DNA of 64,000 nucleotides from Sphaerisporangium rubeum. GTDB lineage: Bacteria > Actinomycetota > Actinomycetes > Streptosporangiales > Streptosporangiaceae. The stretch lies in assembly GCF_014207705.1 (NCBI RefSeq), contig NZ_JACHIU010000001.1:2410501-2474500 (forward strand), written 5' to 3'. The notes beneath the pieces were generated by a model. That model did no database searches. It was not told the DNA's origin and saw nothing but the letters and a program-made list of their open reading frames with translations. The position numbers were made by a program, and so were the translations under genes. Within the stretch, counting starts at the first letter, position 1, and the number at the start of each line of letters is the position of its first letter. Positions 1 to 64,000 of this stretch are shown here, one piece after another.

Positions 1-238
1 CGTAGTCGGTGGTCACCCGCAGCCGTCCGGCCGCCAGACCGGAGAAGAGGAGGTCGGCGAGGCCCTCCTCCTGGTACCGGCAGTGGCCCGCGCCGAGCTC
101 GTCGATGAGCCGGTCGTCGTTGTCGACCCCGACGACGTCGCATCCGCGGTCCGCGAGCATCGCCGCGAAGCACGAACCGACATAACCGAGTCCGACAATG
201 GCCACCTTAAAATTCTGGTGCTCAGGTAGAAAACGCAT
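1..238 (-). CDS. ugd: UDP-glucose 6-dehydrogenase family, N-terminal part (runs off the left edge)
   Basis: Only the first 79 codons are visible. After a short leader the protein has the Rossmann motif VAIVGLGYVGSCFA (about residues 12-25), then VVGVDNDDRLIDEL. This is the NAD-binding start of the UDP-glucose/GDP-mannose dehydrogenase family, which oxidises a nucleotide sugar at C6 to the uronic acid. The ATG at 238 follows a GGGAGCG ribosome site. In the calicheamicin and maduropeptin clusters such enzymes begin an aminopentose branch (UDP-glucose to UDP-glucuronate to UDP-pentose), and I infer the same here. It is transcribed away from the sugar dehydratase at 625, and each of the two has its own copy of the cluster operator between them. 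Other members of the dehydrogenase family (GDP-mannose, UDP-ManNAc) cannot be excluded from this fragment. Confidence 0.8.
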   Translation of the reverse strand, partial: MRFLPEHQNFKVAIVGLGYVGSCFAAMLADRGCDVVGVDNDDRLIDELGAGHCRYQEEGLADLLFSGLAAGRLRVTTDY

Positions 239-370
239 GTACGCTCCCGTCGGGACTATTGAGACGCGATCACTTGCGATCGGGGCGCGGCGCCGTTTAT
301 CTCATGCGGGCATGGACCGCCCCGGGGTCGTCCCTGCACGAGCACATAGTCATTCGCTGCCGTTACGCAG

Positions 371-388
371 CGCATCTCCTGAAATGCG
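371..388 (-). promoter_or_regulatory. Cluster operator, copy 1 (toward UDP-glucose dehydrogenase)
   Basis: On the minus strand it reads CGCATTTCAGGAGATGCG, a 5-8-5 inverted repeat. The block TGACTAT begins exactly 19 nt downstream, the same register as in the other copies. It lies 133 bp before the dehydrogenase start. Confidence 0.7.
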
Positions 389-421
389 AGGCAGGAATAC
401 CGCGCGGATGACAATGCGAAC

Positions 422-439
422 CGCACTCCAGGAGATGCG
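422..439 (+). promoter_or_regulatory. Cluster operator, copy 2 (toward the 625 operon)
   Basis: The sequence is CGCACTCCAGGAGATGCG. A TGTAGT -10-like hexamer starts 23 nt downstream (462-467), at the same offset as the -10-like hexamers of other copies. This implies a leader of about 150 nt before the dehydratase start. Confidence 0.7.
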
Positions 440-624
440 CGGCGGTCCCCCGAGAATGATCCTGTAGTCATGCGCCGCGGGGCTGTCGCCGCGGCGTTCT
501 CCTGAATGTTCCTCGCGACGCCGCGCCTCGGGCTCCGACGACGATGCCGCGGTCCGTGCACCTTTTATTTCTTTCTCCGTCACGACCGCCGAGCACCGCA
601 GACCCGATGAGTAAAGGACCGGAG

Positions 625-1929
625 ATGAATGACCACAAGGCACTGATCCTGGACGAGGTCCGCAAGTACCACCAGGACACCTTGACCGACGAGGGGTTCG
701 TGCCGGGGGTCAGCGAGATCTGGCCGACCGGCGCGGTGCACGACGTCGAGGACCGTGTCGCGCTGGTCGAGGCGGCACTCGAACTGCGGGTGGCGGCCGG
801 CACGCGCGCACGCAAGTTCGAGTCGGTGTTCGCGCGCAAGATGAAGCGCCGCAAGGCCCTGCTGACCACGTCCGGCTCGTCGGCGAACCTGCTGGCGGTC
901 TCGGCGCTCACCTCGCACCGCCTGCAGGACATGCGGCTGCGTCCCGGCGACGAGGTGATCACGGTCGCGGCGGCGTTCCCGACCACGGTCAACCCGATCC
1001 TGCAGAACGGCCTGGTCCCGGTGTTCGTGGACGTCGAGCTCGGCACCTACAACCCGACGGTGGACATGGTGGCGGCGGCCATCGGCCCCAAGACCAAGGC
1101 GATCATGATCGCGCACACGGTCGGCAACCCGTTCGACGTCGCGGACATGGCCGCGCTGGCCACCGAGCACGAGCTGTTCCTCATCGAGGACAACTGCGAC
1201 GCCGTCGGCTCGTTCTACGACGGCGAGCCCACCGGCACGTTCGGCGACCTCGCCACGGTGAGCTTCTACCCGGCGCACCACATGACGATGGGTGAGGGCG
1301 GCTGCGTCCTGACGTCCAACGTGGTGCTCGCGCGCATCGTGGAGTCGCTGCGCGACTGGGGCCGGGACTGCTGGTGCGAGCCCGGCGAGAGCAACACGTG
1401 TCTCAAGCGCTTCAGCTACCAGATGGGGTCGCTGCCGGAGGGCTACGACCACAAGTACATCTACTCGCACGTCGGGTACAACCTGAAGGCCACCGAGCTG
1501 CAGGCCGCGCTCGGCCTGAGCCAGCTCAACAAGGTGGACGACTTCTGCGCGACGCGGCGGCGCAACTGGCGCCGGCTGCGCGAGGGCCTGGACGCCGTGC
1601 CGCACCTGATCATGCCGGAGGCCACGCCGCGCAGCGACCCGAGCTGGTACGGCTTCGTCATCACCGTCGAGCCGTCCGCGCCGTTCGCCGCCGCCGAGCT
1701 GATCGACTTCCTGGAGAACCGCAAGATCGGCACCCGGCGGCTGTTCGGCGGCAACCTGCTGCGCCACCCGGCCTACACCGACGTGCCGCACCGTGTGGTG
1801 GGTGAGCTGACCAACACCGACATCATCATGACGCAGACCTTCCACGTCGGTGTCTACCCCGGGCTCACCGACGAGATGATCGACTACGTCGTCTCCTCGA
1901 TCAAGGAATTCGTGGAGGCGCGCGGATGA
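625..1929 (+). CDS. NDP-4-keto-hexose 3-dehydratase (E1/RfbH type, PMP-dependent)
   Basis: This 434-residue protein belongs to the DegT/DnrJ/EryC1/StrS aspartate-aminotransferase fold. The usual catalytic Lys is replaced by His within SFYPAHHMTMGEGG, which is the hallmark of the E1 3-dehydratases (RfbH, SpnQ, DdahC). These use PMP and a reductase partner to remove the C3 hydroxyl of a 4-keto sugar. Upstream KALLTTSGSSANLLA is the cofactor phosphate-binding segment. A cysteine-rich stretch (DCWCEPGESNTC) fits the iron-sulfur site of this group. The ATG at 625 follows AAAGGA; an earlier ATG at 607 lacks a ribosome site. It heads an operon with the glycosyltransferase and nucleotidyltransferase. 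No reductase partner or 4,6-dehydratase is in the window. A plain aminotransferase is unlikely because of the Lys-to-His change. Confidence 0.85.
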   Translation: MNDHKALILDEVRKYHQDTLTDEGFVPGVSEIWPTGAVHDVEDRVALVEAALELRVAAGTRARKFESVFARKMKRRKALLTTSGSSANLLAVSALTSHRLQDMRLRPGDEVITVAAAFPTTVNPILQNGLVPVFVDVELGTYNPTVDMVAAAIGPKTKAIMIAHTVGNPFDVADMAALATEHELFLIEDNCDAVGSFYDGEPTGTFGDLATVSFYPAHHMTMGEGGCVLTSNVVLARIVESLRDWGRDCWCEPGESNTCLKRFSYQMGSLPEGYDHKYIYSHVGYNLKATELQAALGLSQLNKVDDFCATRRRNWRRLREGLDAVPHLIMPEATPRSDPSWYGFVITVEPSAPFAAAELIDFLENRKIGTRRLFGGNLLRHPAYTDVPHRVVGELTNTDIIMTQTFHVGVYPGLTDEMIDYVVSSIKEFVEARG

Positions 1930-2022
1930 CGCGTGCCGGCCGGGGCCGCCGCCCCCGTAGGTCCCGGCCGGCGCCGCGTGCGCCTCGGACTCGTCACGGC
2001 AAGTCGTAGCTAGGAGACAGCA

Positions 2023-3351
2023 ATGCGTGTCATGATCACCGTCTGGCCACATATGTGCCATCTGTATCCGATCATCCCGTACGCTCAGGCGCTGCAGAAC
2101 GCCGGACACGAGGTGTGCGTCGCGGGCCCCGACGGCGCGACCGAGCAGGTCGTCGCCGCAGGGCTCACCGCCGTGGTCACCCAGGGTGCTCAGGCCCCGC
2201 AGTCGGCGCAGGACTGGGCACGGCCCGACCTGGTGATCGACCACGCCGAGATGGACCGCCAGGCCGCCGCGCTCGGCGTCACCGACGACGTGCGCGACAA
2301 CTGGGACGTCTACGCCAACTTCCTGCTGTTCGGCGTGCGCTTCCACCTGCCGCCGGAGCCGAGCACCAGCAACATCGAGCTGGTCGAGTTCGCCAAGGCG
2401 TGGCAGCCGGACCTCGTGCTGTGGGACCCGTGGTTCCCCGCCGGCGCCGTCGCGGCCAAGGCCTGCGGCGCCGCGCACGGCCGCATGCTGATGGCCCCCG
2501 ACTACAGCGGCTGGGTGGGGGAGCGGTTCGCCGCGCACCGCGCACGCGGCGGCGCGCCGGAGGCGAACCCCCTGGTCGAGGTGCTGCGTCCCCTGGCGGA
2601 CCGCTACGGCGTCGCGGTGGACGACGAGCTGGTCTTCGGCCAGTTCTCCCTGGACCCGATGCCGGAGGAGATGCGGCTGTCCACCGGCATCACCGCGGTG
2701 CCGGTGCGCTGGATCAACTACAACGGCGGCGGCGTCAAGCCCGCGTGGCTGTACGCCAAGCCGGAGCGGCCGCGCGTCGCGCTGTCCCTCGGCGTGTCCA
2801 CCCGCATGTACATGAAAGGCGAGTGGCGCACCCCGAAGATCTTCGAGGCGGTCGACGGCCTGGACGTCGAGATGATCGCGACCCTGAACGGCGACCAGCT
2901 CCAGGGCATCGGCGCCGTCCCGTCCAACGTGCGCACCGTCGACTACGTGCCGCTGTCGCAGCTCCTGCCGACCTGCGCCGTGAGCATCAACCACGGATCG
3001 AGCGGCACCTTCTGGGCCTCGCTCGCCAACGGCCTGCCGCAGCTCGTCACCGACACCGACGAGCGGCAGAGCAACAGCCTGGAGAGCGACGGCGAGCAGG
3101 CGGAGTTCAAGCTCCCCGAGCGGCACATCCTCTCGCCGATCGCGGCCCGGTACGTCACCGACCACGGCGCCGGCATGCGGCTCAACCACCAGACCCAGTC
3201 GGTGGACGAGATCCGCACCCAGATCGTCAAGATGGTCGAGGACCCCTCCTACCGGGACGGCGCCGCGAGCCTGCGCGACGACTGGCTGGCGCGGCCCACC
3301 CCGGCCGAGATCATCCCGGACCTGGTGAAGCTGACCGCGGACCGGGGCTGA
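2023..3351 (+). CDS. GT1-family (GT-B) glycosyltransferase
   Basis: The protein has 442 residues, a usual length for antibiotic glycosyltransferases of the DesVII/CalG type. The N-terminus MRVMITVWPHMCHLYPIIPYAQALQNAGHEV has the acceptor-side GT-B start. The C-terminal half has the nucleotide-sugar site (DYVPLSQLLPTCAVSINHGSSGT, where the usual HHGGxGT reads NHGSSGT). It probably attaches the deoxysugar made by the neighbouring genes to the enediyne core or another moiety. The sugar donor and acceptor cannot be deduced. The start follows a TAGGAGACAGCA ribosome site. A 93-bp gap separates it from the dehydratase, with no operator copy, which supports co-transcription. Confidence 0.85.
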   Translation: MRVMITVWPHMCHLYPIIPYAQALQNAGHEVCVAGPDGATEQVVAAGLTAVVTQGAQAPQSAQDWARPDLVIDHAEMDRQAAALGVTDDVRDNWDVYANFLLFGVRFHLPPEPSTSNIELVEFAKAWQPDLVLWDPWFPAGAVAAKACGAAHGRMLMAPDYSGWVGERFAAHRARGGAPEANPLVEVLRPLADRYGVAVDDELVFGQFSLDPMPEEMRLSTGITAVPVRWINYNGGGVKPAWLYAKPERPRVALSLGVSTRMYMKGEWRTPKIFEAVDGLDVEMIATLNGDQLQGIGAVPSNVRTVDYVPLSQLLPTCAVSINHGSSGTFWASLANGLPQLVTDTDERQSNSLESDGEQAEFKLPERHILSPIAARYVTDHGAGMRLNHQTQSVDEIRTQIVKMVEDPSYRDGAASLRDDWLARPTPAEIIPDLVKLTADRG

Positions 3352-3390
3352 GACCCGGTCCTCTGCGGACACGCGGAAAGAGACGGTTTG

Positions 3391-4458
3391 ATGAAGGCTC
3401 TGGTCCTGTCCGGCGGGTCGGGCACCCGCCTGCGTCCGTTCAGCTACTCGATGCCGAAACAGCTCATCCCGATCGCGGGAAAGCCCGTGCTCGAGTACGT
3501 CATCGAGAACATCACCGACCTCGGGGTGACCGAGATCGGCGTCGTGGTGGGGGAGCGGGCTCACGAGATCATCGAGGTCATCGGCGACGGCTCGCGTTTC
3601 GGCGCCAGGGTCACCTACATCCCGCAGGACCGTCCGCTCGGTCTCGCGCACTGCGTGGCGCTCGGCCGCGGGTTCCTCGGCGACGACGACTTCGTGATGT
3701 ACCTCGGTGACAACATGCTCCCCGACGGTGTCGCGGACGTCGCCGCCGACTTCCGCGCCGCGCGTCCCGCCGCGCAGGTCGTGGTGCGCCGCGTCCCCGA
3801 CCCGCGTGACTTCGGGGTGGTCGAACTGGACGGCGACGGCGCGGTGCGGCGGCTCGTGGAGAAGCCGCGGCACCCGCGCAGCGACCTCGCCATGCTCGGC
3901 GTGTACTTCTTCACCCCGGCGATCCACGAGGCGGTGGCCGCCATCCGGCCGAGCGCGCGCGGCGAGCTGGAGATCACCGACGCGGTGCAGTGGCTGCTCA
4001 CCGAAGGCGCCGACGTGCGCGCCAGCGAGTACACCGGCTACTGGAAGGACACCGGCAGGGCCGAGGACGTGCTGGCCTGCAACCGGTGGCTGCTGGAGGG
4101 CCTGCGTCCCTCGGTGGCCGGCGCGGTGGACGCGGCCAGCGTCGTGGAGGGCAGCGTCGTGATCGGGCCGGGGGCCAGGATCGTACGGTCCCGGGTCACC
4201 GGCCCGGCCATCATCGGCGCGGGGACCCTGGTCGAGGACAGCCACATCGGGCCCGGCACGTCCATCGGCCCCGCCTGCGTGGTGCGCGGCACCCGCATGG
4301 CCGACTCGATCGTGCTGGACGGCGCGTCCATCTCCGGTGTGTCGGGGCTGCTCGGCTCGCTGATCGGCCGCTCGGCGACCGTCGTACCGGCCCTGTACGG
4401 CGACGCGCAGCACTGCCTGGTGGTCGGCGACCACACCCGTATCGAGATCGCGGCCTGA
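3391..4458 (+). CDS. Glucose-1-phosphate nucleotidylyltransferase, long form
   Basis: The protein has 355 residues. The N-terminal nucleotidyltransferase signature is LSGGSGTRLRPFSYSMPKQL, followed by GKPVLEYVI and YLGDNML. The C-terminal part has hexapeptide-like repeats (VVIGPGARIV, GAGTLVEDSHIGPGTSIGP) of a left-handed beta-helix. This is the long StrD/SgcA1-like subgroup common in antibiotic clusters; it makes dTDP- or UDP-glucose from glucose-1-phosphate and starts deoxysugar synthesis. ATG 3391 has GGAAAGAG upstream. It is the last gene of the 625 operon and is followed by a long hairpin. With a UDP-glucose dehydrogenase nearby, uridylyl specificity is possible; sequence alone does not decide. 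Confidence 0.88.
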   Translation: MKALVLSGGSGTRLRPFSYSMPKQLIPIAGKPVLEYVIENITDLGVTEIGVVVGERAHEIIEVIGDGSRFGARVTYIPQDRPLGLAHCVALGRGFLGDDDFVMYLGDNMLPDGVADVAADFRAARPAAQVVVRRVPDPRDFGVVELDGDGAVRRLVEKPRHPRSDLAMLGVYFFTPAIHEAVAAIRPSARGELEITDAVQWLLTEGADVRASEYTGYWKDTGRAEDVLACNRWLLEGLRPSVAGAVDAASVVEGSVVIGPGARIVRSRVTGPAIIGAGTLVEDSHIGPGTSIGPACVVRGTRMADSIVLDGASISGVSGLLGSLIGRSATVVPALYGDAQHCLVVGDHTRIEIAA

Positions 4459-4556
4459 TGCCGCCGCACAGACGGCGGCCCCCGCACGGCCGGCCCCCGG
4501 CACGACCGGGACCCCCGCGCTGCGCCGTTCCGTGCCGGTGCGTTCCGTCCGAGCAT

Positions 4557-4595
4557 CCCGCCGTCCCGGCCGGCCGGACCGGCCGGGACGGCGGG
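4557..4595. terminator. Bidirectional hairpin terminator
   Basis: A 17-bp perfect GC stem (4557-4573 with 4579-4595) around a 5-nt loop lies between the convergent genes ending at 4458 and 4600. Confidence 0.75.
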
Positions 4596-4599
4596 AGGG

Positions 4600-5166
4600 T
4601 CACTCGCCGGCGGCGGGACGGTACGACAGCACCACGATGCCGGACCGGAACGTGGTGGACTCGGCCAGCTCCAGAAGGACCTTGCTGCCCTCCCTGACGA
4701 TCTGGCTCCCCGGCGTGGTGACGCCGACCAGCACCGGGTGCACCCAGATCTCCAGCTCGTCCAGCAGCCCGGCCTCGAGCAGCGAGTGCGCGAGCTGACC
4801 GACGCCGTAGATCAGGATGTCCTTGCCCGGCTGGTCCTTCAGCTTGGTGATCTCATCGATCACGTTGTCCCTGATGACCGTCACCGGGCCCCATTCGGCC
4901 TTCTCGATGGTCGCCGACACGACGTACTTCTGGATGCTGTTCATCCGGTCGGCGAAACCCTCGGGGCCGGGGCCCTCGTCGGTCATGGTGGGCCACGCCT
5001 CGGCGAAACCCTCGTAGGTGCCTTTGCCGAGCAGCAGCGCGTCGCTGGCGAACAGCGTGGCGGTGGCCCGCTCGCCGGCCTCCTCGTTGAAGTACGGCAT
5101 CGACCACTCGGGGTTCTCGATGACCCCGTCGAGCGACGCGTAGACGACGGCGATGATCTTGCGCAT
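4600..5166 (-). CDS. RibD C-terminal/dihydrofolate-reductase-fold protein
   Basis: This 188-residue protein carries the small DHFR-like RibD C-terminal domain: MRKIIAVVYASLDGVIENP at the start, LLLGKGTYEGFAEAWP in the middle and DILIYGVGQLAHSLLEAGLLDEL near the end. Family members are NADPH-dependent reductases of mostly unknown substrate. It follows the serine hydrolase gene on the same strand with a 93-bp gap, so they are probably co-transcribed. A role in the pathway is not evident; the pair may be a passenger or a modifying unit. Confidence 0.8.
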   Translation of the reverse strand: MRKIIAVVYASLDGVIENPEWSMPYFNEEAGERATATLFASDALLLGKGTYEGFAEAWPTMTDEGPGPEGFADRMNSIQKYVVSATIEKAEWGPVTVIRDNVIDEITKLKDQPGKDILIYGVGQLAHSLLEAGLLDELEIWVHPVLVGVTTPGSQIVREGSKVLLELAESTTFRSGIVVLSYRPAAGE

Positions 5167-5259
5167 CTGGGCTCCTTGGAAAAGCGGCAGGCCGCCGCCG
5201 GACCCGGAGGTGTCCGGGTCCGGCAGGCGGCCGGCCGTGGGGAACGGATCGGCCCGCGA

Positions 5260-6372
5260 TCAGGCCGGGGTCAGGGACTTGGTGACGATGTCGGAGATCA
5301 CGCCGACGGTGGTGTAGTCGCCGGGGGTGAAGCTGACCTTGGTGATGGCGAGCGCGGTGCCGGTGCCGAGGTCGGCGTCGGCGAGGCTGCCGCCGGCGCC
5401 GGGCCACCCGATGATCGGGCCCGCCGGGGGGTTCTCGACCGGACGCATCATGTTGTAGCCGAGCGCGTACGCCGTGGGGTAGCTGAAGATCTCGTCCACA
5501 CCCTGGGACGACGGCTGCGCGATCTTCTCCAGCCGCTCGGCGGAGATCAGCCGGACGCCGTCCACCGGGCCGAGCAGCGCGGCGTAGATCTTGGCGACGC
5601 CGCGGGCCGTGACGGTGCCGCCGGCCGGGATGTCGGCGGTCAGGTAGTCGGCCCGGTTGCACATCTCAGGGGTGAGCTGCACCGCACGCGGGGCGATCTT
5701 GAAGAACGCCGGCATCATGGCCTCGAGCTGGTCGAAGTCGATCGGCGGGCCGGCCGACTCCAGCTTGGCCACCTGGTCGAGGCGCTCGGCGGGGACACCG
5801 AGGAACACCTCGCCGTCGATGCCGAGCGGCCCGGTGACGTGCTCGGCGAGCGCCGCCGAGATCGGCTTGCCGGTGGTGCGGCGCACGACCTCGCCGACGA
5901 GCCAGCCGAACGTCTGCGGGTGGTAGCCGACCTTGGAACCCGGCTCCCACCACGGCTCGCTCTCGGCGAGCACCGTGGTCATCTTGTCCCAGTCGACCAG
6001 GTCGTCCGGCGTGGTGTCCGGCGGCACGGCCGGCAGGCCGACCGTGAAGTCGAGCACCTGGCGCAGGGTGGCGTCCTGCTTGCCGTGCGCCGCGAACTCC
6101 GGCCACACCTCGGCGATGGGGGTGTCGTAGTCCAGCACACCCTTCTCGGCGAGCACGTGCGCGACGGCCGAGGTGAGGCTCTTGCCCGTCGAGGAGCTGT
6201 AGATCGGTGTGCCGCTGGTCAGTGCGCGTCCGGTCTCCCCGTCGGCCAGGCCGGCCACCGCGTCGACCACGAGCTCGCCGTCCTTGTACACGGCCACCTG
6301 TAGGCCGCGCTCGGCGCCGGAGGCGACCAGTTCGTCGATGGCGGTCTGCACCTGCTGCTGGAGATCGCTCAT
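5260..6372 (-). CDS. Serine hydrolase, beta-lactamase/EstB class
   Basis: This 370-residue protein carries the class-C beta-lactamase-like motif S-T-G-K at residues 61-64 (catalytic Ser61, Lys64). A YHP segment occupies the YxN position, and a GWPGAGG segment sits near the C-terminus. No signal peptide precedes it, so it is likely a cytoplasmic esterase, amidase or acyl-transfer enzyme rather than a secreted beta-lactamase. The ATG at 6372 was chosen because homology begins directly after it. A degenerate copy of the cluster operator points toward it from 6673-6690. Confidence 0.8.
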   Translation of the reverse strand: MSDLQQQVQTAIDELVASGAERGLQVAVYKDGELVVDAVAGLADGETGRALTSGTPIYSSSTGKSLTSAVAHVLAEKGVLDYDTPIAEVWPEFAAHGKQDATLRQVLDFTVGLPAVPPDTTPDDLVDWDKMTTVLAESEPWWEPGSKVGYHPQTFGWLVGEVVRRTTGKPISAALAEHVTGPLGIDGEVFLGVPAERLDQVAKLESAGPPIDFDQLEAMMPAFFKIAPRAVQLTPEMCNRADYLTADIPAGGTVTARGVAKIYAALLGPVDGVRLISAERLEKIAQPSSQGVDEIFSYPTAYALGYNMMRPVENPPAGPIIGWPGAGGSLADADLGTGTALAITKVSFTPGDYTTVGVISDIVTKSLTPA

Positions 6373-6672
6373 TGTCTGTCCTCTGCGCTGGATGTCATGG
6401 CAGGCCGCCGGTCCGCGAAGGCCGGCGGCGTGATCGTCGGATACCGATCGCGTTGATCCTCCCGTGATGGGACACTCACAATTTTCGTCCGGGGAGGTGA
6501 CGGGCGACAACGCGATGGCGGCACAAAGCATTCTGCGATAAAAGCCGCCCGGCGTGGCCGAAGGATGCGCACCACGCCTGGATGCCCTGGTCGCGTGCCG
6601 ATTTTGAATGATGCTAGCGCTTCGTCGCGGGCGACGAGATTTCTGGAGGGTACTGGGGTCACCCCTAAACTC

Positions 6673-6690
6673 CGCATCTCATGCGATATC
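6673..6690 (-). promoter_or_regulatory. Degenerate cluster operator (toward the serine hydrolase)
   Basis: The minus strand reads GATATCGCATGAGATGCG. The right half-site and preceding GAG match the consensus; the left half-site does not, and the +19 block is absent. It sits 300 bp from the gene. Confidence 0.3.
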
Positions 6691-6812
6691 GGGCTTGCTT
6701 CGCGAGTCGCTTGGCGGCGCCGGGCCGTACCGCTCAGGCAGGCCCGGCGCGGTGGGTGAACGGAGGGTGGCGCGGAATGTCCGGCACGGTAAACCGGTGA
6801 TGGCTGGAATAT

Positions 6813-6830
6813 CGCATTTACGGAGATGCG
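6813..6830 (+). promoter_or_regulatory. Cluster operator, copy 3 (toward epoxide hydrolase)
   Basis: CGCATTTACGGAGATGCG is followed, 19 nt on, by CGACGATATT. GATATT at 6853-6858 is a plausible -10. The operator would cover the -35 region, as expected for an activator that contacts polymerase. Confidence 0.75.
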
Positions 6831-6891
6831 TGGGCCGAGTGTGCGGAGCGACGATATTGCGCGGACCCACCACTAAAGGATCAGGTGCACA

Positions 6892-8043
6892 ATGCGTCCT
6901 TTCCGTATTGAAATTCCGCAGGCCGACATCGACGACCTCAAGGCGAGACTCGCCGGCACCCGCTGGCCTGGGGAGATCCCCGGCCTCGGCTGGCAGCGCG
7001 GCGTTCCGGTGGAATACGTCAAGGAACTGGCCGAGTATTGGCGCACCGAGTTCGACTGGCGTGCCGTCGAGGAGAAACTCAACGCCTTCCCGCAGTTCCT
7101 CACCGAGATCGACGGCGCGAACATCCACTTCCTGCACGTGCGCTCACCCGAGCCCGACGCCACCCCGCTGATCATCACCCACGGCTGGCCGGGCTCCGTC
7201 GCCGAGTTCACCAAGGTCATCGGCCCGCTGACCGACCCCCGCGCGCACGGCGGCGACCCGGCCGACGCGTTCCACGTCGTCATCCCGTCCATCCCCGGCT
7301 ACGGCTTCTCCGGCCCCACCGACGAGCCCGGCTGGGACGTCGGCCGCGTCGCACGCGCCTGGGCCACGCTGATGAGCCGCCTCGGGTACGACCGCTACAT
7401 CGCGCAGGGCGGCGACTGGGGCAAGCCGATCTCGCTGCAGCTCGGCCTCGCCGACCCCGAGCACGTCGCAGGCGTGCACATCAACATGCTCGTCACCTTC
7501 CCCCCGGGTGAGGCGGCCATCGCCGAGCTGGACGGCGCGGACATGCAGCGCCTCATGCACGGCGGCCACTTCGCGCAGGACGGCACCGGCTGGCAGAAGA
7601 TCCAGTCCACCCGGCCGCAGACCCTCGCGTACGCGCTCACCGACTCCCCGGCCGGCCAGCTCGCCTGGATCGTGGAGAAGTTCTACGAGTGGACCGCCGC
7701 CGACAAGGCCCCCGAGGAGGTCGTGGACCGCGACGAGATCCTGACCAACGTCTCGATCTACTGGTTCACCGCCACCGCGGGCTCCTCCGCGCAGCTCTAC
7801 TACGAGTCCTCCTACGGCGACGAGGCGTTCGCGCGCACCTGGGGTGGCCCCTGGCCGCTGGAGATGCCGGCCGCGGTGGCCGTGTTCCCCTCCGACGCGA
7901 CCCGGCCGATCAAGCGCTGGGCCGAGCAGACGCTGCCGAGCCTCACCCGGTGGACCGAGTTCGAGGTCGGCGGCCACTTCGCCGCACTTGAGCAGCCCGA
8001 ACTGCTCGTCGGCGACATCCGCGCCTTCGCGCGTTCGCTCTGA
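6892..8043 (+). CDS. Enediyne-type epoxide hydrolase (SgcF/NcsF/KedF-like)
   Basis: This 383-residue alpha/beta hydrolase has the microsomal-type epoxide hydrolase N-terminal segment ([23 protein letters not shown]). The HGWP oxyanion motif is at 97-100, the nucleophile Asp175 lies in GGDWG, and a C-terminal catalytic His lies in [12 protein letters not shown]. It closely resembles SgcF and NcsF2, which open the epoxide of the 9-membered enediyne core to a vicinal diol, the attachment point for peripheral groups. This is one of the strongest enediyne markers in the window. It has its own operator at 6813, and the following FAD monooxygenase has another. Confidence 0.88.
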
Positions 8044-8045
8044 TC

Positions 8046-8063
8046 AGCACTCCAGGAGATGCG
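8046..8063 (+). promoter_or_regulatory. Cluster operator, copy 4 (toward FAD monooxygenase)
   Basis: AGCACTCCAGGAGATGCG with TGACGATTCC starting 19 nt downstream. It begins 3 bp after the epoxide hydrolase stop codon. Confidence 0.7.
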
Positions 8064-8176
8064 CGGCACGGCCACGCGTCCTGACGATTCCTGATGATGT
8101 GGTGGAAATCAGCGGATCCGCAGACCGGACCATGTGTCCGAGACCTGGTCCGCAGGACTTAAGGGAGGTGACCGCC

Positions 8177-9568
8177 ATGGGCAACCTCGTGGGCGACCGC
8201 GCGGTCGTGCTGGGCGGGAGCATGGCGGGTCTGCTGGCGGCGCGGGTGCTGTCCGAGGCCTACGCCGAAGTGACGATCGTCGACCGTGACAAGCTCATCG
8301 GGGTGACCACCGCCAGGCGCGGCGTCCCCCAGGGCCGCCACGTGCACGGCCTGCTGGCCCGCGGCCAGCAGATACTCGAAGAGCTCTTCCCCGGCTTCAC
8401 CGCCGGCGCCGTCGCCGCCGGCGTGCCGACGGGCGACCTCGGCGAGCTGCGCTGGTACTTCAACGGCGTGCGGCTCAAGCCCGGCACCACCGGCCTGACC
8501 TGCGTGTCGGCGGCCCGTCCCGTGCTCGAGGCGCACGTGCGCAAGGGTGTCGAGGCGCTGCCGAACGTGCGGTTCGTCGAGGAGACCGACATCGTGGGCC
8601 TGGTCGCCACCCCCGGCGGCGACAAGGTCACCGGCGTGCGGGTGCAGCGGCACGAGGCCGGCAGCACCGAGGAGGTGCTGGACGCCGACCTCGTCGTGGA
8701 CTGCACGGGACGCGGCTCACGCACCCCGGTCTGGCTGGAGGAACTCGGCTACGAGCGGCCCGCCGAGCAGCAGATCAAGATCAACCTGACGTACACCACG
8801 CAGGTCTTCCGGCTGCCGGACGAGAGCATCCTCAACGGCGACCTGTCGATCAACCCGGTGTCGTCGCCGTCGCACCCCCGCGGCGCGTTCTTCTCCCGCA
8901 TCGAAGGCGGCAAGTCCGCGGTGTCCATGACCGGCGTGCTCGGCGACAGCGCACCCGCGACCCCCGAGGGCTTCATGGACTTCGCCAGGTCGCTGCCGGT
9001 GCCGGACGTCTACGACGTCATCAAGGACGCCGAGCCGCTGGACGACCCGGTGGCGTTCCGGTACCCCGCGAGCGTGCGCCGCCACTACGAGAAGCTCGAC
9101 CGCTTCCCCGACCGCCTGCTGGTCATGGGGGACGCGGCGTGCAGCTTCAACCCCGTGTACGGCCAGGGCATGACGGTGGCGGCGCTGGAGTCCCTGACCC
9201 TGCGCACCCACCTCGCCAAGGGCGATCACCCCGACCCGCGCGCGTTCCTCAAGGACATCGCGGCCGTCATCGAGGTCCCCTGGGGCATCTCCGCCGGCGG
9301 CGACCTGTCCTACCCCGAGGTCCAGGGCCCCCGGCCCTTCATGGTCCGCATGATGAACTCCTACATGGCCAAACTCCAGGCCGCCGCCACCCAGGACGGC
9401 CGCATCACCCGCACCTTCATGCGGGTCGCCGGCCTGGTCGATCCCCCGCAGGCGCTGATGGCCCCCGGCATGATCTTCCGGGTGCTCCGCAACGCCGGCA
9501 AGGCCCCCCGCAATGTCGTCACCCCACCGGTGACCGAACCCGCGGTGCCGAGTCGTCCCGCCGCCTGA
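8177..9568 (+). CDS. FAD-dependent monooxygenase (class A, UbiH/PHBH-like)
   Basis: The protein has 463 residues. The N-terminal FAD motif is VVLGGSMAGLLAARVL, a mid-protein segment DLVVDCTGRGSRTP contacts the cofactor, and the second FAD motif GDAACSFNPVYGQGMT lies near residue 320. Family members hydroxylate or epoxidise with NAD(P)H and O2. Context suggests core oxygenation or epoxidation tailoring, but the substrate is unknown. It is not a tryptophan-type halogenase: the WxWxIP motif is absent. ATG 8177 has GGGAGG 8 nt upstream. Confidence 0.82.
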   Translation: MGNLVGDRAVVLGGSMAGLLAARVLSEAYAEVTIVDRDKLIGVTTARRGVPQGRHVHGLLARGQQILEELFPGFTAGAVAAGVPTGDLGELRWYFNGVRLKPGTTGLTCVSAARPVLEAHVRKGVEALPNVRFVEETDIVGLVATPGGDKVTGVRVQRHEAGSTEEVLDADLVVDCTGRGSRTPVWLEELGYERPAEQQIKINLTYTTQVFRLPDESILNGDLSINPVSSPSHPRGAFFSRIEGGKSAVSMTGVLGDSAPATPEGFMDFARSLPVPDVYDVIKDAEPLDDPVAFRYPASVRRHYEKLDRFPDRLLVMGDAACSFNPVYGQGMTVAALESLTLRTHLAKGDHPDPRAFLKDIAAVIEVPWGISAGGDLSYPEVQGPRPFMVRMMNSYMAKLQAAATQDGRITRTFMRVAGLVDPPQALMAPGMIFRVLRNAGKAPRNVVTPPVTEPAVPSRPAA

Positions 9569-9587
9569 CCCGACCGTCCTCGGACAC

Positions 9588-9605
9588 CGCACGCACGAAG
9601 ATGCG
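9588..9605 (+). promoter_or_regulatory. Cluster operator, copy 5 (toward the UvrA-like gene)
   Basis: CGCACGCACGAAGATGCG with TGAGGCTGAC starting 19 nt downstream. Copy 12 has TGACGCTGAC at the same offset. Confidence 0.7.
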
Positions 9606-9633
9606 GCACCCTCACGGGGCCTGTGAGGCTGAC

Positions 9634-9665
9634 GGGGACCGCGCTCAGCGCTGAGCGCGGTCCCC
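9634..9665 (+). promoter_or_regulatory. 32-bp perfect palindrome in the leader of the UvrA-like gene
   Basis: The 16-bp arms are exactly complementary with no spacer. It lies about 10 nt beyond the inferred start of transcription and 37 bp before the ATG, so it could be an attenuator hairpin, a repressor operator, or a terminator for the upstream gene. Confidence 0.6.
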
Positions 9666-9701
9666 GTTCGCGTACGCACCCCCGCCGAGGAGGAGACATC
9701 C

Positions 9702-12011
9702 ATGAGCGCCACCGCCGACACGCCAGAGACCGACGGCATCCGGATCACCGGTGCGCGTGAGAACAACCTCAAGGACGTCTCCCTCACCCTCCCCAAGAAC
9801 AAGATCACCGTCTTCACCGGCGTGTCCGGGTCAGGCAAGTCCTCCATCGTCTTCGACACCATCGCCGTCGAGGCACAGCGCCAGCTCAACGGCACCTTTC
9901 CCGCGTTCATCCGCAACCAGCTGCCGAAGTACGAACGACCCCGCGCCGACGCCGTCGAGAACCTCACCGCGCCGGTCATCGTGGACCAGAAACCCGTCGG
10001 CGGCAACGCGCGCTCCACGGTCGGCACGATGACCGACATCTACTCGATGATCCGCGCGCTGTTCGCACGGTACGGCTCACCCACCGACGGCCTGGTGTCC
10101 ACGTACTCGTTCAACGACCCCAGAGGCATGTGTCCCGAGTGCGACGGCCTCGGCCAGAGCGTGCGCGCCGACGTCGACCTGATGCTCGACAAGTCCAAGT
10201 CGCTCAACGAAGGCGCCATCCGCCTCCCCAACTACAGCGTCGGCACCCCCGACTGGCAGCTGTACGGCAACTCCGGCAAGCTCGACCCCGACAAGCGCCT
10301 CGCCGACTACACCGCGGACGAGTGGCAGTTGTTCCTGCACGGCAGCGGCTTCAAGGTCGAACTGAAGACCAAGAGCGGCGCCTACAAGACCAACTACGAA
10401 GGCGTGGTCGACCGCTTCACCCGCCTCGGCGTCAAACGCGACCTCAGCACCGTCAGCGAACGCACCCGCGAGGCCATCGCCAAATTCATCACCGAGGGCC
10501 CCTGCACCTCCTGCGACGGCGCACGCCTCAACCCCACGGCACTCGCCACGAAGATCGACGGCCGTAACATCGCCGACTGGTCGAGCATGCAGATCACCGA
10601 TCTGATCGCCGTCCTCGCCGCCATCACCGACCCGGTCGCGACCCCCCTGGCCACCGCCGCACGCACCGCACTGGACCGCGTCGCCGCCATCGGCCTCGGC
10701 TACCTCAGCCTCGACCGCGCGACATCGACTTTGTCCGGCGGCGAGAGCCAGCGCCTCAAACTGGTCCGCCACCTCGGCAGCACCCTCACCGGCATGACGT
10801 ACATCTTCGACGAGCCCAGCGTCGGCCTCCACCCCCGCGACGTGGGCCGCCTCAACGACCTCCTGCGCGCGCTACGCGACCAGGGCAACACCGTCCTGGT
10901 GGTCGAACACGACCCCGACGTCATCGCCATAGCCGATCACGTCGTGGACGTAGGCCCGAAAGCCGGCGCCAACGGCGGCGAGATCGTCTACCAAGGCACC
11001 GTGGCAGGCCTCCGCACCGCCGACACACGCACCGGCGAAGGCCTCCGCCGAGCCGTCCGCACCAAGACCACCTTCCGCACCCCCACCGGCACCCTCCCCG
11101 TCCGCGACGCCACCCTCCACAACCTCAAGAACGTCTCCGTGGACGTCCCCACCGGCGTCCTGACGTCCGTGACCGGCGTGGCCGGCTCCGGCAAAAGCAC
11201 CCTCATAGCCGAGGTCTTCGTCAAGACCCACGAAGGCACCGTCTACGTCGACCAGTCGGCGATAGCCGCCTCGTCCCGCTCCACCCCCGCGACGTACCTC
11301 GGCCTGATGGACCCCATCCGCACCCTGTTCGCCAAGTCCACCGGCACCGCCGCCTCCCTGTTCAGCTTCAACAGCGAAGGCGCCTGCCCCGAATGCCAGG
11401 GCCGCGGCGTCATCATCACCGAACTGGCCTACATGGACCCGGTGACCACCCACTGCGACGCCTGCGAAGGCCGCAGATTCAAGGACGAGGTCCTCTCCCA
11501 CAAACTCCGCGGCAAATCCATAGCCGACGTCCTCGAACTGACCGCGGAAGAAGCCACCACCTTCTTCACCGAGGCCCCCCTACGCCGCAAACTCCGCTCC
11601 CTCATAGAGGTGGGCCTCGACTACCTGACCCTGGGCCAACCCCTCAGCACCCTCTCCGGCGGCGAACGCCAAAGAATCAAACTGGCGACCCAGCTCACCG
11701 CCACCGGCACCGTCTACGTCCTCGACGAACCCACCACCGGCCTCCACATGTCCGACGTGGACACGCTGCTCACCCTGTTGAATACCTTGGTGGACAAGGG
11801 CAACACCGTAATAGTCATAGAACACAACCTCGACGTCATCCAGCAGTCCGACTGGATCATCGACCTCGGCCCCGACGGGGGCAAACAGGGCGGAGAAATC
11901 ATCTTCACCGGCACCCCCGCCGACCTACTGACCACCGCCGAATCCCTCACCGCCGAACACCTCCGCCACTACCGCGCCACCCACACCCTGGAACCGGCCC
12001 CTGCTCTCTGA
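9702..12011 (+). CDS. UvrA-like ABC ATPase, enediyne self-resistance
   Basis: This 769-residue protein is shorter than housekeeping UvrA (about 950). It has two ATPase modules: Walker A GVSGSGKSSIVFDT near the start and GVAGSGKSTLIAEV near residue 490. Signatures are LSGGESQR and LSGGERQR, and the zinc-binding Cys pairs are CPECDGLG and CPECQGRG. This short UvrA class acts in drug self-resistance (for example DrrC); related proteins occur in C-1027 and other enediyne clusters, where they are thought to act on drug-damaged DNA. It has its own operator and a palindromic leader. Repair versus efflux coupling is not decided by sequence; no membrane domain is present. Confidence 0.88.
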   Translation: MSATADTPETDGIRITGARENNLKDVSLTLPKNKITVFTGVSGSGKSSIVFDTIAVEAQRQLNGTFPAFIRNQLPKYERPRADAVENLTAPVIVDQKPVGGNARSTVGTMTDIYSMIRALFARYGSPTDGLVSTYSFNDPRGMCPECDGLGQSVRADVDLMLDKSKSLNEGAIRLPNYSVGTPDWQLYGNSGKLDPDKRLADYTADEWQLFLHGSGFKVELKTKSGAYKTNYEGVVDRFTRLGVKRDLSTVSERTREAIAKFITEGPCTSCDGARLNPTALATKIDGRNIADWSSMQITDLIAVLAAITDPVATPLATAARTALDRVAAIGLGYLSLDRATSTLSGGESQRLKLVRHLGSTLTGMTYIFDEPSVGLHPRDVGRLNDLLRALRDQGNTVLVVEHDPDVIAIADHVVDVGPKAGANGGEIVYQGTVAGLRTADTRTGEGLRRAVRTKTTFRTPTGTLPVRDATLHNLKNVSVDVPTGVLTSVTGVAGSGKSTLIAEVFVKTHEGTVYVDQSAIAASSRSTPATYLGLMDPIRTLFAKSTGTAASLFSFNSEGACPECQGRGVIITELAYMDPVTTHCDACEGRRFKDEVLSHKLRGKSIADVLELTAEEATTFFTEAPLRRKLRSLIEVGLDYLTLGQPLSTLSGGERQRIKLATQLTATGTVYVLDEPTTGLHMSDVDTLLTLLNTLVDKGNTVIVIEHNLDVIQQSDWIIDLGPDGGKQGGEIIFTGTPADLLTTAESLTAEHLRHYRATHTLEPAPAL

Positions 12012-12024
12012 ACATCCGCGACAC

Positions 12025-12053
12025 GGGGGCACGGCCATGACCGCAGTGCCCCC
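12025..12053 (+). terminator. Hairpin after the UvrA-like gene
   Basis: GGGGGCAC (12025-12032) pairs with GTGCCCCC (12046-12053) across a 13-nt loop. There is no U-tract. Confidence 0.45.
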
Positions 12054-12110
12054 GCCACGGCTACTTACCACCGCGCGACCGGTGGAATCATCACGCGGGT
12101 GCCGATTCGG

Positions 12111-12950
12111 TTACTGAACGGAGCTCCAGGCGCCGGCATCATATGAGCCGGCGGAATCGGTGTGAAGAATAGCCACCCTGGCCTTTTCCATGAGCATATG
12201 GACGACCGGGTCGATACGAAATCTGTCCTCTTCTTGGAGTATGCGCCGCTGCATATCCCTCAGTACGGGTGTCGGCTCCAGCCCGATCTGCGCCACGAGG
12301 TTGGTGCGGAAGCTCTGATAAACATCCAGAGCCTCGGCCTGCCGTCCGTCCCGATAAAGAGCGGTCATGAGTTGTGCGTGGGCTCGCTCGCGCAGGGGAT
12401 GTCTCACGGTCCATATCTTCAAAGGGCCGATTATCTCCCGATGGCGTCCAAGGGCCAGTCGCACCTCGAAGAAGTCTTCGGTCACCGTCTGGAAGCCCTC
12501 GCGTAGACGTTCCGTCCATAAGGAGAGTTCGACATCCAGATCCACGCCATGCAGTGGATCACCGCGCCAGAGACCTGTTGCGCTCTCCAGAGCGGCGGCC
12601 GCATTGTAGAGATCTCGCCTTTCGAGCGCTTCGCGGCCTGTCGCCGCAAAATGCTCGAACAGGTCTGCGTCCAGCTCATTCGGGGCCACCGTGAGCAGGT
12701 ATCCATCCTTGTGTGTGGCGATGGGGACCTGCAGTCGGCGCAGAGTCGTGACGTAGGTCTTCAGATTGCTCGTAGCGGATCTCGGCACGTTGTGCCGCCA
12801 AAGGTGCTCGATGATCCAGTGTTTAGAAACGCGACTGTTGGCGTTCAACAAGAACAATGCAAGCAGGTGACTGAGCTTGCCGCTACCGATATCGACGTCC
12901 CTGCCTGCCGCGTCCTCGACCACGAGTGGACCCAATACATGGAACAGCAC
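12111..12950 (-). CDS. SARP-family transcriptional activator
   Basis: This 279-residue protein has an N-terminal OmpR-like winged helix (FHVLGPLVVEDAAG, then SGKLSHLLALFLLNANSRVSK and a recognition helix ending in LKTYVTTLRRL). A BTAD domain follows (LDADLFEHFAATGREAL, LREGFQTVTEDFFE, ALYRDGRQAEALDVYQ). I chose GTG 12950 because SARPs usually begin with xFRVLGPLEV; an upstream extension is open but has no family match. SARPs bind heptameric direct repeats, unlike the inverted-repeat operator seen here, so it is probably not the regulator of those sites. It sits at the left edge of the 12-22.9 kb block that lacks the operator. Confidence 0.85.
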   Translation of the reverse strand: MLFHVLGPLVVEDAAGRDVDIGSGKLSHLLALFLLNANSRVSKHWIIEHLWRHNVPRSATSNLKTYVTTLRRLQVPIATHKDGYLLTVAPNELDADLFEHFAATGREALERRDLYNAAAALESATGLWRGDPLHGVDLDVELSLWTERLREGFQTVTEDFFEVRLALGRHREIIGPLKIWTVRHPLRERAHAQLMTALYRDGRQAEALDVYQSFRTNLVAQIGLEPTPVLRDMQRRILQEEDRFRIDPVVHMLMEKARVAILHTDSAGSYDAGAWSSVQ

Positions 12951-13148
12951 GACAGCCCCCGTGCGGTGTAATTTGAGCCGTGCGGCACTCTTGGGAATCT
13001 TACCAATCGCCGGAATTTTTGGCAAGGACGAAGTGGCCGGACGACACGCCTTGCGTACGTCAGGCACATTGCCAATGTGCGGAAAATATGCCGTCCGGCC
13101 GTACACTCCGCCTCGTATGTCGTAATAGGACGACCAGCCGGAGTCATA

Positions 13149-16100
13149 ATGACGTTTCCCCATGTCAGGCGGCGGTACGTGCGCACACAGATCATAGGTG
13201 GCGTGGTCGCTGTATTCATGGCGATGTCCACTCTCGTTGCCCCGTCAACTGCTTCTCCCGCAACAATTGCGAAGGAGGTGCCGGCCGCTCCGATAACCGA
13301 GCGTCCCGATGCGACGTCGGCCGCGCTCACCGCTCGTTTACAGAACTCGCCCGTCGAGGATCTCTCGGCCCGGACGGAGGACTCGACGACCGTCTATCTG
13401 CCCGATGGCTCGGCCAGGACCGAGATCTTCGCAGGTCCCGTACGGGTGAAGCGGGACGGGGTGTGGACGCCGGTGGACACGACCTTGGTGGAGCGGGACG
13501 GCCATCTGGAGCCGAGGTCTCCGGCCGCCGGGGCGGAGGTCGAGATCTCGGCGGGGGGTACGGGGCCGCTCGCAGAGCTCATCACCGGCTCGGGCAAGGA
13601 CCGGCACAGGTTCGGAGTCTCCTGGCTCACGCCGCTCGGCAGGCCGCAGATCTCCGGTAACACCGCGACATGGACGGACATCGCTCCCGGCGCCGACCTG
13701 GTCGTGCAGGCGCAGCCGCGCGGGTTCGTGCACTATGTGGTGCTGAAGCGGAAACCCACGGCCCCCATGGAGATCCGCCTGCCGGTCGAGCTGGCCGGCG
13801 TGTCCCTGTCGAAGGACTCGAAGAACCGGCTGAGGCTGACCGACAACGCCGGTACTGGCAAGGGTGAGGTGGTCGCCGCGGCGCCTCCGCCGCACATGTG
13901 GGACGCCGCCGCGGCGGAGTCACCGGACGCGGGCAGGCGAGCGGAAGTCGGTTCCACGATCGAGCAGGGCCGCAACGGCACGCTGCTGGTGCTCAAGCCG
14001 TCCATGGACTTCCTCGACGCGGCCGACGTGACCTATCCGGTGACGATCGACCCGTACATGCAGATGACACTGCAAACCGACACTTTCGTGTCCGACGACT
14101 ACACCAACTCCCAGACATCGGCGACCTGGTTGCACGCCGGCCGTTTCGGGTCCGGTGCGAAGACCGCGCGGACGTACCTCAACTTCAAGCTCGGCGGCCT
14201 CCTCAACAAGCACATCCTCAACGCCGACCTGTACCTGTCCAACTACAAGTCGAACGCCTGCGGCGGGCCGGCCTCCGGTCTCGGCATCCGCGTCAAGCGG
14301 GTGACCTCGTCCTGGTCGTCCGCGACGCTGACGTTGTCGAACCAGCCCAATTCCACGACGACCGGCATGGTGGACAACACCAGCCAGGCGTACGGCTACG
14401 ACTCGAGCTGCCCCGAGCACGACATGTTGTGGTCGATCGAGGACATCGTCCAGTACTGGACCGACCACCCGGCCGAGAATCACGGCCTGCAGATCCGCGC
14501 GGTGTCCGAGACCCAGGCCACCAACTGGCGGATGTTCCGCTCCTCGGAGAACACCGCCGGGGCGGGTGGCCCTCGGCTCGCCATCCAGTGGAACTCCTAC
14601 CCGACCGTCCCGCACCACCTGAGCGTCGATCCCAGCGTCGGCGGCACCAACGGCGGCACCTTCGTCACCTCCGTCACGCCGACGCTGACCGGGATGGTCG
14701 GTGACGGCGAATGGGACAACGAGACCATCTCTTTCTCCGTGGAACACGACCCGGGCTACCCCGCTCAGGGCACCGGTACGGTCTGGTCCGGCAGCGTCAG
14801 CGGGATCCTGCAGGGTGAGCTCGGCACGGTGACCGTCCCGTCGGGCCGGCTGGTCAACGGCTACCGCTACCGTTGGCGCGCTCGTGCGTACGACGGCACC
14901 GACTACTCCCGTGACTACTCCACGTACCGGTACTTCACCGTCGACACCGTCGCCCCCGCCGCACCCACCATCTCGTGCCCGGCCTACCCGGCGAACGTGT
15001 GGACCGGCAAGGCCACGGGCCCGGTGACGTGCACCGTCGACACCACGTCCGCCGACGGCGCGGGTTACTACTGGGGCCTGGACAACGTCTCCACCCCGAC
15101 ACTGGTGGACGACAACGACGGCGGCGGCGACCCCAGGACGATCACACTCGACCCGGCCCAGGGCTGGCACACGCTGTCGGTCAAGACCCGCGACATGGCG
15201 CTGCGTACCTCCGTGGTGACGAGCTACACCTTCGGCGTGGGAGCCGGCGAAGTCACCGCGCCGCTGACCGACGATCGTACCCAGGCCGCCGTCACCGTCG
15301 CGTCCCGCGCCGCACCGGGGCACACCGGCGTCCGGTACGAGTACAAGGCCGACGTCGGTGCGAGCGGGACCTGGGTGGCCATACCTCCGGCGCACGTCAC
15401 CGTACCGGGCTCAGCCACCCCGATCCCCGGCTGGCCGTACACGACCGTCACGACAGGGACAAGCGCGGTCTTCGCCTCCCTGTACTGGGACGTGGCCGCC
15501 ACGATGGCCGCGGCGGGACGCGGCGACGGCCCCGTCGGGCTGCGGGCCTGCTTCGTCAACGCAGGCGGAGAAGCGTGCTCCGACGAGGTGGAGTTCACGC
15601 TGGAACGCACCGCGTTCGGTGATTCCTACGCGGCCAAGGAGGTCGGCCCAGGCACTGTCTCGCTGCTGACCGGCGACTATTCCGTCTCCGCCACCGATGT
15701 CTCGGCCTTCGACATGAACGTGTCACGAGATCACACGGCGCTCTCGCCGCCGAGCGCATCTCAGGACACCGCTGGAGTCTTCGGTCCCGGGTGGACGGCA
15801 TCGTTCCCCGCGTCCACCTCGATGGTGTCCGGGCTGACCTTCGAGGACCACTCCGAAAAGGGTTACGTTCTCTTCGTCGGGGCGGACGGTGCCATCTGGA
15901 CCTACCAGGTGCAGCCTGACGGCACTTTCGCCGGAGTGTCGGATGCCGTCGACGGATCCACAGTCACCAAGGACTCCGCCACCCAGTTCACGCACACGGA
16001 CACCGACGGTGTCAGAACGGTCTTCACCCAGACCGGCGGGGCGTGGCGGGTCGGCGAGATCGACGAACCCGGCGACTCGTCCAGTTCCTCGTACAGGTAC

Positions 16101-19100
16101 GACCCGGCCGGCCGGGTCAGCCGTATGCTCGGACCGGTCCCCGAGGGAGTCGACTGTTCCGCGGCCCCGGCGCCGGGATGCAAGGCACTCGACATCGCCT
16201 ACGCCACGACGACCACCGCCACCGGCGTCCCCAGCGGCTGGGGTGACTACGCCGGACTCGTCAAGAGCATCTCGTTCACGGCCTACGATCCCGCCGTCTC
16301 GGCGATGCGGACCACGGTCGTGGCGTCCTACAGCTACGACTCGACCGGCCACCTGCGCCAGATGCGTGATCCGCGTGTCAACCTCACGACCACCTACTAC
16401 TACACGGCGGAGGGCCGGCTCTCCCAGCTGACACCCGCAGGTCTCGCTCCCTGGAGGATGAACTACGACTCCGGTGGACGTCTGGCGGACGTACAGCGCG
16501 AAGCCGGAGCGGTCGACCCGACGCAGGCCATCTCCTATGGTGTGCCCATCGACAGCCCGGTGGCTTTGACATCGGCGCAGACAGCCACATGGGGGCAGAT
16601 CAGCGATCTGCCGCGTACCGGAACCGCGATGTTTCCGACCACCCACGTGCCGGGCAAGGCCGGCGACGGCTCCTACGCCCCGAACGCCACCGACTACACC
16701 TACGCGGCGATCACGTACCTCGATGTGAACGGCCGTGCCGTCAACACGGCAGGCTACGGGGCGGGAGGCTGGCAGGTGTCCGCGTCCCGCTACGACGAGT
16801 CCGGGAACGTCGTGTGGAACCTGTCGGCCGGCAACCGTGCCCAGGCTCTGTCACCCACCACCGGAACGGATCCGTATGTCGCCGGTCGCGCCTCCAGCGC
16901 GGAACGCGCCGACCTCCTCGCGGAGATCACGACCTACGACGAGACCGGCAGCCCGCTGAGAACCGACGGGCCCACCCACCGGGTCGCTCTCGCCGACGAC
17001 GTCCGTGTGGCCGCCAGGCTGCGTACTGAATACGTCTACGACGAAGGCAGGCCCGAGGACGCGGTGGCGTCCGGTCTGCTGACCACGACGGTCACCGGAC
17101 CGCTGGTGGTCGACGGCGCGGGCACCGTGGCCGCGGCGGACGTCCGGACGGTGCGGACGGGGTACGAACCGCTCGAACCGGGAGATGCCTCAGGTTGGAC
17201 GCTGGCACTCCCCACCAGCCAGACCACCGTCATGCCCGGCGGCAGCGACATCGTCTACCGGACTCGTTACGACGAGACGGGACGCGAGTTGGAGCGGCGC
17301 ATGCCGGCGTCCGCCGGCACCGACGCCGGGACGACGGCGACGGTCTACTACACCGCGGATGCCGACCCGGCGGCCGGTGCCTGTGGTGACAAGCCGCACT
17401 GGGCCGGTCTGGTCTGCCGGACAGGACCTGTCGCACAGCCGTCCGGCACACCGGTCCCGACCACAGTGATGACCTACGGCTACTGGGGAGAGACCGCGAC
17501 GGCGGTCGCCACGTCGGGAGGTGGCGTCCGGACGGCCACCACCACGGTCGATGCGGCCGGTCGCACGATCACGACGAGCGTCGCCGAGACAGGGGTGAGC
17601 AGTTCGGCCTTACCGGACACCACACACACCTATGACCCGGCGACCGGATTGGAAACCGCTGTCAGCGCCGGTGGGGTGACGGTGGGGACCACGTACGACG
17701 ACCTCGGCAGGGTGGTCACCACAACCGACGCCGACGGCAACGTCTCCACCGTCACGTATGACGCGGCCGGCCGGGTGGCCACGGTCAACGACGGGAAGGG
17801 AACCACCACCTACACCTACGACGGCACCGACGCCTTGGGCGGCGTCGAACGGCGTGGTCTCCCCGTCGCCATCACCGACAGTGCCGTGGGCACCTTCACC
17901 GCGGCCTACGACGCCGCCGGCAATCTGGCCGTGCAGGTCGCACCCAACGGGCTGACGGCGAACATCCGGTACGACGCGAACGGCAGGGAGACAGGGCTGA
18001 CCTATGCCAAGTCAGGAGTCCGCTGGCTGGCCTTCGAGGCGGTTCCGGACGCGGAAGGGCGACTCGCCGAGACCAGCGGGCCAAGCGGCAGCCTCCAGCG
18101 CTACACCTATGACCCGGCGGGCCGGCTGACGCGGGTGGCCGACACCTACGACACGACATGCACCACGAGGGTCTACGGATTCGATGCCGATACCAACCGC
18201 ACCAGCCTGGCCACCTATCCGGGAAACGATGACGGCGGGTGTTCCACCGCGACCACGCCGACGACGGTGAACCACACCTATGACGCGGCCGACAGGATCA
18301 AGGACACCGGCTACACCCATGATCCGTTCGGCCGGGTGACCGCGGTCCCCGCAGGCGGCAACGCTGGGAACGCTGCCCTGACCGTCGGGTACTACGCCGG
18401 CGACATGGTCAGGAGCCTCACACAGGGGTCGGCGACGAAGACCTTCACGCTCGATCCTCTCGGACGTGTACGGACCGTCACCTCTTCTGCCGGCGTCCAG
18501 ATGAACCACTACTCGGGCACCGGCGACATCCCGACCTGGATCAAGGAGACCAACGGCGGCTGGACCCGGAACATCAGCGCTTTCTCGGGCCTCGCCGCCG
18601 TACAGGCAAGCACCGGCACCGTGGCGCTGCAACTCACGGACCTGCACGGCAACGTGGTCGCCACCGCCGCCAACAGCAGTGGGGCCACCGGGATCAACGG
18701 CTACGCCGAGCAGAACGAGTACGGTGTCGATCGCGCAGACAACCTGGGTGATCGTTACGAGTGGCTAGGCGGCGCTCAGCGTGCGAGCGACACCCTCGCC
18801 GACATCGTCCTCATGGGTGTGCGCCTGTACAACCCGGTCACCGGTCGCTTCCTCCAGACCGACCCCGTATCGGCGGGCAGTGCGAACGACTACGAGTACG
18901 GTGCCGCCGATCCAGTCAACAATCGCGATTTCGACGGACGTTTCGTATTCGTCGTCCCACTCCTGGCTATCAGCGGTGCCGCCCTGATGGACGCGCTGAT
19001 CTGGACGGTCGGTGCCGTCGTGACGGTCACTACCACACAGCAGGCGATCAACTACTGCAAGCGGAACGGCTGCAGCGTGAACCTGGCCAAGGCCAGGACG

Positions 19101-19412
19101 GCGGTCCAGCGACCCAACGGCAACTCGAACAAAGCAAAGAATGACAAGCGGCTCTATATCGGGTACGAGATATTCTTCGGTCGTAAGACATATAAATACG
19201 GGATCAGTCTCGCAAGCCGCGGTGTCGTCCGGCCCGCCGAGCAACTGAGAAAGTGCAACTTCTATTTCGGGATTCTCGGAGGGTGCAGCTACAAGATACT
19301 TGTGCGGAAGCGCGGGTACCTGCAGGCGCGGTGGTGGGAATTCGGCCGGATCACAGGATATTTCATCGTGCACGGTCACTGTCCGCCGGGGCAGCTCGCC
19401 AGTTGTAAGTAG
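13149..19412 (+). CDS. Secreted RHS/YD-repeat polymorphic toxin
   Basis: The protein has 2087 residues. A signal peptide is visible (about residues 9-37: a basic start, then IIGGVVAVFMAMSTLVAPSTA). A DNRLRE-like adhesion domain follows (near 305-480; LQTDTFVSDDYTNSQTSATW). Long YD-repeat stretches span about 830-1900 (for example YDAAGRVATVNDGKG). The RHS core ends at about 1907-1930 (DPVSAGSANDYEYG...DFDGRF). The last about 150 residues are a variable tip: a hydrophobic segment, then RLYIGYEIFFGRKTYKYGIS...RPAEQLRKCNF and WWEFGRI. I read the tip as a URI/GIY-YIG-type nuclease toxin on the KYGIS...R...E pattern, which is inference. ATG 13149 has GGAG 8 nt upstream. The likely immunity gene follows. 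Confidence 0.88.
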   Translation: MTFPHVRRRYVRTQIIGGVVAVFMAMSTLVAPSTASPATIAKEVPAAPITERPDATSAALTARLQNSPVEDLSARTEDSTTVYLPDGSARTEIFAGPVRVKRDGVWTPVDTTLVERDGHLEPRSPAAGAEVEISAGGTGPLAELITGSGKDRHRFGVSWLTPLGRPQISGNTATWTDIAPGADLVVQAQPRGFVHYVVLKRKPTAPMEIRLPVELAGVSLSKDSKNRLRLTDNAGTGKGEVVAAAPPPHMWDAAAAESPDAGRRAEVGSTIEQGRNGTLLVLKPSMDFLDAADVTYPVTIDPYMQMTLQTDTFVSDDYTNSQTSATWLHAGRFGSGAKTARTYLNFKLGGLLNKHILNADLYLSNYKSNACGGPASGLGIRVKRVTSSWSSATLTLSNQPNSTTTGMVDNTSQAYGYDSSCPEHDMLWSIEDIVQYWTDHPAENHGLQIRAVSETQATNWRMFRSSENTAGAGGPRLAIQWNSYPTVPHHLSVDPSVGGTNGGTFVTSVTPTLTGMVGDGEWDNETISFSVEHDPGYPAQGTGTVWSGSVSGILQGELGTVTVPSGRLVNGYRYRWRARAYDGTDYSRDYSTYRYFTVDTVAPAAPTISCPAYPANVWTGKATGPVTCTVDTTSADGAGYYWGLDNVSTPTLVDDNDGGGDPRTITLDPAQGWHTLSVKTRDMALRTSVVTSYTFGVGAGEVTAPLTDDRTQAAVTVASRAAPGHTGVRYEYKADVGASGTWVAIPPAHVTVPGSATPIPGWPYTTVTTGTSAVFASLYWDVAATMAAAGRGDGPVGLRACFVNAGGEACSDEVEFTLERTAFGDSYAAKEVGPGTVSLLTGDYSVSATDVSAFDMNVSRDHTALSPPSASQDTAGVFGPGWTASFPASTSMVSGLTFEDHSEKGYVLFVGADGAIWTYQVQPDGTFAGVSDAVDGSTVTKDSATQFTHTDTDGVRTVFTQTGGAWRVGEIDEPGDSSSSSYRYDPAGRVSRMLGPVPEGVDCSAAPAPGCKALDIAYATTTTATGVPSGWGDYAGLVKSISFTAYDPAVSAMRTTVVASYSYDSTGHLRQMRDPRVNLTTTYYYTAEGRLSQLTPAGLAPWRMNYDSGGRLADVQREAGAVDPTQAISYGVPIDSPVALTSAQTATWGQISDLPRTGTAMFPTTHVPGKAGDGSYAPNATDYTYAAITYLDVNGRAVNTAGYGAGGWQVSASRYDESGNVVWNLSAGNRAQALSPTTGTDPYVAGRASSAERADLLAEITTYDETGSPLRTDGPTHRVALADDVRVAARLRTEYVYDEGRPEDAVASGLLTTTVTGPLVVDGAGTVAAADVRTVRTGYEPLEPGDASGWTLALPTSQTTVMPGGSDIVYRTRYDETGRELERRMPASAGTDAGTTATVYYTADADPAAGACGDKPHWAGLVCRTGPVAQPSGTPVPTTVMTYGYWGETATAVATSGGGVRTATTTVDAAGRTITTSVAETGVSSSALPDTTHTYDPATGLETAVSAGGVTVGTTYDDLGRVVTTTDADGNVSTVTYDAAGRVATVNDGKGTTTYTYDGTDALGGVERRGLPVAITDSAVGTFTAAYDAAGNLAVQVAPNGLTANIRYDANGRETGLTYAKSGVRWLAFEAVPDAEGRLAETSGPSGSLQRYTYDPAGRLTRVADTYDTTCTTRVYGFDADTNRTSLATYPGNDDGGCSTATTPTTVNHTYDAADRIKDTGYTHDPFGRVTAVPAGGNAGNAALTVGYYAGDMVRSLTQGSATKTFTLDPLGRVRTVTSSAGVQMNHYSGTGDIPTWIKETNGGWTRNISAFSGLAAVQASTGTVALQLTDLHGNVVATAANSSGATGINGYAEQNEYGVDRADNLGDRYEWLGGAQRASDTLADIVLMGVRLYNPVTGRFLQTDPVSAGSANDYEYGAADPVNNRDFDGRFVFVVPLLAISGAALMDALIWTVGAVVTVTTTQQAINYCKRNGCSVNLAKARTAVQRPNGNSNKAKNDKRLYIGYEIFFGRKTYKYGISLASRGVVRPAEQLRKCNFYFGILGGCSYKILVRKRGYLQARWWEFGRITGYFIVHGHCPPGQLASCK

Positions 19413-19507
19413 GAGCCGGGACTCCACCACGGGAGTAAGATGCGGGAGAGTGGCGGGCGACTCGACGCTCGCCATTCTTCCCGAGACCAGGGATCGGAGC
19501 CGGCGCG

Positions 19508-20311
19508 GTGACGGACGATGCGTTCTGGGAACTCGTTGACGTGCTCGGCGGGGTCGTCGACGAGGAAAGTGCCGATGATCTTCGAGAGCGGTTTTCGTCT
19601 CTGACGGGTGAGCAGATCGAGGGTTTCGCCGCTCAGCTTTCCGGCAAAGTGCGGGTTCTCGCGGCGCTTCCTCTGGAGGGAGCGCCGGTCCCCGACGGTA
19701 CCGCCCCGGGTGGAGCGCTTCCGCTGCTCGGGGACGCGCTGGAGAATCTGCTGTACGCGGTTGTCGCCGCCGGGCGGGACGCCTATTCGGCCGTCGTCGC
19801 CGATCCCGCGAGCGCCGAGGACGATGAGTGGGACGCGGGGGAGGCCGAACTGCTGCCAGACGTCGTGGCGGAGGCTCTGTGGAATCAGGCCGGGCTCGAC
19901 TGGTACGACGATTTCGACCCCTTCCTGGCCGGCCTGCCGGCCGATACGCGGTGGTACGCGACGAGCCGTGGCTCCGCTTGGAAAGGCGTGCCGCGACATT
20001 ACGAGAAGGCCGCCCATGCCTTGGATCTCGCGCTGAACGACTCCGAAGCATGGCGAGCGTGGTGGCGGCAGACGTCGCTGGACAGAGTCAAGGCCGCGAT
20101 CGTGGTGAACACAACGGCGAATCGCGTCCAGATCGAACGAGGTAGGAAGATCGTCAGGGCCGAGTTCCAGATGGACCGGGACTACTTCGGCGGACGTGAC
20201 GCCACAGCCATGGAGTCACTCGTCGCCGAGGAAGCTCAAATGATCACAAAGACGCTGGCCGAACAGCTCCACATGAGCCCTCCACCCCCGCTTCCCCCCG
20301 TTCTCCGGTGA
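19508..20311 (+). CDS. DUF4240-like protein, candidate immunity partner of the RHS toxin
   Basis: This 267-residue acidic, soluble protein starts MTDDAFWELVDVLGG, the DUF4240 pattern (FWxLI near the N-terminus). A WYDDFDPFLAGLPADTRW segment follows. GTG 19508 has a GGAG ribosome site. It lies 95 bp after the RHS gene on the same strand, the usual position of an immunity gene. DUF4240 members are found widely in actinomycetes and some next to polymorphic toxins; the immunity role is inferred from position only. Confidence 0.65.
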   Translation: MTDDAFWELVDVLGGVVDEESADDLRERFSSLTGEQIEGFAAQLSGKVRVLAALPLEGAPVPDGTAPGGALPLLGDALENLLYAVVAAGRDAYSAVVADPASAEDDEWDAGEAELLPDVVAEALWNQAGLDWYDDFDPFLAGLPADTRWYATSRGSAWKGVPRHYEKAAHALDLALNDSEAWRAWWRQTSLDRVKAAIVVNTTANRVQIERGRKIVRAEFQMDRDYFGGRDATAMESLVAEEAQMITKTLAEQLHMSPPPPLPPVLR

Positions 20312-20411
20312 GCCGGCCGCTGGAAGGAGGATGGACTCGGGTGACTTCGACCTGTTTCACGTTCCCTCTCTGAGCACGGGTTTTGTCGGTCCTGCAGCCT
20401 AAAATTGGGGT

Positions 20412-20753
20412 ATGGACGTCGACCTTTTCGTGGGCATCCCGGTCAGTGACTACGCGGAGGCCTTGAAGTGGTACGAACGGCTGCTGGGAGTGCCGCCGGC
20501 GTTCTTCCCGCACGAGACGGAGGCCGTGTGGGAACTGGCGGAGCATCGGTACGTGTATGTCGTGCGTGATCTCGAGCGGGCCGGTTCCGCTGTGCTCACG
20601 GTGTTCTTCGAGAACCTCGACGTGGTCACGGCGTGGGTCACCGCGGGGGGTCTTGAGCCCGCAAAGGAGGAGAAGTACGGCAACGGTGTGCGCAAGGTCG
20701 TCTACCGGGATCCGGACGGTAACGAGATCGGGTTCGGCGGCGGGTCCGGGTAG
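20412..20753 (+). CDS. VOC (glyoxalase/bleomycin-resistance fold) protein
   Basis: This 113-residue single-domain VOC protein has beta-alpha-beta modules DVDLFVGIPVSDYAEALKWYERLLG and RKVVYRDPDGNEIGFGG. Such proteins are metal-dependent lyases or dioxygenases, or drug-binding proteins. Its typical stress or resistance role is not tied to the enediyne genes; there is no operator upstream. Functional assignment is open. Confidence 0.72.
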   Translation: MDVDLFVGIPVSDYAEALKWYERLLGVPPAFFPHETEAVWELAEHRYVYVVRDLERAGSAVLTVFFENLDVVTAWVTAGGLEPAKEEKYGNGVRKVVYRDPDGNEIGFGGGSG

Positions 20754-20899
20754 CGCGAGCGTGTCCGGTCGGTCCGGTTCGAGGGGCCGCGGCGATGATC
20801 GGCCGGTGGCGGCCGGCGCGCGTGCCTGAGAGGCGCCGGCCGCGGCGGTGCGGACGGCGTGCGAGTGCTGGTCGTCGCCGGACCATGTGACCGCGGACG

Positions 20900-20936
20900 C
20901 GAGATGCTCGGCCGGAATATCCGGCCGAGCATCTCG
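20900..20936. terminator. Perfect 17-bp stem hairpin
   Basis: Arms 20900-20916 and 20920-20936 are exactly complementary around a 3-nt loop, between two convergent genes. Confidence 0.7.
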
Positions 20937-20975
20937 AAGGTGGGATTTCGGTGGTCGTGGTCGAGACGTGGTTGA

Positions 20976-21533
20976 TCAGCAGATGTCGATGAAGAAGACC
21001 GGCGACCAGCTGTAGGAGAATTTGTACCCCGGGGCCGTCGAGCGATCGATCTCGTTCCTGGCCCCGTTGAGGAACCTCGCGACGGTGCCGCGGGTCTGCT
21101 CGTTCCGCCAGGATCCCGTGCCGGACCAGGGGATGGAGATCAGTTCGCTGCAGTAGTACTCGGAACGCTTGTCGCCGGTGAAGTTGGTGCCGCTCCACGC
21201 GCAGAAGAAGCCGTAATCGCATGTGGTCGTCACGGCGACAGGTTCGTCGAGTTCGCGCGCGAACCGTTCGCCTGGCAGGCTGAGCAGGAGGGTGCCGCCT
21301 GTCCCGTACTCGATCTTGTTGGCTGCGACCTGCTTTCCGCCGTGCTCGGTCAGATACTTGTCGACGCGCCTCTGCAGATTCTCGGCCTCGGTGGCCGACA
21401 GTCCCGCGGCCTTGGCGTCCGCTTGGAAATCCGGGTCAGAGGCGGTGTCGGCGCCGGCCGCTGTGATCGGCGCGAATGTCGCCGTCAACCCGAGTACGAG
21501 AGCGCCGATCATGAGGAGTAAGAAACGTCGCAT
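20976..21533 (-). CDS. Secreted Cys-rich protein, peptidase-inhibitor I36-like
   Basis: This 185-residue protein has a clear signal peptide (MRRFLLLMIGALVLGLTATF then APITAAGA). A short alpha-helical region (LQRRVDKYLTEHGGKQVAAN) precedes a C-terminal beta/gamma-crystallin-like domain: CDYGFFCAWSGTNFTG, then YYCSELISI, and a last residue Cys. That pattern matches the actinomycete I36 (SMI-like) inhibitor family. ATG 21533 starts the signal peptide. It is probably a secreted inhibitor or envelope-stress protein and not an enediyne apoprotein, because it lacks that immunoglobulin-like fold and its length and Cys pattern differ. Confidence 0.7.
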   Translation of the reverse strand: MRRFLLLMIGALVLGLTATFAPITAAGADTASDPDFQADAKAAGLSATEAENLQRRVDKYLTEHGGKQVAANKIEYGTGGTLLLSLPGERFARELDEPVAVTTTCDYGFFCAWSGTNFTGDKRSEYYCSELISIPWSGTGSWRNEQTRGTVARFLNGARNEIDRSTAPGYKFSYSWSPVFFIDIC

Positions 21534-21768
21534 TGTTTGGTCCTCGTCTGTCGTGTGGAGAACATCTCCCGTTGTTTCCGCTTCGCCGTTCCCGCAGCAG
21601 GCGAGAGTCGGTCGCCGCGGTTCGGTGAATCCGCTGGGGTTTCCGAGGTGATCACCCTCTTGCGGACCCGACATTAGGCGCGTCGACGGCGGCGGTTTTT
21701 GACCGTCCGTGCAGGGCTCTTGCCTGCCTGCGCTCGCCGGGCCGTCCGCCGCAGGACGGAGGGGAGGG

Positions 21769-22893
21769 TCAGCGGCGGTCGTCGCGGGAGGACGGCGACT
21801 GAGGTGGCGGGGGAAGGGGACCGCTCGGGGTCAGGACGCGGGAGAGCCAGTCGTTCCTGGTGCGGCGCGCGGCGGTCGAGAGCGCGGCCTGCGGGAACAG
21901 CGCGTCGAAGGCGTGGAAGCCGCCTGACCAGATGTGGAGGTCCGCCTGGCCTCCCGCGGCCCAGATGCGGGTGGCGTAATCGACGTCCTCGTCACGGAAG
22001 AGCTCGGCGGTGCCGGCGTCTATGTAGGTGGGAGGCAGGCCGGAGAGGTCGTCGGCCAAGGCGGGGGAGACGTAGACGGGGACGTACGGGCCGGGGTCTT
22101 CGCCTAGGACGGCGTGCCAGCCGAACTCGTTCATCTCGCGGGTCCAGAGGTTCTGGTCGCCGCGGTCCGGAGTGCCGGAGGTCTGGCCGTCGGGGTTCTC
22201 GGTGGCGGGGTGCCGGGTGCCGGAGGTCCGGTCGCCGGGATTCTCGGTGACGGGGGGTCGAGTGCCTGGGGTCTCGGTGCCGGAGTACTGGTGGCTGGAG
22301 GTGGTGGTGTTGCGGTGGTCGAGCATGGGGCAGATCAGGAGCTGGGCCGCCAGGGGTGGGGTGCCTCGGTCGCGGGACAGCAGGGCCGTGCCGGCGGCCA
22401 GGCCGCCGCCGGCGCTGATGCCGGCGATGACGACGCGGGTGGGGTCGATGCCTAGTGCGGTGGCGTGGCCGGTGGTCCACAGGAGGCCGTGGTAGCAGTC
22501 CTCGACCAGGGTGGTGCCGGTGGCCTCGGGGGCCAGGCGGTAGTCGACGGAGACGACGACGGCGCCGAACCTGTCGGCCCATTCCAGTGGCAGGTCGATG
22601 TTGGCGAAGCGGTTCCCCATGATCATGCCGCCGCCGTGGATCCAGTAGACGCACGGTGCCGGTGTGCGGGGGTCGGCGGGGCTGAAGATCGACAGGGGGA
22701 TCGGGGTGCCGTCCGGCGCGGGGACGGCGACCTCTGTGTGGGTGATCGCGCGGTCCTGGAGGAAGGGTTCGATCGGGGGTGTGGGGAGCAGGCGCAGTTC
22801 GGCGACGAACTCGGGGGTGAGCGCGGGGACGGACGGCAGGCCGTCGAGCAGCGCGCGGAGCTCGGGGTCGATGCCGGGTCGTGGCGGTGTCAT
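21769..22893 (-). CDS. Alpha/beta-hydrolase (HSL family) with a repeat insertion
   Basis: The protein has 374 residues. The hormone-sensitive-lipase motif HGGG (YWIHGGGMIMGN) and nucleophile GISAGG (IAGISAGGGLAAG) are intact. A late Asp (YIDAGTAELFRDEDVDYA) and His (WSGGFHAFDA) complete the triad. Between PMLDHRN and NEFGW there is a roughly 50-residue low-complexity stretch of TENPGDRTSGTR-like units encoded by tandem DNA repeats, absent from typical members (about 310-320 residues). It is an esterase or lipase of unknown substrate. An arylformamidase role in kynurenine formation is possible but unsupported. Confidence 0.82.
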   Translation of the reverse strand: MTPPRPGIDPELRALLDGLPSVPALTPEFVAELRLLPTPPIEPFLQDRAITHTEVAVPAPDGTPIPLSIFSPADPRTPAPCVYWIHGGGMIMGNRFANIDLPLEWADRFGAVVVSVDYRLAPEATGTTLVEDCYHGLLWTTGHATALGIDPTRVVIAGISAGGGLAAGTALLSRDRGTPPLAAQLLICPMLDHRNTTTSSHQYSGTETPGTRPPVTENPGDRTSGTRHPATENPDGQTSGTPDRGDQNLWTREMNEFGWHAVLGEDPGPYVPVYVSPALADDLSGLPPTYIDAGTAELFRDEDVDYATRIWAAGGQADLHIWSGGFHAFDALFPQAALSTAARRTRNDWLSRVLTPSGPLPPPPQSPSSRDDRR

Positions 22894-23049
22894 GGGCCTG
22901 CTTCTCTCGGGGATGGACGCGTGGTGCGGTCGAGGCGGTATTTCACCGGCTTCACCTGCGGAAACGGTACACCGGGGCTGTCGCGGTGCCGGTGTCGCCG
23001 AGAGGTGGCGTGGTCGTGGTCATGGGAGAGCGTGCGGAGGGTGACAGGT

Positions 23050-23067
23050 CGCACTCTCAAAGGTGCG
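23050..23067 (+). promoter_or_regulatory. Cluster operator, copy 6 (toward O-methyltransferase/P450)
   Basis: CGCACTCTCAAAGGTGCG. The +19 block is AGAGCAT, a weak match. It lies 83 bp before the methyltransferase start. Confidence 0.6.
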
Positions 23068-23149
23068 GGGGGTCCAGGAGGAGCAAGAGCATTGACGTGC
23101 GGCCGGTGGGGCCGGGTCGGCCGGAGCTCGGGGTGGTTGAGGAGGCGTC

Positions 23150-24151
23150 ATGGCGGACGGGAACGGGGCCGGGTTGTGGGCCATGGCTCACCTTGGCACT
23201 CCGATGGCGTTGCGGGTGGCGGCGACCTTGCGGGTCGCTGATCACATCGTGGCGGGGACGCGGACGGCGGAGGCCATGGCGCCGCTGGTCAAGGCGGATA
23301 CCGATGCGCTTGAGCGGCTGTTGCGGTATCTCGCGGCTCGCAAGGTGCTCGTCCGGGAGGCGGACGGGGGTTACGGGCTGACCGCTAAGGGGGAACTGCT
23401 GCGGGACGACCACCCGGACGGCATGCGTGCGCAGATCGACATCGAGGGGTGGACGGGACGGGCCGAGCTTTCGTTCGTTCATCTGCTGCACAGCGTCAGG
23501 ACCGGGGAGGCGGCGTATCCGCTGACGTTCGGCCGGACGTTCTGGGACGACATGACGACCGAGCCGGGGCTGGCGGCGCAGTTCGACGCGAGCATGGCGG
23601 CCGACATGCCGGTGCGGGCTCCCGCGATCGCCAAAGCGCTCGACTGGGGGAGGCTCGGTCATGTCGTGGACGTCGGCGGCGGGGACGGGTCGCTGGTCGT
23701 CGAGTTGCTGAGCAGGCATCCGGAGCTGCGGGGGACCGTGGTGGACCAGCCGGAGACGGCCGAGGCGGCGCGTAAGGCGTTCGCGGCGGCGGGGCTGGCC
23801 GACCGGGGGGACGCGGTGCCGGGGAGTTTCTTCGATGCGTTGCCGGCCGGCGCGGGCGGCTATGTGCTCTCGCTGATCTTGCACAACTGGAACGACCACG
23901 CGGCGGGTGCGATCCTGCGCCGCTGCGCGGAGGCGGCGGGTGCCGAGGGGTCGGTGTTCGTCGTGGAGAACGTCGGGCCGGACGGCGAGTCCCCGCACAC
24001 CGGCATGGACCTGCGGATGCTCGCCTACTACGGCGGCAAGGAACGCGGGGTCGGCGACCTCGCGAAGCTCGGGGCCGCGTGCGGGTTGTCGGTGCGAGGC
24101 GTGTATCCGGCGGGTGTGTTGTCCGTCGTCGAGATGTCGGCCCGCGCCTAG
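23150..24151 (+). CDS. SAM-dependent O-methyltransferase (plant COMT-like, family 2)
   Basis: The protein has 333 residues. An N-terminal dimerisation winged helix (ALRVAATLRVADHIVAG, then DALERLLRYLAARKV) precedes the SAM fold VVDVGGGDGSLVVELLSRHPELRG. The catalytic region is LSLILHNWNDHAAGAILRRCAEAAG with the His-Asn pair typical of the family. Members methylate phenolic hydroxyls of aromatic polyketides and acids; SgcD4 and NcsB1 are enediyne examples. With the adjacent P450 it could hydroxylate and then methylate the anthranilate-type acid (inference). ATG 23150 has GAGGAGG upstream. Confidence 0.85.
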   Translation: MADGNGAGLWAMAHLGTPMALRVAATLRVADHIVAGTRTAEAMAPLVKADTDALERLLRYLAARKVLVREADGGYGLTAKGELLRDDHPDGMRAQIDIEGWTGRAELSFVHLLHSVRTGEAAYPLTFGRTFWDDMTTEPGLAAQFDASMAADMPVRAPAIAKALDWGRLGHVVDVGGGDGSLVVELLSRHPELRGTVVDQPETAEAARKAFAAAGLADRGDAVPGSFFDALPAGAGGYVLSLILHNWNDHAAGAILRRCAEAAGAEGSVFVVENVGPDGESPHTGMDLRMLAYYGGKERGVGDLAKLGAACGLSVRGVYPAGVLSVVEMSARA

Positions 24152-24208
24152 TCACAGGCCGGGGGGGATCCGGGGCCTGTTCAGGTCGGAGACAAAGGAG
24201 ACGCCGCG

Positions 24209-25471
24209 ATGGCGGAGCAGGTGCTTGAGAGGGAGCCGGCGCGTGCGCACGAGTTGAGCGGGCCGGCGGCGGTGATCGCGGCCATGGTGTCGCCGGAGGG
24301 ACGCAAGGACCCGTACCCGTTGTACGAGGAGTTGCGTGCGTTCGGGAACCTGCTGCACGTCAAGCCGGGGCTGGTGGTGGCGGTCGGGTACGCCGAGTGC
24401 ACCCGTGTGCTGCGGGAGCCGCGGCTGCTGGTGCAGGACGACAAGAACTACGACCTGATCTACCCCAATTGGCGGTCGCATTCGTCGCTGCGCGGTTTCA
24501 CCAACTCGATGCTGTACACCAACCCCCCGGACCACGGCCGGATGCGCCGCCTGGTGACGACGGCGCTGACGCCGCGCACGGTGGCGTCGATGCGGCCCAC
24601 GGTCGAGCGGATGAGCGAGCGGCTGCTGGACCGGCTGGCGGATCTCGGCGCGGACGGCTCCCCGGTGGACCTGATGGGGGAGTTCGCGTTCCGCCTGCCG
24701 GTCGCGGTGATCAGCGAGCTGCTCGGGGTGCCGGAGGACAAGCAGGTGTGGTTCCGTGAGGTCGCCGCCGAGGTCATGATCGCCTTGGAGGGCCTGACCA
24801 ATGTGGACGAGCTGGCCAGGGCCGACCGTGCCATGGACGACCTGTCGGAGTACCTGAACGAGCTGATCGAGCGCCGCAGCCGTACCCCTGAGGACGATCT
24901 GCTGACCCGCCTGGTGCAGGCCAGGGACGACGACGGTGACCGGCTCACGCACGACGAGCTGATGGGGAACCTGATGCTCCTGCTCAACGCGGGTTTCGAC
25001 ACCACGACCCACCTGATCGGCCATGGTGTGCTCCAGGCGCTGGAACGGCCGGAGTTCGCCGAGCGGCTGAAGAACGAGCCGGGGTTCTCCGTCGGGTACG
25101 TCGAGGAGACGCTGCGGTTCGAGCCGCCGGTGCAGGCCACGAGCCGGTGGGCCGCCACCGAGGTCGAGGTGATGGGGGTGCGCATCCCCGCCGACACCAA
25201 GATCGTCGCCATCATGGGGGCCGGCAACCGTGACCCGCGCCGCTTCCCCGACCCGCAGACGTTCGACCCCGACCGCACGGACGTGCAGCCGCTGAGCTTC
25301 GCCGCCGGCATGCACTACTGCGTCGGCGCTCCGCTGGCCCGCATGGAGGCGCAGATCGCGCTCCCCATGCTCCTGCGCCGCTTCCCCGCTCTGGCGGTGG
25401 CCGGCACGCCGAGCTACCGCGACCGGTGGCTGGTCCGCGGCCACGACTACGTGCCGGTCGTCACCCGGTAG
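24209..25471 (+). CDS. Cytochrome P450
   Basis: The protein has 420 residues. The I-helix is LLLNAGFDTTTHLIGHG, the K-helix ExxR is EETLRFEPP, and the heme loop is FAAGMHYCVGAPLARMEAQ with the axial Cys. It is a soluble bacterial P450 that needs ferredoxin and reductase, neither of which is encoded here. It follows the O-methyltransferase by 57 bp with an AAGGAG ribosome site and forms its operon. Aromatic hydroxylation before methylation is the simplest role, but core oxidation is possible. Confidence 0.9.
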   Translation: MAEQVLEREPARAHELSGPAAVIAAMVSPEGRKDPYPLYEELRAFGNLLHVKPGLVVAVGYAECTRVLREPRLLVQDDKNYDLIYPNWRSHSSLRGFTNSMLYTNPPDHGRMRRLVTTALTPRTVASMRPTVERMSERLLDRLADLGADGSPVDLMGEFAFRLPVAVISELLGVPEDKQVWFREVAAEVMIALEGLTNVDELARADRAMDDLSEYLNELIERRSRTPEDDLLTRLVQARDDDGDRLTHDELMGNLMLLLNAGFDTTTHLIGHGVLQALERPEFAERLKNEPGFSVGYVEETLRFEPPVQATSRWAATEVEVMGVRIPADTKIVAIMGAGNRDPRRFPDPQTFDPDRTDVQPLSFAAGMHYCVGAPLARMEAQIALPMLLRRFPALAVAGTPSYRDRWLVRGHDYVPVVTR

Positions 25472-25481
25472 GTCCCCTTGA

Positions 25482-25524
25482 GCCCGGCCCGCCGGGGCGT
25501 GTCCCCCCACACGCCTCGCCGGGC
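25482..25524. terminator. Two-part hairpin between convergent genes
   Basis: An inner stem GGCGTGT/ACACGCC (25496-25502 and 25509-25515) sits inside an outer stem GCCCGGC/GCCGGGC (25482-25488 and 25518-25524). Confidence 0.5.
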
Positions 25525-25535
25525 CGCCTTCATGT

Positions 25536-26738
25536 TCAGGGCCGGTCGGTGAGCTCGGCGGCGAGCGCGGCGACCGCGGTCTCCAGTTGCTCGTCCGACA
25601 GGTACGGCGCGGGGCCGAGGCGCAGGTACCGGCCCCGGTGGTCGGTGCGGACGCCGCGCGCGGCGAGGCCGGACGTCAGGCGGGCCGCGTGGGGGGTGCG
25701 CAGCGCGAGGAAACCGCCGAAGTCCTCGGGGGAGCCGTCGCGGTCGCGGTCGATCAGCTCGGCCGGCGCGCCGATGGCGTCGAAGGCGCGGGTCAGCACG
25801 GACATCTGGTGCAGCGACACCTGGCGCAGGTAGCCGGGGGTGAGGCCGTGGTCGTCGAAGAAGTCGAGCACACGGGCCGCGCGGTAGTGGCTCGTCGGGT
25901 CGTAGGTCGCGCCGGCGAAGCGGGCCGCGCCGGCGGGGTAGCCGACCCGGGTGCCGTCGTGGGTGCCGCTCAGGGTGCCGAACTCGGCGAACCAGCCGGT
26001 GACGACGGGCCGGAAGGTGTCGGCGTGCTCAGGCAGGCGCAGGTAGCAGTTGCCCTCACCGAGCTGCAGGTACTTGTAGCCGCCGCCGGTGACCCACGCC
26101 GACTCGATTCCTTCTGTGGTGAACGGCACGGCGCCGGCCGCGTGGTAGGCGTCCACGAGCAGCTCGGCGCCACGTCGCCAGCACACCTCGGCCAGACCCG
26201 GCAGCCCCGGCACGATCCTGGCCGTCTCGTACAGCACCGCGGACACGAAGACGGCGGCCGTGCGGTCGTCCACCGCGGCGGCGAGACGTTCGGCGAGGGT
26301 CGCCACCGGTGCGGCGGGGACGCGGACGACCTCCACGCCTTCCTCGGCGAGGCGCGCGAGCTGGCGCCGCAGCGTGTGGAACTCGCCGTCGGTGGTGACC
26401 AGGCGCGGACGGGTCCGCAGGTCGAGCGCCGACAGGAACCGCACCACCAGGTCGTGGGTGCTCGCGCCGAGCGCGATCTCCCCGTAGGGGTCGCCGAGGA
26501 ACCGGCGCACCCCCTCACGCACCCGGTCGGCCTTCTTGAACGCGAGCTCCCACTTGTCGTCGAGCGCCAGCGCCGCGTCCCGCAGCGCGTCGACCTGGCC
26601 CGACAGCGCGACGTCGGGCCACGCCTGGTGGGAGTGGCCGGTCAGGGTGAGCCGTTCGGCCACCCCGAACATCGAGTAGTGCGGCGCGAGACGTGCCGCA
26701 GGGGACGTCACCGCGTCCTGGAGCGCCGAGGTGGTCAC
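25536..26738 (-). CDS. kynU: Kynureninase
   Basis: This 400-residue PLP enzyme of fold type I has the cofactor-binding Asp196 in LLVDAYHAAGAVPF and Lys222 in GGGYKYLQLGEGN. It cleaves kynurenine to anthranilate and alanine (or 3-hydroxykynurenine to 3-hydroxyanthranilate). The start GTG at 26738 overlaps the stop of the tryptophan dioxygenase by 4 nt (GTGA), so the two are translationally coupled. No kynurenine 3-monooxygenase of the usual type is present, which favours plain anthranilate as the product. The pair is a dedicated supply route from tryptophan. Confidence 0.87.
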   Translation of the reverse strand: MTTSALQDAVTSPAARLAPHYSMFGVAERLTLTGHSHQAWPDVALSGQVDALRDAALALDDKWELAFKKADRVREGVRRFLGDPYGEIALGASTHDLVVRFLSALDLRTRPRLVTTDGEFHTLRRQLARLAEEGVEVVRVPAAPVATLAERLAAAVDDRTAAVFVSAVLYETARIVPGLPGLAEVCWRRGAELLVDAYHAAGAVPFTTEGIESAWVTGGGYKYLQLGEGNCYLRLPEHADTFRPVVTGWFAEFGTLSGTHDGTRVGYPAGAARFAGATYDPTSHYRAARVLDFFDDHGLTPGYLRQVSLHQMSVLTRAFDAIGAPAELIDRDRDGSPEDFGGFLALRTPHAARLTSGLAARGVRTDHRGRYLRLGPAPYLSDEQLETAVAALAAELTDRP

Positions 26739-27529
26739 AGCCGCCCCCGCACGGCCCACAGGTCGGGGAACATCGGCGCGAACAGCGTGCCGCGCAGGTA
26801 GTGGGCCCCGGTGGAGCCGCCGGTGCCGGTGCGGTCGCCGATGATGCGCTCCACCATCTTGACGTGCCGGTACCGCCACTCCTGCATGCCTTCGTCGAGG
26901 TCGATCAGCCGTTCGCAGATGTGCGACGCGCCGCTGTCGTCGGCGTACACCTGCCGCAGCACCTCCTGCACCGCCTCCGACGGCTCCAGCGGCTGCGTGA
27001 CGTCGCGCTTCAGCATCTCGTGCGGCACGGCGTAACCGCGGATGAACAGGTACGTCAGCAGCGAGTCGTACAACGAGGGACGGGTCGTCGCGCTTTCCAG
27101 CCGCGCCAGCTCGGCGCTGCCCTTGGGGTAGGCGGCCAGGACTCTGCGGTCCCGCCGGCCGAGCACCGCCTCGATCTCACGGAACTGCGCGGACTGGAAG
27201 CCGCTGCCGGTGCCGAGGCTGTCGCGGAACGCGATGAACTGGCGCGGCGTCATCGTCTCCATGACGTCCATCTGCGCCACGGCCATCTTGAAGATCTTCA
27301 AGGAGCGCTGCAAGGTGGCCAGCGCGTGCGCCGTGCTGCCTTCGGTGAGGTCCTGCTGCAGCTTGCGGAACTCGTGCAGCAACTGCTTGAACCACAGCTC
27401 GTAGACCTGGTGCACCACGATGAACAACATCTCGTCGTGCTTGCCGGAGCGCGGCCGCTGCGCGACCAGCACCTCGTCGAGCGACAGGTACGACGAGTAC
27501 GTCAGCACTTCTGAGCGTTCGAGTATCAC
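26735..27529 (-). CDS. kynA: Tryptophan 2,3-dioxygenase
   Basis: The protein has 264 residues. Nearly all family signatures are visible: HDEMLFIVVHQVYELWFKQL, TPRQFIAFRDSLGTGSGFQS with QFREIE following, and the heme-ligand His in EWRYRHVKMVERIIG followed by GTGGSTGAHYLR. It opens the indole ring of L-Trp to N-formylkynurenine. GTG 27529 follows GAGGCGG. A formamidase to make kynurenine is not obvious in the window, though several alpha/beta hydrolases are present. No strong operator precedes this operon. Confidence 0.93.
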   Translation of the reverse strand: MILERSEVLTYSSYLSLDEVLVAQRPRSGKHDEMLFIVVHQVYELWFKQLLHEFRKLQQDLTEGSTAHALATLQRSLKIFKMAVAQMDVMETMTPRQFIAFRDSLGTGSGFQSAQFREIEAVLGRRDRRVLAAYPKGSAELARLESATTRPSLYDSLLTYLFIRGYAVPHEMLKRDVTQPLEPSEAVQEVLRQVYADDSGASHICERLIDLDEGMQEWRYRHVKMVERIIGDRTGTGGSTGAHYLRGTLFAPMFPDLWAVRGRL

Positions 27530-27893
27530 GGCCGCACCGCCTCGGCGCGGAAAACGGGACGCCGGGAGGGGACCAGGCGCGGGTCGCTTGGGTGCTGCAT
27601 TTCTCCACCCCTTTTCTGGGTTTCGCGAAGTCGCTCCGGAAAGCCGCGTCGCGGTCCGTCGCTTGAATCAATGCTGGAATCGGCCCCGCCGCCGGGCCAT
27701 ATGAGCGAGCGGCAGCTAGTTGCGCGCCTGCGGCAGCTTCCTGCCAGCGGTGAACACCGCATTTTCCGAGATGCGCGCCGAGGCGTTTCCCGCCGACGAT
27801 GTCGTCGTGTCGCGCGCACGCGCGCTCATGGACAGCTCCAGCCCGCGGCGGACCGGACCGTCGCGGGTCACGCAGCCGCGCGCAGGAGGGCCG
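27530..27893. other. Divergent intergenic region, kyn operon / aryl-CoA ligase
   Basis: It contains operator copy 7 on the plus strand. On the minus side only a poor match at about 27596-27613 can be found, without the +19 block. I see no small gene. Confidence 0.45.
27758..27775 (+). promoter_or_regulatory. Cluster operator, copy 7 (toward aryl-CoA ligase)
   Basis: CGCATTTTCCGAGATGCG, with CGACGATGTC starting exactly 19 nt downstream. Confidence 0.75.
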
Positions 27894-29414
27894 ATGCGCT
27901 ACGAGGACGTGCCACGCGAGTTCAACATCGCCACCCACTTCGTGGACCGCAACGATCCGGCGCGCACCGCGCTGATCACGCCGCAGGGCCGCACCACGTA
28001 CGGCGAGCTCGCCGTGCGCGTGAACCGGGTCGGCAACGCGCTGCGGGAGATCGGGGTGCGGCAGGGGGACCGTGTGCTGATCGCGCTGGCCGACGGGGTC
28101 GACTTCGTCGCCACGTGGTACGGAGCGCAGAAGATCGGCGCGGTCACCGCGGAGGTGTACACGTTCCTCCAGCCGAAGGACTACCGGTACTACGCCGACT
28201 ATGTCGAGCCCGCGGTCGTGGTGGCCGACGGCGCGACGCTGGACAGCCTGCGCGCGGCCGGCATACGGAACCTGCTGGTCACCGGCGTGGCGCCTGGCGA
28301 CCTGCACGACGGCGAGCGGCACTTCGAGACGCTGGTCGCCGCGCAGCCCGCCGAGCTGGACGCCGCGCCGACCACCAGGGACGACGTCGCGATCTTCAAG
28401 TTCACCACCGGCAGCACCGGCGCGCCGAAAGCGTGCGTGCTGGCGGCCCGCGCGCCTCGCCTCAGCTTCGAGTGGTTCGCGCGCGGCGTGCTCGACATGC
28501 GGCCCGACGACGTGGTGCTGCCGGTGCCGAAGCTGTTCTTCGGGTACGCGCGCGACCTGACCGCCTTGTTCCCGTTCGGCGTCGGCGCCGCCGGCATCGC
28601 GTTCCCCGAGCGCAGCACCGCCGACAAGATGTTCGAGCTGATCGCCGAGCACCGGCCGACGGTGCTGGTGAACGTGCCGACCATGATGAGCGCCATGGTG
28701 AACCACCCCGAGGCCGCCGCGCAGGACCTGAGCTGCCTGCGGGTGTGCCTGTCGGCGGGGGAGGCCCTGCCGCCGGATCTGCACCGCGCGTGGATCGAGA
28801 CGTTCGGCGTCGAGGTGATCGACTGCATCGGCTCGTCGGAGGTCTACCACGGCTACCTGTCCAACCGTCCCGGCGCCGCCAGGCAGGGCAGCCTCGGCCA
28901 GGCGGTCCCCGGCTACCGCGCACGGGTGGTCGACTCCGGCGGCGACACCGTGCCGGACGGCGAGGTCGGCGTCCTGGAGATCGTCGGCGAGACGTGCGCG
29001 CTGGAGTACTGGCGCTCACCGGAGAAGTCCGCGCAGACCTTCCCCGCGCCGCACACCGTCCGCTCGGGTGACCTGTTCAGCAGGGACGCCGACGGCTTCT
29101 TCTACTACAAGGGCCGCGCCGACGACCTGCTGAAGGTCAGCGGCGTGTGGGTGGCCCCCTCGGAGATCGAGAACTGCCTGCGCGCGCACCCCGCGGTCGC
29201 CGACTGCGCCGTCGTGGGCTACCAGGTGGACGGCCTGACGCTGCCCCGCGCGTGGGTGGTGGCGCGGCGGCCGGTCACCGCGGACGAGTTGAAGAACCAC
29301 GTACGGGCCACGCTCGCGCCGCACAAGTACCCCAGAGACGTGCGGTTCGTGGACGACCTGCCGGAGACCGCCAACGGCAAGCTGGACCGCAGGGCACTAC
29401 GCGACGCGGTGTGA
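27894..29414 (+). CDS. Aryl-CoA ligase (benzoate/2-aminobenzoate-CoA ligase type)
   Basis: The protein has 506 residues and is an ANL-family enzyme. AMP-binding motif FKFTTGSTGAPKACV is near residue 165; IDCIGSSEVYHGYLS is the aryl-acid-type A5 region. YKGRADDLLKVSGVWVAPSEIE is the hinge, and catalytic Lys is in NGKLDRRAL. It resembles benzoate-CoA ligases. Its neighbours make anthranilate, so anthraniloyl-CoA, or a substituted form, is the likely product. It would be the counterpart of SgcD5, NcsB2 and MdpB2, which activate the aromatic acids of other chromoprotein enediynes. ATG 27894 lies 6 bp after AGGAGGG. Confidence 0.85.
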   Translation: MRYEDVPREFNIATHFVDRNDPARTALITPQGRTTYGELAVRVNRVGNALREIGVRQGDRVLIALADGVDFVATWYGAQKIGAVTAEVYTFLQPKDYRYYADYVEPAVVVADGATLDSLRAAGIRNLLVTGVAPGDLHDGERHFETLVAAQPAELDAAPTTRDDVAIFKFTTGSTGAPKACVLAARAPRLSFEWFARGVLDMRPDDVVLPVPKLFFGYARDLTALFPFGVGAAGIAFPERSTADKMFELIAEHRPTVLVNVPTMMSAMVNHPEAAAQDLSCLRVCLSAGEALPPDLHRAWIETFGVEVIDCIGSSEVYHGYLSNRPGAARQGSLGQAVPGYRARVVDSGGDTVPDGEVGVLEIVGETCALEYWRSPEKSAQTFPAPHTVRSGDLFSRDADGFFYYKGRADDLLKVSGVWVAPSEIENCLRAHPAVADCAVVGYQVDGLTLPRAWVVARRPVTADELKNHVRATLAPHKYPRDVRFVDDLPETANGKLDRRALRDAV

Positions 29415-29438
29415 GCTTTTCACCGCGAGAGAAAACTC

Positions 29439-29456
29439 CGCATTTCTGAAGATGCT
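29439..29456 (+). promoter_or_regulatory. Cluster operator, copy 8 (toward acyltransferase)
   Basis: CGCATTTCTGAAGATGCT, with CGACGATGAC starting exactly 19 nt downstream. Confidence 0.75.
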
Positions 29457-29556
29457 CCACCCCGACCCTTGACGCGACGATGACGTCGCGAGCCGGAAAA
29501 ACGGCACGAAATTAAGCCAAGCAGGGGAACCGGCCCCTGAGGGGAGGAACGCTACT

Positions 29557-30843
29557 ATGGCGACGACTCGCTTGAGTGATGCGGAGATCGGCAGTAATAA
29601 ACGCATTCCCAAACTCGAAGGAGTCCGCGGCGTCCTCGCGGTGGGAGTGCTGGTCTTCCACGTCGCGTGGCAGTCCGGTGTCACGAACTTCATGGACCAG
29701 CCCGGCAACGGGATCTGGGGCCACCTGGCGGACGGCCTCACGGTCATGCTGCCGCCGTTCTTCGTGTTGTCGGGGTTGTTCCTGTACCGCCCCTTCGCAC
29801 GCGCCGTCATCACCGGCACGCGCGGCCCCGCGGTCGGGGACTTCCTGTTCCGCCGCGGCCTGCGCATCCTGCCGGCGTACTGGCTGGTCGTCGTGGTGGC
29901 GCTGCTGGCGGTGAACCTGCAAGGCATCAACAGCGCGTGGGACGTCATCCGGCCGCTGCTGGCGCTGCACTTCTTCATCCCGGCGGACCAGCCCGGCATC
30001 GCGCTCCAGCACACCTGGACGGTCCCGACCGAGCTGACGTTCTACCTGGCTCTGCCGCTGCTGGCGTGGCTCGCCGTCAAGTTCGCCGGCACCGCCGCCG
30101 ACGCCGCGGTGCGGGCCCGGCGCGCGACCATCCCCGCGGTGATCCTGCTGGTCATCGGCCTCGCGTGGGTGGCCTACACCAACAACCCGAGCTTCACCGG
30201 TCCGTACGAGCTGTGGTTCTGGCCGTTCTACTACGTCAGCGCGTTCGCCTGCGGCATGTGGCTCGCCGTGGCGACCGCCAAGGCGGAGGTCACCGGCATC
30301 GCCTCCGGCATCCTGCGGTCGGCGGCCCGGCACCCCAACCTGTACTGGCTCGGCGCTCTGGCGATCTACCTGCTCAACATCCCGAAGCCGTTCGGCACGC
30401 CGGGTGACGGCACCGTCGGCGGCATGACCCAGGAACTGGTGGGGCACTGCCTGATCCTGGTGTTCGCGATGCTGTTCATCATCCCGCTGGCCGTTCCCGA
30501 GGCCCGGTCGCGGCTGATGGACGTCACGCTCGCCAATGCGCCGCTGCGGTACCTCGGCCGCATCTCCTACGGCATCTACCTCTGGCACGTCCCGTTCCAG
30601 AACTTCTTCGTGGAGAACGGCAACGTGTTCGGCAAGACCCCGGTGATCGACGCCATGCTGCGCGGCAGCGCGAGCTTCTGGCCGCTGGTGACGTTCACTC
30701 TCGTCGGCAGCGTCGTGGCCGCGACGCTCAGCTACTACCTGCTGGAGCAGCCGCTGGTCCGGGCCTGGAACAAGCGCTCCCAGCGCCGCCGCGCCGCCGT
30801 CACCGAGGCGACGGCCGAGCCGAAGGTGCCGGCCGGCACCTGA
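29557..30843 (+). CDS. Membrane acyltransferase, family 3 (OafA/SgcD6-like)
   Basis: The protein has 428 residues with about ten hydrophobic segments. The family-3 N-terminal motif KLEGVRGVLAVGVLVFHVAW holds the conserved His. RRGLRILPAYWLVV and LGRISYGIYLWHVPFQNF are further family signatures. Family members move acyl groups from acyl-CoA to sugars or alcohols at the membrane. SgcD6 performs this for the benzoxazolinate of C-1027. Directly after the aryl-CoA ligase, it probably couples the anthranilate-derived acid to the enediyne or its sugar. It has its own operator and a strong terminator. Confidence 0.87.
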   Translation: MATTRLSDAEIGSNKRIPKLEGVRGVLAVGVLVFHVAWQSGVTNFMDQPGNGIWGHLADGLTVMLPPFFVLSGLFLYRPFARAVITGTRGPAVGDFLFRRGLRILPAYWLVVVVALLAVNLQGINSAWDVIRPLLALHFFIPADQPGIALQHTWTVPTELTFYLALPLLAWLAVKFAGTAADAAVRARRATIPAVILLVIGLAWVAYTNNPSFTGPYELWFWPFYYVSAFACGMWLAVATAKAEVTGIASGILRSAARHPNLYWLGALAIYLLNIPKPFGTPGDGTVGGMTQELVGHCLILVFAMLFIIPLAVPEARSRLMDVTLANAPLRYLGRISYGIYLWHVPFQNFFVENGNVFGKTPVIDAMLRGSASFWPLVTFTLVGSVVAATLSYYLLEQPLVRAWNKRSQRRRAAVTEATAEPKVPAGT

Positions 30844-30855
30844 TCGCACACGAGG

Positions 30856-30888
30856 AAAGGCCCCGGCCGCGAAACGGCCGGGGCCTTT
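30856..30888. terminator. Strong intrinsic terminator, bidirectional
   Basis: A 14-bp stem (30856-30869 with 30875-30888) around CGAAA, with A/T ends on both sides, between convergent genes. Confidence 0.85.
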
Positions 30889-30897
30889 GGCGTGGTG

Positions 30898-32280
30898 TCA
30901 CACCAGCGCGGTCGCGTTCGGCGTGACGTCGCCGCGGAACAGCCCCTCGGGGTCGACCCGCTCGCGCACCAGGTCCACCGCCGCGACCCGGTCGGCGTCC
31001 AGGTGCCGCTGCGGCTGGCCGATCTCCTCCACGAACGACGGCACGGTACGGCCGGTGTCCCACGGTGCGAACGCCGCGCGCACCTTCGCGCAGTGTTCCC
31101 TGATCTCCTCGGCGGTCAGCGGCGGGATCGGCATCCCGGCGCCGGAGTAGGCGTACGCGGCGTCCACGTGGCTCAGCGCGCCGCCGTACGGCGACGGCTC
31201 GGCGACGGCGCCGCCGAGCTGACGCAGGCCCGCGACCAGCAGCGGTGACCCCGAGTCCGCGCCGAGCATCCGCAGGAACACCTCGGCCCCCTCGTCGCCG
31301 AGCTCACGCAGCAGCATGTGGTCGCCGGCGATCGGCAACGGGTCACCGGGTTCCATGTGCGCCTCGAGCACCCCGGCGAGCGTGGTGGTGGCCCAGCCGT
31401 CCATCACCGGCTCGGCGACGGCCCGCAGCGGCCCGAGCAGTTCGGCGGCGCACGCCTCGGCGGCGCTCGCGTCGTCACCGGTGCTGAGCACGGCGCCGTC
31501 CACGCACACCACGGGCCGGCCGGCGAGCACCGGCGGCACCTCGGGAACCGGCGGCAGGTTCATGATCCGCAGCGAGGTGGAGGCCTCGGCCGGCGCGGAC
31601 GGGGCCCACGCCAGCCAGGCCGCCAGCAGCCGCTCGGCGTGCTCGGCCGTCCAGTACGCCGCGCCGGTGACCACCTTGGCGACGGGGAACAGGCCGATCT
31701 CGACGGCCGTGACGACGCCGAAGCCGCCGCCCCCGCCGCGCAGGGCCCAGAACAGCTCGGGGTCGGACTCGGCGTCCACCCGGCGGTGCTCCCCGTCGGC
31801 GGTGACCAGTTCCACGGCGCGCACACTGTTGACGGCGAGCCCGGTGGCCCGGCCGTAGAAACTGAGGCCGCCACGCAGCAGGTACCCGACGACACCGACC
31901 GTGGGGGACGAGCCGTGCGGCCCGGTCAGCCCGTACGGCGCGGCGGCCTCCACCACGGCACCCCAGCGCGTCCCCGCGGGGACCCGCGCGACCCGGCGCT
32001 CGGCGTCGATCTCGACGCCGCCGTCCATGAGCGTGCGGATGAGCAGTGCGTCGTCCATGGGCCGCGCCGTCGCCGAGGCGTGTCCGGTGCTGTGCACCCG
32101 CACGCCGAGGCCGGCGGACCTGGCGTACGCCAGGGCCGACCTGATGTCGTCGGCGGTGCGCACGGTGACCGCCGCCGCCGGGGTGGCGGGAGCGATGAGG
32201 TTGAAGACCTGGGCCGCGGCCTCGTAGGCCGGCTCGCCAGGAAGAGCGACGCTCGCGTCGCGTTCGCTGATCGTGGTCAT
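30898..32280 (-). CDS. FAD-linked oxidase, PCMH/berberine-bridge type
   Basis: The protein has 460 residues. The PCMH FAD-binding domain starts with TPAAAVTVRTADDIRSALAYA. RVHSTGHASA contains the His that bonds FAD in this family. GVVGYLLRGGLSFYGRATGLAVN and ALRGGGGGFGVVTAVEI complete the site. The C-terminal end is short (DPEGLFRGDV). Such oxidases carry out alcohol oxidation or oxidative cyclisation in antibiotic pathways. It is divergent from the methyltransferase operon, each side with its own operator. Start 32280 has GGAAGG upstream. Confidence 0.85.
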   Translation of the reverse strand: MTTISERDASVALPGEPAYEAAAQVFNLIAPATPAAAVTVRTADDIRSALAYARSAGLGVRVHSTGHASATARPMDDALLIRTLMDGGVEIDAERRVARVPAGTRWGAVVEAAAPYGLTGPHGSSPTVGVVGYLLRGGLSFYGRATGLAVNSVRAVELVTADGEHRRVDAESDPELFWALRGGGGGFGVVTAVEIGLFPVAKVVTGAAYWTAEHAERLLAAWLAWAPSAPAEASTSLRIMNLPPVPEVPPVLAGRPVVCVDGAVLSTGDDASAAEACAAELLGPLRAVAEPVMDGWATTTLAGVLEAHMEPGDPLPIAGDHMLLRELGDEGAEVFLRMLGADSGSPLLVAGLRQLGGAVAEPSPYGGALSHVDAAYAYSGAGMPIPPLTAEEIREHCAKVRAAFAPWDTGRTVPSFVEEIGQPQRHLDADRVAAVDLVRERVDPEGLFRGDVTPNATALV

Positions 32281-32343
32281 GAGGTGCCTTCCGATCCGCT
32301 TTCGGACATGGTCCAGGCGAGCGTCCCCCGGCCGCGTAAGCGG

Positions 32344-32361
32344 CGCATCTTCCTGTGTGCG
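32344..32361 (-). promoter_or_regulatory. Cluster operator, copy 9 (toward FAD-linked oxidase)
   Basis: The minus strand reads CGCACACAGGAAGATGCG. GACGCT occurs downstream but one base closer than in other copies. Confidence 0.65.
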
Positions 32362-32390
32362 CAGGCAGGACCCTTATAGGGGTGGTGGTC

Positions 32391-32408
32391 GGCACTCTCG
32401 GAGATGTG
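32391..32408 (+). promoter_or_regulatory. Cluster operator, copy 10 (toward the methyltransferase operon)
   Basis: GGCACTCTCGGAGATGTG with CCACCATTGA at +19. It is 29 bp from copy 9 and oppositely oriented, so one regulator cluster may serve both promoters. Confidence 0.6.
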
Positions 32409-32506
32409 GGGGGACGCGGCGGCGGCCCACCATTGAACAGCAGATCACTCCGCGTCCTTCGCCTCCCCGGAGGCCGCGAGGGCCGCTCGACGGGAGCGAC
32501 GAATCC

Positions 32507-33346
32507 ATGGGGAACGAAACCGGCGCCGCCGGCGCGGCCGTCATCGGTGAGCACTACGACGAACGGTCCCCCATCGGGGACGAGCTGCGTGACGGTCAGA
32601 TCCACATGTGGTACTGGTACGACGACACCGACGACGACGTGCCGCTCACCGAGGCCGTGCACCGCGTCAGCCGCAAGGTCGCCGACACGCTCGGCCTGCG
32701 TCCCGGGGAGCACGTCCTGGACGCCGGCTGCGGCCCAGGCGCGACCGCGGTGTTCCTCGCCAGGACTTTCGGCGTGCGGGTCACCGGCGTCAACGTCAGC
32801 GGCTTCGAGATCGACAAGGCCCGGCAGCGGGCCGCCGCGGCCGGCCTCACCGATCAGGTGACCTTCGAGTACGGCGACTACGCCGCGCTGACCCACCCCG
32901 ACGGCGCCTTCGACGCCGTCCTGGCCCTCGAGTCGCTGCAGAACGCCGCCGACCTCGGCCAGGTGCTCGGCGAGCTGTTCCGGGTGCTGCGTCCCGGCGG
33001 CAGGCTCACGTTCTCCGACTTCAGCCTCGAATCGGACGCCGAGCCGCGCCGGATCGCGAAGTTCATGGAGACCCTCAAGCTCCCCGTCCTGCCGACGCTG
33101 CCGGGGTGGCTGGACCACCTGCGCGCCGCGGGGTTCGAGATCGAGGAGTACACCCAGTGCGGCCCCCGGGTGTTCGGCAGGAAGGCCAAGTACCTGCGGG
33201 TCGCGATGTCCGGCAGGGACGCCGTGGCCGCCAAGTTCGGCGACGAGGCCGTCAGCGAGTTCTCCCGGCTGCACTCGGGGTTCTTCGCGCCGCGCAAGGA
33301 CCAGATCGGCTACGTGATCGTCTCCGCGAGGAAGCCCATCCGCTGA
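32507..33346 (+). CDS. Class I SAM methyltransferase 1
   Basis: The protein has 279 residues. Motif I is VLDAGCGPGATAVFLA; LALESLQNAADLGQVLGELFRVLRPGGRLTFSD is the motif IV-VI region. It resembles UbiE/sterol-type methyltransferases that act on C, N or O. First of three adjacent methyltransferases (35 and 9 bp gaps). Candidate targets are the aminosugar nitrogen, sugar carbon or the aromatic acid. ATG 32507 was chosen because similarity begins there; GGGAG lies somewhat far upstream. Confidence 0.82.
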   Translation: MGNETGAAGAAVIGEHYDERSPIGDELRDGQIHMWYWYDDTDDDVPLTEAVHRVSRKVADTLGLRPGEHVLDAGCGPGATAVFLARTFGVRVTGVNVSGFEIDKARQRAAAAGLTDQVTFEYGDYAALTHPDGAFDAVLALESLQNAADLGQVLGELFRVLRPGGRLTFSDFSLESDAEPRRIAKFMETLKLPVLPTLPGWLDHLRAAGFEIEEYTQCGPRVFGRKAKYLRVAMSGRDAVAAKFGDEAVSEFSRLHSGFFAPRKDQIGYVIVSARKPIR

Positions 33347-33381
33347 CGACGGCCATCCATTGTTGAGAAAGGACGCTGCAC

Positions 33382-34914
33382 ATGAGTGTTTCCACGGTCG
33401 ACCCGGCGGTGGCCGGCGTCGTCGACGCGTTCACCGGCGCGAGCCCCGGCCGGCTCGGCGAGGAGTTCCACCGCCTGGTGGACGCGCTGTGGGTCGAGGG
33501 GGAGCTGACCGCTCTCGCCGTCCCCGCGGTGTCTCTCGTCGTGGAGCGGCTCGCCGAGGTGGACGACGAGCGCAAGGCGTACCTCGCCGTGCTGCTCGGC
33601 ATCCTGCTCGAGGCCGAGTACCCCGAGCCCGGCCCGGTGACCGCCGCCGCGCGCGCCGGCCTCGACCTGTACCTCGACCTGTGGCGGCGCGCGGCCAACG
33701 GCGGCGCGCTGTCGGTGGCGCTGGCGTACCTGGTGGCGCACTTCCCCGCCGACCGTGAGCGTGTGCTCGCCGTGGCCGCCGACCGCGACCTCACCGCCGA
33801 CGACTGGACCCGCCTGGAGCGCGGCCTGCAGGAGCTCGACCCGGCGCGTCCCGTCATCGGCCGGGTGTTCCCGTCACCTGCGGTGTGGGCCCTGATGGAC
33901 AACGACGAGCAGGCGTTCGACCAGAGCTGGATCAGCGCGCTCAGCGCCGAGCAGATCGCCGCCAACTGGCAGAAGGACACCCGCACCGTGTGGGGTCACG
34001 CCGGCGCCAAGGCGTACTGGGCCGCCGGCAACGGCACCCCGGCGCCGGTCGTCACCGGGTCGGTGCCGCCGCGCGACCAGGTGCCGACCCCGCCGGAGTC
34101 GCCGGTGGAGATCTTCGCGCCGCACGCCTCGGCGTTCCGCTGCCCCACCTGCCAGAGCGGCATCGAGGTGGCCGGCGGCGCCGTGCGCTGCGTGAGCTGC
34201 GCCGCCGAGTTCCCCGCCGGCAAGGGCATACTCAACCTGTCCGAGGGTGCGCAGAACAACCCCGGCGACTTCCTGTACAAGCTCGCCGAGCTGCCGAGCA
34301 TGGGCCTGTTCTACGAGGCCTACGCCAGGCCCAACTTCCTGCGCATCGCCGGCGGCAACTGGGGCGGCGAGGTCACCCCCGAGGACGAGCGGCGCTACAT
34401 CGCCGAGCACGTCGCGCCGGTGGACGGCCCCGTGCTGGACCTCGCCTGCGGCGCCGGCCGGTGGACCGAGATGCTGGTCGAGGCCGTCGGCGCCGAGCGC
34501 GTCATCGCCTACGACGCGTACGTCCCCATGCTGACCGCGCTGCGCACCCGGCTGCCGCAGCTCCCCGCCGTCATGGCGAGCGCGCGCGTGCTGCCGTTCG
34601 GCGACGCGTCGCTCGGCGCGGTGCTGTGCTGGAACGCGCTGCAGGCGTTCCCCGCCGACACCCCCGCCGCGATCGCCGAGATCGGCCGCTGCCTCAAGCC
34701 CGGCGGGACCTTCACGCTGATGACCTTCAGCAACGCCGCCGACCCGCTGGCCTACTACTTCCAGAACTCGCATTACTTCCCCGGCCACCAGGAAGGCATG
34801 CGGCTGTTCGAGCTCGCCGACATCAAGCGGTGGCTCGCCGACGCCGGGCTGACCGTGCGCCACGAGGCCACCCCCGGCACGTTCATCTTCATCACGGCGG
34901 AGAAGCCACTCTAG
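33382..34914 (+). CDS. SAM methyltransferase 2 with N-terminal extension and zinc-ribbon (Trm112-like) insert
   Basis: The protein has 510 residues in three parts. Residues 1-235 form an all-helical region without recognised motifs. At about 250-290 a four-Cys ribbon (FRCPTCQSG...RCVSCAAEF) resembles the Trm112 domain. A class I methyltransferase follows (VLDLACGAGRWTEMLVEA, then GRCLKPGGTFTLMTFSN). Zinc-ribbon plus methyltransferase is a known arrangement, but the helical extension is unusual. GAAAGGA precedes the ATG. The substrate is unknown; it may act on a carrier-bound or bulky acceptor. Confidence 0.8.
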   Translation: MSVSTVDPAVAGVVDAFTGASPGRLGEEFHRLVDALWVEGELTALAVPAVSLVVERLAEVDDERKAYLAVLLGILLEAEYPEPGPVTAAARAGLDLYLDLWRRAANGGALSVALAYLVAHFPADRERVLAVAADRDLTADDWTRLERGLQELDPARPVIGRVFPSPAVWALMDNDEQAFDQSWISALSAEQIAANWQKDTRTVWGHAGAKAYWAAGNGTPAPVVTGSVPPRDQVPTPPESPVEIFAPHASAFRCPTCQSGIEVAGGAVRCVSCAAEFPAGKGILNLSEGAQNNPGDFLYKLAELPSMGLFYEAYARPNFLRIAGGNWGGEVTPEDERRYIAEHVAPVDGPVLDLACGAGRWTEMLVEAVGAERVIAYDAYVPMLTALRTRLPQLPAVMASARVLPFGDASLGAVLCWNALQAFPADTPAAIAEIGRCLKPGGTFTLMTFSNAADPLAYYFQNSHYFPGHQEGMRLFELADIKRWLADAGLTVRHEATPGTFIFITAEKPL

Positions 34915-34923
34915 GGAGCCCGC

Positions 34924-35763
34924 ATGACCACCGACCAAGCAGCAGCCCCCACCTCGGCCGAGACCGCCGAGTTCTACGACACCATCAGCCTGGTGCTCAT
35001 CGAGGTGTGGGACGAGAACTTCCACCAGGGCTACTGGCACGACGACGCCGACGACAGCTCCAACCGGGTCGCCGCCGAACGGATGACCGACCTGCTGATC
35101 TCCAAGTCCGGCCTGGAGAACGGCGGCCGCATGCTGGACGTCGGCTGCGGCATCGGCCTGTCGGCGTTCCAGGTCGCCGAGGCCACCCCCGCCGAGATCG
35201 TCGGCGTCTCCAACCTCCAGCCGCAGATCGACGAGGCCAACCGGCGGGCCGCCGCCAAGGGCCTGTCGGACCGGGTGCGGTTCGAGTACAACGACGACGT
35301 GCTGAACCTCGGGTACCCCGACGACTCGTTCGACGTGGTCTGGGTGTTCGACGCGCTGCTGCACATGCCGCGCCTTGAGACCCTGCGTGAGCTGCGCCGC
35401 GTGCTGCGGCCCGGCGGCCGGGTCGTGTGGACCGACAAGCTGAAGAACGCGCCGATGGACCCCGCCGACGAGAAGGCCGTGCGCGACTTCCTGCGCGACA
35501 TGGCCGCCGGGCCGCTGCTCGACGAGGAGCAGTACCGGGCCCTGGTCGCCGAGTCGGGTCTTGAGCTGGTGGAGCTGCTCGACATCAGCACGCACACCGC
35601 CAGGTCGTCGGTGCGGACCATCGAAGGCGTCAACTCCAAGTGGGACGACCTCGTGGCCCGGTACGGCGCCGACATCATCCCCATGCTGGAGATCCTCCGC
35701 ACGCCGGTGGGCCTCATCAAGGAGTTCGGCTACCTGGTCGCGGTGGGCCGCAAGACGGCCTGA
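34924..35763 (+). CDS. SAM methyltransferase 3
   Basis: The protein has 279 residues. Motif I is MLDVGCGIGLSAFQVAE and the later motif is LRELRRVLRPGGRVVWTD. The N-terminal FYDTISLVLIEVWDENFHQGYW resembles the substrate lid of the geranyl-diphosphate/sarcosine-type and antibiotic C/N-methyltransferases. It begins 9 bp after methyltransferase 2 with a GGGAG ribosome site, so it is the last gene of a three-gene operon. Substrate unknown. Confidence 0.84.
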   Translation: MTTDQAAAPTSAETAEFYDTISLVLIEVWDENFHQGYWHDDADDSSNRVAAERMTDLLISKSGLENGGRMLDVGCGIGLSAFQVAEATPAEIVGVSNLQPQIDEANRRAAAKGLSDRVRFEYNDDVLNLGYPDDSFDVVWVFDALLHMPRLETLRELRRVLRPGGRVVWTDKLKNAPMDPADEKAVRDFLRDMAAGPLLDEEQYRALVAESGLELVELLDISTHTARSSVRTIEGVNSKWDDLVARYGADIIPMLEILRTPVGLIKEFGYLVAVGRKTA

Positions 35764-35772
35764 CACACGCGA

Positions 35773-35804
35773 AGGCGGCCCCGGGATCACTCCCGGGGCC
35801 GCCT
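35773..35804. terminator. Bidirectional hairpin terminator
   Basis: A 12-bp GC stem (35774-35785 with 35792-35803) around a 6-nt loop, flanked by A and T, between convergent genes. Confidence 0.75.
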
Positions 35805-35813
35805 CTTGGTCTC

Positions 35814-37244
35814 TCAGCGTCCGAGCTTCACGACCTTCTCCATGTCGGCCGCCGAGTAGTCGCGGCCCGCCGCCGCGGCGGCGAAGTGCTCCACGCGCAG
35901 GCTGCTCGGGCTGGTCGGCCCGCCGTCCGCGCGGTCGGCGTTGTAGTCGTCCAGCCGGCGCTGCGCCTCGGCCGTCGCCTCGATGAACCGCGTCACCGGG
36001 TCGGCGCCGTTCAGCACGTCCCCCATGGCGCGGGTCATCACGTCCTGGTTGCCGGCGAAGTCGCCGATGAGCGCGCCTTCGGAGATCGGCACGTCGCCGG
36101 TGGCGCGCACCGACCGGATCGCCCCCTCGGGGTAGGCGAGGACGTGCTCGCTCGCCACGCGGTGGTAGGGGTGCTCGGCGAACCAGCCCTCCTCCTCCAG
36201 CAGCGCGAACGACGAGTGGGTGAGCGGCATGAAACTGTTGGCCTTGTGGCGGTCGGCCGCGACCCGCGGGCTGTGCAGCCACATCAGGAACGCCAGCGCG
36301 CCTTCCTGTGTCGCCTCGTCCAGGTTGTTCGCCATCCAGATGCCGGTGCCGGCGACCGCGTTGCCGACGTACGGGATGTCGTCGGGGTAGGGGAAGATGC
36401 CGACCTCGATGTCGAAGCCGTTGGCCTTGGCGGCCTGCACCATGTAGTTCACGTCGTTGGACGAGGTGATGCGGATCGCCGCGGTCTGGTCGGCGAACGC
36501 CTTGAACGTCCCGGCCCAGTCGGGGATGCCGCCGGTCCACAGGTAGTGGCCCTTGGCGTGCAGGCCGCGCCACCACTCGACCCACGTCAGCATCTCGTTG
36601 CTCGCGAGGTCCACGGTCGTCGCCGGCCCCGTGCGGCCGTTGTGGTTGTCCACCAGCAGGCCACCCTGGATCGCCAGGGCCTGCTGGAAGAACGTGCCGT
36701 GGTCGGACCACGTGATCGGGTACGCCGGGCCGTCCTTCATGGCGGCGAGCCGGTCGCACACCTCCTCGACCTCACGCCACGTGCGCGGCAGCGCGTCGAT
36801 GCCGGCGCGGCGCATGATGTCCTTGTTGGCGTAGATCAGGCTGGTCGTGCCGACCGACGGCATGCACGCCAGGTCGCCGTTGTAGGTGTAGTAGTCGCGC
36901 AGCGGCTTGATGACGTCGTGCAGCACGACCGGCTCGCCGAGCACCTCGCTGCGGCCCGCGAGGGCCTTCTCCAGGGAGGCGAACATCGGGCTGCCGTCGG
37001 GGGCCAGCGAGTCGTAGGCCGCCTGGCCGGCGTAGAAGTAGTACTCGGCCAGCGCCGGCATGTTCCCCGCGGCGGAGGCCTCGGCGACCTTCAGCGGGAA
37101 CGTCCAGAAGTCCTGGCCGGACACACGGACCTCGTACTCGGGGTGGCGCCGCTCGAAGTCCGCGGCCTGCTGGTACCACCGGTCCATCCATCCGGGGAAG
37201 GTGAGGTCCGGCACCCAGACGTCGATGACGGTTCTGCTCTTCAC
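35814..37244 (-). CDS. Family-1 solute-binding-like protein without signal peptide
   Basis: The 476-residue protein has the fold markers of sugar-type ABC binding proteins: VWVPDLTFPGWMDRWYQQAADFERRHPEYEV, IYANKDIMRRAGIDALPRTWREVEEVCDRLA, GALAFLMWLHSP. The best start, GTG 37244 with AGGAGGAG 5-8 nt upstream, gives a mature-like N-terminus with no signal peptide, lipobox or Tat motif. Extending upstream adds only an Arg-rich, low-support segment. No ABC permease or ATPase is near. It has its own cluster operator. I infer a cytoplasmic binding role, perhaps sequestering the product or an intermediate, rather than sugar import. Confidence 0.8.
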   Translation of the reverse strand: MKSRTVIDVWVPDLTFPGWMDRWYQQAADFERRHPEYEVRVSGQDFWTFPLKVAEASAAGNMPALAEYYFYAGQAAYDSLAPDGSPMFASLEKALAGRSEVLGEPVVLHDVIKPLRDYYTYNGDLACMPSVGTTSLIYANKDIMRRAGIDALPRTWREVEEVCDRLAAMKDGPAYPITWSDHGTFFQQALAIQGGLLVDNHNGRTGPATTVDLASNEMLTWVEWWRGLHAKGHYLWTGGIPDWAGTFKAFADQTAAIRITSSNDVNYMVQAAKANGFDIEVGIFPYPDDIPYVGNAVAGTGIWMANNLDEATQEGALAFLMWLHSPRVAADRHKANSFMPLTHSSFALLEEEGWFAEHPYHRVASEHVLAYPEGAIRSVRATGDVPISEGALIGDFAGNQDVMTRAMGDVLNGADPVTRFIEATAEAQRRLDDYNADRADGGPTSPSSLRVEHFAAAAAGRDYSAADMEKVVKLGR

Positions 37245-37394
37245 TCGATCTCCTCCTGCTCGCCACGGCATGGCGTCTCGGGTCGCACGTAAGGGAGCGT
37301 CACGTCGGTCCCGCGGTCGGCGGGCTCGCGGAAGTCGTCGGCCGGACGGCGGGGCACGGTTCACGTCGAATGATTCACGCCGCGGCCGGGCCGC

Positions 37395-37412
37395 CGCATC
37401 TTTGGGGTTGCG
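37395..37412 (-). promoter_or_regulatory. Cluster operator, copy 11 (toward solute-binding-like gene)
   Basis: The minus strand reads CGCAACCCCAAAGATGCG. A TGAATCAT block lies one base off the usual register. Confidence 0.6.
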
Positions 37413-37463
37413 GTATCGCGAGGTCACAGGGGTGCCCCAGTGCTCGTTCGCGCACGTTCACAT

Positions 37464-37481
37464 CGCACGCACGGAGATGCG
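37464..37481 (+). promoter_or_regulatory. Cluster operator, copy 12 (toward the beta-tyrosine operon)
   Basis: CGCACGCACGGAGATGCG with TGACGCTGAC starting exactly 19 nt downstream. Confidence 0.75.
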
Positions 37482-37565
37482 TGCCGCCGGACACGGGTGT
37501 GACGCTGACCCCATGGCCGGACGTGGCGGAGAGCCGGACCATCCACGGACAAAGGACCTGCGGCA

Positions 37566-38813
37566 ATGTCTGTTATCACCGATGTTCGCGACCAGGGAGT
37601 CGTCCCGCCGCCTGAGCCCGGCCTCACGCCGGACGAGGTCGTGGCGCGGGCCGAGGCGCTGATCCCGCTCCTGGTCAAGGAGCAGGCGGCGACCGAGGCG
37701 CGCACGTACTACTCCGAGGACGTGCACGAACGGTTCTCCCGGGCCGGGTTCTACCGGATCCTGGTGCCGCGGCGGTACGGCGGCTACGAGTTCGGCGTCG
37801 ACACCTTCATGCGGGTGGCGATGACGCTCACCCGGGGTTGTCCGTCCACCGGCTGGATGTTCACCCTCGGCGCCGCGCACGCGCTGGCCGCGGCGACGCT
37901 GTTGGGCGAGCGGGCCCAGGACGAGGTCTTCGCCGGCGGCGAGTTCATCAGCCCCGCCACGGTGATGCCGTCCGGCACGGCCGAGCGGGTCGAGGGGGGC
38001 TGGCGGATCAGCGGCACCTGGGCCTACTGCTCGGGTGCGCCGTACGCCACGCACTTCATGGGCCACACGCTCGTGCCGTACGGCGAGGGTGAGCCGCCGA
38101 TGCCGATGTTCTTCATGGTGCCGCGCTCGGACTTCCGGCGGCTCGACGACTGGGGTGGCCAGCTCGGGCTCAAGGGCAGCGGGTCGCACAGCATCGTGAT
38201 CGACGACGCGTTCGTGCCGGACCACCGGACCATCGCCTCGCACATCAGCGGCGTGTCGGTCACCGAGGGGACCCCCGGTCTGCGGCTGCACGGCAACCCG
38301 CTGTACGGCGGGGGGCCGCTGAGCTTCATGATCCTCGAGAGCGCGGTGCTGGCCGTCGGGATGGCGCAGGGGATGCTGGACGCGTACGCCGAGCTGATGG
38401 TGTCGCGGACCACGTCGTTCCCGCCGATCACCGGCCGGGCCGAGAACCCCGACTTCCAGTTCTGGTACGGCGAGGCGTCCGCCAAGATCGACACCGCCGA
38501 GGGTGCCATCCGCAACGCGCTGCGCGTGTGGACCGAGACCTGCGCCAAGGGGTCCGAGCACTTCACCCGCGAGCAGGAGCTGCGCATCGCCACCATCGGC
38601 CGCGAGGCCGTCCGGCTGAGCTGGGACGCCGTGCAGCGGTACCTGTTCCCCACCGCCGGCTCCAGCTCCGTGCGCAACGGCGAGCGGGTCGAGCGCATCT
38701 GGCGTGACATGTCCACCTTGCACAGCCACGCCGGCATCGCCGTCTACCTGTCCACCATGGCCAACCGCGAGCTCGCGATGGCCCGCTTCGGCATCGAGGA
38801 CCCGCACCACTGA
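37566..38813 (+). CDS. Class-D flavin monooxygenase 1 (acyl-CoA dehydrogenase fold)
   Basis: The 415-residue protein has the acyl-CoA dehydrogenase fold: FSRAGFYRILVPRRYGGYEFG, STGWMFTLGAAHA, GGWRISGTWAYCSGAPYATHF, GLKGSGSHSIVIDDAFVP. It lacks the usual catalytic Glu context and resembles HsaA/HpaB-type oxygenases, which use reduced flavin from a separate reductase to hydroxylate phenols, or oxidise amino sugars (KijD3 type). It heads the operon of the beta-tyrosine adenylation gene. Candidate roles are hydroxylation of anthranilate or of the beta-tyrosine arm, or N-oxidation of an aminosugar. No flavin reductase is in the window. Confidence 0.78.
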   Translation: MSVITDVRDQGVVPPPEPGLTPDEVVARAEALIPLLVKEQAATEARTYYSEDVHERFSRAGFYRILVPRRYGGYEFGVDTFMRVAMTLTRGCPSTGWMFTLGAAHALAAATLLGERAQDEVFAGGEFISPATVMPSGTAERVEGGWRISGTWAYCSGAPYATHFMGHTLVPYGEGEPPMPMFFMVPRSDFRRLDDWGGQLGLKGSGSHSIVIDDAFVPDHRTIASHISGVSVTEGTPGLRLHGNPLYGGGPLSFMILESAVLAVGMAQGMLDAYAELMVSRTTSFPPITGRAENPDFQFWYGEASAKIDTAEGAIRNALRVWTETCAKGSEHFTREQELRIATIGREAVRLSWDAVQRYLFPTAGSSSVRNGERVERIWRDMSTLHSHAGIAVYLSTMANRELAMARFGIEDPHH

Positions 38814-38909
38814 CAGCGCCTCCCCGCCGGCGCACTCCACTCGACGCCGCGTGGCCCACCACGCGACCTCTCACTCGCCGTGGACGCCGCGACGTGAAAG
38901 GGAACACGA

Positions 38910-40448
38910 GTGACTGAGCCTTCTGAAACCGTGCCTGACCTGGTCCTGGACATCGCCGTACGGCACCCCGGCGCCGTCGCGTTGTCCTGGCCGGGGGAGG
39001 AGCTGTCGTACCGGGACCTCGTCTCGCAGGCGTCGTCCCTCGCCGCCGTCCTCCCAGCCGGCCGGCCCGTCGCCGTCCGCATGTCCTCGGGTCCCCGCCA
39101 GGTCGTCGCCTGCCTCGCCGTCCTCATGGCCCGTGCGCGCCTGGTCTGTCTCAGCGCCGGCGACACCGGCGAGCGCGGCCGTGCCGTACTGACCGACATA
39201 CGTCCCGGCGTAATCGTCGTGGACGGCGAGCGGCCTGAGGACGGCCTGCTGCGCTGGTACCGGGACGAGTTCGGCGGTCACGTCCTCGACGTGACGTCCG
39301 TACCGGCCGGCGGTGTGCCGGCGCCGCCTGAGGACGACGGCGGGTGGGCCTACGTCACCTACACCTCTGGGTCGACGGGGAAGCCGAAGGGGATCCCGCA
39401 GACGCATGCGACGCTGGCGCAGTTCGTCACGTGGTTCGCCTCGGAGTTCTCGATCGGGGTGGGGGATCGGGTGGCGCAGTGGGCCGCGCCGGGGTATGAC
39501 GCGGCGCTGGTCGAGGTGTTCTCCGCTCTGGTGGCCGGCGGGACGGTCTGTCCGGTCTCTGATCGGGTGCGGGCCGATCCGGAGCGGCTGGCCGATTGGC
39601 TGGTCGCGGAGAGGGTCACGCATTTTCAGACGGTGCCGAGTTTCGTGCGGCGGCTGGCGGACGTGTGGCAGGGAGCACCGGGGTTGCGGTGCCTGCTGCT
39701 GGCGGGGGAGCCGTTGACGGGGGAGCTGGTCGAGCGGCTGCGCGGCGTGGCGCCGCGGGTGCGGCTGGTCAATCTTTACGGGCCCACCGAGTCGATTCTC
39801 GCGACCTTTCACGAGGTCGGCGCGGCGTGGGAGGGCACGGTGCCGATCGGGACGGCGATACCGGGGCGGCGGGTGGTGGTGCTCGACGAGCACGACCGGC
39901 CCTGTCCGCCGGGGGTCGCCGGTCAGATCGTCATCGAGAGCCCGTACGTCACCCCCGGGTACGTCGGCACGGCGGGGGACGATCCCGCGTTCCGGCCGAT
40001 CCGGGGTGCGGGCCCCGGCGGCGCGCGGTGCTACCGCACCGGCGACCGGGGACGCCTGCGGGCCGACGGGACCCTGGAGTTCGGCGGACGCGAGGACTTC
40101 CAGGTCAAGTTCAACGGCGTCCGCTTGGAGCTCACCGACATCGAGGCGGCGCTCGCGGCCGACACGTCGGTGACCGAGTGCGCGGTGGTCCCGGTGGCCG
40201 ACGCGCAGGGCCTGGTGGTGCGCCTCGTGGCGCACGTCGTCCCGGCCGAGACCGGCGGGACGGCCGCGACGTGGCGGGCCGTGCTGCGCCGCCGGTTCGG
40301 CAACGCGACCCCGCCGGTGACGTTCCAGATCCTCGACCGGCTCCCGCGCACGGTCGGCGGCAAGATCGACCGCCGCCGGCTCAGGGAAGCGGGGCGGCAG
40401 GAAACCCACGTCAACAACGCTGCGGCAAACGCACTGATTATGGGGTGA
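38910..40448 (+). CDS. Free-standing NRPS adenylation enzyme for beta-tyrosine (SgcC1-like)
   Basis: The 512-residue protein has the core motifs: A3 YVTYTSGSTGKPKGIPQTH, A5 LVNLYGPTESI, A7 YRTGDRGRL, A8 GREDFQVKFNGVRLEL, A10 GGKIDRRRL. GYDAALVE holds the amino-group Asp expected for an alpha/beta-amino acid. No carrier or condensation domain is attached. It probably activates (S)-beta-tyrosine made by the next gene and loads it on the carrier at 43594, as SgcC1 does on SgcC2. The start is GTG 38910, and the aminomutase starts 6 nt after its stop. Specificity is inferred from context. Confidence 0.86.
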   Translation: MTEPSETVPDLVLDIAVRHPGAVALSWPGEELSYRDLVSQASSLAAVLPAGRPVAVRMSSGPRQVVACLAVLMARARLVCLSAGDTGERGRAVLTDIRPGVIVVDGERPEDGLLRWYRDEFGGHVLDVTSVPAGGVPAPPEDDGGWAYVTYTSGSTGKPKGIPQTHATLAQFVTWFASEFSIGVGDRVAQWAAPGYDAALVEVFSALVAGGTVCPVSDRVRADPERLADWLVAERVTHFQTVPSFVRRLADVWQGAPGLRCLLLAGEPLTGELVERLRGVAPRVRLVNLYGPTESILATFHEVGAAWEGTVPIGTAIPGRRVVVLDEHDRPCPPGVAGQIVIESPYVTPGYVGTAGDDPAFRPIRGAGPGGARCYRTGDRGRLRADGTLEFGGREDFQVKFNGVRLELTDIEAALAADTSVTECAVVPVADAQGLVVRLVAHVVPAETGGTAATWRAVLRRRFGNATPPVTFQILDRLPRTVGGKIDRRRLREAGRQETHVNNAAANALIMG

Positions 40449-40454
40449 GACAAC

Positions 40455-42059
40455 GTGACTCTGGTCGAGACCGAACTGTCTGTTGATTTCGACGGTGAGA
40501 GCCTGGACATCGCCGGTGTGCGGCGGGTCGCCGAGGAGTGGGCACCGTGCGCGGTGGCACCCACCTCGCTGGCGAGGGCCGCCGAGAGCAGGCGCATGTT
40601 CGAGGACACCATCAGGGACGGTGTGCCGGTCTACGGCGTGACCACCGGCTACGGCGAGATGATCTACATGCTGGTGGACCTGTCCAAGGAGGTGGAACTT
40701 CAGACCAACCTCGTGCGCAGCCACAGCGCCGGCGTCGGCCCGGTGTTCGCCGAGGACGAGGCCAGGGCCATCCTCGCGGCCCGGCTGAACGCGCTCGCCA
40801 AGGGCTACTCGGCGGTACGTCCCGAGCTGCTCGAACGCCTCGCGCTGTACCTGAACCTCGGCATCACCCCCGCGATCCCGGAGATCGGCTCCCTCGGCGC
40901 GAGCGGCGACCTGTCGACGCTGGCGCACATCGCGGTCACCGTCATCGGCGAGGGGTACGTGCTGCGCGACGGCAAGCGGGTCGAGACCGGCCCGGTGCTG
41001 CGGCAGCACGGCATCGAACCGCTTGAGCTGCGGTTCAAGGAAGGCCTGTCGCTGATCAACGGCACCTCCGGCATGACGGGACTCGGCGCGCTCGTCGTCG
41101 GCCGGGCCCTCACGCAGGTGCGGCAGGCCGAGATGGTGACGGCCCTGGTCGTGGAGACCATGCGCGGGTCCAAGAGCCCGTTCCTCGCCGAGGGCCACGA
41201 CATCGCGCGGCCCCACCAGGGCCAGATCGACACCGCGTGGAACATGCGGGCCCTGATGAACGGCAGCGCGCTGGCCCTCGACCACGCCGAACTGCGCCGC
41301 CAGGCCGCCGAGCAGCACAACGGTGACGGGGTGTCCCGCACCGAGGTCTACATGCAGAAGGCCTACACCCTGCGGGCCATCCCGCAGGTCGTCGGCGCGG
41401 TGCGCGACACCCTGTACCACGCCACCGAGAAGCTGCACATCGAGCTGAACTCCTCCAACGACAACCCGCTGTTCTTCGAGGGCCAGGAGGTGTTCCACGG
41501 CGCGAACTTCCACGGCCAGCCGGTCGCGTTCGCCATGGACTACGTCACCATCGCCCTCACCCAGCTCGGCGTGTTCTCCGAGCGGCGCACCAACCGCCTG
41601 CTGAACCGCCACCTCAGCGACGGGCTGCCGGAGTTCCTCGTCGCCGGCGACCCCGGCCTGAACAGCGGCTTCGCTCCGGCGCAGTACCCGGCGACCGCGC
41701 TGGTCGCCGAGAACAGGACCATCGGCCCCGCCAGCACCCAGAGCGTGCCGTCCAACGGCGACAACCAGGACGTCGTCAGCATGGGTCTCATCGCGGCGCG
41801 CAACGCGCGCCGGGTGCTCGGCAACAACAACCGCATCCTCGCGGTGGAGTTCCTCGCCGCCGCGCAGGCGGTCGACCTGTCCGGCCGGTACGCGGGCCTC
41901 AGCCCGGCGAGCAAGGCGACGTACGACATGGTGCGCTCGCTGGTGCCGACCCTCGACAAGGACCGGTACCTGTCCGACGAGATCGAGCTGGTGGCCGCCG
42001 CGCTGTCGCGTGGCGACCTCCTCCAGGCCGCCGCGAGCGCCGGCGTCGAACTGCGCTGA
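40455..42059 (+). CDS. MIO-dependent tyrosine 2,3-aminomutase (SgcC4-like)
   Basis: The 534-residue protein belongs to the histidine ammonia-lyase family. The MIO prosthetic triad is Ala149-Ser150-Gly151 in GSLGASGDLS. The catalytic Tyr is Y60 in VYGVTTGYGEMIYM. Long stretches match what I remember of SgcC4: KEVELQTNLVRSHSAGVGP, EIGSLGASGDL, and the ENRTIGPASTQSVPSNGDNQD region. It converts L-Tyr to beta-tyrosine. Its tight link with the adenylation gene and the carrier and condensation genes downstream defines a beta-tyrosine ester arm, the hallmark of C-1027, maduropeptin and kedarcidin type enediynes. A simple ammonia lyase is less likely given this match. Confidence 0.92.
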   Translation: MTLVETELSVDFDGESLDIAGVRRVAEEWAPCAVAPTSLARAAESRRMFEDTIRDGVPVYGVTTGYGEMIYMLVDLSKEVELQTNLVRSHSAGVGPVFAEDEARAILAARLNALAKGYSAVRPELLERLALYLNLGITPAIPEIGSLGASGDLSTLAHIAVTVIGEGYVLRDGKRVETGPVLRQHGIEPLELRFKEGLSLINGTSGMTGLGALVVGRALTQVRQAEMVTALVVETMRGSKSPFLAEGHDIARPHQGQIDTAWNMRALMNGSALALDHAELRRQAAEQHNGDGVSRTEVYMQKAYTLRAIPQVVGAVRDTLYHATEKLHIELNSSNDNPLFFEGQEVFHGANFHGQPVAFAMDYVTIALTQLGVFSERRTNRLLNRHLSDGLPEFLVAGDPGLNSGFAPAQYPATALVAENRTIGPASTQSVPSNGDNQDVVSMGLIAARNARRVLGNNNRILAVEFLAAAQAVDLSGRYAGLSPASKATYDMVRSLVPTLDKDRYLSDEIELVAAALSRGDLLQAAASAGVELR

Positions 42060-42066
42060 ACCGCGT

Positions 42067-42099
42067 TTTCCGGGACCGGGGAATTCCCGGTCCCGGAAA
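42067..42099 (+). terminator. Hairpin after the aminomutase gene
   Basis: A 13-bp perfect stem (42067-42079 with 42087-42099) around a 7-nt loop, 7 bp after the stop codon. A new operator-like site follows it, consistent with a fresh transcription start for the condensation gene. Confidence 0.7.
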
Positions 42100-42102
42100 T
42101 CC

Positions 42103-42120
42103 GGCATTCTCGGAGAATTT
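42103..42120 (+). promoter_or_regulatory. Degenerate cluster operator, copy 15 (toward condensation enzyme)
   Basis: GGCATTCTCGGAGAATTT keeps the left half-site and GGAG core but loses the right half-site. TACATT at 42139 could be a -10. Confidence 0.4.
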
Positions 42121-42196
42121 CATTTCTCCGAATACCGGTACATTTCGAGAAGACAGCGCGTGACCTCGGCAGAGGTCAGGGGTCAGGGGTGATGAC

Positions 42197-43573
42197 ATGA
42201 GCATTTCAGAGGCGACACGGCCGATCGCGCAGGACACGACAGAACGGGTACCGCTCTCGTTCAACCAGGAATTCCTCGTCATGTTCTCCTCCGGTGAGGA
42301 GGAGGGCCCGTTCGGCCCGCAGTACAACATCGTCTGCGGCTGGCGCGTCGCCGGGCTGGTCGACACCGCGGTGCTGCGGGACGCGCTCGGCGACCTCGTC
42401 GTGCGCCACGAGGCGCTGCGCACGTCCATCGTCAACGACCCCACCGGCCGCTACCAGCAGATCTTCCCGCCGGACGCGCCGGAACTGACCGTGCGCGACC
42501 TGCGCGGCGTCGCGCCGGCCGACCGCGACCAGGCGGCCGGCGAGCTGGTCAACGAGGCCGAGGCCGGGTCGTACAGCATCAGGGACCTGCCGCTGCTGCG
42601 CGCTGTCTTCGGCCGGTTCGACGAGCAGGACGGCGTGCTCGTGCTCATCGCGCACCACACCGCCGTGGACGAGTGGTCGATGCGGCTGCTGATGCGCGAC
42701 CTCGCGGCCCTGTACGCCATGCGCCGCGGCCACCCGGTGGACCTTCCCGACGCGCGGCAGTACCAGGAGTACGCGCGCTGGCAGCTGTCCAGCGCCGCCG
42801 AGGCACCCGGCACCCGCGCGCGTGCGTACTGGCGCGACAAGCTGAGCGGCGCGCAGATCACCGCCACCACGACCGACCACCGGCGGTCCGAGCACCTGCC
42901 GAAGACGACCTCGTGGCACCGCTTCGCGATCCCCGCCGAGTCGACCTCGGCGATCCTGAAGCTGTCCAGGGAGACCCGCAGCTCCCCGTTCATGATCCTT
43001 TTCGCCGCGTACAGCGTGCTGCTGTCCCGGACGACGGGGACCACCGACATCGTGGTGCCGACGTTCAGCTCCGGCCGCGCGCAGGCACGGTTCCACAACA
43101 CCGTCGGGTCGTTCTTCAACTTCATGCCGCTGCGCACCGACATCGCCGGCTGCGAGACGTTCCGCCAGGTCGTCGAGCGGGCCAGGGTCACCTGCATGGA
43201 GGCCTACTCGCACGACATCCCGTTCGCGCACGTCCTCGAAGAGGCGCCGACGCTGATGGCCCCCCTCGTCGAGGACGACAAGGCGGTCTGCGCGTTCCAG
43301 GTGTTCCGCTCCCCGGTCCCCGGCGACCACGAGGTGGTCGGCGACCTTACGTACTCGGAGATCCCGCGGCGGCTCGACCAGCCGATCGGCGGCGACGTCC
43401 CCGACGGCGCGCTGTGGCAGCTGGAGATCGACTCCTCCGGGGAGATCGTGGCGACGCTCGGCTTCAACAGCAACCTGTACACCGAGCGGACCTTCACCGA
43501 GATGGCCACGGAGTTCCGCAGGATCCTCGACGAGGCGGTCGCCACCCCCGACGCGTCACTGCAGCTGATCTGA
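42197..43573 (+). CDS. Free-standing condensation enzyme (SgcC5-like)
   Basis: The 458-residue condensation domain stands alone. Core motifs are SFNQEFLVMF (C1), VVRHEALRTSI (C2), HHTAVDE at residues 153-159 (C3), YQEYARWQ (C4), and VGSFFNFMPLRTDI (C5). The C3 motif reads HHxxxDE where most have HHxxxDG; the catalytic His154 and Asp158 are kept. SgcC5 joins beta-tyrosyl-S-carrier to the enediyne core diol as an ester. The carrier gene follows 20 bp later. Role is assigned from architecture and neighbours. Confidence 0.87.
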   Translation: MSISEATRPIAQDTTERVPLSFNQEFLVMFSSGEEEGPFGPQYNIVCGWRVAGLVDTAVLRDALGDLVVRHEALRTSIVNDPTGRYQQIFPPDAPELTVRDLRGVAPADRDQAAGELVNEAEAGSYSIRDLPLLRAVFGRFDEQDGVLVLIAHHTAVDEWSMRLLMRDLAALYAMRRGHPVDLPDARQYQEYARWQLSSAAEAPGTRARAYWRDKLSGAQITATTTDHRRSEHLPKTTSWHRFAIPAESTSAILKLSRETRSSPFMILFAAYSVLLSRTTGTTDIVVPTFSSGRAQARFHNTVGSFFNFMPLRTDIAGCETFRQVVERARVTCMEAYSHDIPFAHVLEEAPTLMAPLVEDDKAVCAFQVFRSPVPGDHEVVGDLTYSEIPRRLDQPIGGDVPDGALWQLEIDSSGEIVATLGFNSNLYTERTFTEMATEFRRILDEAVATPDASLQLI

Positions 43574-43593
43574 GCACACGAAGGAGTTATCCG

Positions 43594-43857
43594 ATGAGCG
43601 ACGGCAACGACTTCCCCGACATCAGGCGGAAGGTCACCAAGATCTGGACCGACGTGCTGGCCGTGGCCCCCGGCGAGGAGAACGCCACGTTCTTCGAGCT
43701 GAACGGCGAGTCCATCGCGGCCACGAGGATCGCGTCCCGCGTCGACGAGGAGTTCGGGGTGTGGATCGAGGTCGCCGACATCTTCGAGGACGACCCCACC
43801 CTGGAGGACTTCATCACCACCGTCAGCTCCCGCGTCGCGAGCGCGTCGGCGGCCTGA
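43594..43857 (+). CDS. Free-standing peptidyl carrier protein (SgcC2-like)
   Basis: The 87-residue protein is a single thiolation domain. The phosphopantetheine Ser40 lies in FFELNGESIAATRIASRV, replacing the usual LGGxS with LNGES. The downstream helix ends in IFEDDPTLEDFI. It would carry beta-tyrosine from the adenylation enzyme to the hydroxylase and condensation enzyme. The Sfp-type transferase at 59313 could activate it. AAGGAG lies 8 nt before the ATG. Confidence 0.9.
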   Translation: MSDGNDFPDIRRKVTKIWTDVLAVAPGEENATFFELNGESIAATRIASRVDEEFGVWIEVADIFEDDPTLEDFITTVSSRVASASAA

Positions 43858-44032
43858 CCCGCGTCACCGCCGAGCCCCCGGCACCGGCCCCGCCTCCCGG
43901 CGGGTGCCACCGCCGGGGGCTCGTGGCATGGCGGTGACCCCGTCCCGTTCCACGGCCCGGTCCACGGTCCGCGCACACGGCCGCGCCGGTCTCCGTCCCC
44001 GCGGCGGTCCCCGGTCCTTCTCCAACGGCGAA

Positions 44033-44060
44033 GGCCACCCGGCTGCTGCTCCGGGTGGCC
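44033..44060. terminator. Hairpin between convergent genes
   Basis: GGCCACCCGG (44033-44042) pairs with CCGGGTGGCC (44051-44060) around an 8-nt loop. Confidence 0.65.
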
Positions 44061-44081
44061 TCGGGCCGTGCGACGGGAACC

Positions 44082-45680
<1,599 letters not shown>

Positions 45681-45783
45681 CTCAACTCCTCGAATCGGTA
45701 GTGGTCGAGCGATGCGTCCGGTGCGGACGGGGCTCGAACGAAAGTCCGCGATTCGTCCATCGTCACCTCTGCGGCACCCGCGC

Positions 45784-45801
45784 GGCATCTTTGAGGTTGC
45801 G
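45784..45801 (-). promoter_or_regulatory. Cluster operator, copy 13 (toward phenol hydroxylase)
   Basis: The minus strand reads CGCAACCTCAAAGATGCC with TGACGATGGA starting exactly 19 nt downstream. Confidence 0.75.
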
Positions 45802-45816
45802 GGCCTGCCGCTGCTT

Positions 45817-45834
45817 CGCACTCCAGAAGATGCG
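45817..45834 (+). promoter_or_regulatory. Cluster operator, copy 14 (toward oxygenase 2 and SgcJ-like)
   Basis: CGCACTCCAGAAGATGCG; the +19 block is GGACCTT. Copies 13 and 14 lie back to back in a 286-bp divergent promoter region. Confidence 0.7.
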
Positions 45835-45966
45835 CAGGTACGGGGCCTGGTGGGACCTTCGGAAGGGTGGGCGGCCTGCGGTTCGCCGGTGCGTCCGCGA
45901 CCTGTCACACCGGCCGTCCGGCGTTCGCCGGCTCCACGGTTTCCGGACTGTCACCCCAAGGAGGAA

Positions 45967-47151
45967 ATGGTGCTGACGACCGAGGTTCCCACCCGGGAAC
46001 AGCTAGTCGGCCGGGCGACCGAACTCGTGCCGCTCCTGCGTCAGAACGCGGCATGGTCGGAGGAGAACCGGCGCATCCACCAGGACTCGATCGACGCGCT
46101 CGCCGACGCCGGCGTCTTCAAACTGCGCACCCCCGCGCGGTACGGCGGCTACGAGGCCGACACCCGCACGCTCGTCGAGGTGGCCGCCGAGCTCGGCCGC
46201 GGCGACGCGTCCACCGCGTGGGTCGCCTCGGTGTACTGGATCCCGACCTTCATGGCCTGCCTGTTCCCCGACGAGGTGCAGGACGAGGTCTTCTCCACCC
46301 CCGACGTGCGGGTCTGCGGCACGCTCAGCCCGTCCGCGATGGCCACGCCGGTCGACGGCGGCATCGTCGTGAACGGCAAGTGGAGCTTCATCAGCGGCGC
46401 GCACCACGCGCACTGGCAGGAGATCATCGCGGTGCTGGTGCCGCCGGAGGGTGAGCCCATGCCGGTCATGGCGCTCGTGCCGATCTCCGAGCTGGCGATC
46501 ATCGACGACTGGCACACCTCCGGGCTCAAGGGCACCGGCAGCGTGAGCACCGCCGCGCAGAACCTGTTCGTGCCATCCGCGCGGGTCATCCCGCTGCCGG
46601 CCATCCTCATGGGCCAGTACGCCTCCAAGATCAACGCCAACAGCCCCATCTACCGGGCCCCGCTGCTGCCGGTCGCCTCCGCGTCGTCGGTCGGCACCGT
46701 CGTCGGCCTCGCGCGCGCCGCCAAGGACGCCTTCTTCGAGCGCCTGCCGGACCGCAAGATCACCTACACCGGCTACGGCAGCCAGGCCGAGGCCCCCGTC
46801 ACCCACCTGGCCGTGGCCGAGGCCGCCGCCAAACTCGACCAGGCCGAGTTCCACGCGCTGCGCCTCGCCACCACGGTCGACACCAAGTCCGTCGACGGCA
46901 CTCCCTGGACCCTGGAGGAGCGCGTCAAGGCCCGCGCCGACATGGGCCAGGTCGTCAAGCTCGCCAAGGAGTCGGTCGAGATCCTCGCCTCCGCCAGCGG
47001 TGGCTCGTCCATCTACACCGACGTCCCGATCCAGCGCATCGCGCGCGACATCCAGGCCGTCAACCTCCACGCGCTCATGCACCCGGAGACCAACGCCGAA
47101 CTGTACGGCCGGGTCCTCTGCGGCCAGGCCCCCGACACCCTCTACATCTGA
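45967..47151 (+). CDS. Class-D flavin monooxygenase 2 (acyl-CoA dehydrogenase fold)
   Basis: The 394-residue protein resembles the one at 37566 in order of motifs: LADAGVFKLRTPARYGGYEAD, DASTAWVASVYWIP, GGIVVNGKWSFISGAHHAHW, GLKGTGSVSTAAQNLFVP. Reduced-flavin oxygenases such as HsaA share this layout. The AAGGAGG ribosome site is too close to ATG 45967, so GTG 45970 may be the real start. The SgcJ-like gene follows by 104 bp. Substrate is unknown; having two paralogues suggests two separate hydroxylations. Confidence 0.78.
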   Translation: MVLTTEVPTREQLVGRATELVPLLRQNAAWSEENRRIHQDSIDALADAGVFKLRTPARYGGYEADTRTLVEVAAELGRGDASTAWVASVYWIPTFMACLFPDEVQDEVFSTPDVRVCGTLSPSAMATPVDGGIVVNGKWSFISGAHHAHWQEIIAVLVPPEGEPMPVMALVPISELAIIDDWHTSGLKGTGSVSTAAQNLFVPSARVIPLPAILMGQYASKINANSPIYRAPLLPVASASSVGTVVGLARAAKDAFFERLPDRKITYTGYGSQAEAPVTHLAVAEAAAKLDQAEFHALRLATTVDTKSVDGTPWTLEERVKARADMGQVVKLAKESVEILASASGGSSIYTDVPIQRIARDIQAVNLHALMHPETNAELYGRVLCGQAPDTLYI

Positions 47152-47255
47152 CCCCGACCGGTACGGCCAGGCCCGGGACACTCTCCCGGAAACCGACGCC
47201 GACCGGACACGGCCAGACCCGGACACCCCTACATCTGACCTGGAGGTCCCTCGAC

Positions 47256-47678
47256 ATGACCACCACAGCCCCCGCCTCCCCCGTCACCGACGCCGACAAG
47301 GCCGCCGTCGCTGCCGTCCCCGGCCGTGTCGTCGCCGCCTGGGCCGCGCAGGACGGCGCCGCCTTCGCCTCCGTCTTCACCCCTGACGGCACCATGATCC
47401 TCCCCGGCTTCTACCGCAAAGGCGTCGCCGACATCGAGGCCTTCATGACCTTCGCCTTCCAGGGCCCCTACAAGGACACCCGCGTGACCGGCACCCCCAT
47501 CGACTTCCGCTTCCTCACCCCCGACACCGCCGTCGTCATCACCGAAGGCGGTGTCATCGCCGCCGGCGAGACCGAACTCTCCCCCGACCGCACCATCCGC
47601 GCCACCTGGGTCGTGACCCGCCACGAAGGCGACTGGAAACTGGCCGCCTACCAGAACAGCCCCCGCGACCCCGCCTGA
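47256..47678 (+). CDS. NTF2-fold enediyne protein (SgcJ-like)
   Basis: The 140-residue protein has the SnoaL/NTF2 pattern: AAVPGRVVAAWAAQDGAAFASVF, then DGTMILPGFYRKGVADIEAFM, TDTAVVITEGGV-like strand, and IRATWVVTRHEGDWKLAAYQNSP at the end. This closely follows SgcJ of C-1027, a conserved 9-membered enediyne cassette protein with an NTF2-like structure, thought to help shape the enediyne core. It has GGAGG 9 nt upstream. Few other pathways have this variant, so it is independent support for an enediyne product. Confidence 0.85.
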   Translation: MTTTAPASPVTDADKAAVAAVPGRVVAAWAAQDGAAFASVFTPDGTMILPGFYRKGVADIEAFMTFAFQGPYKDTRVTGTPIDFRFLTPDTAVVITEGGVIAAGETELSPDRTIRATWVVTRHEGDWKLAAYQNSPRDPA

Positions 47679-48032
47679 CGACGCCGATGCCCACACCCCC
47701 ACCGCGGGAGCGGAGCACGGCCCGAAGGTGCCACCGGACGGACCACCGACGGCCCGTCCGGAGCCCCATGCCCGGCCCCGCCGCGGTGGGACGGTGTGCG
47801 CCGGCCCCGGCGCCGTCGTCCGGCGAGGAGCCGGCCACCTGTGCTGCTCGTCCCGTGCTGTGGTTTCCGGCGCCGGCGCGGTGGGACGGTGTGCGGCGGC
47901 TCCGGCGCCGCCGTACGGCGGCGCCACCCGGGGCTCACGGGTCGGTGCCACTCGGATCGAGGCCCAGTACGACGTGCCAGGCAAGCCACACCACCAGGCC
48001 GTGAGGTCTCGATCCGTCGCGAGGAGTGACCG
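47679..48032. other. Intergenic region with a long direct repeat
   Basis: A 19-bp sequence (47782-47800) recurs exactly at 47877-47895, followed in both copies by GC-rich CGGCNCCGGCGCCG. I see no gene or operator in it. Confidence 0.5.
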
Positions 48033-49088
48033 ATGTCGCCTGAACCAGAGACCTTCCGGCCCCCGGCCGGGGCGCCATCGTCGTCCGGCACACCGGCGCA
48101 GGTGACCGATCTCCTCGGAGGTCTGCTTCACATCGCCTACGCCGAACGTCCCGAGGTCGTCACCGTCGCCACCGGCTTCACCCCTGACTCGGCACGCGAC
48201 CGCGCGGAGCTGCGCGCCTCAGCCCTGGCGTCCTTGCGCGCGCTCACCGTGCCGGTCCCGGAGAAGGAACCCGCCGGGTCGTACCCGGCGAACGCCGCCG
48301 CTTCGTCCCAGCTACCCATCAGAGTGCTGGGATTGGCCGACTTCATGCCCGATCCGCCTGATGACGGCCCCGAGCGGGTCTCCGGGATCGGTGTCCTCAC
48401 CGGCGAGCGGTACCTGGTCCCCGCCGAGGTCGTCTGGACCGATGAGGCCGGAGCACGAGTGGAGCCGACCCTGGTCGGTCTCGTCGCCGACCGCCGGGAA
48501 GGTGTGTCCGGCGCCATAGCGGACCTGCTCGCGCACGACGTGGTGACCCGTTGGTGGGCCGACCCCCGTACCCCGTTGCACAACATGTCCCGCCGCGTCC
48601 CCGGCATGCTGCCGTCCGGAGTCGCCGACGCGCTGACCATGATGCGCCTGAGGGTGTCGGCGTTCGTGCTCCCCGCCTCCGACTTCCCCATAGCCGTGGT
48701 AGGCGTCAGCGGAGACGGCACCACCATCGCCGCCGCCGCGTCCAGGTCCGTCACCGCCGCCGTCCGCGAGGCCTTCCTCCGCGCGATGGCGGCCCGCGCG
48801 CAGCCCTGGGACACGCTCCCCACCGCCGACTCCCTGCGCCGCCTCACCGTCTGGCACCGCGAGACCGATTACCTCACCCACCTGGAGCGCTGGGCCACCG
48901 CCTCCGTCCCACCCCCCTCGGAGCCCTCCGACCCTCTCGGCTGGGCCGACATCGCCTGTCGCCGCTTCGGCCACGAACCCATCCTGATCGGCCGTACCCC
49001 TGCCACCGCCGCGAAAGTCATCTGCCCCGGCGCCGCCTGCCACCACCGCGCCCCCGCCGGCACCCCCCTCCCGTGTCCCGTCCCCTGA
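48033..49088 (+). CDS. YcaO-like protein with degenerate active site (tentative)
   Basis: The 351-residue protein has the order of YcaO blocks: GERYLVPAEVVW, then a GLVADRREGVSGAIADLLAHDVVTRWW helix region (YcaO: G-A-x-eeAi--lLElIERDA), then VSGDGTTIAAAASRSVTAAVREAFLRAM (YcaO: g-Al--Al-Ea). Residues at the usual ATP/Mg Glu positions are Asp and His, so it may not bind ATP. The tail ends PLPCPVP, like the Pro-rich C-terminus of azoline-forming YcaO enzymes. No precursor peptide is seen nearby. It is not a known enediyne gene. The family call is by pattern only. Confidence 0.45.
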   Translation: MSPEPETFRPPAGAPSSSGTPAQVTDLLGGLLHIAYAERPEVVTVATGFTPDSARDRAELRASALASLRALTVPVPEKEPAGSYPANAAASSQLPIRVLGLADFMPDPPDDGPERVSGIGVLTGERYLVPAEVVWTDEAGARVEPTLVGLVADRREGVSGAIADLLAHDVVTRWWADPRTPLHNMSRRVPGMLPSGVADALTMMRLRVSAFVLPASDFPIAVVGVSGDGTTIAAAASRSVTAAVREAFLRAMAARAQPWDTLPTADSLRRLTVWHRETDYLTHLERWATASVPPPSEPSDPLGWADIACRRFGHEPILIGRTPATAAKVICPGAACHHRAPAGTPLPCPVP

Positions 49089-49128
49089 CCCCGGGAGATC
49101 AGGTCTCCTGTCGGTGGTGACGGTGTTG

Positions 49129-49659
49129 TCAGCTTGTTTGCCGGACGGTGTCGTCTGGGGCTCGGCGGGTCGTGTTCTCGTGGGCCGGGTGGCGGTCGAT
49201 CGGGGGTGGCTGGTCGGGGCGGGTGTGGACCAGGCGCCATAGGAGGGTGGTGAACTGGGTGCGTTCGGTCGGGGTGAAGGGGGAGAGGTAGGTGTCGAGG
49301 GCCTCGTGGATGGCGGGGGAGATTTTGTGGCGGAGGAGGGTTTGGCCTTCTGGGGTGAGGCCTATGGCGTATTTGCGGCGGTCGTCGGGGTTGCGGGCCC
49401 GTTGGACCAGGCCGAGGCGTTCCAGGCCGTCGACGACGCTGACCATTGTGGTGCGGTCTATGCCGTGGGTGCGGGCCAGGTCCTGTTGGGACTGGGGGCC
49501 GGCGGAGTCGATGGCGGTCAGGACGATGAAGTCTTTGGAGCGGAGGCCGAAGGGTTCTACCGCGGACTCGAGGATTTCGACGTAGAGGTCGTGGGCCTGA
49601 GTCACGAGCAGCGTCAGGGCCTCCGGACGGGGGCGATGGTCGCTGGGAGAATCACTCAC
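49129..49659 (-). CDS. MarR-family regulator 1
   Basis: The 176-residue winged-helix protein has the MarR pattern: KDFIVLTAIDSAGPQSQQDLARTHGIDRTTMVSVVDGLERLGLVQRARNPDDRRKY. The DxRxxR-type wing motif (DDRRKY) is present. It ends in a loose C-terminal tail. The gene is divergent from MarR 2 across 643 bp. MarR regulators often sense phenolic compounds, so it could respond to pathway aromatics or the product. Confidence 0.88.
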   Translation of the reverse strand: MSDSPSDHRPRPEALTLLVTQAHDLYVEILESAVEPFGLRSKDFIVLTAIDSAGPQSQQDLARTHGIDRTTMVSVVDGLERLGLVQRARNPDDRRKYAIGLTPEGQTLLRHKISPAIHEALDTYLSPFTPTERTQFTTLLWRLVHTRPDQPPPIDRHPAHENTTRRAPDDTVRQTS

Positions 49660-50302
49660 ATCGTCCCCTTAGGTAGGCATATCTCGGTTAATGCGCAAGA
49701 TGGGCCTTATTCCGTAATGCCAGGAATATGGCAAGAGTGTCACACGCAGTCATGGGGTGCGGCAACAGCTCACGGCCGAGTCGGGGCCGGCTCCCGATCG
49801 GTCCCGGTTCGGCCGTTGGAGGTCCGGTGTTCAGGCTGGATCGGGATGGGGATGGTTCCTGTTCAGGTCGGGTGGTGTGGCGAGGCGCGGTGTCCGGGCC
49901 GGGTGGTGCGGCGAGGAGTGTGTCCGGGCCGGGTGGTGCGGCGAGAGGTGGGGTGCGGGTCGGCGTTGGGGTGACGGGGTTCCGGCCGGGGCCGGTCGGG
50001 GTGTGGGGAGGTTTCTGCCGGGGGGTGAGGGGTTGTCGCCGGGGTGCGGCATGAGGTCGGGGTGCTGTCCGGCCTGGTGTGGTGGAAGGCCGGGTGATTC
50101 CCCTTGGTTGGTGCCGGGTTTGTCGGATATTGCGGAGATGCTTGGCGCACCGAAAATCGTCAGTAATGCTGATTGACAGAGATGCTGATGGTCTGTGATC
50201 CTGATGGAAGGTGTAGGGGGCGGTATAGGGGTCCGGAGTGGGGTGTCCTGTGCCGTCGTACGGAGATGGAGTCGGTGGTGGCCGAGCGCTGGGGTGGTGG
50301 GG
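49660..50302. other. Divergent MarR intergenic region with 30-bp tandem repeats
   Basis: It contains three tandem 30-bp units (49861-49950) and a poor operator-like match near 50125-50142. A symmetrical GGCAT...ATGCG pair at 49676-49695, just before MarR 1, could be its autoregulatory site. No gene is supported. Confidence 0.45.
49861..49950. repeat. Three tandem 30-bp units
   Basis: Units start at 49861, 49891 and 49921. The last two differ at only a few positions; the first is more diverged. The shared core is GGGTGGTGYGGCGAG. Confidence 0.75.
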
Positions 50303-50788
50303 ATGACGGGACCACGTGGGACGGGGCTTGACGCGATGGGGGTCAGGCGGAGGGTGGACGGCGGGACGGAGCTGCTGGCCGAGTCGACGGGGTGGCTGCT
50401 CAACGGGGTGGCGCGTGCGGTGACGGCGGAGCTGGAGCAGGCGTTGCGGCGGGACGATCTGCGGTGGCGTGAGTACGGGGTGCTCGGCACGCTGGAGGCC
50501 ACCGGAGCGTTGTCGCAACAGGAGATCGGACGGCGCCTCGGGGTGGACCGTTCGACGATGGTGCACCTGATCGACGTGCTGGAGGACCGCGGGCTGGTGG
50601 CGAGGAGCCGGGACCGTGCGGACCGGCGGGCTTATTCCATAGAGCTGACTGCGGCCGGCCGCGAGCTGCTCGCCGAGGTGCTCCACCCGGTCACCGCCGA
50701 GGTGCACGAGCGGGTCATAGGCAGGCTGACCAGCGAGGATCGCGCCACTCTCAATCGCATCCTGGCCGAACTGGCCGGCACCGAGTGA
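50303..50788 (+). CDS. MarR-family regulator 2
   Basis: The 161-residue protein has a MarR core: WREYGVLGTLEATGALSQQEIGRRLGVDRSTMVHLIDVLEDRGLVARSRDRADRRAYSIELTAAG. ATG 50303 was chosen over earlier in-frame ATGs, whose added residues do not look like MarR; 50336 is an alternative. It directly precedes the TrmB/LuxR-type regulator by 138 bp. Two MarR genes side by side suggest ligand-responsive control, perhaps of export or resistance. Confidence 0.82.
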   Translation: MTGPRGTGLDAMGVRRRVDGGTELLAESTGWLLNGVARAVTAELEQALRRDDLRWREYGVLGTLEATGALSQQEIGRRLGVDRSTMVHLIDVLEDRGLVARSRDRADRRAYSIELTAAGRELLAEVLHPVTAEVHERVIGRLTSEDRATLNRILAELAGTE

Positions 50789-50810
50789 TCGGGTGCCGGT
50801 TATGGGGTGA

Positions 50811-50838
50811 TTTACGAATCATCTAGGTCTCTGATAGT
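50811..50838 (+). promoter_or_regulatory. Candidate promoter of the TrmB/LuxR regulator
   Basis: TTTACG and GATAGT are 16 bp apart in an AT-rich stretch 90 bp before the start codon. This is a motif match only. Confidence 0.35.
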
Positions 50839-50926
50839 TTGTAATCCCACATATCCATTGGAGCAGGTTGAGGGCGGATCAAACCCGTGGTCGCCCTGGG
50901 TGAGGGACATGGCCAGGAGGCGAGCC

Positions 50927-51913
50927 ATGGACGTATCCGTCATCGGGATCACGGCCGAGGCCGTGGAGGTCTACCGCTACTTCCTCCGGCATCACGGAGA
51001 AGGCGTCGGTTCGGTACGGCAGGCGCTCGGTCTCGACCCCGACAGCGTCGAGGCCGCCGTCGAGTCCCTGGAACGTCTTTCCCTGCTCGACCTCAGCGAC
51101 CGGCACAAGGTCGTCGCCACCGAGCCCGCCATCGGCATCGAGCGCCTCATCGAGCGGCGCCTCGGTGAGCTCAACACCGAGATCCGCCGCGTGCTGTCGG
51201 CACGCGACGTCATCGCCACCCTGGTCGAGGACCAGAAGCACGGCGAGGCCGCGGTCTCCGTGCTCGACATCGAGCGGGTCGAAGGGCTGGACCGGGTACG
51301 CCAGCGGCTGGACGACCTCGGGTTCTTCTCCTACAAGGAGACCCTGTGCCTGCACCCCGGCGGCCCGCTGTCCCGCGGCGCCATCGAGACCGCGCTGCCG
51401 CTCGACACCAGGTCGCTGCGCCGCGGTCTCGCCGTCAAGGCCGTGTACCACCCCAAAGCGCTCGACGACCCGCTGATGGCGGCCTACCTGCGTGACGTCG
51501 TCGGCCTCGGCGGCCAGATCCACATCACCGAGGACCCGATGGACCGCATGGTGATCTTCGACCGCAGCGTCGCGGTCGTCCCCATCCACCCCAAGGAGAG
51601 TGCACGGGGTGCGCTCCTGGTCAGGGAACCGGGCCTTGTGTCGCAGCTCGTCACCTACTTCGACGGGGTGTGGAACGACGCCGTCGACTTCCGCGAGTAC
51701 ATCGAGCCGAGCGACGACAAGCCGCACCTGTCGGACCTGGAGCGCCGCGTCCTCGCGGTGATGGCGACCGCGGACAAGGACGAGATCGCGGCCCGCGAGC
51801 TGGACGTCTCGGTCCGCACCTACCGCAGGTACGTCGCCGACCTGATGGCGAGACTCGGCGCGGTCAACCGCTTCCAGGCGGCCCTGCGCGCCAAGGAGGA
51901 GAACTGGATCTGA
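50927..51913 (+). CDS. TrmB-like / LuxR-type transcriptional regulator
   Basis: The 328-residue protein begins with a TrmB-like winged helix (AEAVEVYRYFLRHHGEGVGSVRQALGLDPDSVEAAVESLERLSLLD). A middle domain with PLD-like strands follows. The C-terminal HTH is LuxR/NarL-like: LSDLERRVLAVMATADKDEIAARELDVSVRTYRRYVADLMARLGAVNRFQAALRA. ATG 50927 has AGGAGG 8 nt upstream, so upstream in-frame codons are discounted. This is a frequent pathway-specific activator type in actinomycete clusters. LuxR HTH pairs bind inverted repeats of about 18-20 bp, so it is the best candidate for the 18-bp operator (inference). Confidence 0.82.
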   Translation: MDVSVIGITAEAVEVYRYFLRHHGEGVGSVRQALGLDPDSVEAAVESLERLSLLDLSDRHKVVATEPAIGIERLIERRLGELNTEIRRVLSARDVIATLVEDQKHGEAAVSVLDIERVEGLDRVRQRLDDLGFFSYKETLCLHPGGPLSRGAIETALPLDTRSLRRGLAVKAVYHPKALDDPLMAAYLRDVVGLGGQIHITEDPMDRMVIFDRSVAVVPIHPKESARGALLVREPGLVSQLVTYFDGVWNDAVDFREYIEPSDDKPHLSDLERRVLAVMATADKDEIAARELDVSVRTYRRYVADLMARLGAVNRFQAALRAKEENWI

Positions 51914-52025
51914 TCGCCGGCCGGAGGCGGTTCCATGAACGGGACCGGGCCCGGCCGGCTTCAGGAAGGACCGGTCCGGCCGGCGGTCAGGCCCGGGAGA
52001 GAGGCGGATCCGGTCCGCGGCGGGT

Positions 52026-52349
52026 TCAGTTCCACTGGGGTCGCTGCCCGTGGCGGCGGGCCGTGATCCAGTAGCCGAGGTGGGGCCCGGGGCCCACGCC
52101 GAGCGTGTGGCAGCTCACCAGACGCCAGTGGCTGACCTCGGGGTTGGCGAGCACGTTGATCACCTTGGCGCGTACCTCGGAGTTGGTGAGATCCTCGTCG
52201 GTGTTCACCCGGATCACGATGTCGCCGGTCGCCTGCTTCAGGTCCTTGCGCCACCGCGGAGGCAGCAGCGCGAGGATGCGGATGCCGTCGATCGGGGACT
52301 GGACGCCTCCGCCGTCCACCGTGCGGCGCAAGGTCAGCTCAAACAACAT
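52026..52349 (-). CDS. Small conserved-looking protein of unknown function
   Basis: The 107-residue protein starts MLFELTLRRTVDGGG and has a mixed alpha/beta pattern ending LGYWITARRHG. I do not recognise a family. ATG 52349 has AGGAA upstream; codon bias supports coding. It is isolated between the TrmB/LuxR regulator and the epimerase and may be regulatory or structural. Confidence 0.55.
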   Translation of the reverse strand: MLFELTLRRTVDGGGVQSPIDGIRILALLPPRWRKDLKQATGDIVIRVNTDEDLTNSEVRAKVINVLANPEVSHWRLVSCHTLGVGPGPHLGYWITARRHGQRPQWN

Positions 52350-52717
52350 GGCGGACCGTTCCTGCGGACGCGGCGGCGGGACGGCCGGACGGAGCCGTCC
52401 TGTGGGGGATGGGGGTGGCCGGGGAGAGGCCGGGGGTGGTGCCGGGGCGAGCGAACGCGCCGGGGTCCTCGGGGGCCCAATTGCCGGCGGCGGGAATTGA
52501 TTCCGCCGGAGGCATGACCGGGGTCTCCATTTTCTCAATCTCTTTTCCGTGGCGGTGGATTGGTTCTCCCGCGACCAACTCTCCGCTCCGTACCGGCCTG
52601 CTTCCAGGGAGGCGGCAGGCAGCAAGTTGCCGGTACGTGACCGCTTCCTGCCACTACAGACGGCAGGTGCCGCCATCGGCCGCACGGCGTCGCGCCGGCC
52701 GCCGCCGGGAGGCTGAA

Positions 52718-52735
52718 AGCACACTCGGAGATGAC
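52718..52735 (+). promoter_or_regulatory. Degenerate cluster operator, copy 16 (toward the epimerase)
   Basis: AGCACACTCGGAGATGAC keeps the left half-site and GGAGATG core, but the right half is incomplete and the +19 block does not match. Confidence 0.4.
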
Positions 52736-52753
52736 ACGGTCCGGCCACAGGCT

Positions 52754-52769
52754 TTTCACTGAAGTGAAA
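52754..52769 (+). promoter_or_regulatory. 16-bp palindrome before the ribosome site
   Basis: TTTCACTGAAGTGAAA is a perfect 7-2-7 palindrome ending 2 bp before the GGGAGG ribosome site of the next gene. It is AT-rich compared with its surroundings and could be a repressor operator. Confidence 0.5.
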
Positions 52770-52783
52770 TGGGAGGTGTCCGG

Positions 52784-53821
52784 ATGTTGGTTACCGTGAC
52801 CGGCGGCACGGGTTTCGTCGGTGTCCATTCCGTCGCCGCCGTCGTGCGCGCCGGCCACCGGGTCCGCGTCCTCGCACGCGACCCCGGCCTGCTCGGGCCC
52901 GCGCTCGGACCGCTCGACGTGCCGCCAGGCGCGGTGGACGTCGTCGCGGGGGACGTCACCGACGAGGTGGCCGTGGCCGCCGCGGTGCGCGGCGCGGACG
53001 CCGTGCTGCACGCCGCTTCGGTGTACTCCTTCGACAGCCGCCGCCGCGCCGAGATGCGCGCGGTCAACGAACGCGGCACCGAGGTCGTGCTGACCGCCGC
53101 GCGGCGCGCGGTGCCCGGCCCGATCGTGCACGTGTCGACCGTCGCGGCGCTGTTCCCCGCCAAAGAGATCGGCATGGAGTCGCCGGTGGGCCGGCCACGC
53201 GAGACGTACATGGCCACCAAGGCGGCGGCCGAGCGTGTCGCGCGGCGGCACCAGGCGGACGGCGCACCTGTCGTGATCACCTACCCGCCGGCGCTGCTCG
53301 GCCCGCACGACCCGAAGCTCGGCGACCAGACGAGCAGAGTGCGGGACGTGCTGCGCGGCCTGATGCCGATCTGGCCGCTCGGCGGGTTCCCGGCAGGCGA
53401 CGTGCGCGACACCGCCGAGCTGCACGCGAGCCTGTTCACCGCTCCGCCTGCCACTCCGGCGCGGTTCTTCGCGCCGAGCCACTACCTCACCACGCGGGAG
53501 TACCTCGCGGCGCTGCGCGAGGTCACCGGCCGGCCGCTGCCGGCCGTCCACCTGCCGGCGCGGGCCATGTTCCCGGTGGGCCGGCTCGCCGACCTGGCGC
53601 AGCGGGTGTGGCCGTGGCACATCCCGGCCGAGTACGGCGCCTTGTACACCTGCGCCTGCGCCACCCGCGTGGCCACGCACGCGGACACCCGCGGCCTCGC
53701 TCCCCGGCCGTTCACGCGGACGGTCACCGACACCGTGCGCTGGCTGCGCGACGCGGGGCACCTGACCGGCCGCCAGGCGGGTGCCGTGGGGCAGGCGCCG
53801 TCCCTCGTGGCGGTCCGCTGA
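52784..53821 (+). CDS. NAD(P)-dependent epimerase/reductase (extended SDR)
   Basis: The 345-residue protein has the Rossmann motif VTVTGGTGFVGVHSV, the strand ADAVLHAASVYSF and the catalytic YMATK (YxxxK). The N-terminal organisation is that of extended SDRs: nucleotide-sugar epimerases, dihydroflavonol reductases and ketoreductases. ATG 52784 follows GGGAGG. The carboxylase gene begins just after its stop. A role in sugar or polyketide ketone reduction is possible. Confidence 0.82.
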   Translation: MLVTVTGGTGFVGVHSVAAVVRAGHRVRVLARDPGLLGPALGPLDVPPGAVDVVAGDVTDEVAVAAAVRGADAVLHAASVYSFDSRRRAEMRAVNERGTEVVLTAARRAVPGPIVHVSTVAALFPAKEIGMESPVGRPRETYMATKAAAERVARRHQADGAPVVITYPPALLGPHDPKLGDQTSRVRDVLRGLMPIWPLGGFPAGDVRDTAELHASLFTAPPATPARFFAPSHYLTTREYLAALREVTGRPLPAVHLPARAMFPVGRLADLAQRVWPWHIPAEYGALYTCACATRVATHADTRGLAPRPFTRTVTDTVRWLRDAGHLTGRQAGAVGQAPSLVAVR

Positions 53822-53891
53822 TGGGGTGGCCGCCATGAGCGAGCAGGTGGTGACCGGTCCGAGCCTTGTTCATCCCGGGGGAGAGGTCCCG

Positions 53892-55616
53892 ATGCGCGCA
53901 ACCGAGATCGACTTCCTGCCCGTCACCATGCCACCCCCCGCCGGCGCCGACTCACCCGCCGGCACCGCGAACGGCACGTCGAACGGCACGTCGAACGGCA
54001 CGTCCAACGGCACGTCCAACGGCACCGCGAACGGCACGTCCGACGGCCACGCGCCGCCGCCGAGGAAGCCCTCCATGGCGGTGCTGCGCGAGCAGGGTGA
54101 ACGGCTGCGTGGCCGCATCACCGCCGGACGCAAGGAGTCCGTGGCGCGGCAGCACGCGCTCGGCAAGCGCACCGCGCGCGAGCGTATCGAGGCGCTGCTG
54201 GACGAGGGGTCGTTCGTCGAGATCGACATGTACCGGCGCCACCAGGCCCAGGGCATGCGCATGGGGGACAACCGGCCGCACACCGACGGCGTGGTCACCG
54301 GCTCGGGGACCATCGACGGCCGCCGGGTCTTCGTGTACGCGCAGGACTTCACCATCTTCGGCGGCTCGCTCGGCGAGGCCCACGCCGCGAAGATCCACAA
54401 GGTGATGGACCTGGCGCTGTCCACCGGCTCGCCGGTCATCGGACTCATCGACAGCGGCGGCGCGCGCATCCAGGAAGGAGTCGTGTCCCTGGCGGGATAC
54501 GGCGGCATCTTCCAGCGCATCGTGCAGGCGTCCGGCGTGATCCCGCAGATCAGCGTGGTGCTCGGCCCGTGCGCCGGCGGCGCCGCCTACACCGTCGGGC
54601 TCGCCGACTTCGCCTTCATGGTGCGCGACACCGCGCAGCTCTACCTGACGGGCCCGGACGTCGTCGAGGCCGTGAGCGGCCAGCGCGTCACGCACGCCGA
54701 GCTCGGCGGCGCCGACGTGCACGGCCGCCGCTCGGGGGTCGCGACGTTCGTGCACGACGACGAGGAGAGCTGCCTGCTCGACGTGCGCTACCTGGTCTCG
54801 CTGCTCCCCGGCAACAACCTGGAACCGCCGCCGTCGTGGCCCGCCACCGGCGCCACCGAGGACGTGCGGCCCGCGCTGGCGGACATCGTGCCGGTGGAGC
54901 CCAACAAGCCGTACGACATGCGGTCGGTCGTCGCCGAGATCGTGGACGACGGGGAGTTCCTGGAGATCCACGAGAACTGGGCCACCAACGTGATCTGCGT
55001 GCTGGCGCGCATCGACGGCGAGGTGGTGGGGGTCGTCGGCAACCAGCCCATGGTGCTGGCCGGCGTGCTCGACGTGGACGCGTCCCAGAAGGCCGCGAGG
55101 TTCGTGCGGTTCTGCGACGCGTTCGGCATCCCCCTGGTCACGCTGATCGATGTGCCGGGGTTCCTGCCGGGGACCGACCAGGAGCACGAGGGCATCATCA
55201 GGCACGGCGCCAAGCTGCTGTACGCGTACTGCGAGGCGACCGTGCCGCGTGTGCACGTCGTGGTGCGCAAGGCCTACGGCGGCGCGTACATCGTGATGGA
55301 CTCGCGGTCCATCGGCACGGACCTGTCGCTGGCGTGGCCGACCAACGAGATCGCGGTGATGGGTGCGGAGGGTGCGGTCAACGTCATCTTCCGCAAGGAG
55401 CTGGCCGCGTCGGTGGACCCGGCGGGCCTGCGCGCCGAGCTGGTGGAGGAGTACGTCGAGCAGCTCGTGCACCCCCACTACGCGGCCGAGCGCGGCCTCG
55501 TGGACGACGTCATCGACCCGGTGCTCACCCGCGCGGCGGTGGCCAGGGGCCTCGCGATGCTGCGCGGCAAACGGAAGCAGGCGCCGCAGCGCAAGCACGG
55601 AAACGTGCCTTTGTGA
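53892..55616 (+). CDS. Acyl-CoA carboxylase beta subunit (carboxyltransferase)
   Basis: The protein has 574 residues. The crotonase-like carboxyltransferase halves carry GLIDSGGARIQEGVVSLAGYG, VLGPCAGGAAYTVGLADF, DVPGFLPGTDQEHEGIIRHGAK, and RKAYGGAYIVMDSRSIGTDL. It transfers CO2 from biotin to acetyl- or propionyl-CoA and would supply malonyl- or methylmalonyl-CoA to a polyketide synthase. The N-terminus has a GTSN repeat insert. ATG 53892 has a strong GGGGGAGAGG site; ATG 53835 is an alternative 19 residues earlier. The biotin-carrying alpha subunit is not here. Confidence 0.88.
   Translation: MRATEIDFLPVTMPPPAGADSPAGTANGTSNGTSNGTSNGTSNGTANGTSDGHAPPPRKPSMAVLREQGERLRGRITAGRKESVARQHALGKRTARERIEALLDEGSFVEIDMYRRHQAQGMRMGDNRPHTDGVVTGSGTIDGRRVFVYAQDFTIFGGSLGEAHAAKIHKVMDLALSTGSPVIGLIDSGGARIQEGVVSLAGYGGIFQRIVQASGVIPQISVVLGPCAGGAAYTVGLADFAFMVRDTAQLYLTGPDVVEAVSGQRVTHAELGGADVHGRRSGVATFVHDDEESCLLDVRYLVSLLPGNNLEPPPSWPATGATEDVRPALADIVPVEPNKPYDMRSVVAEIVDDGEFLEIHENWATNVICVLARIDGEVVGVVGNQPMVLAGVLDVDASQKAARFVRFCDAFGIPLVTLIDVPGFLPGTDQEHEGIIRHGAKLLYAYCEATVPRVHVVVRKAYGGAYIVMDSRSIGTDLSLAWPTNEIAVMGAEGAVNVIFRKELAASVDPAGLRAELVEEYVEQLVHPHYAAERGLVDDVIDPVLTRAAVARGLAMLRGKRKQAPQRKHGNVPL
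53961..54044 (+). repeat. Seven 12-bp in-frame tandem units (G-T-S/A-N/D)
   Basis: Units follow GGCACSKCSRAC with slight changes and encode seven GTSN-like tetrapeptides in the carboxyltransferase N-terminus. The array is a likely slippage site. Confidence 0.9.
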
Positions 55617-55887
55617 AGCTCTCCGGTAAGCATCCCTACCGGCCTTCCGGCGATGTTTCGGCGGTCCATTTCGGACCCAAAGTGCGAGGACATAACACGG
55701 ATGTCCGAAACTGGACACCCCTACGTCAGAAAAACATGGCAAAACAAGAGAAGCGTCTCAGGCACCTAATGCGTCACAATGAGCATCAGCCCGACACTCC
55801 GTCCTTAATTCCTCGGGACGGAGCGTTCGTCACGCCTTCATGCGTGCGGGTCACCCGGTCAAGAATCCGCGGGATCGAGGTTTGCGC

Positions 55888-56457
55888 ATGGCCACCGGAA
55901 TCACTTCGCCTGCGAGCGGCACCCTGGCACCCGGCATCAACGGCAGGTACCACAAACTCGCACTCAACGCCTTCATGTTCATCGTCGTCGCGCACTGGGC
56001 CGAGCACATCGCTCAGGCCATCCAGATCTACGCGCTCGGCTGGAAGCTCCCCGACGCGCGCGGCGTGCTCGGCCTGCCGTTCCCGTGGCTGGTGACCTCC
56101 GAGTGGATGCACTACGGCTACGCGCTGATCATGCTGATCGGTCTCATCGCGCTGCGCAAGGGCTTCGTCGGCCGGGCACGGACCTGGTGGACGATCTCCC
56201 TCGGCATCCAGGTGTGGCACCACTTCGAGCACCTGCTCCTGCTCATCCAGAAGCTGTCCGGCGCCAACCTGGCCGGCAGGCCGGTGCCGACCAGCATCCT
56301 GCAGCTCATCGTCCCGAGAGTCGAACTGCACCTGTTCTACAATGCGGTGGTGTTCGCCCCGATGCTGGTCGCGGTGATCCTGCACCTCCGTCCCCGCCCC
56401 GAGGAGCGCGCCAAGATGCAGTGCACGTGCGCGACCCCCGTAGGCGCCGCGGCCTGA
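55888..56457 (+). CDS. Histidine-rich integral membrane protein, unknown function
   Basis: The 189-residue protein has four to five hydrophobic segments. Paired His residues sit at helix ends: HWAEHIAQAI, EWMHYGYAL, WHHFEHLLLL, VELHLFYN. Such an H-rich pattern is seen in membrane metal or heme oxidases and desaturases, so a metal site is possible. I do not recognise the family. ATG 55888 has GAGG 9 nt upstream. It ends 7 bp before a second membrane protein, and the third gene overlaps by 4 nt, so these three form an operon. Confidence 0.72.
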   Translation: MATGITSPASGTLAPGINGRYHKLALNAFMFIVVAHWAEHIAQAIQIYALGWKLPDARGVLGLPFPWLVTSEWMHYGYALIMLIGLIALRKGFVGRARTWWTISLGIQVWHHFEHLLLLIQKLSGANLAGRPVPTSILQLIVPRVELHLFYNAVVFAPMLVAVILHLRPRPEERAKMQCTCATPVGAAA

Positions 56458-56464
56458 CCGCGCC

Positions 56465-56971
56465 ATGACCGACGAGGTTCACGACTTCGCTCTGGACCGC
56501 GAGCGCCCCAGGCGTCCGCGGTCCCCGGCGTTCACCGCCGCGCTGGCGCTCGTCGCGCTCTTCCTGCTCTACCTCGCGGTGCCCAACATCGGCCCCACGG
56601 TGCGCGCCGCGCGCGCCGACGGAGCCTCCGGGGTGTTCACCGCGCGCGAGCTGTACTGCATCCAGCACCCCGGTCACGAGAGCTGCACGTGGACCGGCGA
56701 CTTCGTGGCCGACGACGGCACCGTGCAGCGGGCCGACGTGGCCCTGTACGGCGCGGACCGCGAGATGCTCCAGCAGGGCCAGCGGACCAAGGCGATCGAC
56801 GTCGGCCGGGCCAACCAGGTGTACGGCCCCGGCGGTTCCAACGAGTGGGTCTTCACGTTCTCGCTGCTGCTCATCGCCGTCGCGCTGCTCGCCTACCTGT
56901 TCGTCCTGCCGCCGCTGCGCCGCCGCCGCGCTCGCGCGCGCGACGGCGGAGGTGTGCCGTCGCCGGCGTGA
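56465..56971 (+). CDS. Two-helix membrane protein, unknown function
   Basis: The 168-residue protein has an N-terminal transmembrane segment (FTAALALVALFLLYLAV) and a C-terminal one (WVFTFSLLLIAVALLAYLFVL). The roughly 80-residue external loop has two Cys residues (YCIQHPGHESC). It overlaps the next gene by 4 nt (GTGA). I do not recognise the family; the loop could form a disulfide and bind or anchor a partner. Confidence 0.7.
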   Translation: MTDEVHDFALDRERPRRPRSPAFTAALALVALFLLYLAVPNIGPTVRAARADGASGVFTARELYCIQHPGHESCTWTGDFVADDGTVQRADVALYGADREMLQQGQRTKAIDVGRANQVYGPGGSNEWVFTFSLLLIAVALLAYLFVLPPLRRRRARARDGGGVPSPA

Positions 56972-57675
56972 CCCCTCGCGTCATGATCGTGGGGGACTCC
57001 ATCAGCCAAGGCGCCGAGGGGGACAGGACCTGGCGCCACCGGCTGGCCGAGCATCTCGGCGAGCGTGACGTCGTCGTCCGGTTCGTCGGACCGTGGACCG
57101 GCACCTGGATCCTCCCCGACCCCCGCGGCGGTGAGCTCGCGGAGTTCGCCTGCGTCCAGACCCGCATCGGCCGCTACCCGAGAGGTGGCGGCTTCGGTGA
57201 CGGCCTGCACTACGCGCGCTGGGGCCGCACCCTGCACGAGGCCAAGGACGGCATCGCCGGCGCCGTCGCGGCCTGCCGTCCGGGACACCTGATGGTCGCG
57301 CTCGGCTTCAACGACCTGGCCTGGGGTGTCTCGGGCCCCTCCGGCCTGCTGGCGGACCTCGCGACCTTCGTCAGCCGCGCCAGGACGGCCCGTCCGGACC
57401 TGCGCTTCCTCGTGGCCGACGTCGTGCGGCGCACCCCCCTGGCGGAGCACCCCCATCTCGGCGCACTCATCGGCGCCTACAACCGCGCGCTGCCGGCGGC
57501 CCTCGCCACGATGTCCACCCCGAGCTCCCCGGTCCTCCCCGTCGCGCTGTCGGCGCGGTACGACCCCTACAGCGACGCCTACGACGGCCTGCACCCCAAC
57601 CCCATCGGCGAGATCAAGATCGCTCAGACCTTCGCCGAGGCCTTCCTCGCGACCGGCGACCGCGCCGCGGCCTAG
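56968..57675 (+). CDS. SGNH/GDSL hydrolase
   Basis: The 235-residue protein has block I with the nucleophile Ser (MIVGDSISQG), a GFND Asn block, and DGLHPN with the catalytic Asp-His. No signal peptide. The GTG start overlaps the previous stop. It is an esterase or acyl hydrolase; in this operon it could trim an acyl group at the membrane. Its stop overlaps that of the convergent hydrolase. Confidence 0.84.
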   Translation: MTPRVMIVGDSISQGAEGDRTWRHRLAEHLGERDVVVRFVGPWTGTWILPDPRGGELAEFACVQTRIGRYPRGGGFGDGLHYARWGRTLHEAKDGIAGAVAACRPGHLMVALGFNDLAWGVSGPSGLLADLATFVSRARTARPDLRFLVADVVRRTPLAEHPHLGALIGAYNRALPAALATMSTPSSPVLPVALSARYDPYSDAYDGLHPNPIGEIKIAQTFAEAFLATGDRAAA

Positions 57676-58388
57676 GCGGCGACGCCGGTCAGCAGGGTCA
57701 CCAGGCGGTCGGGGGCCGAGACCATGGGCCAGTGGCCGGTGTCGAGGGTGTGGAAGTCCCAGGTCGGGGAGCGGCGCAGCGCGGTGACGTCGGGGGCGAC
57801 CCGGCCGCCGTAGTGGTCCTTCTCGCACACGACGTACGTGGCGCGCTGCTGCTCCAGGGGACGGGTCAGCACGGCGGGCTCGGAGAGGGTGTGGCCGGGG
57901 TGGCCGACGAAGCGCTCCACCAGCCACGCGGCCTGGCCGGGGGACAGGTCCTGGCCGTCGGCCACCACCGTGACGTCGGGGACGGGCCACCGGCCGCCGT
58001 TCTCGGCGATGAGACGCAGCTCCGCGGCACGCTGGCGTTCGGGGAAGGCGTGCAGCATCGACAGGCCGTCGTGCGGCAGGAACGCCTCCACGAACACGGT
58101 GTGCGCCACCCGGTCGGGGAGCCGGTCGGCGACCTGGCCGGCGACGATGCCGGAGTAGCTGTGCGCGACGAGGATGACGTCGCGCAGATCGTCCTTCTCC
58201 AGCACCGAGGCCAGTTCGGCCACGTGGGTGGCGAGGCCGACGCGTGAGACGTCGGCCTCCGGCCCGGCCAGTCCCGACAGGGTGACCGCGCGTGCCTGGT
58301 GGCCGAGGACGCGCAGCCCTCGGATCACCGGTTCCCAGGCCCAGGCACCCATCCAGGCGCCAGGGACCAGGATGTACTGTCTTCTCAC
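57672..58388 (-). CDS. Alpha/beta hydrolase (EstC/MES-like)
   Basis: The 238-residue protein has YILVPGAWMGAWAWEPV, the nucleophile elbow VAHSYSGIVAG, and late TGHWPM His. This pattern is typical of salicylate-esterase-like and RifN-type hydrolases in actinomycetes. GTG 58388 was chosen since homology starts there; ATG 58466 is possible. The function is unknown; hydrolysis of an aryl ester is one option. Confidence 0.78.
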   Translation of the reverse strand: MRRQYILVPGAWMGAWAWEPVIRGLRVLGHQARAVTLSGLAGPEADVSRVGLATHVAELASVLEKDDLRDVILVAHSYSGIVAGQVADRLPDRVAHTVFVEAFLPHDGLSMLHAFPERQRAAELRLIAENGGRWPVPDVTVVADGQDLSPGQAAWLVERFVGHPGHTLSEPAVLTRPLEQQRATYVVCEKDHYGGRVAPDVTALRRSPTWDFHTLDTGHWPMVSAPDRLVTLLTGVAA

Positions 58389-58554
58389 GGCGGGTCCGCT
58401 TCCTCTCCTCCAAAGGGACTGCCCAGAACAATACGAAAGAACACCTGTTAACGGCGATTCAGCCATAAGTGTCGGTCATGGCTTTATCCCACTACTCCTG
58501 CCGTGACTTTCGGTAATATTCAACAGTCGCTTACACTTCAGGTCAACGCCGATG

Positions 58555-59313
58555 TCACGCCGCGATGCCGATGGTCGTGAATGGCATACGGGTGAGATCG
58601 TCGACCTCGGCCTCCATGACGCTCACCGGTCCCGCGCCGCTGATGGTCGCGATCATCCCGGCGTACCCCGGCCCCGGGTCCAGAGCGGACAGCCGCAGCT
58701 CGTCCACCGGCACGTCCAGCGGCCAGTCCAGCAGCGCCGGCGGCTGGTGCGGGTAGCTGACGCTCACGTGCCGCGGCGGCACGCGCAGGCCGTGGCCGGT
58801 GGCCTTGAGCACGGCCTCCTTGATCACCCAGATGCGGGTGAAGGCGGCGTGCTGGTGCCGCTCGGGGAGTGAGCGGACGAAGTCCTGCTCGGCGGGGGTG
58901 AGCGCCGAGCGGATCAGCTCGTTCACCGGCGCGTCCGGTATCTGCTCGACGTCCACGCCGATCGGCCCCGCGGTGCTGAGCGCCACCGCGACGCGGTCCC
59001 CGGAGTGGGACACCGAGGCGTAGAGCGGCTCGGGGGTGTGCAGGATGTGCGGCTTGCCGTGCGGCTTGCCGCAGTCAGGGCACCTGCGCTCGACGTGCAC
59101 CTGGTGCGGCGCGATGTCCAGGTGGGCCGCGGCGGCGGCGCGCAGCAGCAGGCAGGCGGTGAGGAAACGACGCCGGTCGGCGTCGCGGTGGAAGCGCATG
59201 GCGCGCTCCAGCTCAGGCGGGCTGAGCACGCCGGAGACGGTGTCGGCAGGCGGCTGCTGCGGGGTGGCCCACCAGACGCGGCTGTGGCCGTCCGGGACGA
59301 GGGCTGTGGTCAC
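58555..59313 (-). CDS. Sfp-type 4'-phosphopantetheinyl transferase
   Basis: The 252-residue protein has the Sfp motifs: ASVSHSGDRVAVAL, GVDVEQIPD, and WVIKEAVLKATGHGL, where Asp and Glu residues bind Mg and CoA. A CPDCGKPHGKP segment occurs before them, as in many actinomycete members. It activates carrier proteins, here probably the free-standing PCP and the off-window PKS. GTG 59313 has GGGAGG. A weak operator points to it. Confidence 0.88.
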   Translation of the reverse strand: MTTALVPDGHSRVWWATPQQPPADTVSGVLSPPELERAMRFHRDADRRRFLTACLLLRAAAAAHLDIAPHQVHVERRCPDCGKPHGKPHILHTPEPLYASVSHSGDRVAVALSTAGPIGVDVEQIPDAPVNELIRSALTPAEQDFVRSLPERHQHAAFTRIWVIKEAVLKATGHGLRVPPRHVSVSYPHQPPALLDWPLDVPVDELRLSALDPGPGYAGMIATISGAGPVSVMEAEVDDLTRMPFTTIGIAA

Positions 59314-59434
59314 GGTGCCTCCCTTCCTTGTCTTTTCCGAGGTGTGCCGCGACGCGCCTCGCGGCGGGGTGGAAATCGGAGCGGCGGAAATGGTCACGGG
59401 ACGGTGGAATTCGACAGATGATTCATGGGGTTCG

Positions 59435-59452
59435 CGCATTTGTGATCTCGCC
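59435..59452 (-). promoter_or_regulatory. Weak cluster operator (toward PPTase)
   Basis: The minus strand reads GGCGAGATCACAAATGCG with TGTCGAAT 19 nt downstream. The right half-site and the +19 block match; the left half-site does not. Confidence 0.35.
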
Positions 59453-59544
59453 GGCTCGTGGGTTCTTTTCACGTTCGCAAGGTCCACTGTGCGTCGCGCG
59501 CTCCGCGCGTTCTATGCGAAAGGCAGGCAGCATGCTGCGCCGAG

Positions 59545-59569
59545 GTGTCAGCTTCCTGCCAGCTGACAC
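59545..59569 (+). promoter_or_regulatory. Perfect inverted repeat, 8-9-8
   Basis: GTGTCAGC (59545-59552) and GCTGACAC (59562-59569) flank a 9-bp spacer about 110 bp before the acyltransferase gene. It may be a TetR/MarR-like operator. Confidence 0.5.
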
Positions 59570-59679
59570 GTGACTGGTCAGGTGGCCTCCGGCACCCCGG
59601 TGGCCGGTATCGTCCCTAGGACGGGGGAAGGAAACGTGGGGTGGCCCGGCAGGGCCGCCGCCGACCACAAGGGGGGCCG

Positions 59680-61146
59680 ATGCGGCAGCTCAGCGCGCTC
59701 GACGCGCAGTTCCTCCACTTCGAGAGCGACACCAACGTCGCCAACGTCGCGGGGCTGTCCATCCTGGACGGGCCGCTCGGCCGCGACGAGCTCGTCGCGC
59801 TGGTGGAGGAGCGGGCCCACCTGGTGGAGCCGCTGCGCAGGCGGCTGGTCACCGTGCCGTTCGGGCTGGACCATCCCTACTGGGCCGAGGCCGACGACAT
59901 CGACTTCGACTACCACGTGCGCGAGCTGGCGCTGCCGGCCCCCGGCGACGACAGGCAGCTCGGCGAGCAGGTGGCCCGCCTGCACGCGCGCCGGCTGGAC
60001 CGCCGGCGGCCGCTGTGGGAGATGTACCTCGTCCACGGCCTCGAAGGCGGCCGCACCGCCATCTACACCAAGATCCACCACGCGGCCATCGACGGCATGT
60101 ACGGCGCGGGTGCGCTCGCCGCGCTCATGGACCTCACCGCGGTGCCGGAGCCGCTCGCCGTGGGGCAGAGCCACGCGCCGCACCAGGACCGCGCGCCTGA
60201 GACCGCCGAGATGCTGCTGCGCACGGCGGGACGGCTCGTCGCCAACCCCGCGCACCTGCTGCGTTTCCTCGCCGAGGCCATGCCGAGGCTCGACGAGATC
60301 CCCGTCATCTCGCTGCTCCCCGGCGCGGGCCCGGTGTCGCGCGCCACGCGCTGGCTGACCCGCAAGCTCGGCGGTGGCGTGGAGGTGCCTGAGCTGCCGC
60401 GGCTGACGGTGCCGCGCACGCCGTTCAACGCGCCGGTGTCCGCGCACCGCCGTTTCGCGTTCGCCGAGCTGTCCCTCGACGAGGTCAAGCAGATCAAGAA
60501 GACGTTCGGGGTGACCGTCAACGACGTGGTGATGACGCTGGCGGCCACCGCGGTGCGGCGCTGGCTCGTCGACCACGACGCGCTGCCGGACGAGCCGCTG
60601 GTCGCCGGGGTGCCGTTCTCGCTGCGCACCGCCGGGGGAGCGGACGCACCCGGCAACCAGGTCACCTTGATGATCACACCGCTGGACACCAGGATCGAGG
60701 ACCCGGCCGAGCGGCTGCGCGCCGTGCACGAGTCGATGAGCCTGATCAAGGAACGCTTCGCGCTGGCCCCCGCGCGCTGGCTGCGCCACCTCAGCGAGAG
60801 CATGCCGGCGGCGCTCACCGGTCTCGCCGACCGCGCCGCGTTCGGCCTGGTGGCCCAGACGTCCCCGCCGATCAATCTCATGGTGTCCAACGTGCCGGGG
60901 CCGCAGATCCCGCTGTACATCTGCGGCCGGCGGCTGCTCGCGCAGTACCCGGTGTCGGTCGTCACCGACGCCAGCGGCGGCCTCAACATCACCGCGTTCT
61001 CCTACAACGGCCGCGTCGCGGTCGGCATCGTGTCGTGCCGCGTGCTGGTGCCGGACGTGTGGAACATCGCCGGCTACCTGAGTGAGGCCCTGGAGGAGCT
61101 GAAGGCCCTGCCGCCGCCGGGTGACCGGAGTGAACAGCCGTCCTAG
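59680..61146 (+). CDS. WS/DGAT-family O-acyltransferase
   Basis: The 488-residue protein has the N-terminal ALDAQFLHFES signature, active-site HHAAIDG at 133-139, and a C-terminal PPINLMVSNVPGPQIPLYICG block. Family members make wax esters or triacylglycerol from acyl-CoA. It may serve storage lipid rather than the antibiotic. GGGGGG before the ATG is its ribosome site. No cluster operator was found immediately upstream. Confidence 0.87.
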   Translation: MRQLSALDAQFLHFESDTNVANVAGLSILDGPLGRDELVALVEERAHLVEPLRRRLVTVPFGLDHPYWAEADDIDFDYHVRELALPAPGDDRQLGEQVARLHARRLDRRRPLWEMYLVHGLEGGRTAIYTKIHHAAIDGMYGAGALAALMDLTAVPEPLAVGQSHAPHQDRAPETAEMLLRTAGRLVANPAHLLRFLAEAMPRLDEIPVISLLPGAGPVSRATRWLTRKLGGGVEVPELPRLTVPRTPFNAPVSAHRRFAFAELSLDEVKQIKKTFGVTVNDVVMTLAATAVRRWLVDHDALPDEPLVAGVPFSLRTAGGADAPGNQVTLMITPLDTRIEDPAERLRAVHESMSLIKERFALAPARWLRHLSESMPAALTGLADRAAFGLVAQTSPPINLMVSNVPGPQIPLYICGRRLLAQYPVSVVTDASGGLNITAFSYNGRVAVGIVSCRVLVPDVWNIAGYLSEALEELKALPPPGDRSEQPS

Positions 61147-61237
61147 GCCCGGTGGACGGCATCATCCGGCGCCGATCACGGGACCGGCCGGGTGAGCCGG
61201 GAGAACGACCATGAGCCAGGGCCGCCCGGCCGCGCCG

Positions 61238-61585
61238 TCAGCGGGCCTGACCACGCAGGATCTTGAACCACAGGGCCTCCGCCTGGTGGTACCGCATGCG
61301 GACCGTCTCACGTGGCGGCCCCTCCGACCCGTCCGCGCAGCGGATGTGCGCGCGTCCGCCGCCGACGACCAGGTAGTAGACCCGGGTGCGGCACACGCAC
61401 GTCCAGCGCAGCACCCTCGGCCGGCTCTCGACGTTCATCCGGGGGTGCCAGTCGATGTCCTCGCAGTCCTCACGCGGAGGCGGGACGTGCGGGCCGTGAC
61501 CGGCGTGACCCGAGGTGGAGGTCATCGCCGTCGCACCCCGGTCCACGAGGACACCGGCGTCCGGATCCGGGTACCTCTGCGCCAT
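61238..61585 (-). CDS. Small hypothetical protein with Cys/His residues
   Basis: The 115-residue protein has a Cys-containing core (WTCVCRTRVYYLVVGGGRAHIRC), which could form a small beta-domain. The family is unknown. ATG 61585 has AGAGG 6 nt upstream; codon bias is normal. It lies convergent to the WS/DGAT gene. Confidence 0.5.
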   Translation of the reverse strand: MAQRYPDPDAGVLVDRGATAMTSTSGHAGHGPHVPPPREDCEDIDWHPRMNVESRPRVLRWTCVCRTRVYYLVVGGGRAHIRCADGSEGPPRETVRMRYHQAEALWFKILRGQAR

Positions 61586-61749
61586 CCCCACCTCTTCCTC
61601 ACGGCCAGGTCAACCGTTTGACATATACGACGATGACGAGGCCGTGAAACCCGCTGTCCTGAGCCGGACCTCGTGGCGGATGTGACGTACCGCCTGCATA
61701 AGGGGCACTTTTCCTGTACGGGGTCAGGAGCGGCACCGCGGGAGGAGTC

Positions 61750-62916
61750 ATGATGAAGGGACATCAGCCGTCCCGGCCGGTGCTGGTGGCGTTGCGCGGT
61801 CTCGGGCTCGGGGACCTGCTCACAGCGGTGCCGGCGTTGCGCGCGTTGCGCCGTGCCTTCCCGGAGCACCGGGTCGCGCTCGCCGCGCCGGCGGCGCTCG
61901 CGGGCCTGTTGCCGCTGATCGGCGCGGTGGACGAGCTGCTGGACGTGTCCGGCGCCGGCCCGGTGCCGTGCCACGCGCCGGACGTCGCGGTCAACCTGCA
62001 CGGCGCGGGCCCGCAGAGCACCGCGGCCCTCCTGCGGACCCGGCCGGGCCGTCTGCTGACCCACGCGCACCCGCTGCTCCCCGGCACCCCCGGCCCGCCT
62101 TGGGATCCCGGCGCGCACGAGGTGACCCGCTGGTGCGCGATGCTCGGCTGGCACGGCGTCCCGGCCGATCCCGCCGACCTGTCCCTGACGGCCCCCGTGT
62201 CCGAGGTGCGCGGCCACGTCGTCGTCCACCCCGGCGCCGCGTACCCCGCGCGACGCTGGCCCCCGGAACGGTTCGCCGAGGTCGTGGCCGCTCTGACCCG
62301 TTCCGGCCACCGCGTGTTGCTGACCGGCGGCCCGGCGGAACGTCCGCTGGCCGGCGAGGTCGCCGCACTGGCACGCGACCGCGGGGCCACGAGGACCGAG
62401 GTCGTGGCCGGCCGTACCGACGTGGCGGAGCTGGCCGCGCTGGTCGGGGCCGCGCGCCTGGTGATCTGCGGGGACACCGGCGTGGCGCACCTGGCCACCG
62501 CGCTCGGCACCCCCTCGGTCGTGATCTTCGGCCCGGTCTCCCCGGCGTTGTGGGGGCCGTCCGGCCGCGCCGCGCACATCGCGCTGTGGGCCGGCCGCTC
62601 CGGCGACCCGCACGGCGACGTCCCCGGCGAAGGGCTGCTGGAGATCGGGGTGGCCGACGTCCTCGCCGCCGCCACCGGCCTGCTGGCCCGGGCCGGTGAG
62701 GAGACGGACCCGGTCACGGTGACGCTCTGCGAGGACGGGCCGCTGCTGGTGCGCGGTCCGTTCACCATCGTCACGCGGGACGGCCGGGCCGTCGGCCCCG
62801 GCCGGTCGACCGTGGCGCTGTGCCGGTGCGGACGGTCGAGGGTCAAGCCGTTCTGCGACGGCTCGCACAAGGCGGCGGGGTTCCGCGCGCCGGGAGAGCC
62901 CGCCGCAGACGCCTGA
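61750..62916 (+). CDS. GT9 (heptosyltransferase-like) glycosyltransferase fused to a CDGSH iron-sulfur domain
   Basis: The 388-residue protein has two domains. Residues 1-315 are GT-B family 9: VALRGLGLGDLLTAVPALRAL, HPGAAYPARRWPPERFAEV, GDTGVAHLATALGTPSVVIFGP. Residues 322-388 are a complete CDGSH domain (VTVTLCEDGPLL at the start, then ligands Cys358, Cys360, Cys369 and His373 in CRCGRSRVKPFCDGSH), which binds [2Fe-2S]. The junction is in frame with no stop between. GGAGGAG precedes ATG 61750. Its 3' end overlaps the convergent GT2 gene by 74 bp. The fusion is unusual. Confidence 0.85.
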   Translation: MMKGHQPSRPVLVALRGLGLGDLLTAVPALRALRRAFPEHRVALAAPAALAGLLPLIGAVDELLDVSGAGPVPCHAPDVAVNLHGAGPQSTAALLRTRPGRLLTHAHPLLPGTPGPPWDPGAHEVTRWCAMLGWHGVPADPADLSLTAPVSEVRGHVVVHPGAAYPARRWPPERFAEVVAALTRSGHRVLLTGGPAERPLAGEVAALARDRGATRTEVVAGRTDVAELAALVGAARLVICGDTGVAHLATALGTPSVVIFGPVSPALWGPSGRAAHIALWAGRSGDPHGDVPGEGLLEIGVADVLAAATGLLARAGEETDPVTVTLCEDGPLLVRGPFTIVTRDGRAVGPGRSTVALCRCGRSRVKPFCDGSHKAAGFRAPGEPAADA

Positions 62917-63856
62917 CCGAGTGGGCCGCGACGAGCAGCCGCAGTCCCCGGTACGGCACACCCCCGCGCAGCCGGGCCGCGAGCGCCGGCCACGAGCACA
63001 CGGCCCGTTCCAGCACCCACACCGGGGCCAGGACCGAGCAGGTGGCGGGGAAGACCCGCCGGCCGCCGTCCCTGCGGCGGCCCACCTCGGCCAGCCCCGT
63101 CACCGCCGCGGCGCCGAGCAGCACGGCGGCCACGGCCCGCCTCGGCCGGCGGGCCGCCGCGACGGCCAGGCAGGGGAGCACGGCGAGGAACAGCGCCATG
63201 CGCGCCGGCTGCGCCAGGTCGTCGTACGCCTGCCTGACCCGCTGGGACCAGAACCGCCGCGTCCCCGGCGGCAGGCGGCGCACGTACACCTCGCGCGCGC
63301 GGCGCTCCCGGCCGCCGTGCGCGCGCACCGTCCTGATCAGCTCCAGGTTCTCGAACATCACGTCGCCGTCGTAGCCACCCATGTGCTCGAAGAACGATCT
63401 GCGTATCCCGAACGTCCCCGGATAGTCCGCGCCGAAGACCCGGTTGAGCAGCGTGCGCGCGGTGTCCCAGCGCGCGTGCCACGGCATCGGGTCGAAGTAA
63501 TTCTGCGGCCGGACCAGGTCGGCGGTCTCCAGCAGCTCGCGGACCCGCGCGAGGCCCGCCGCGTCGTACCGCACGTCGTCGTCCGCCACGACCACGAACT
63601 CCGACCGCGCCACGCGCATCCCGGTGCGCACCCCGGCCACCTTGCCGTTGCCGCACGCCAGATCGGGGTCGGGCCGCAGATGACGCGCGAACCCGCTCCA
63701 CAGGCGCGCGTGCCGTGCGAACACCGCCGGCGGCGAGCCGTCGACCACGATGACCCCGGCGTGCTCGCTCAGCCGGCGCAGGTACGCGGTCAGCTCCGGC
63801 AGGTCGTCGCCGTCCCGCGTCCACCGCAGCGGCAGCACGTACTCCACGCCGGTCAC
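62843..63856 (-). CDS. GT2-family glycosyltransferase
   Basis: The 337-residue GT-A protein has VEYVLPLRW, VIVVDGSPP, the metal-binding triad VVVADDDVRYD, and RSFFEHMGGYDGDVMFENLEL. C-terminal hydrophobic helices are present (ARMALFLAVLPCLAVAAA, then AAVLLGAAAVTGL). It probably makes a surface glycan. GTG 63856 overlaps the stop of the upstream gene by 4 nt, so they are an operon. Confidence 0.85.
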   Translation of the reverse strand: MTGVEYVLPLRWTRDGDDLPELTAYLRRLSEHAGVIVVDGSPPAVFARHARLWSGFARHLRPDPDLACGNGKVAGVRTGMRVARSEFVVVADDDVRYDAAGLARVRELLETADLVRPQNYFDPMPWHARWDTARTLLNRVFGADYPGTFGIRRSFFEHMGGYDGDVMFENLELIRTVRAHGGRERRAREVYVRRLPPGTRRFWSQRVRQAYDDLAQPARMALFLAVLPCLAVAAARRPRRAVAAVLLGAAAVTGLAEVGRRRDGGRRVFPATCSVLAPVWVLERAVCSWPALAARLRGGVPYRGLRLLVAAHSVRRLRRALPARGTPPPCASRRRTA

Positions 63857-64000
63857 CTCCCCGCCGTGATCGGCTCCAGCAGCGACGAGGCGCCGCGGCG
63901 CCAGCGGCCGAGGACGTGCTCGGCGAAGAGCCGGTCCAGGGTCAGCGCGCAGGCCGCGCCGTACAGCACGTCGCCGGTGAGCCAGGGGTGGCTCGCCGCG
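63853..64000 (-). CDS. C-terminal end of an unidentified protein (runs off the right edge)
   Basis: The visible 48 residues end SSLLEPITAGR and include WLTGDVLYGAACALTLDRLF. I do not recognise a family. The 4-nt stop/start overlap with the GT2 gene makes it part of a glycan operon. Confidence 0.6.
   Translation of the reverse strand, partial: AASHPWLTGDVLYGAACALTLDRLFAEHVLGRWRRGASSLLEPITAGR

Follow-up and report, generated by a model that had tools for sequence, protein, structure and literature searches.

What reads the short element that recurs before the biosynthetic units of an enediyne cluster in Sphaerisporangium rubeum (GCF_014207705.1, contig NZ_JACHIU010000001.1), and what kind of site is it? 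We analyzed the 64,000 nt between positions 2,410,501 and 2,474,500 of the forward strand (the window), together with a wider region of 184 kb around it and the whole genome of 7.5 Mb. Genes were called by codon usage, with the consequence that their starts are approximate and that sites placed inside a gene may overlap an over-extended start. The 14 good copies of the element in the original prediction were all present at the places and on the strands given there; they are listed here with the −10 hexamer that follows each of them and the distance to it. An Rfam scan of the window returned no match.

371–388, minus strand: putative operator; −10 GACTAT at 346–351, 19 nt; faces a two-gene operon leaving the window leftward.
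422–439, plus strand: putative operator; −10 GATCCT at 458–463, 18 nt; upstream of a DegT aminotransferase gene (625–1929).
6813–6830, plus strand: putative operator; −10 GACGAT at 6850–6855, 19 nt; upstream of an epoxide hydrolase gene (6892–8043).
8046–8063, plus strand: putative operator; −10 GACGAT at 8083–8088, 19 nt; upstream of a FAD monooxygenase-like gene (8168–9568).
9588–9605, plus strand: putative operator; −10 GAGGCT at 9625–9630, 19 nt; upstream of the gene for a UvrA-like protein (9702–12011).
23050–23067, plus strand: putative operator; −10 GAGCAT at 23087–23092, 19 nt; upstream of O-methyltransferase and P450 genes (23204–25471).
27758–27775, plus strand: putative operator; −10 GACGAT at 27795–27800, 19 nt; upstream of an AMP ligase gene (27894–29414).
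29439–29456, plus strand: putative operator; −10 GACGAT at 29476–29481, 19 nt; upstream of an acyltransferase gene (29647–30843).
32344–32361, minus strand: putative operator; −10 GACGCT at 32320–32325, 18 nt; upstream of a FAD oxidase-like gene (30898–32280).
32391–32408, plus strand: putative operator; −10 CACCAT at 32428–32433, 19 nt; upstream of three methyltransferase genes (32507–35763).
37395–37412, minus strand: putative operator; −10 AATCAT at 37370–37375, 19 nt; upstream of a solute-binding protein gene (35814–37244).
37464–37481, plus strand: putative operator; −10 GACGCT at 37501–37506, 19 nt; upstream of an acyl-CoA dehydrogenase-like gene (37566–38813).
40455–42059, plus strand: gene of the aromatic amino-acid lyase/aminomutase family (tyrosine aminomutase-like); a tailoring gene and marker for related clusters.
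45784–45801, minus strand: putative operator; −10 GACGAT at 45759–45764, 19 nt; upstream of an HpaB-type hydroxylase gene (44082–45680).
45817–45834, plus strand: putative operator; −10 GACCTT at 45854–45859, 19 nt; upstream of an acyl-CoA dehydrogenase-like gene (45967–47151).
55738–55755, plus strand: weaker candidate operator (26.1 bits); −10 CACAAT at 55775–55780; upstream of a small protein gene (55888–56457).

The operon to the left of 371–388 encodes a UDP-glucose dehydrogenase, recognized by eye, and an NAD epimerase, recognized by Pfam; adenylation and aminomutase-type genes follow the acyl-CoA dehydrogenase-like gene at 37566–38813. Seven copies had been missed, at window coordinates −34569, −34257, −19732, −7529, −4826, −3457 and +55738; the first six lie left of the window, in the direction of the enediyne PKS, a gene named from its size, context and homology rather than from Pfam. 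A homologue of the small protein at 55888–56457 is found in genome G001 (L100:18990–19541), where a strong operator precedes it. Four copies that had been listed as weaker (6673, 42103, 52718 and 59435) all score below the threshold of 11 of our composite model, in which the element is combined with the −10 hexamer. Of these, only the one at 52718 reaches 13.2 with the element PWM, and its sequence is conserved beside three other clusters; as it fails the composite model, it was rejected as an operator like the other three.

The copies had been taken to mark a single regulon, and this holds for the sugar, epoxide hydrolase, UvrA-like, methylation and beta-tyrosine units, the UvrA-like protein being the probable resistance determinant. 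It does not hold for anthranilate, as no site is directed at the tryptophan dioxygenase/kynureninase-like operon (25536–27508, minus strand) that would make this compound. Of the 40 units called from −34.2 to 47.7 kb, 19 have a site at most 330 bp upstream on the right strand; the other 21, among them the AraC gene described below and the tryptophan dioxygenase operon, have no directed site, and some of these may belong to longer operons. As for the cluster borders that the element had been said to give, the regulon exceeds the window by about 35 kb upstream, to the enediyne PKS operon. There are no sites at about 12–23 kb of the window, and the regulon ends on the right at 45.8 kb, except for one isolated site at 55.7 kb.

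The element PWM was built from the 14 window sites themselves, so that bare-pattern and composite scans of the genome are the fairer tests of specificity. Above 16 bits, this PWM gave 17 matches in the 184 kb, which amount to 16 places because the site at 27758 is also matched in reverse, compared with 0, 0, 1, 0 and 0 in five Markov-2 simulations of the same length. The exact bare pattern occurs three times in the genome, always in the window, and with one mismatch it occurs eight times: four in the window, one 7.5 kb upstream and three inside called genes elsewhere. These three off-cluster matches (460668, 5923948 and 7268768), together with one at two mismatches (906769), were dismissed as chance occurrences because they lie in called genes. 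With up to two mismatches the bare 18-mer is at background level genome-wide (61 matches vs 59 in the reversed control), so only the composite element was used for specificity. Its scan of the 7.5 Mb yielded 17 matches and none in the control; 15 of them fall at the cluster, between 2.376 and 2.456 Mb, that is, within 80 kb. The array exceeds chance, and the element is real and cluster-specific.

We then profiled 131 non-redundant intergenic sites from many clusters, with hexamer offsets of 15–24 left open. The layout is (C)GCAHT-N4-RAGATGC(G), followed after 19 or 18 nt by a RACGWT −10 hexamer in which A2 and T6 are the strongest positions. The 5-8-5 inverted repeat of CGCAY/ATGCG half-sites described in the original prediction is mostly apparent: symmetry is confined to GCA...TGC, with complementarity across the centre of 85–98% at these three positions, 48% at the outermost pair and 11–36% elsewhere. 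The 21 sites in the 184 kb score on average 21.7 bits forward vs −0.6 reversed, and the element is a directional site rather than mainly an 18-bp palindrome. Such one-sidedness is hard to reconcile with dimeric binding of the LuxR/GerE-type protein encoded at 50927–51913 to a palindrome. That protein, a weak GerE match, does lie at the right edge of the regulon and has conserved counterparts next to two homologous clusters and at the L100 locus, but it has no match in the S. globisporus plasmid SGLP1, although SGLP1 has the same operator, and we regard it as a very unlikely reader of the site.

The spacing, which had been given as exactly 19 nt, is nearly fixed but takes two values: 77 of the 131 sites have the hexamer 19 nt on, 31 have it 18 nt on and 4 at another offset, and in 19 it is unrecognized, while in a control window a hexamer is found at any of the ten offsets in 25 of 131. 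Among the 21 sites scoring above 18 in the 184 kb, 16 are at 19 nt and 5 at 18 nt, under a model that already favours both spacings. We found no support for a separate −10-like hexamer at +23, as the GACGAT-like block, whose first base is 20 past the element, is itself the −10. Between element and hexamer every base carries at most about 0.2 bits, and no −35 consensus is recognizable in the profile of the 131 sites. A conserved −10-like hexamer at near-fixed spacing would also suit the promoter class of an alternative sigma factor, with the element as its upstream box rather than an activator site. We judge this highly improbable, given that the conserved block, at 18 bp, is longer than a −35 hexamer and lies further upstream, ending 18–19 nt ahead of the −10-like hexamer, that it tracks the AraC gene across genomes (see below), and that no sigma-factor family appeared among the Pfam-scanned proteins, which cover part of the genes of the region.

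No regulator had been proposed for the element; comparison with other clusters points to the AraC protein of the cluster. Enediyne clusters from several actinobacterial families contain the element as well, among them that of C-1027 on SGLP1. The composite model, whose training set included other Streptomyces sites and none from S. globisporus, gave 21 matches on SGLP1, 17 of them in the C-1027 cluster (16 intergenic) and four outside it (13.3–19.6 bits), and none in the reversed control. In S. rubeum, the AraC gene lies outside the window, at coordinates −20788 to −20021 on the minus strand (L010:19212–19979). Its product has Pfam HTH_18 and two HTH_AraC stretches, PDB relatives RamA, MarA, Rob, SoxS and AdpA, and about 140 C-terminal residues without a Pfam match. 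It is 54% identical to SgcR2 (E 9e-76), and its gene occupies the P450–DUF5987 interval of the cassette, as does that of SgcR2 in the C-1027 cluster, which has the same operator array; the names SgcR1 to SgcR3 on SGLP1 were assigned from annotation and position. All lettered positions of the recognition segments MFSKFHFxRxF and GYxSxGTFSxRF are unchanged across 40 orthologues that are 50–85% identical to the S. rubeum protein. More distant relatives of the SgcR2 group are UcmR7, reported to be 34% identical to SgcR2 (PMC8210685), and, by name and family, TnmR7.

Among the regulators compared, only AraC/SgcR2 is common to both clusters. Searched against the 184 kb, two SGLP1 proteins, SgcR1 (StrR-like) and an HTH protein of 147 aa, gave nothing at E ≤ 1e-3, and the probable SgcR3 matched over only 57 residues (E 0.001); the MarR, GerE-type and XRE proteins of the S. 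rubeum cluster have no match in SGLP1 at E ≤ 1e-4. As both clusters share the operator, AraC is left as the candidate regulator by elimination, and we consider it likely, on this comparison of sequences, that the element is the operator of the AraC-family activator of the cluster, the orthologue of SgcR2. The competing candidate is a ParB-like activator of the StrR/SgcR1 type, cluster-situated and in many Streptomyces clusters encoded directly upstream of AraC. SgcR1-like genes lie in the flanks of 40 of 80 AraC loci, and sgcR1R2 supplied in trans is reported to complement the loss of SgcR3 in C-1027 (PMC2657911). The other 40 loci have no SgcR1-like gene, many of them with operators, and no SgcR1 homologue was found by tblastn in the 184 kb despite the full operator set. 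Moreover, StrR sites are long palindromes of the GTTCGA type, unlike the element, and this candidate seems to us extremely unlikely.

The distribution of the element agrees with the assignment to AraC. A strict operator pattern, searched in 250 genomes of the family, is present in 40 of 67 AraC-positive and 2 of 183 AraC-negative genomes; 90 of its 92 matches fall in AraC-positive genomes (the control gave 1 match), and it is absent from 27 of these. In 394 genomes of the class, the ten with an AraC at E ≤ 1e-70 are the same ten that have at least four composite sites, while 10 of 12 genomes with weaker homologues (E 1e-52 to 1e-25), including G506 (50% identical), have no composite site. In 23 of 80 named AraC loci, the 10-kb flanks hold no PWM match above 13, and five of these 23 (L169, L170, L173, L174 and L178) have composite matches; the L180 contig, without such a PWM match in the flanks, has many further along. 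A lone AraC without the cassette (L157, 58% identity) has no site nearby. Contig shares of a looser pattern, searched in six genomes, are given for four: the AraC contig holds 5 of 6 matches in S. globisporus, 3 of 5 in CB02366 and 10 of 13 in CNQ085, and the presumed AraC contig C14 of CB02058 holds 1 of 5. Enediyne genomes scored as AraC-negative had to be abandoned as a negative control, since seven of the eight hold a divergent AraC (36–40%) with site-like matches and the eighth is known from fragments; a Fisher p of 0.003, from counts read off tables, was discarded with them, and no clean AraC-free enediyne cluster was found among the eight. G001:C45 does not qualify as a case of AraC separated from an enediyne cluster, as the enediyne tailoring genes present there indicate a split cluster and not a dissociation. 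Since AraC moves with the enediyne cassette, co-occurrence does not by itself tell AraC apart from some other factor linked to the cassette.

How the AraC protein might act is suggested by known systems. Class II sites of MarA, SoxS and RamA are described as forward-oriented, near −41 and without a recognizable −35, with a GCAC-7N-AAA box or similar (PMC10268841, PMC8811837, PMC6900184). The enediyne element, GCAH-7N-GAT, has the same orientation and is likewise of asymmetric monomer type, with a GCAY-like box distal, a second, promoter-proximal box 7 nt on (about one helical turn), no recognizable −35 and a position near −41 as predicted from the −10-like hexamer. It differs in its second box, RAGATGC instead of AAA, in its regulated set, one biosynthetic cluster as opposed to a scattered stress regulon, and in the extra C-terminal region of its AraC protein. 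Judged from the DNA, the layout is that of a class II AraC-family (MarA-like) site near −40. A single AraC monomer would reach into two consecutive major grooves with its helix-turn-helix motifs, the first motif on the distal GCAH box and the second on the proximal RAGATGC box, or the other way round. With the hexamer at −12 to −7, the site would span about −49 to −32 and so cover the usual place of a −35 hexamer. Since there is a recognizable −10 but no −35, the bound activator presumably stands in for the latter through contacts with sigma region 4 and perhaps also with the alpha C-terminal domain, so that a single protein could switch on many transcription units of the cluster together. The earlier suggestion of an activator contacting polymerase is thus matched by an activator-like geometry at near-fixed promoter distance, with the spacing relaxed to 19 or 18 nt; binding, activation, start sites and polymerase contacts are all predicted. 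A site over the −35 region could also block polymerase, as if the protein were mainly a repressor or a dual regulator, and autoregulation is suggested by five genomes of a single genus in which such a site immediately precedes the AraC gene. A mainly repressing or dual role appears very unlikely, as the missing −35 fits activator dependence, and SgcR2 and the AraC protein TnmR7 are described as positive, the former for C-1027 production (PMC8210685, citing Chen 2010) and the latter as promoting core-enzyme expression (PMC9464397).

Regulators like SgcR2 and TnmR7 are known from genetic work, but we found no description of their operator in the open-licence literature on enediyne regulation that we searched; TnmR7 is reported to be insoluble, hence no EMSA (PMC9464397). 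An operator defined by 131 examples makes the target directly testable, with probes and reporters at hand. It also predicts co-controlled units, helps to set cluster boundaries and provides a sequence tag by which enediyne clusters and outlying genes can be found. Enediynes serve as antitumour payloads, and their biosynthesis is studied with C-1027 as a model. The array would clearly illustrate, for actinobacteria, how class II AraC geometry is used at many promoters of a single pathway. We think it rather likely that nine-membered-type enediyne clusters across actinobacterial families share a private promoter grammar (operator, 18–19 nt, RACGWT, no −35), with the SgcR2-type AraC as its specificity factor. 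If so, these clusters would be silent without the AraC protein and would bring their own promoter code with them on moving to another host, and DNA alone would suffice to read outlying regulon genes and the borders of a cluster.

By gene calls and by family assignment for about 60 proteins, made after adding 60 kb to each side of the window (184 kb in total), the window holds part of an enediyne cluster with the following features (window coordinates, negative below its start):

Window: sugar genes, an epoxide hydrolase, a UvrA-like protein, methyltransferases, adenylation and condensation proteins, an aromatic aminomutase-type gene and an HpaB-type hydroxylase
17-34 kb upstream of the window: enediyne cassette, with two DUF1702 proteins, a PKS, a thioesterase, a flavin reductase, a P450, a DUF5987 protein and a GMC oxidoreductase
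-20788 to -20021, minus strand, inside the cassette: AraC-family regulator gene (AraC), orthologue of SgcR2 of the C-1027 cluster

The block at 48102-61146, which holds a carboxyltransferase, GerE-type and MarR regulators and phosphopantetheinyl transferase, GDSL and WS/DGAT genes, is kept beside homologous clusters. Judged by the AraC gene, Sphaerisporangium species are the closest relatives among named organisms. ARAGORN places a tRNA-Gly of 95 nt at 52284-52378; the call overlaps a called gene, is long for tRNA-Gly, and may be false.

The element reads (C)GCAHT-N4-RAGATGC(G) and is followed after 19 or 18 nt by a -10 hexamer, RACGWT. All 14 copies ranked as good in the original prediction are present at their claimed positions and strands. 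Across the genome (7,504,604 bases, with the window at 2410501-2474500 of contig C1) the bare pattern has three exact matches, all in the window, and with one mismatch it has eight, of which four are in the window, one lies 7.5 kb upstream and three fall elsewhere within called genes; at up to two mismatches it shows no genome-wide excess over background. When the element was joined to the hexamer, 15 of the 17 genome matches lay at 2.376-2.456 Mb and the control gave none, which bears out the predicted concentration at the cluster; the other two lie at 1.080 Mb and 5.856 Mb. Of the 23 hits above 12 that a composite model of element, spacing and hexamer gave across the 184 kb, two are counted sites read in reverse; the reversed sequence gave no hits. 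Twenty-one score above 18: 19 at the heads of called transcription units, plus 55738 and -34569. Operators head 19 of the 40 units called between -34.2 and 47.7 kb. No copies occur at 12100-22900, which encodes a large RHS-repeat protein, a glyoxalase-family protein, an esterase and others, and looks like an insertion outside the regulon.

Away from the cluster, positions 5853214-5856085 of the same contig carry two intergenic operator copies (30.5 and 26.4 bits under the composite model) in a small, separate locus whose genes encode PHP-domain, DUF6879, globin, FAD enzyme, FemAB-like and MFS proteins; it may be a second locus of the regulon. A single composite match at 1080423, intergenic, precedes the gene for a 441-aa protein, by appearance a CoA-ligase-type enzyme; this gene is possibly an outlying regulon member.

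We profiled the element from 131 non-redundant intergenic sites in many clusters. Positions 2-4 are G, C and A (99-100% conserved), position 5 is mostly A (44%) or C (29%), 70% of sites have T at position 6, position 11 is a purine, and AGATGC fills positions 12-17, each base at 85-99%. The element had been described as an inverted repeat, and its GCA/TGC arms are indeed symmetric (85-98% complementarity), but the outermost pair reaches only 48% and the inner pairs 11-36%. RAGATGC is the half that faces the promoter. The supposedly fixed gap of 19 nt proved to be the commonest (77 sites) but not the sole spacing, as 31 sites have 18 nt. Information in the hexamer resides mostly in A2 and T6, and no hexamer is recognisable in 19 of the 131 sites. 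The profile shows a weak preference for A 2-5 nt upstream of the element and no conserved -35-like block in the gap before the hexamer.

The element recurs in related clusters. Homologues of the cluster in four genomes of the same genus (G009, G010, G007 and G002) carry arrays of copies, mostly intergenic. An element-only matrix (PWM) gave 78 hits above 13, the majority intergenic, in 21 AraC loci from 20 Streptosporangiaceae genomes, and four when reversed. In 80 named AraC loci (1.51 Mb; Streptosporangiaceae, Streptomyces, Lentzea, Saccharothrix, Actinokineospora, Actinomadura, Micromonospora and others) the matrix scored 106 such hits, 82 of them intergenic, against 10 for the control; 23 loci had no hit above 13. 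The composite model found 65 hits above 12, and none reversed, in 38 of these 80 loci (L163-L200, mostly Streptomyces), some of whose sites are also in its training set. In genome G001 the enediyne genes lie on two contigs (C15 and C45), each with an AraC gene (products 76% and 67% identical to the AraC of the window's cluster); this is a split cluster with two regulator copies, and part of the block seen at 48102-61146 adjoins the second AraC gene, where an operator pair is also present.

The C-1027 cluster itself carries the element. In S. globisporus JCM 4378, five of six genome matches to a loose pattern are on the AraC-bearing contig, which holds a C-1027-type cluster with sites preceding many units. 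We scanned the whole record of the C-1027 plasmid SGLP1 (NZ_CP013739.1) with the composite model, whose training set held no S. globisporus sites, and obtained 21 hits above 12 and none in the reversed control. Seventeen fall inside the cluster (20.0-91.6 kb), 16 of them intergenic, with the next gene 64-213 nt away; the four outside score 13.3-19.6 bits.

Named by annotation and position, the SGLP1 cluster regulators are SgcR1 (StrR-like), SgcR2 (AraC), a probable SgcR3 and a 147-aa HTH protein, while those recognised around the window's cluster are AraC, an XRE-type protein, two MarR proteins and a GerE-type protein; AraC/SgcR2 is the only one common to both. Among 250 Streptosporangiaceae genomes, a strict operator pattern occurs in 40 of the 67 that are AraC-positive (E <= 1e-40) and in 2 of the 183 that are negative; of the latter two, G138 carries a divergent AraC and G176 gave no enediyne marker. 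Among 394 genomes of the class, the ten with AraC at E <= 1e-70 are the same ten that have at least four composite sites. The four matches in G513 include one whose sequence is found across many genomes of that family and which is probably no operator. The remaining 384 all fall short of four sites, three of them having three. Twelve class genomes have AraC homologues that match less well (E 1e-52 to 1e-25): ten lack a composite site, two of which (G156 and G169) show variant sites by PWM, and the remaining two have two and three sites. The lettered positions of the AraC recognition segments MFSKFHFxRxF and GYxSxGTFSxRF are invariant in 40 orthologues. Separately, in five genomes of genus g46 (G156, G169, G214, G238 and G241; loci L206-L212 and L215-L218) the divergent AraC gene is immediately preceded by an operator variant, which suggests autoregulation there.

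By sequence, relatives of AraC in the PDB include RamA, MarA, Rob, SoxS and AdpA. MarA contacts DNA as a monomer, in two neighbouring major grooves. MarA, SoxS and RamA class II sites are described as facing forward near -41 in promoters without a recognisable -35 (PMC8811837, PMC10268841, PMC6900184). The element is arranged in the same way, with a distal GCAH separated by seven bases from the GAT of RAGATGC and with 18-19 nt left between its end and the -10. We therefore propose that an SgcR2-type AraC protein, predicted to bind the operator as a monomer, would act there as a class II activator. SgcR2 is described as positive for C-1027 (PMC8210685), and TnmR7, the product of an AraC gene in a ten-membered cluster, as raising core-enzyme expression (PMC9464397). 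Of eight upstream regions tested in PMC2657911, SgcR3 bound that of sgcR1R2 alone, so a cascade from SgcR3 through SgcR1/SgcR2 to the operator-headed units, with the SgcR2 step putative, would agree with current knowledge. In the open-licence literature searched, we found no description of an operator for the SgcR2-type group. AraC class II sites are already known; what the enediyne operator, as a proposed member of this kind, would add is their unusually uniform, pathway-wide use.
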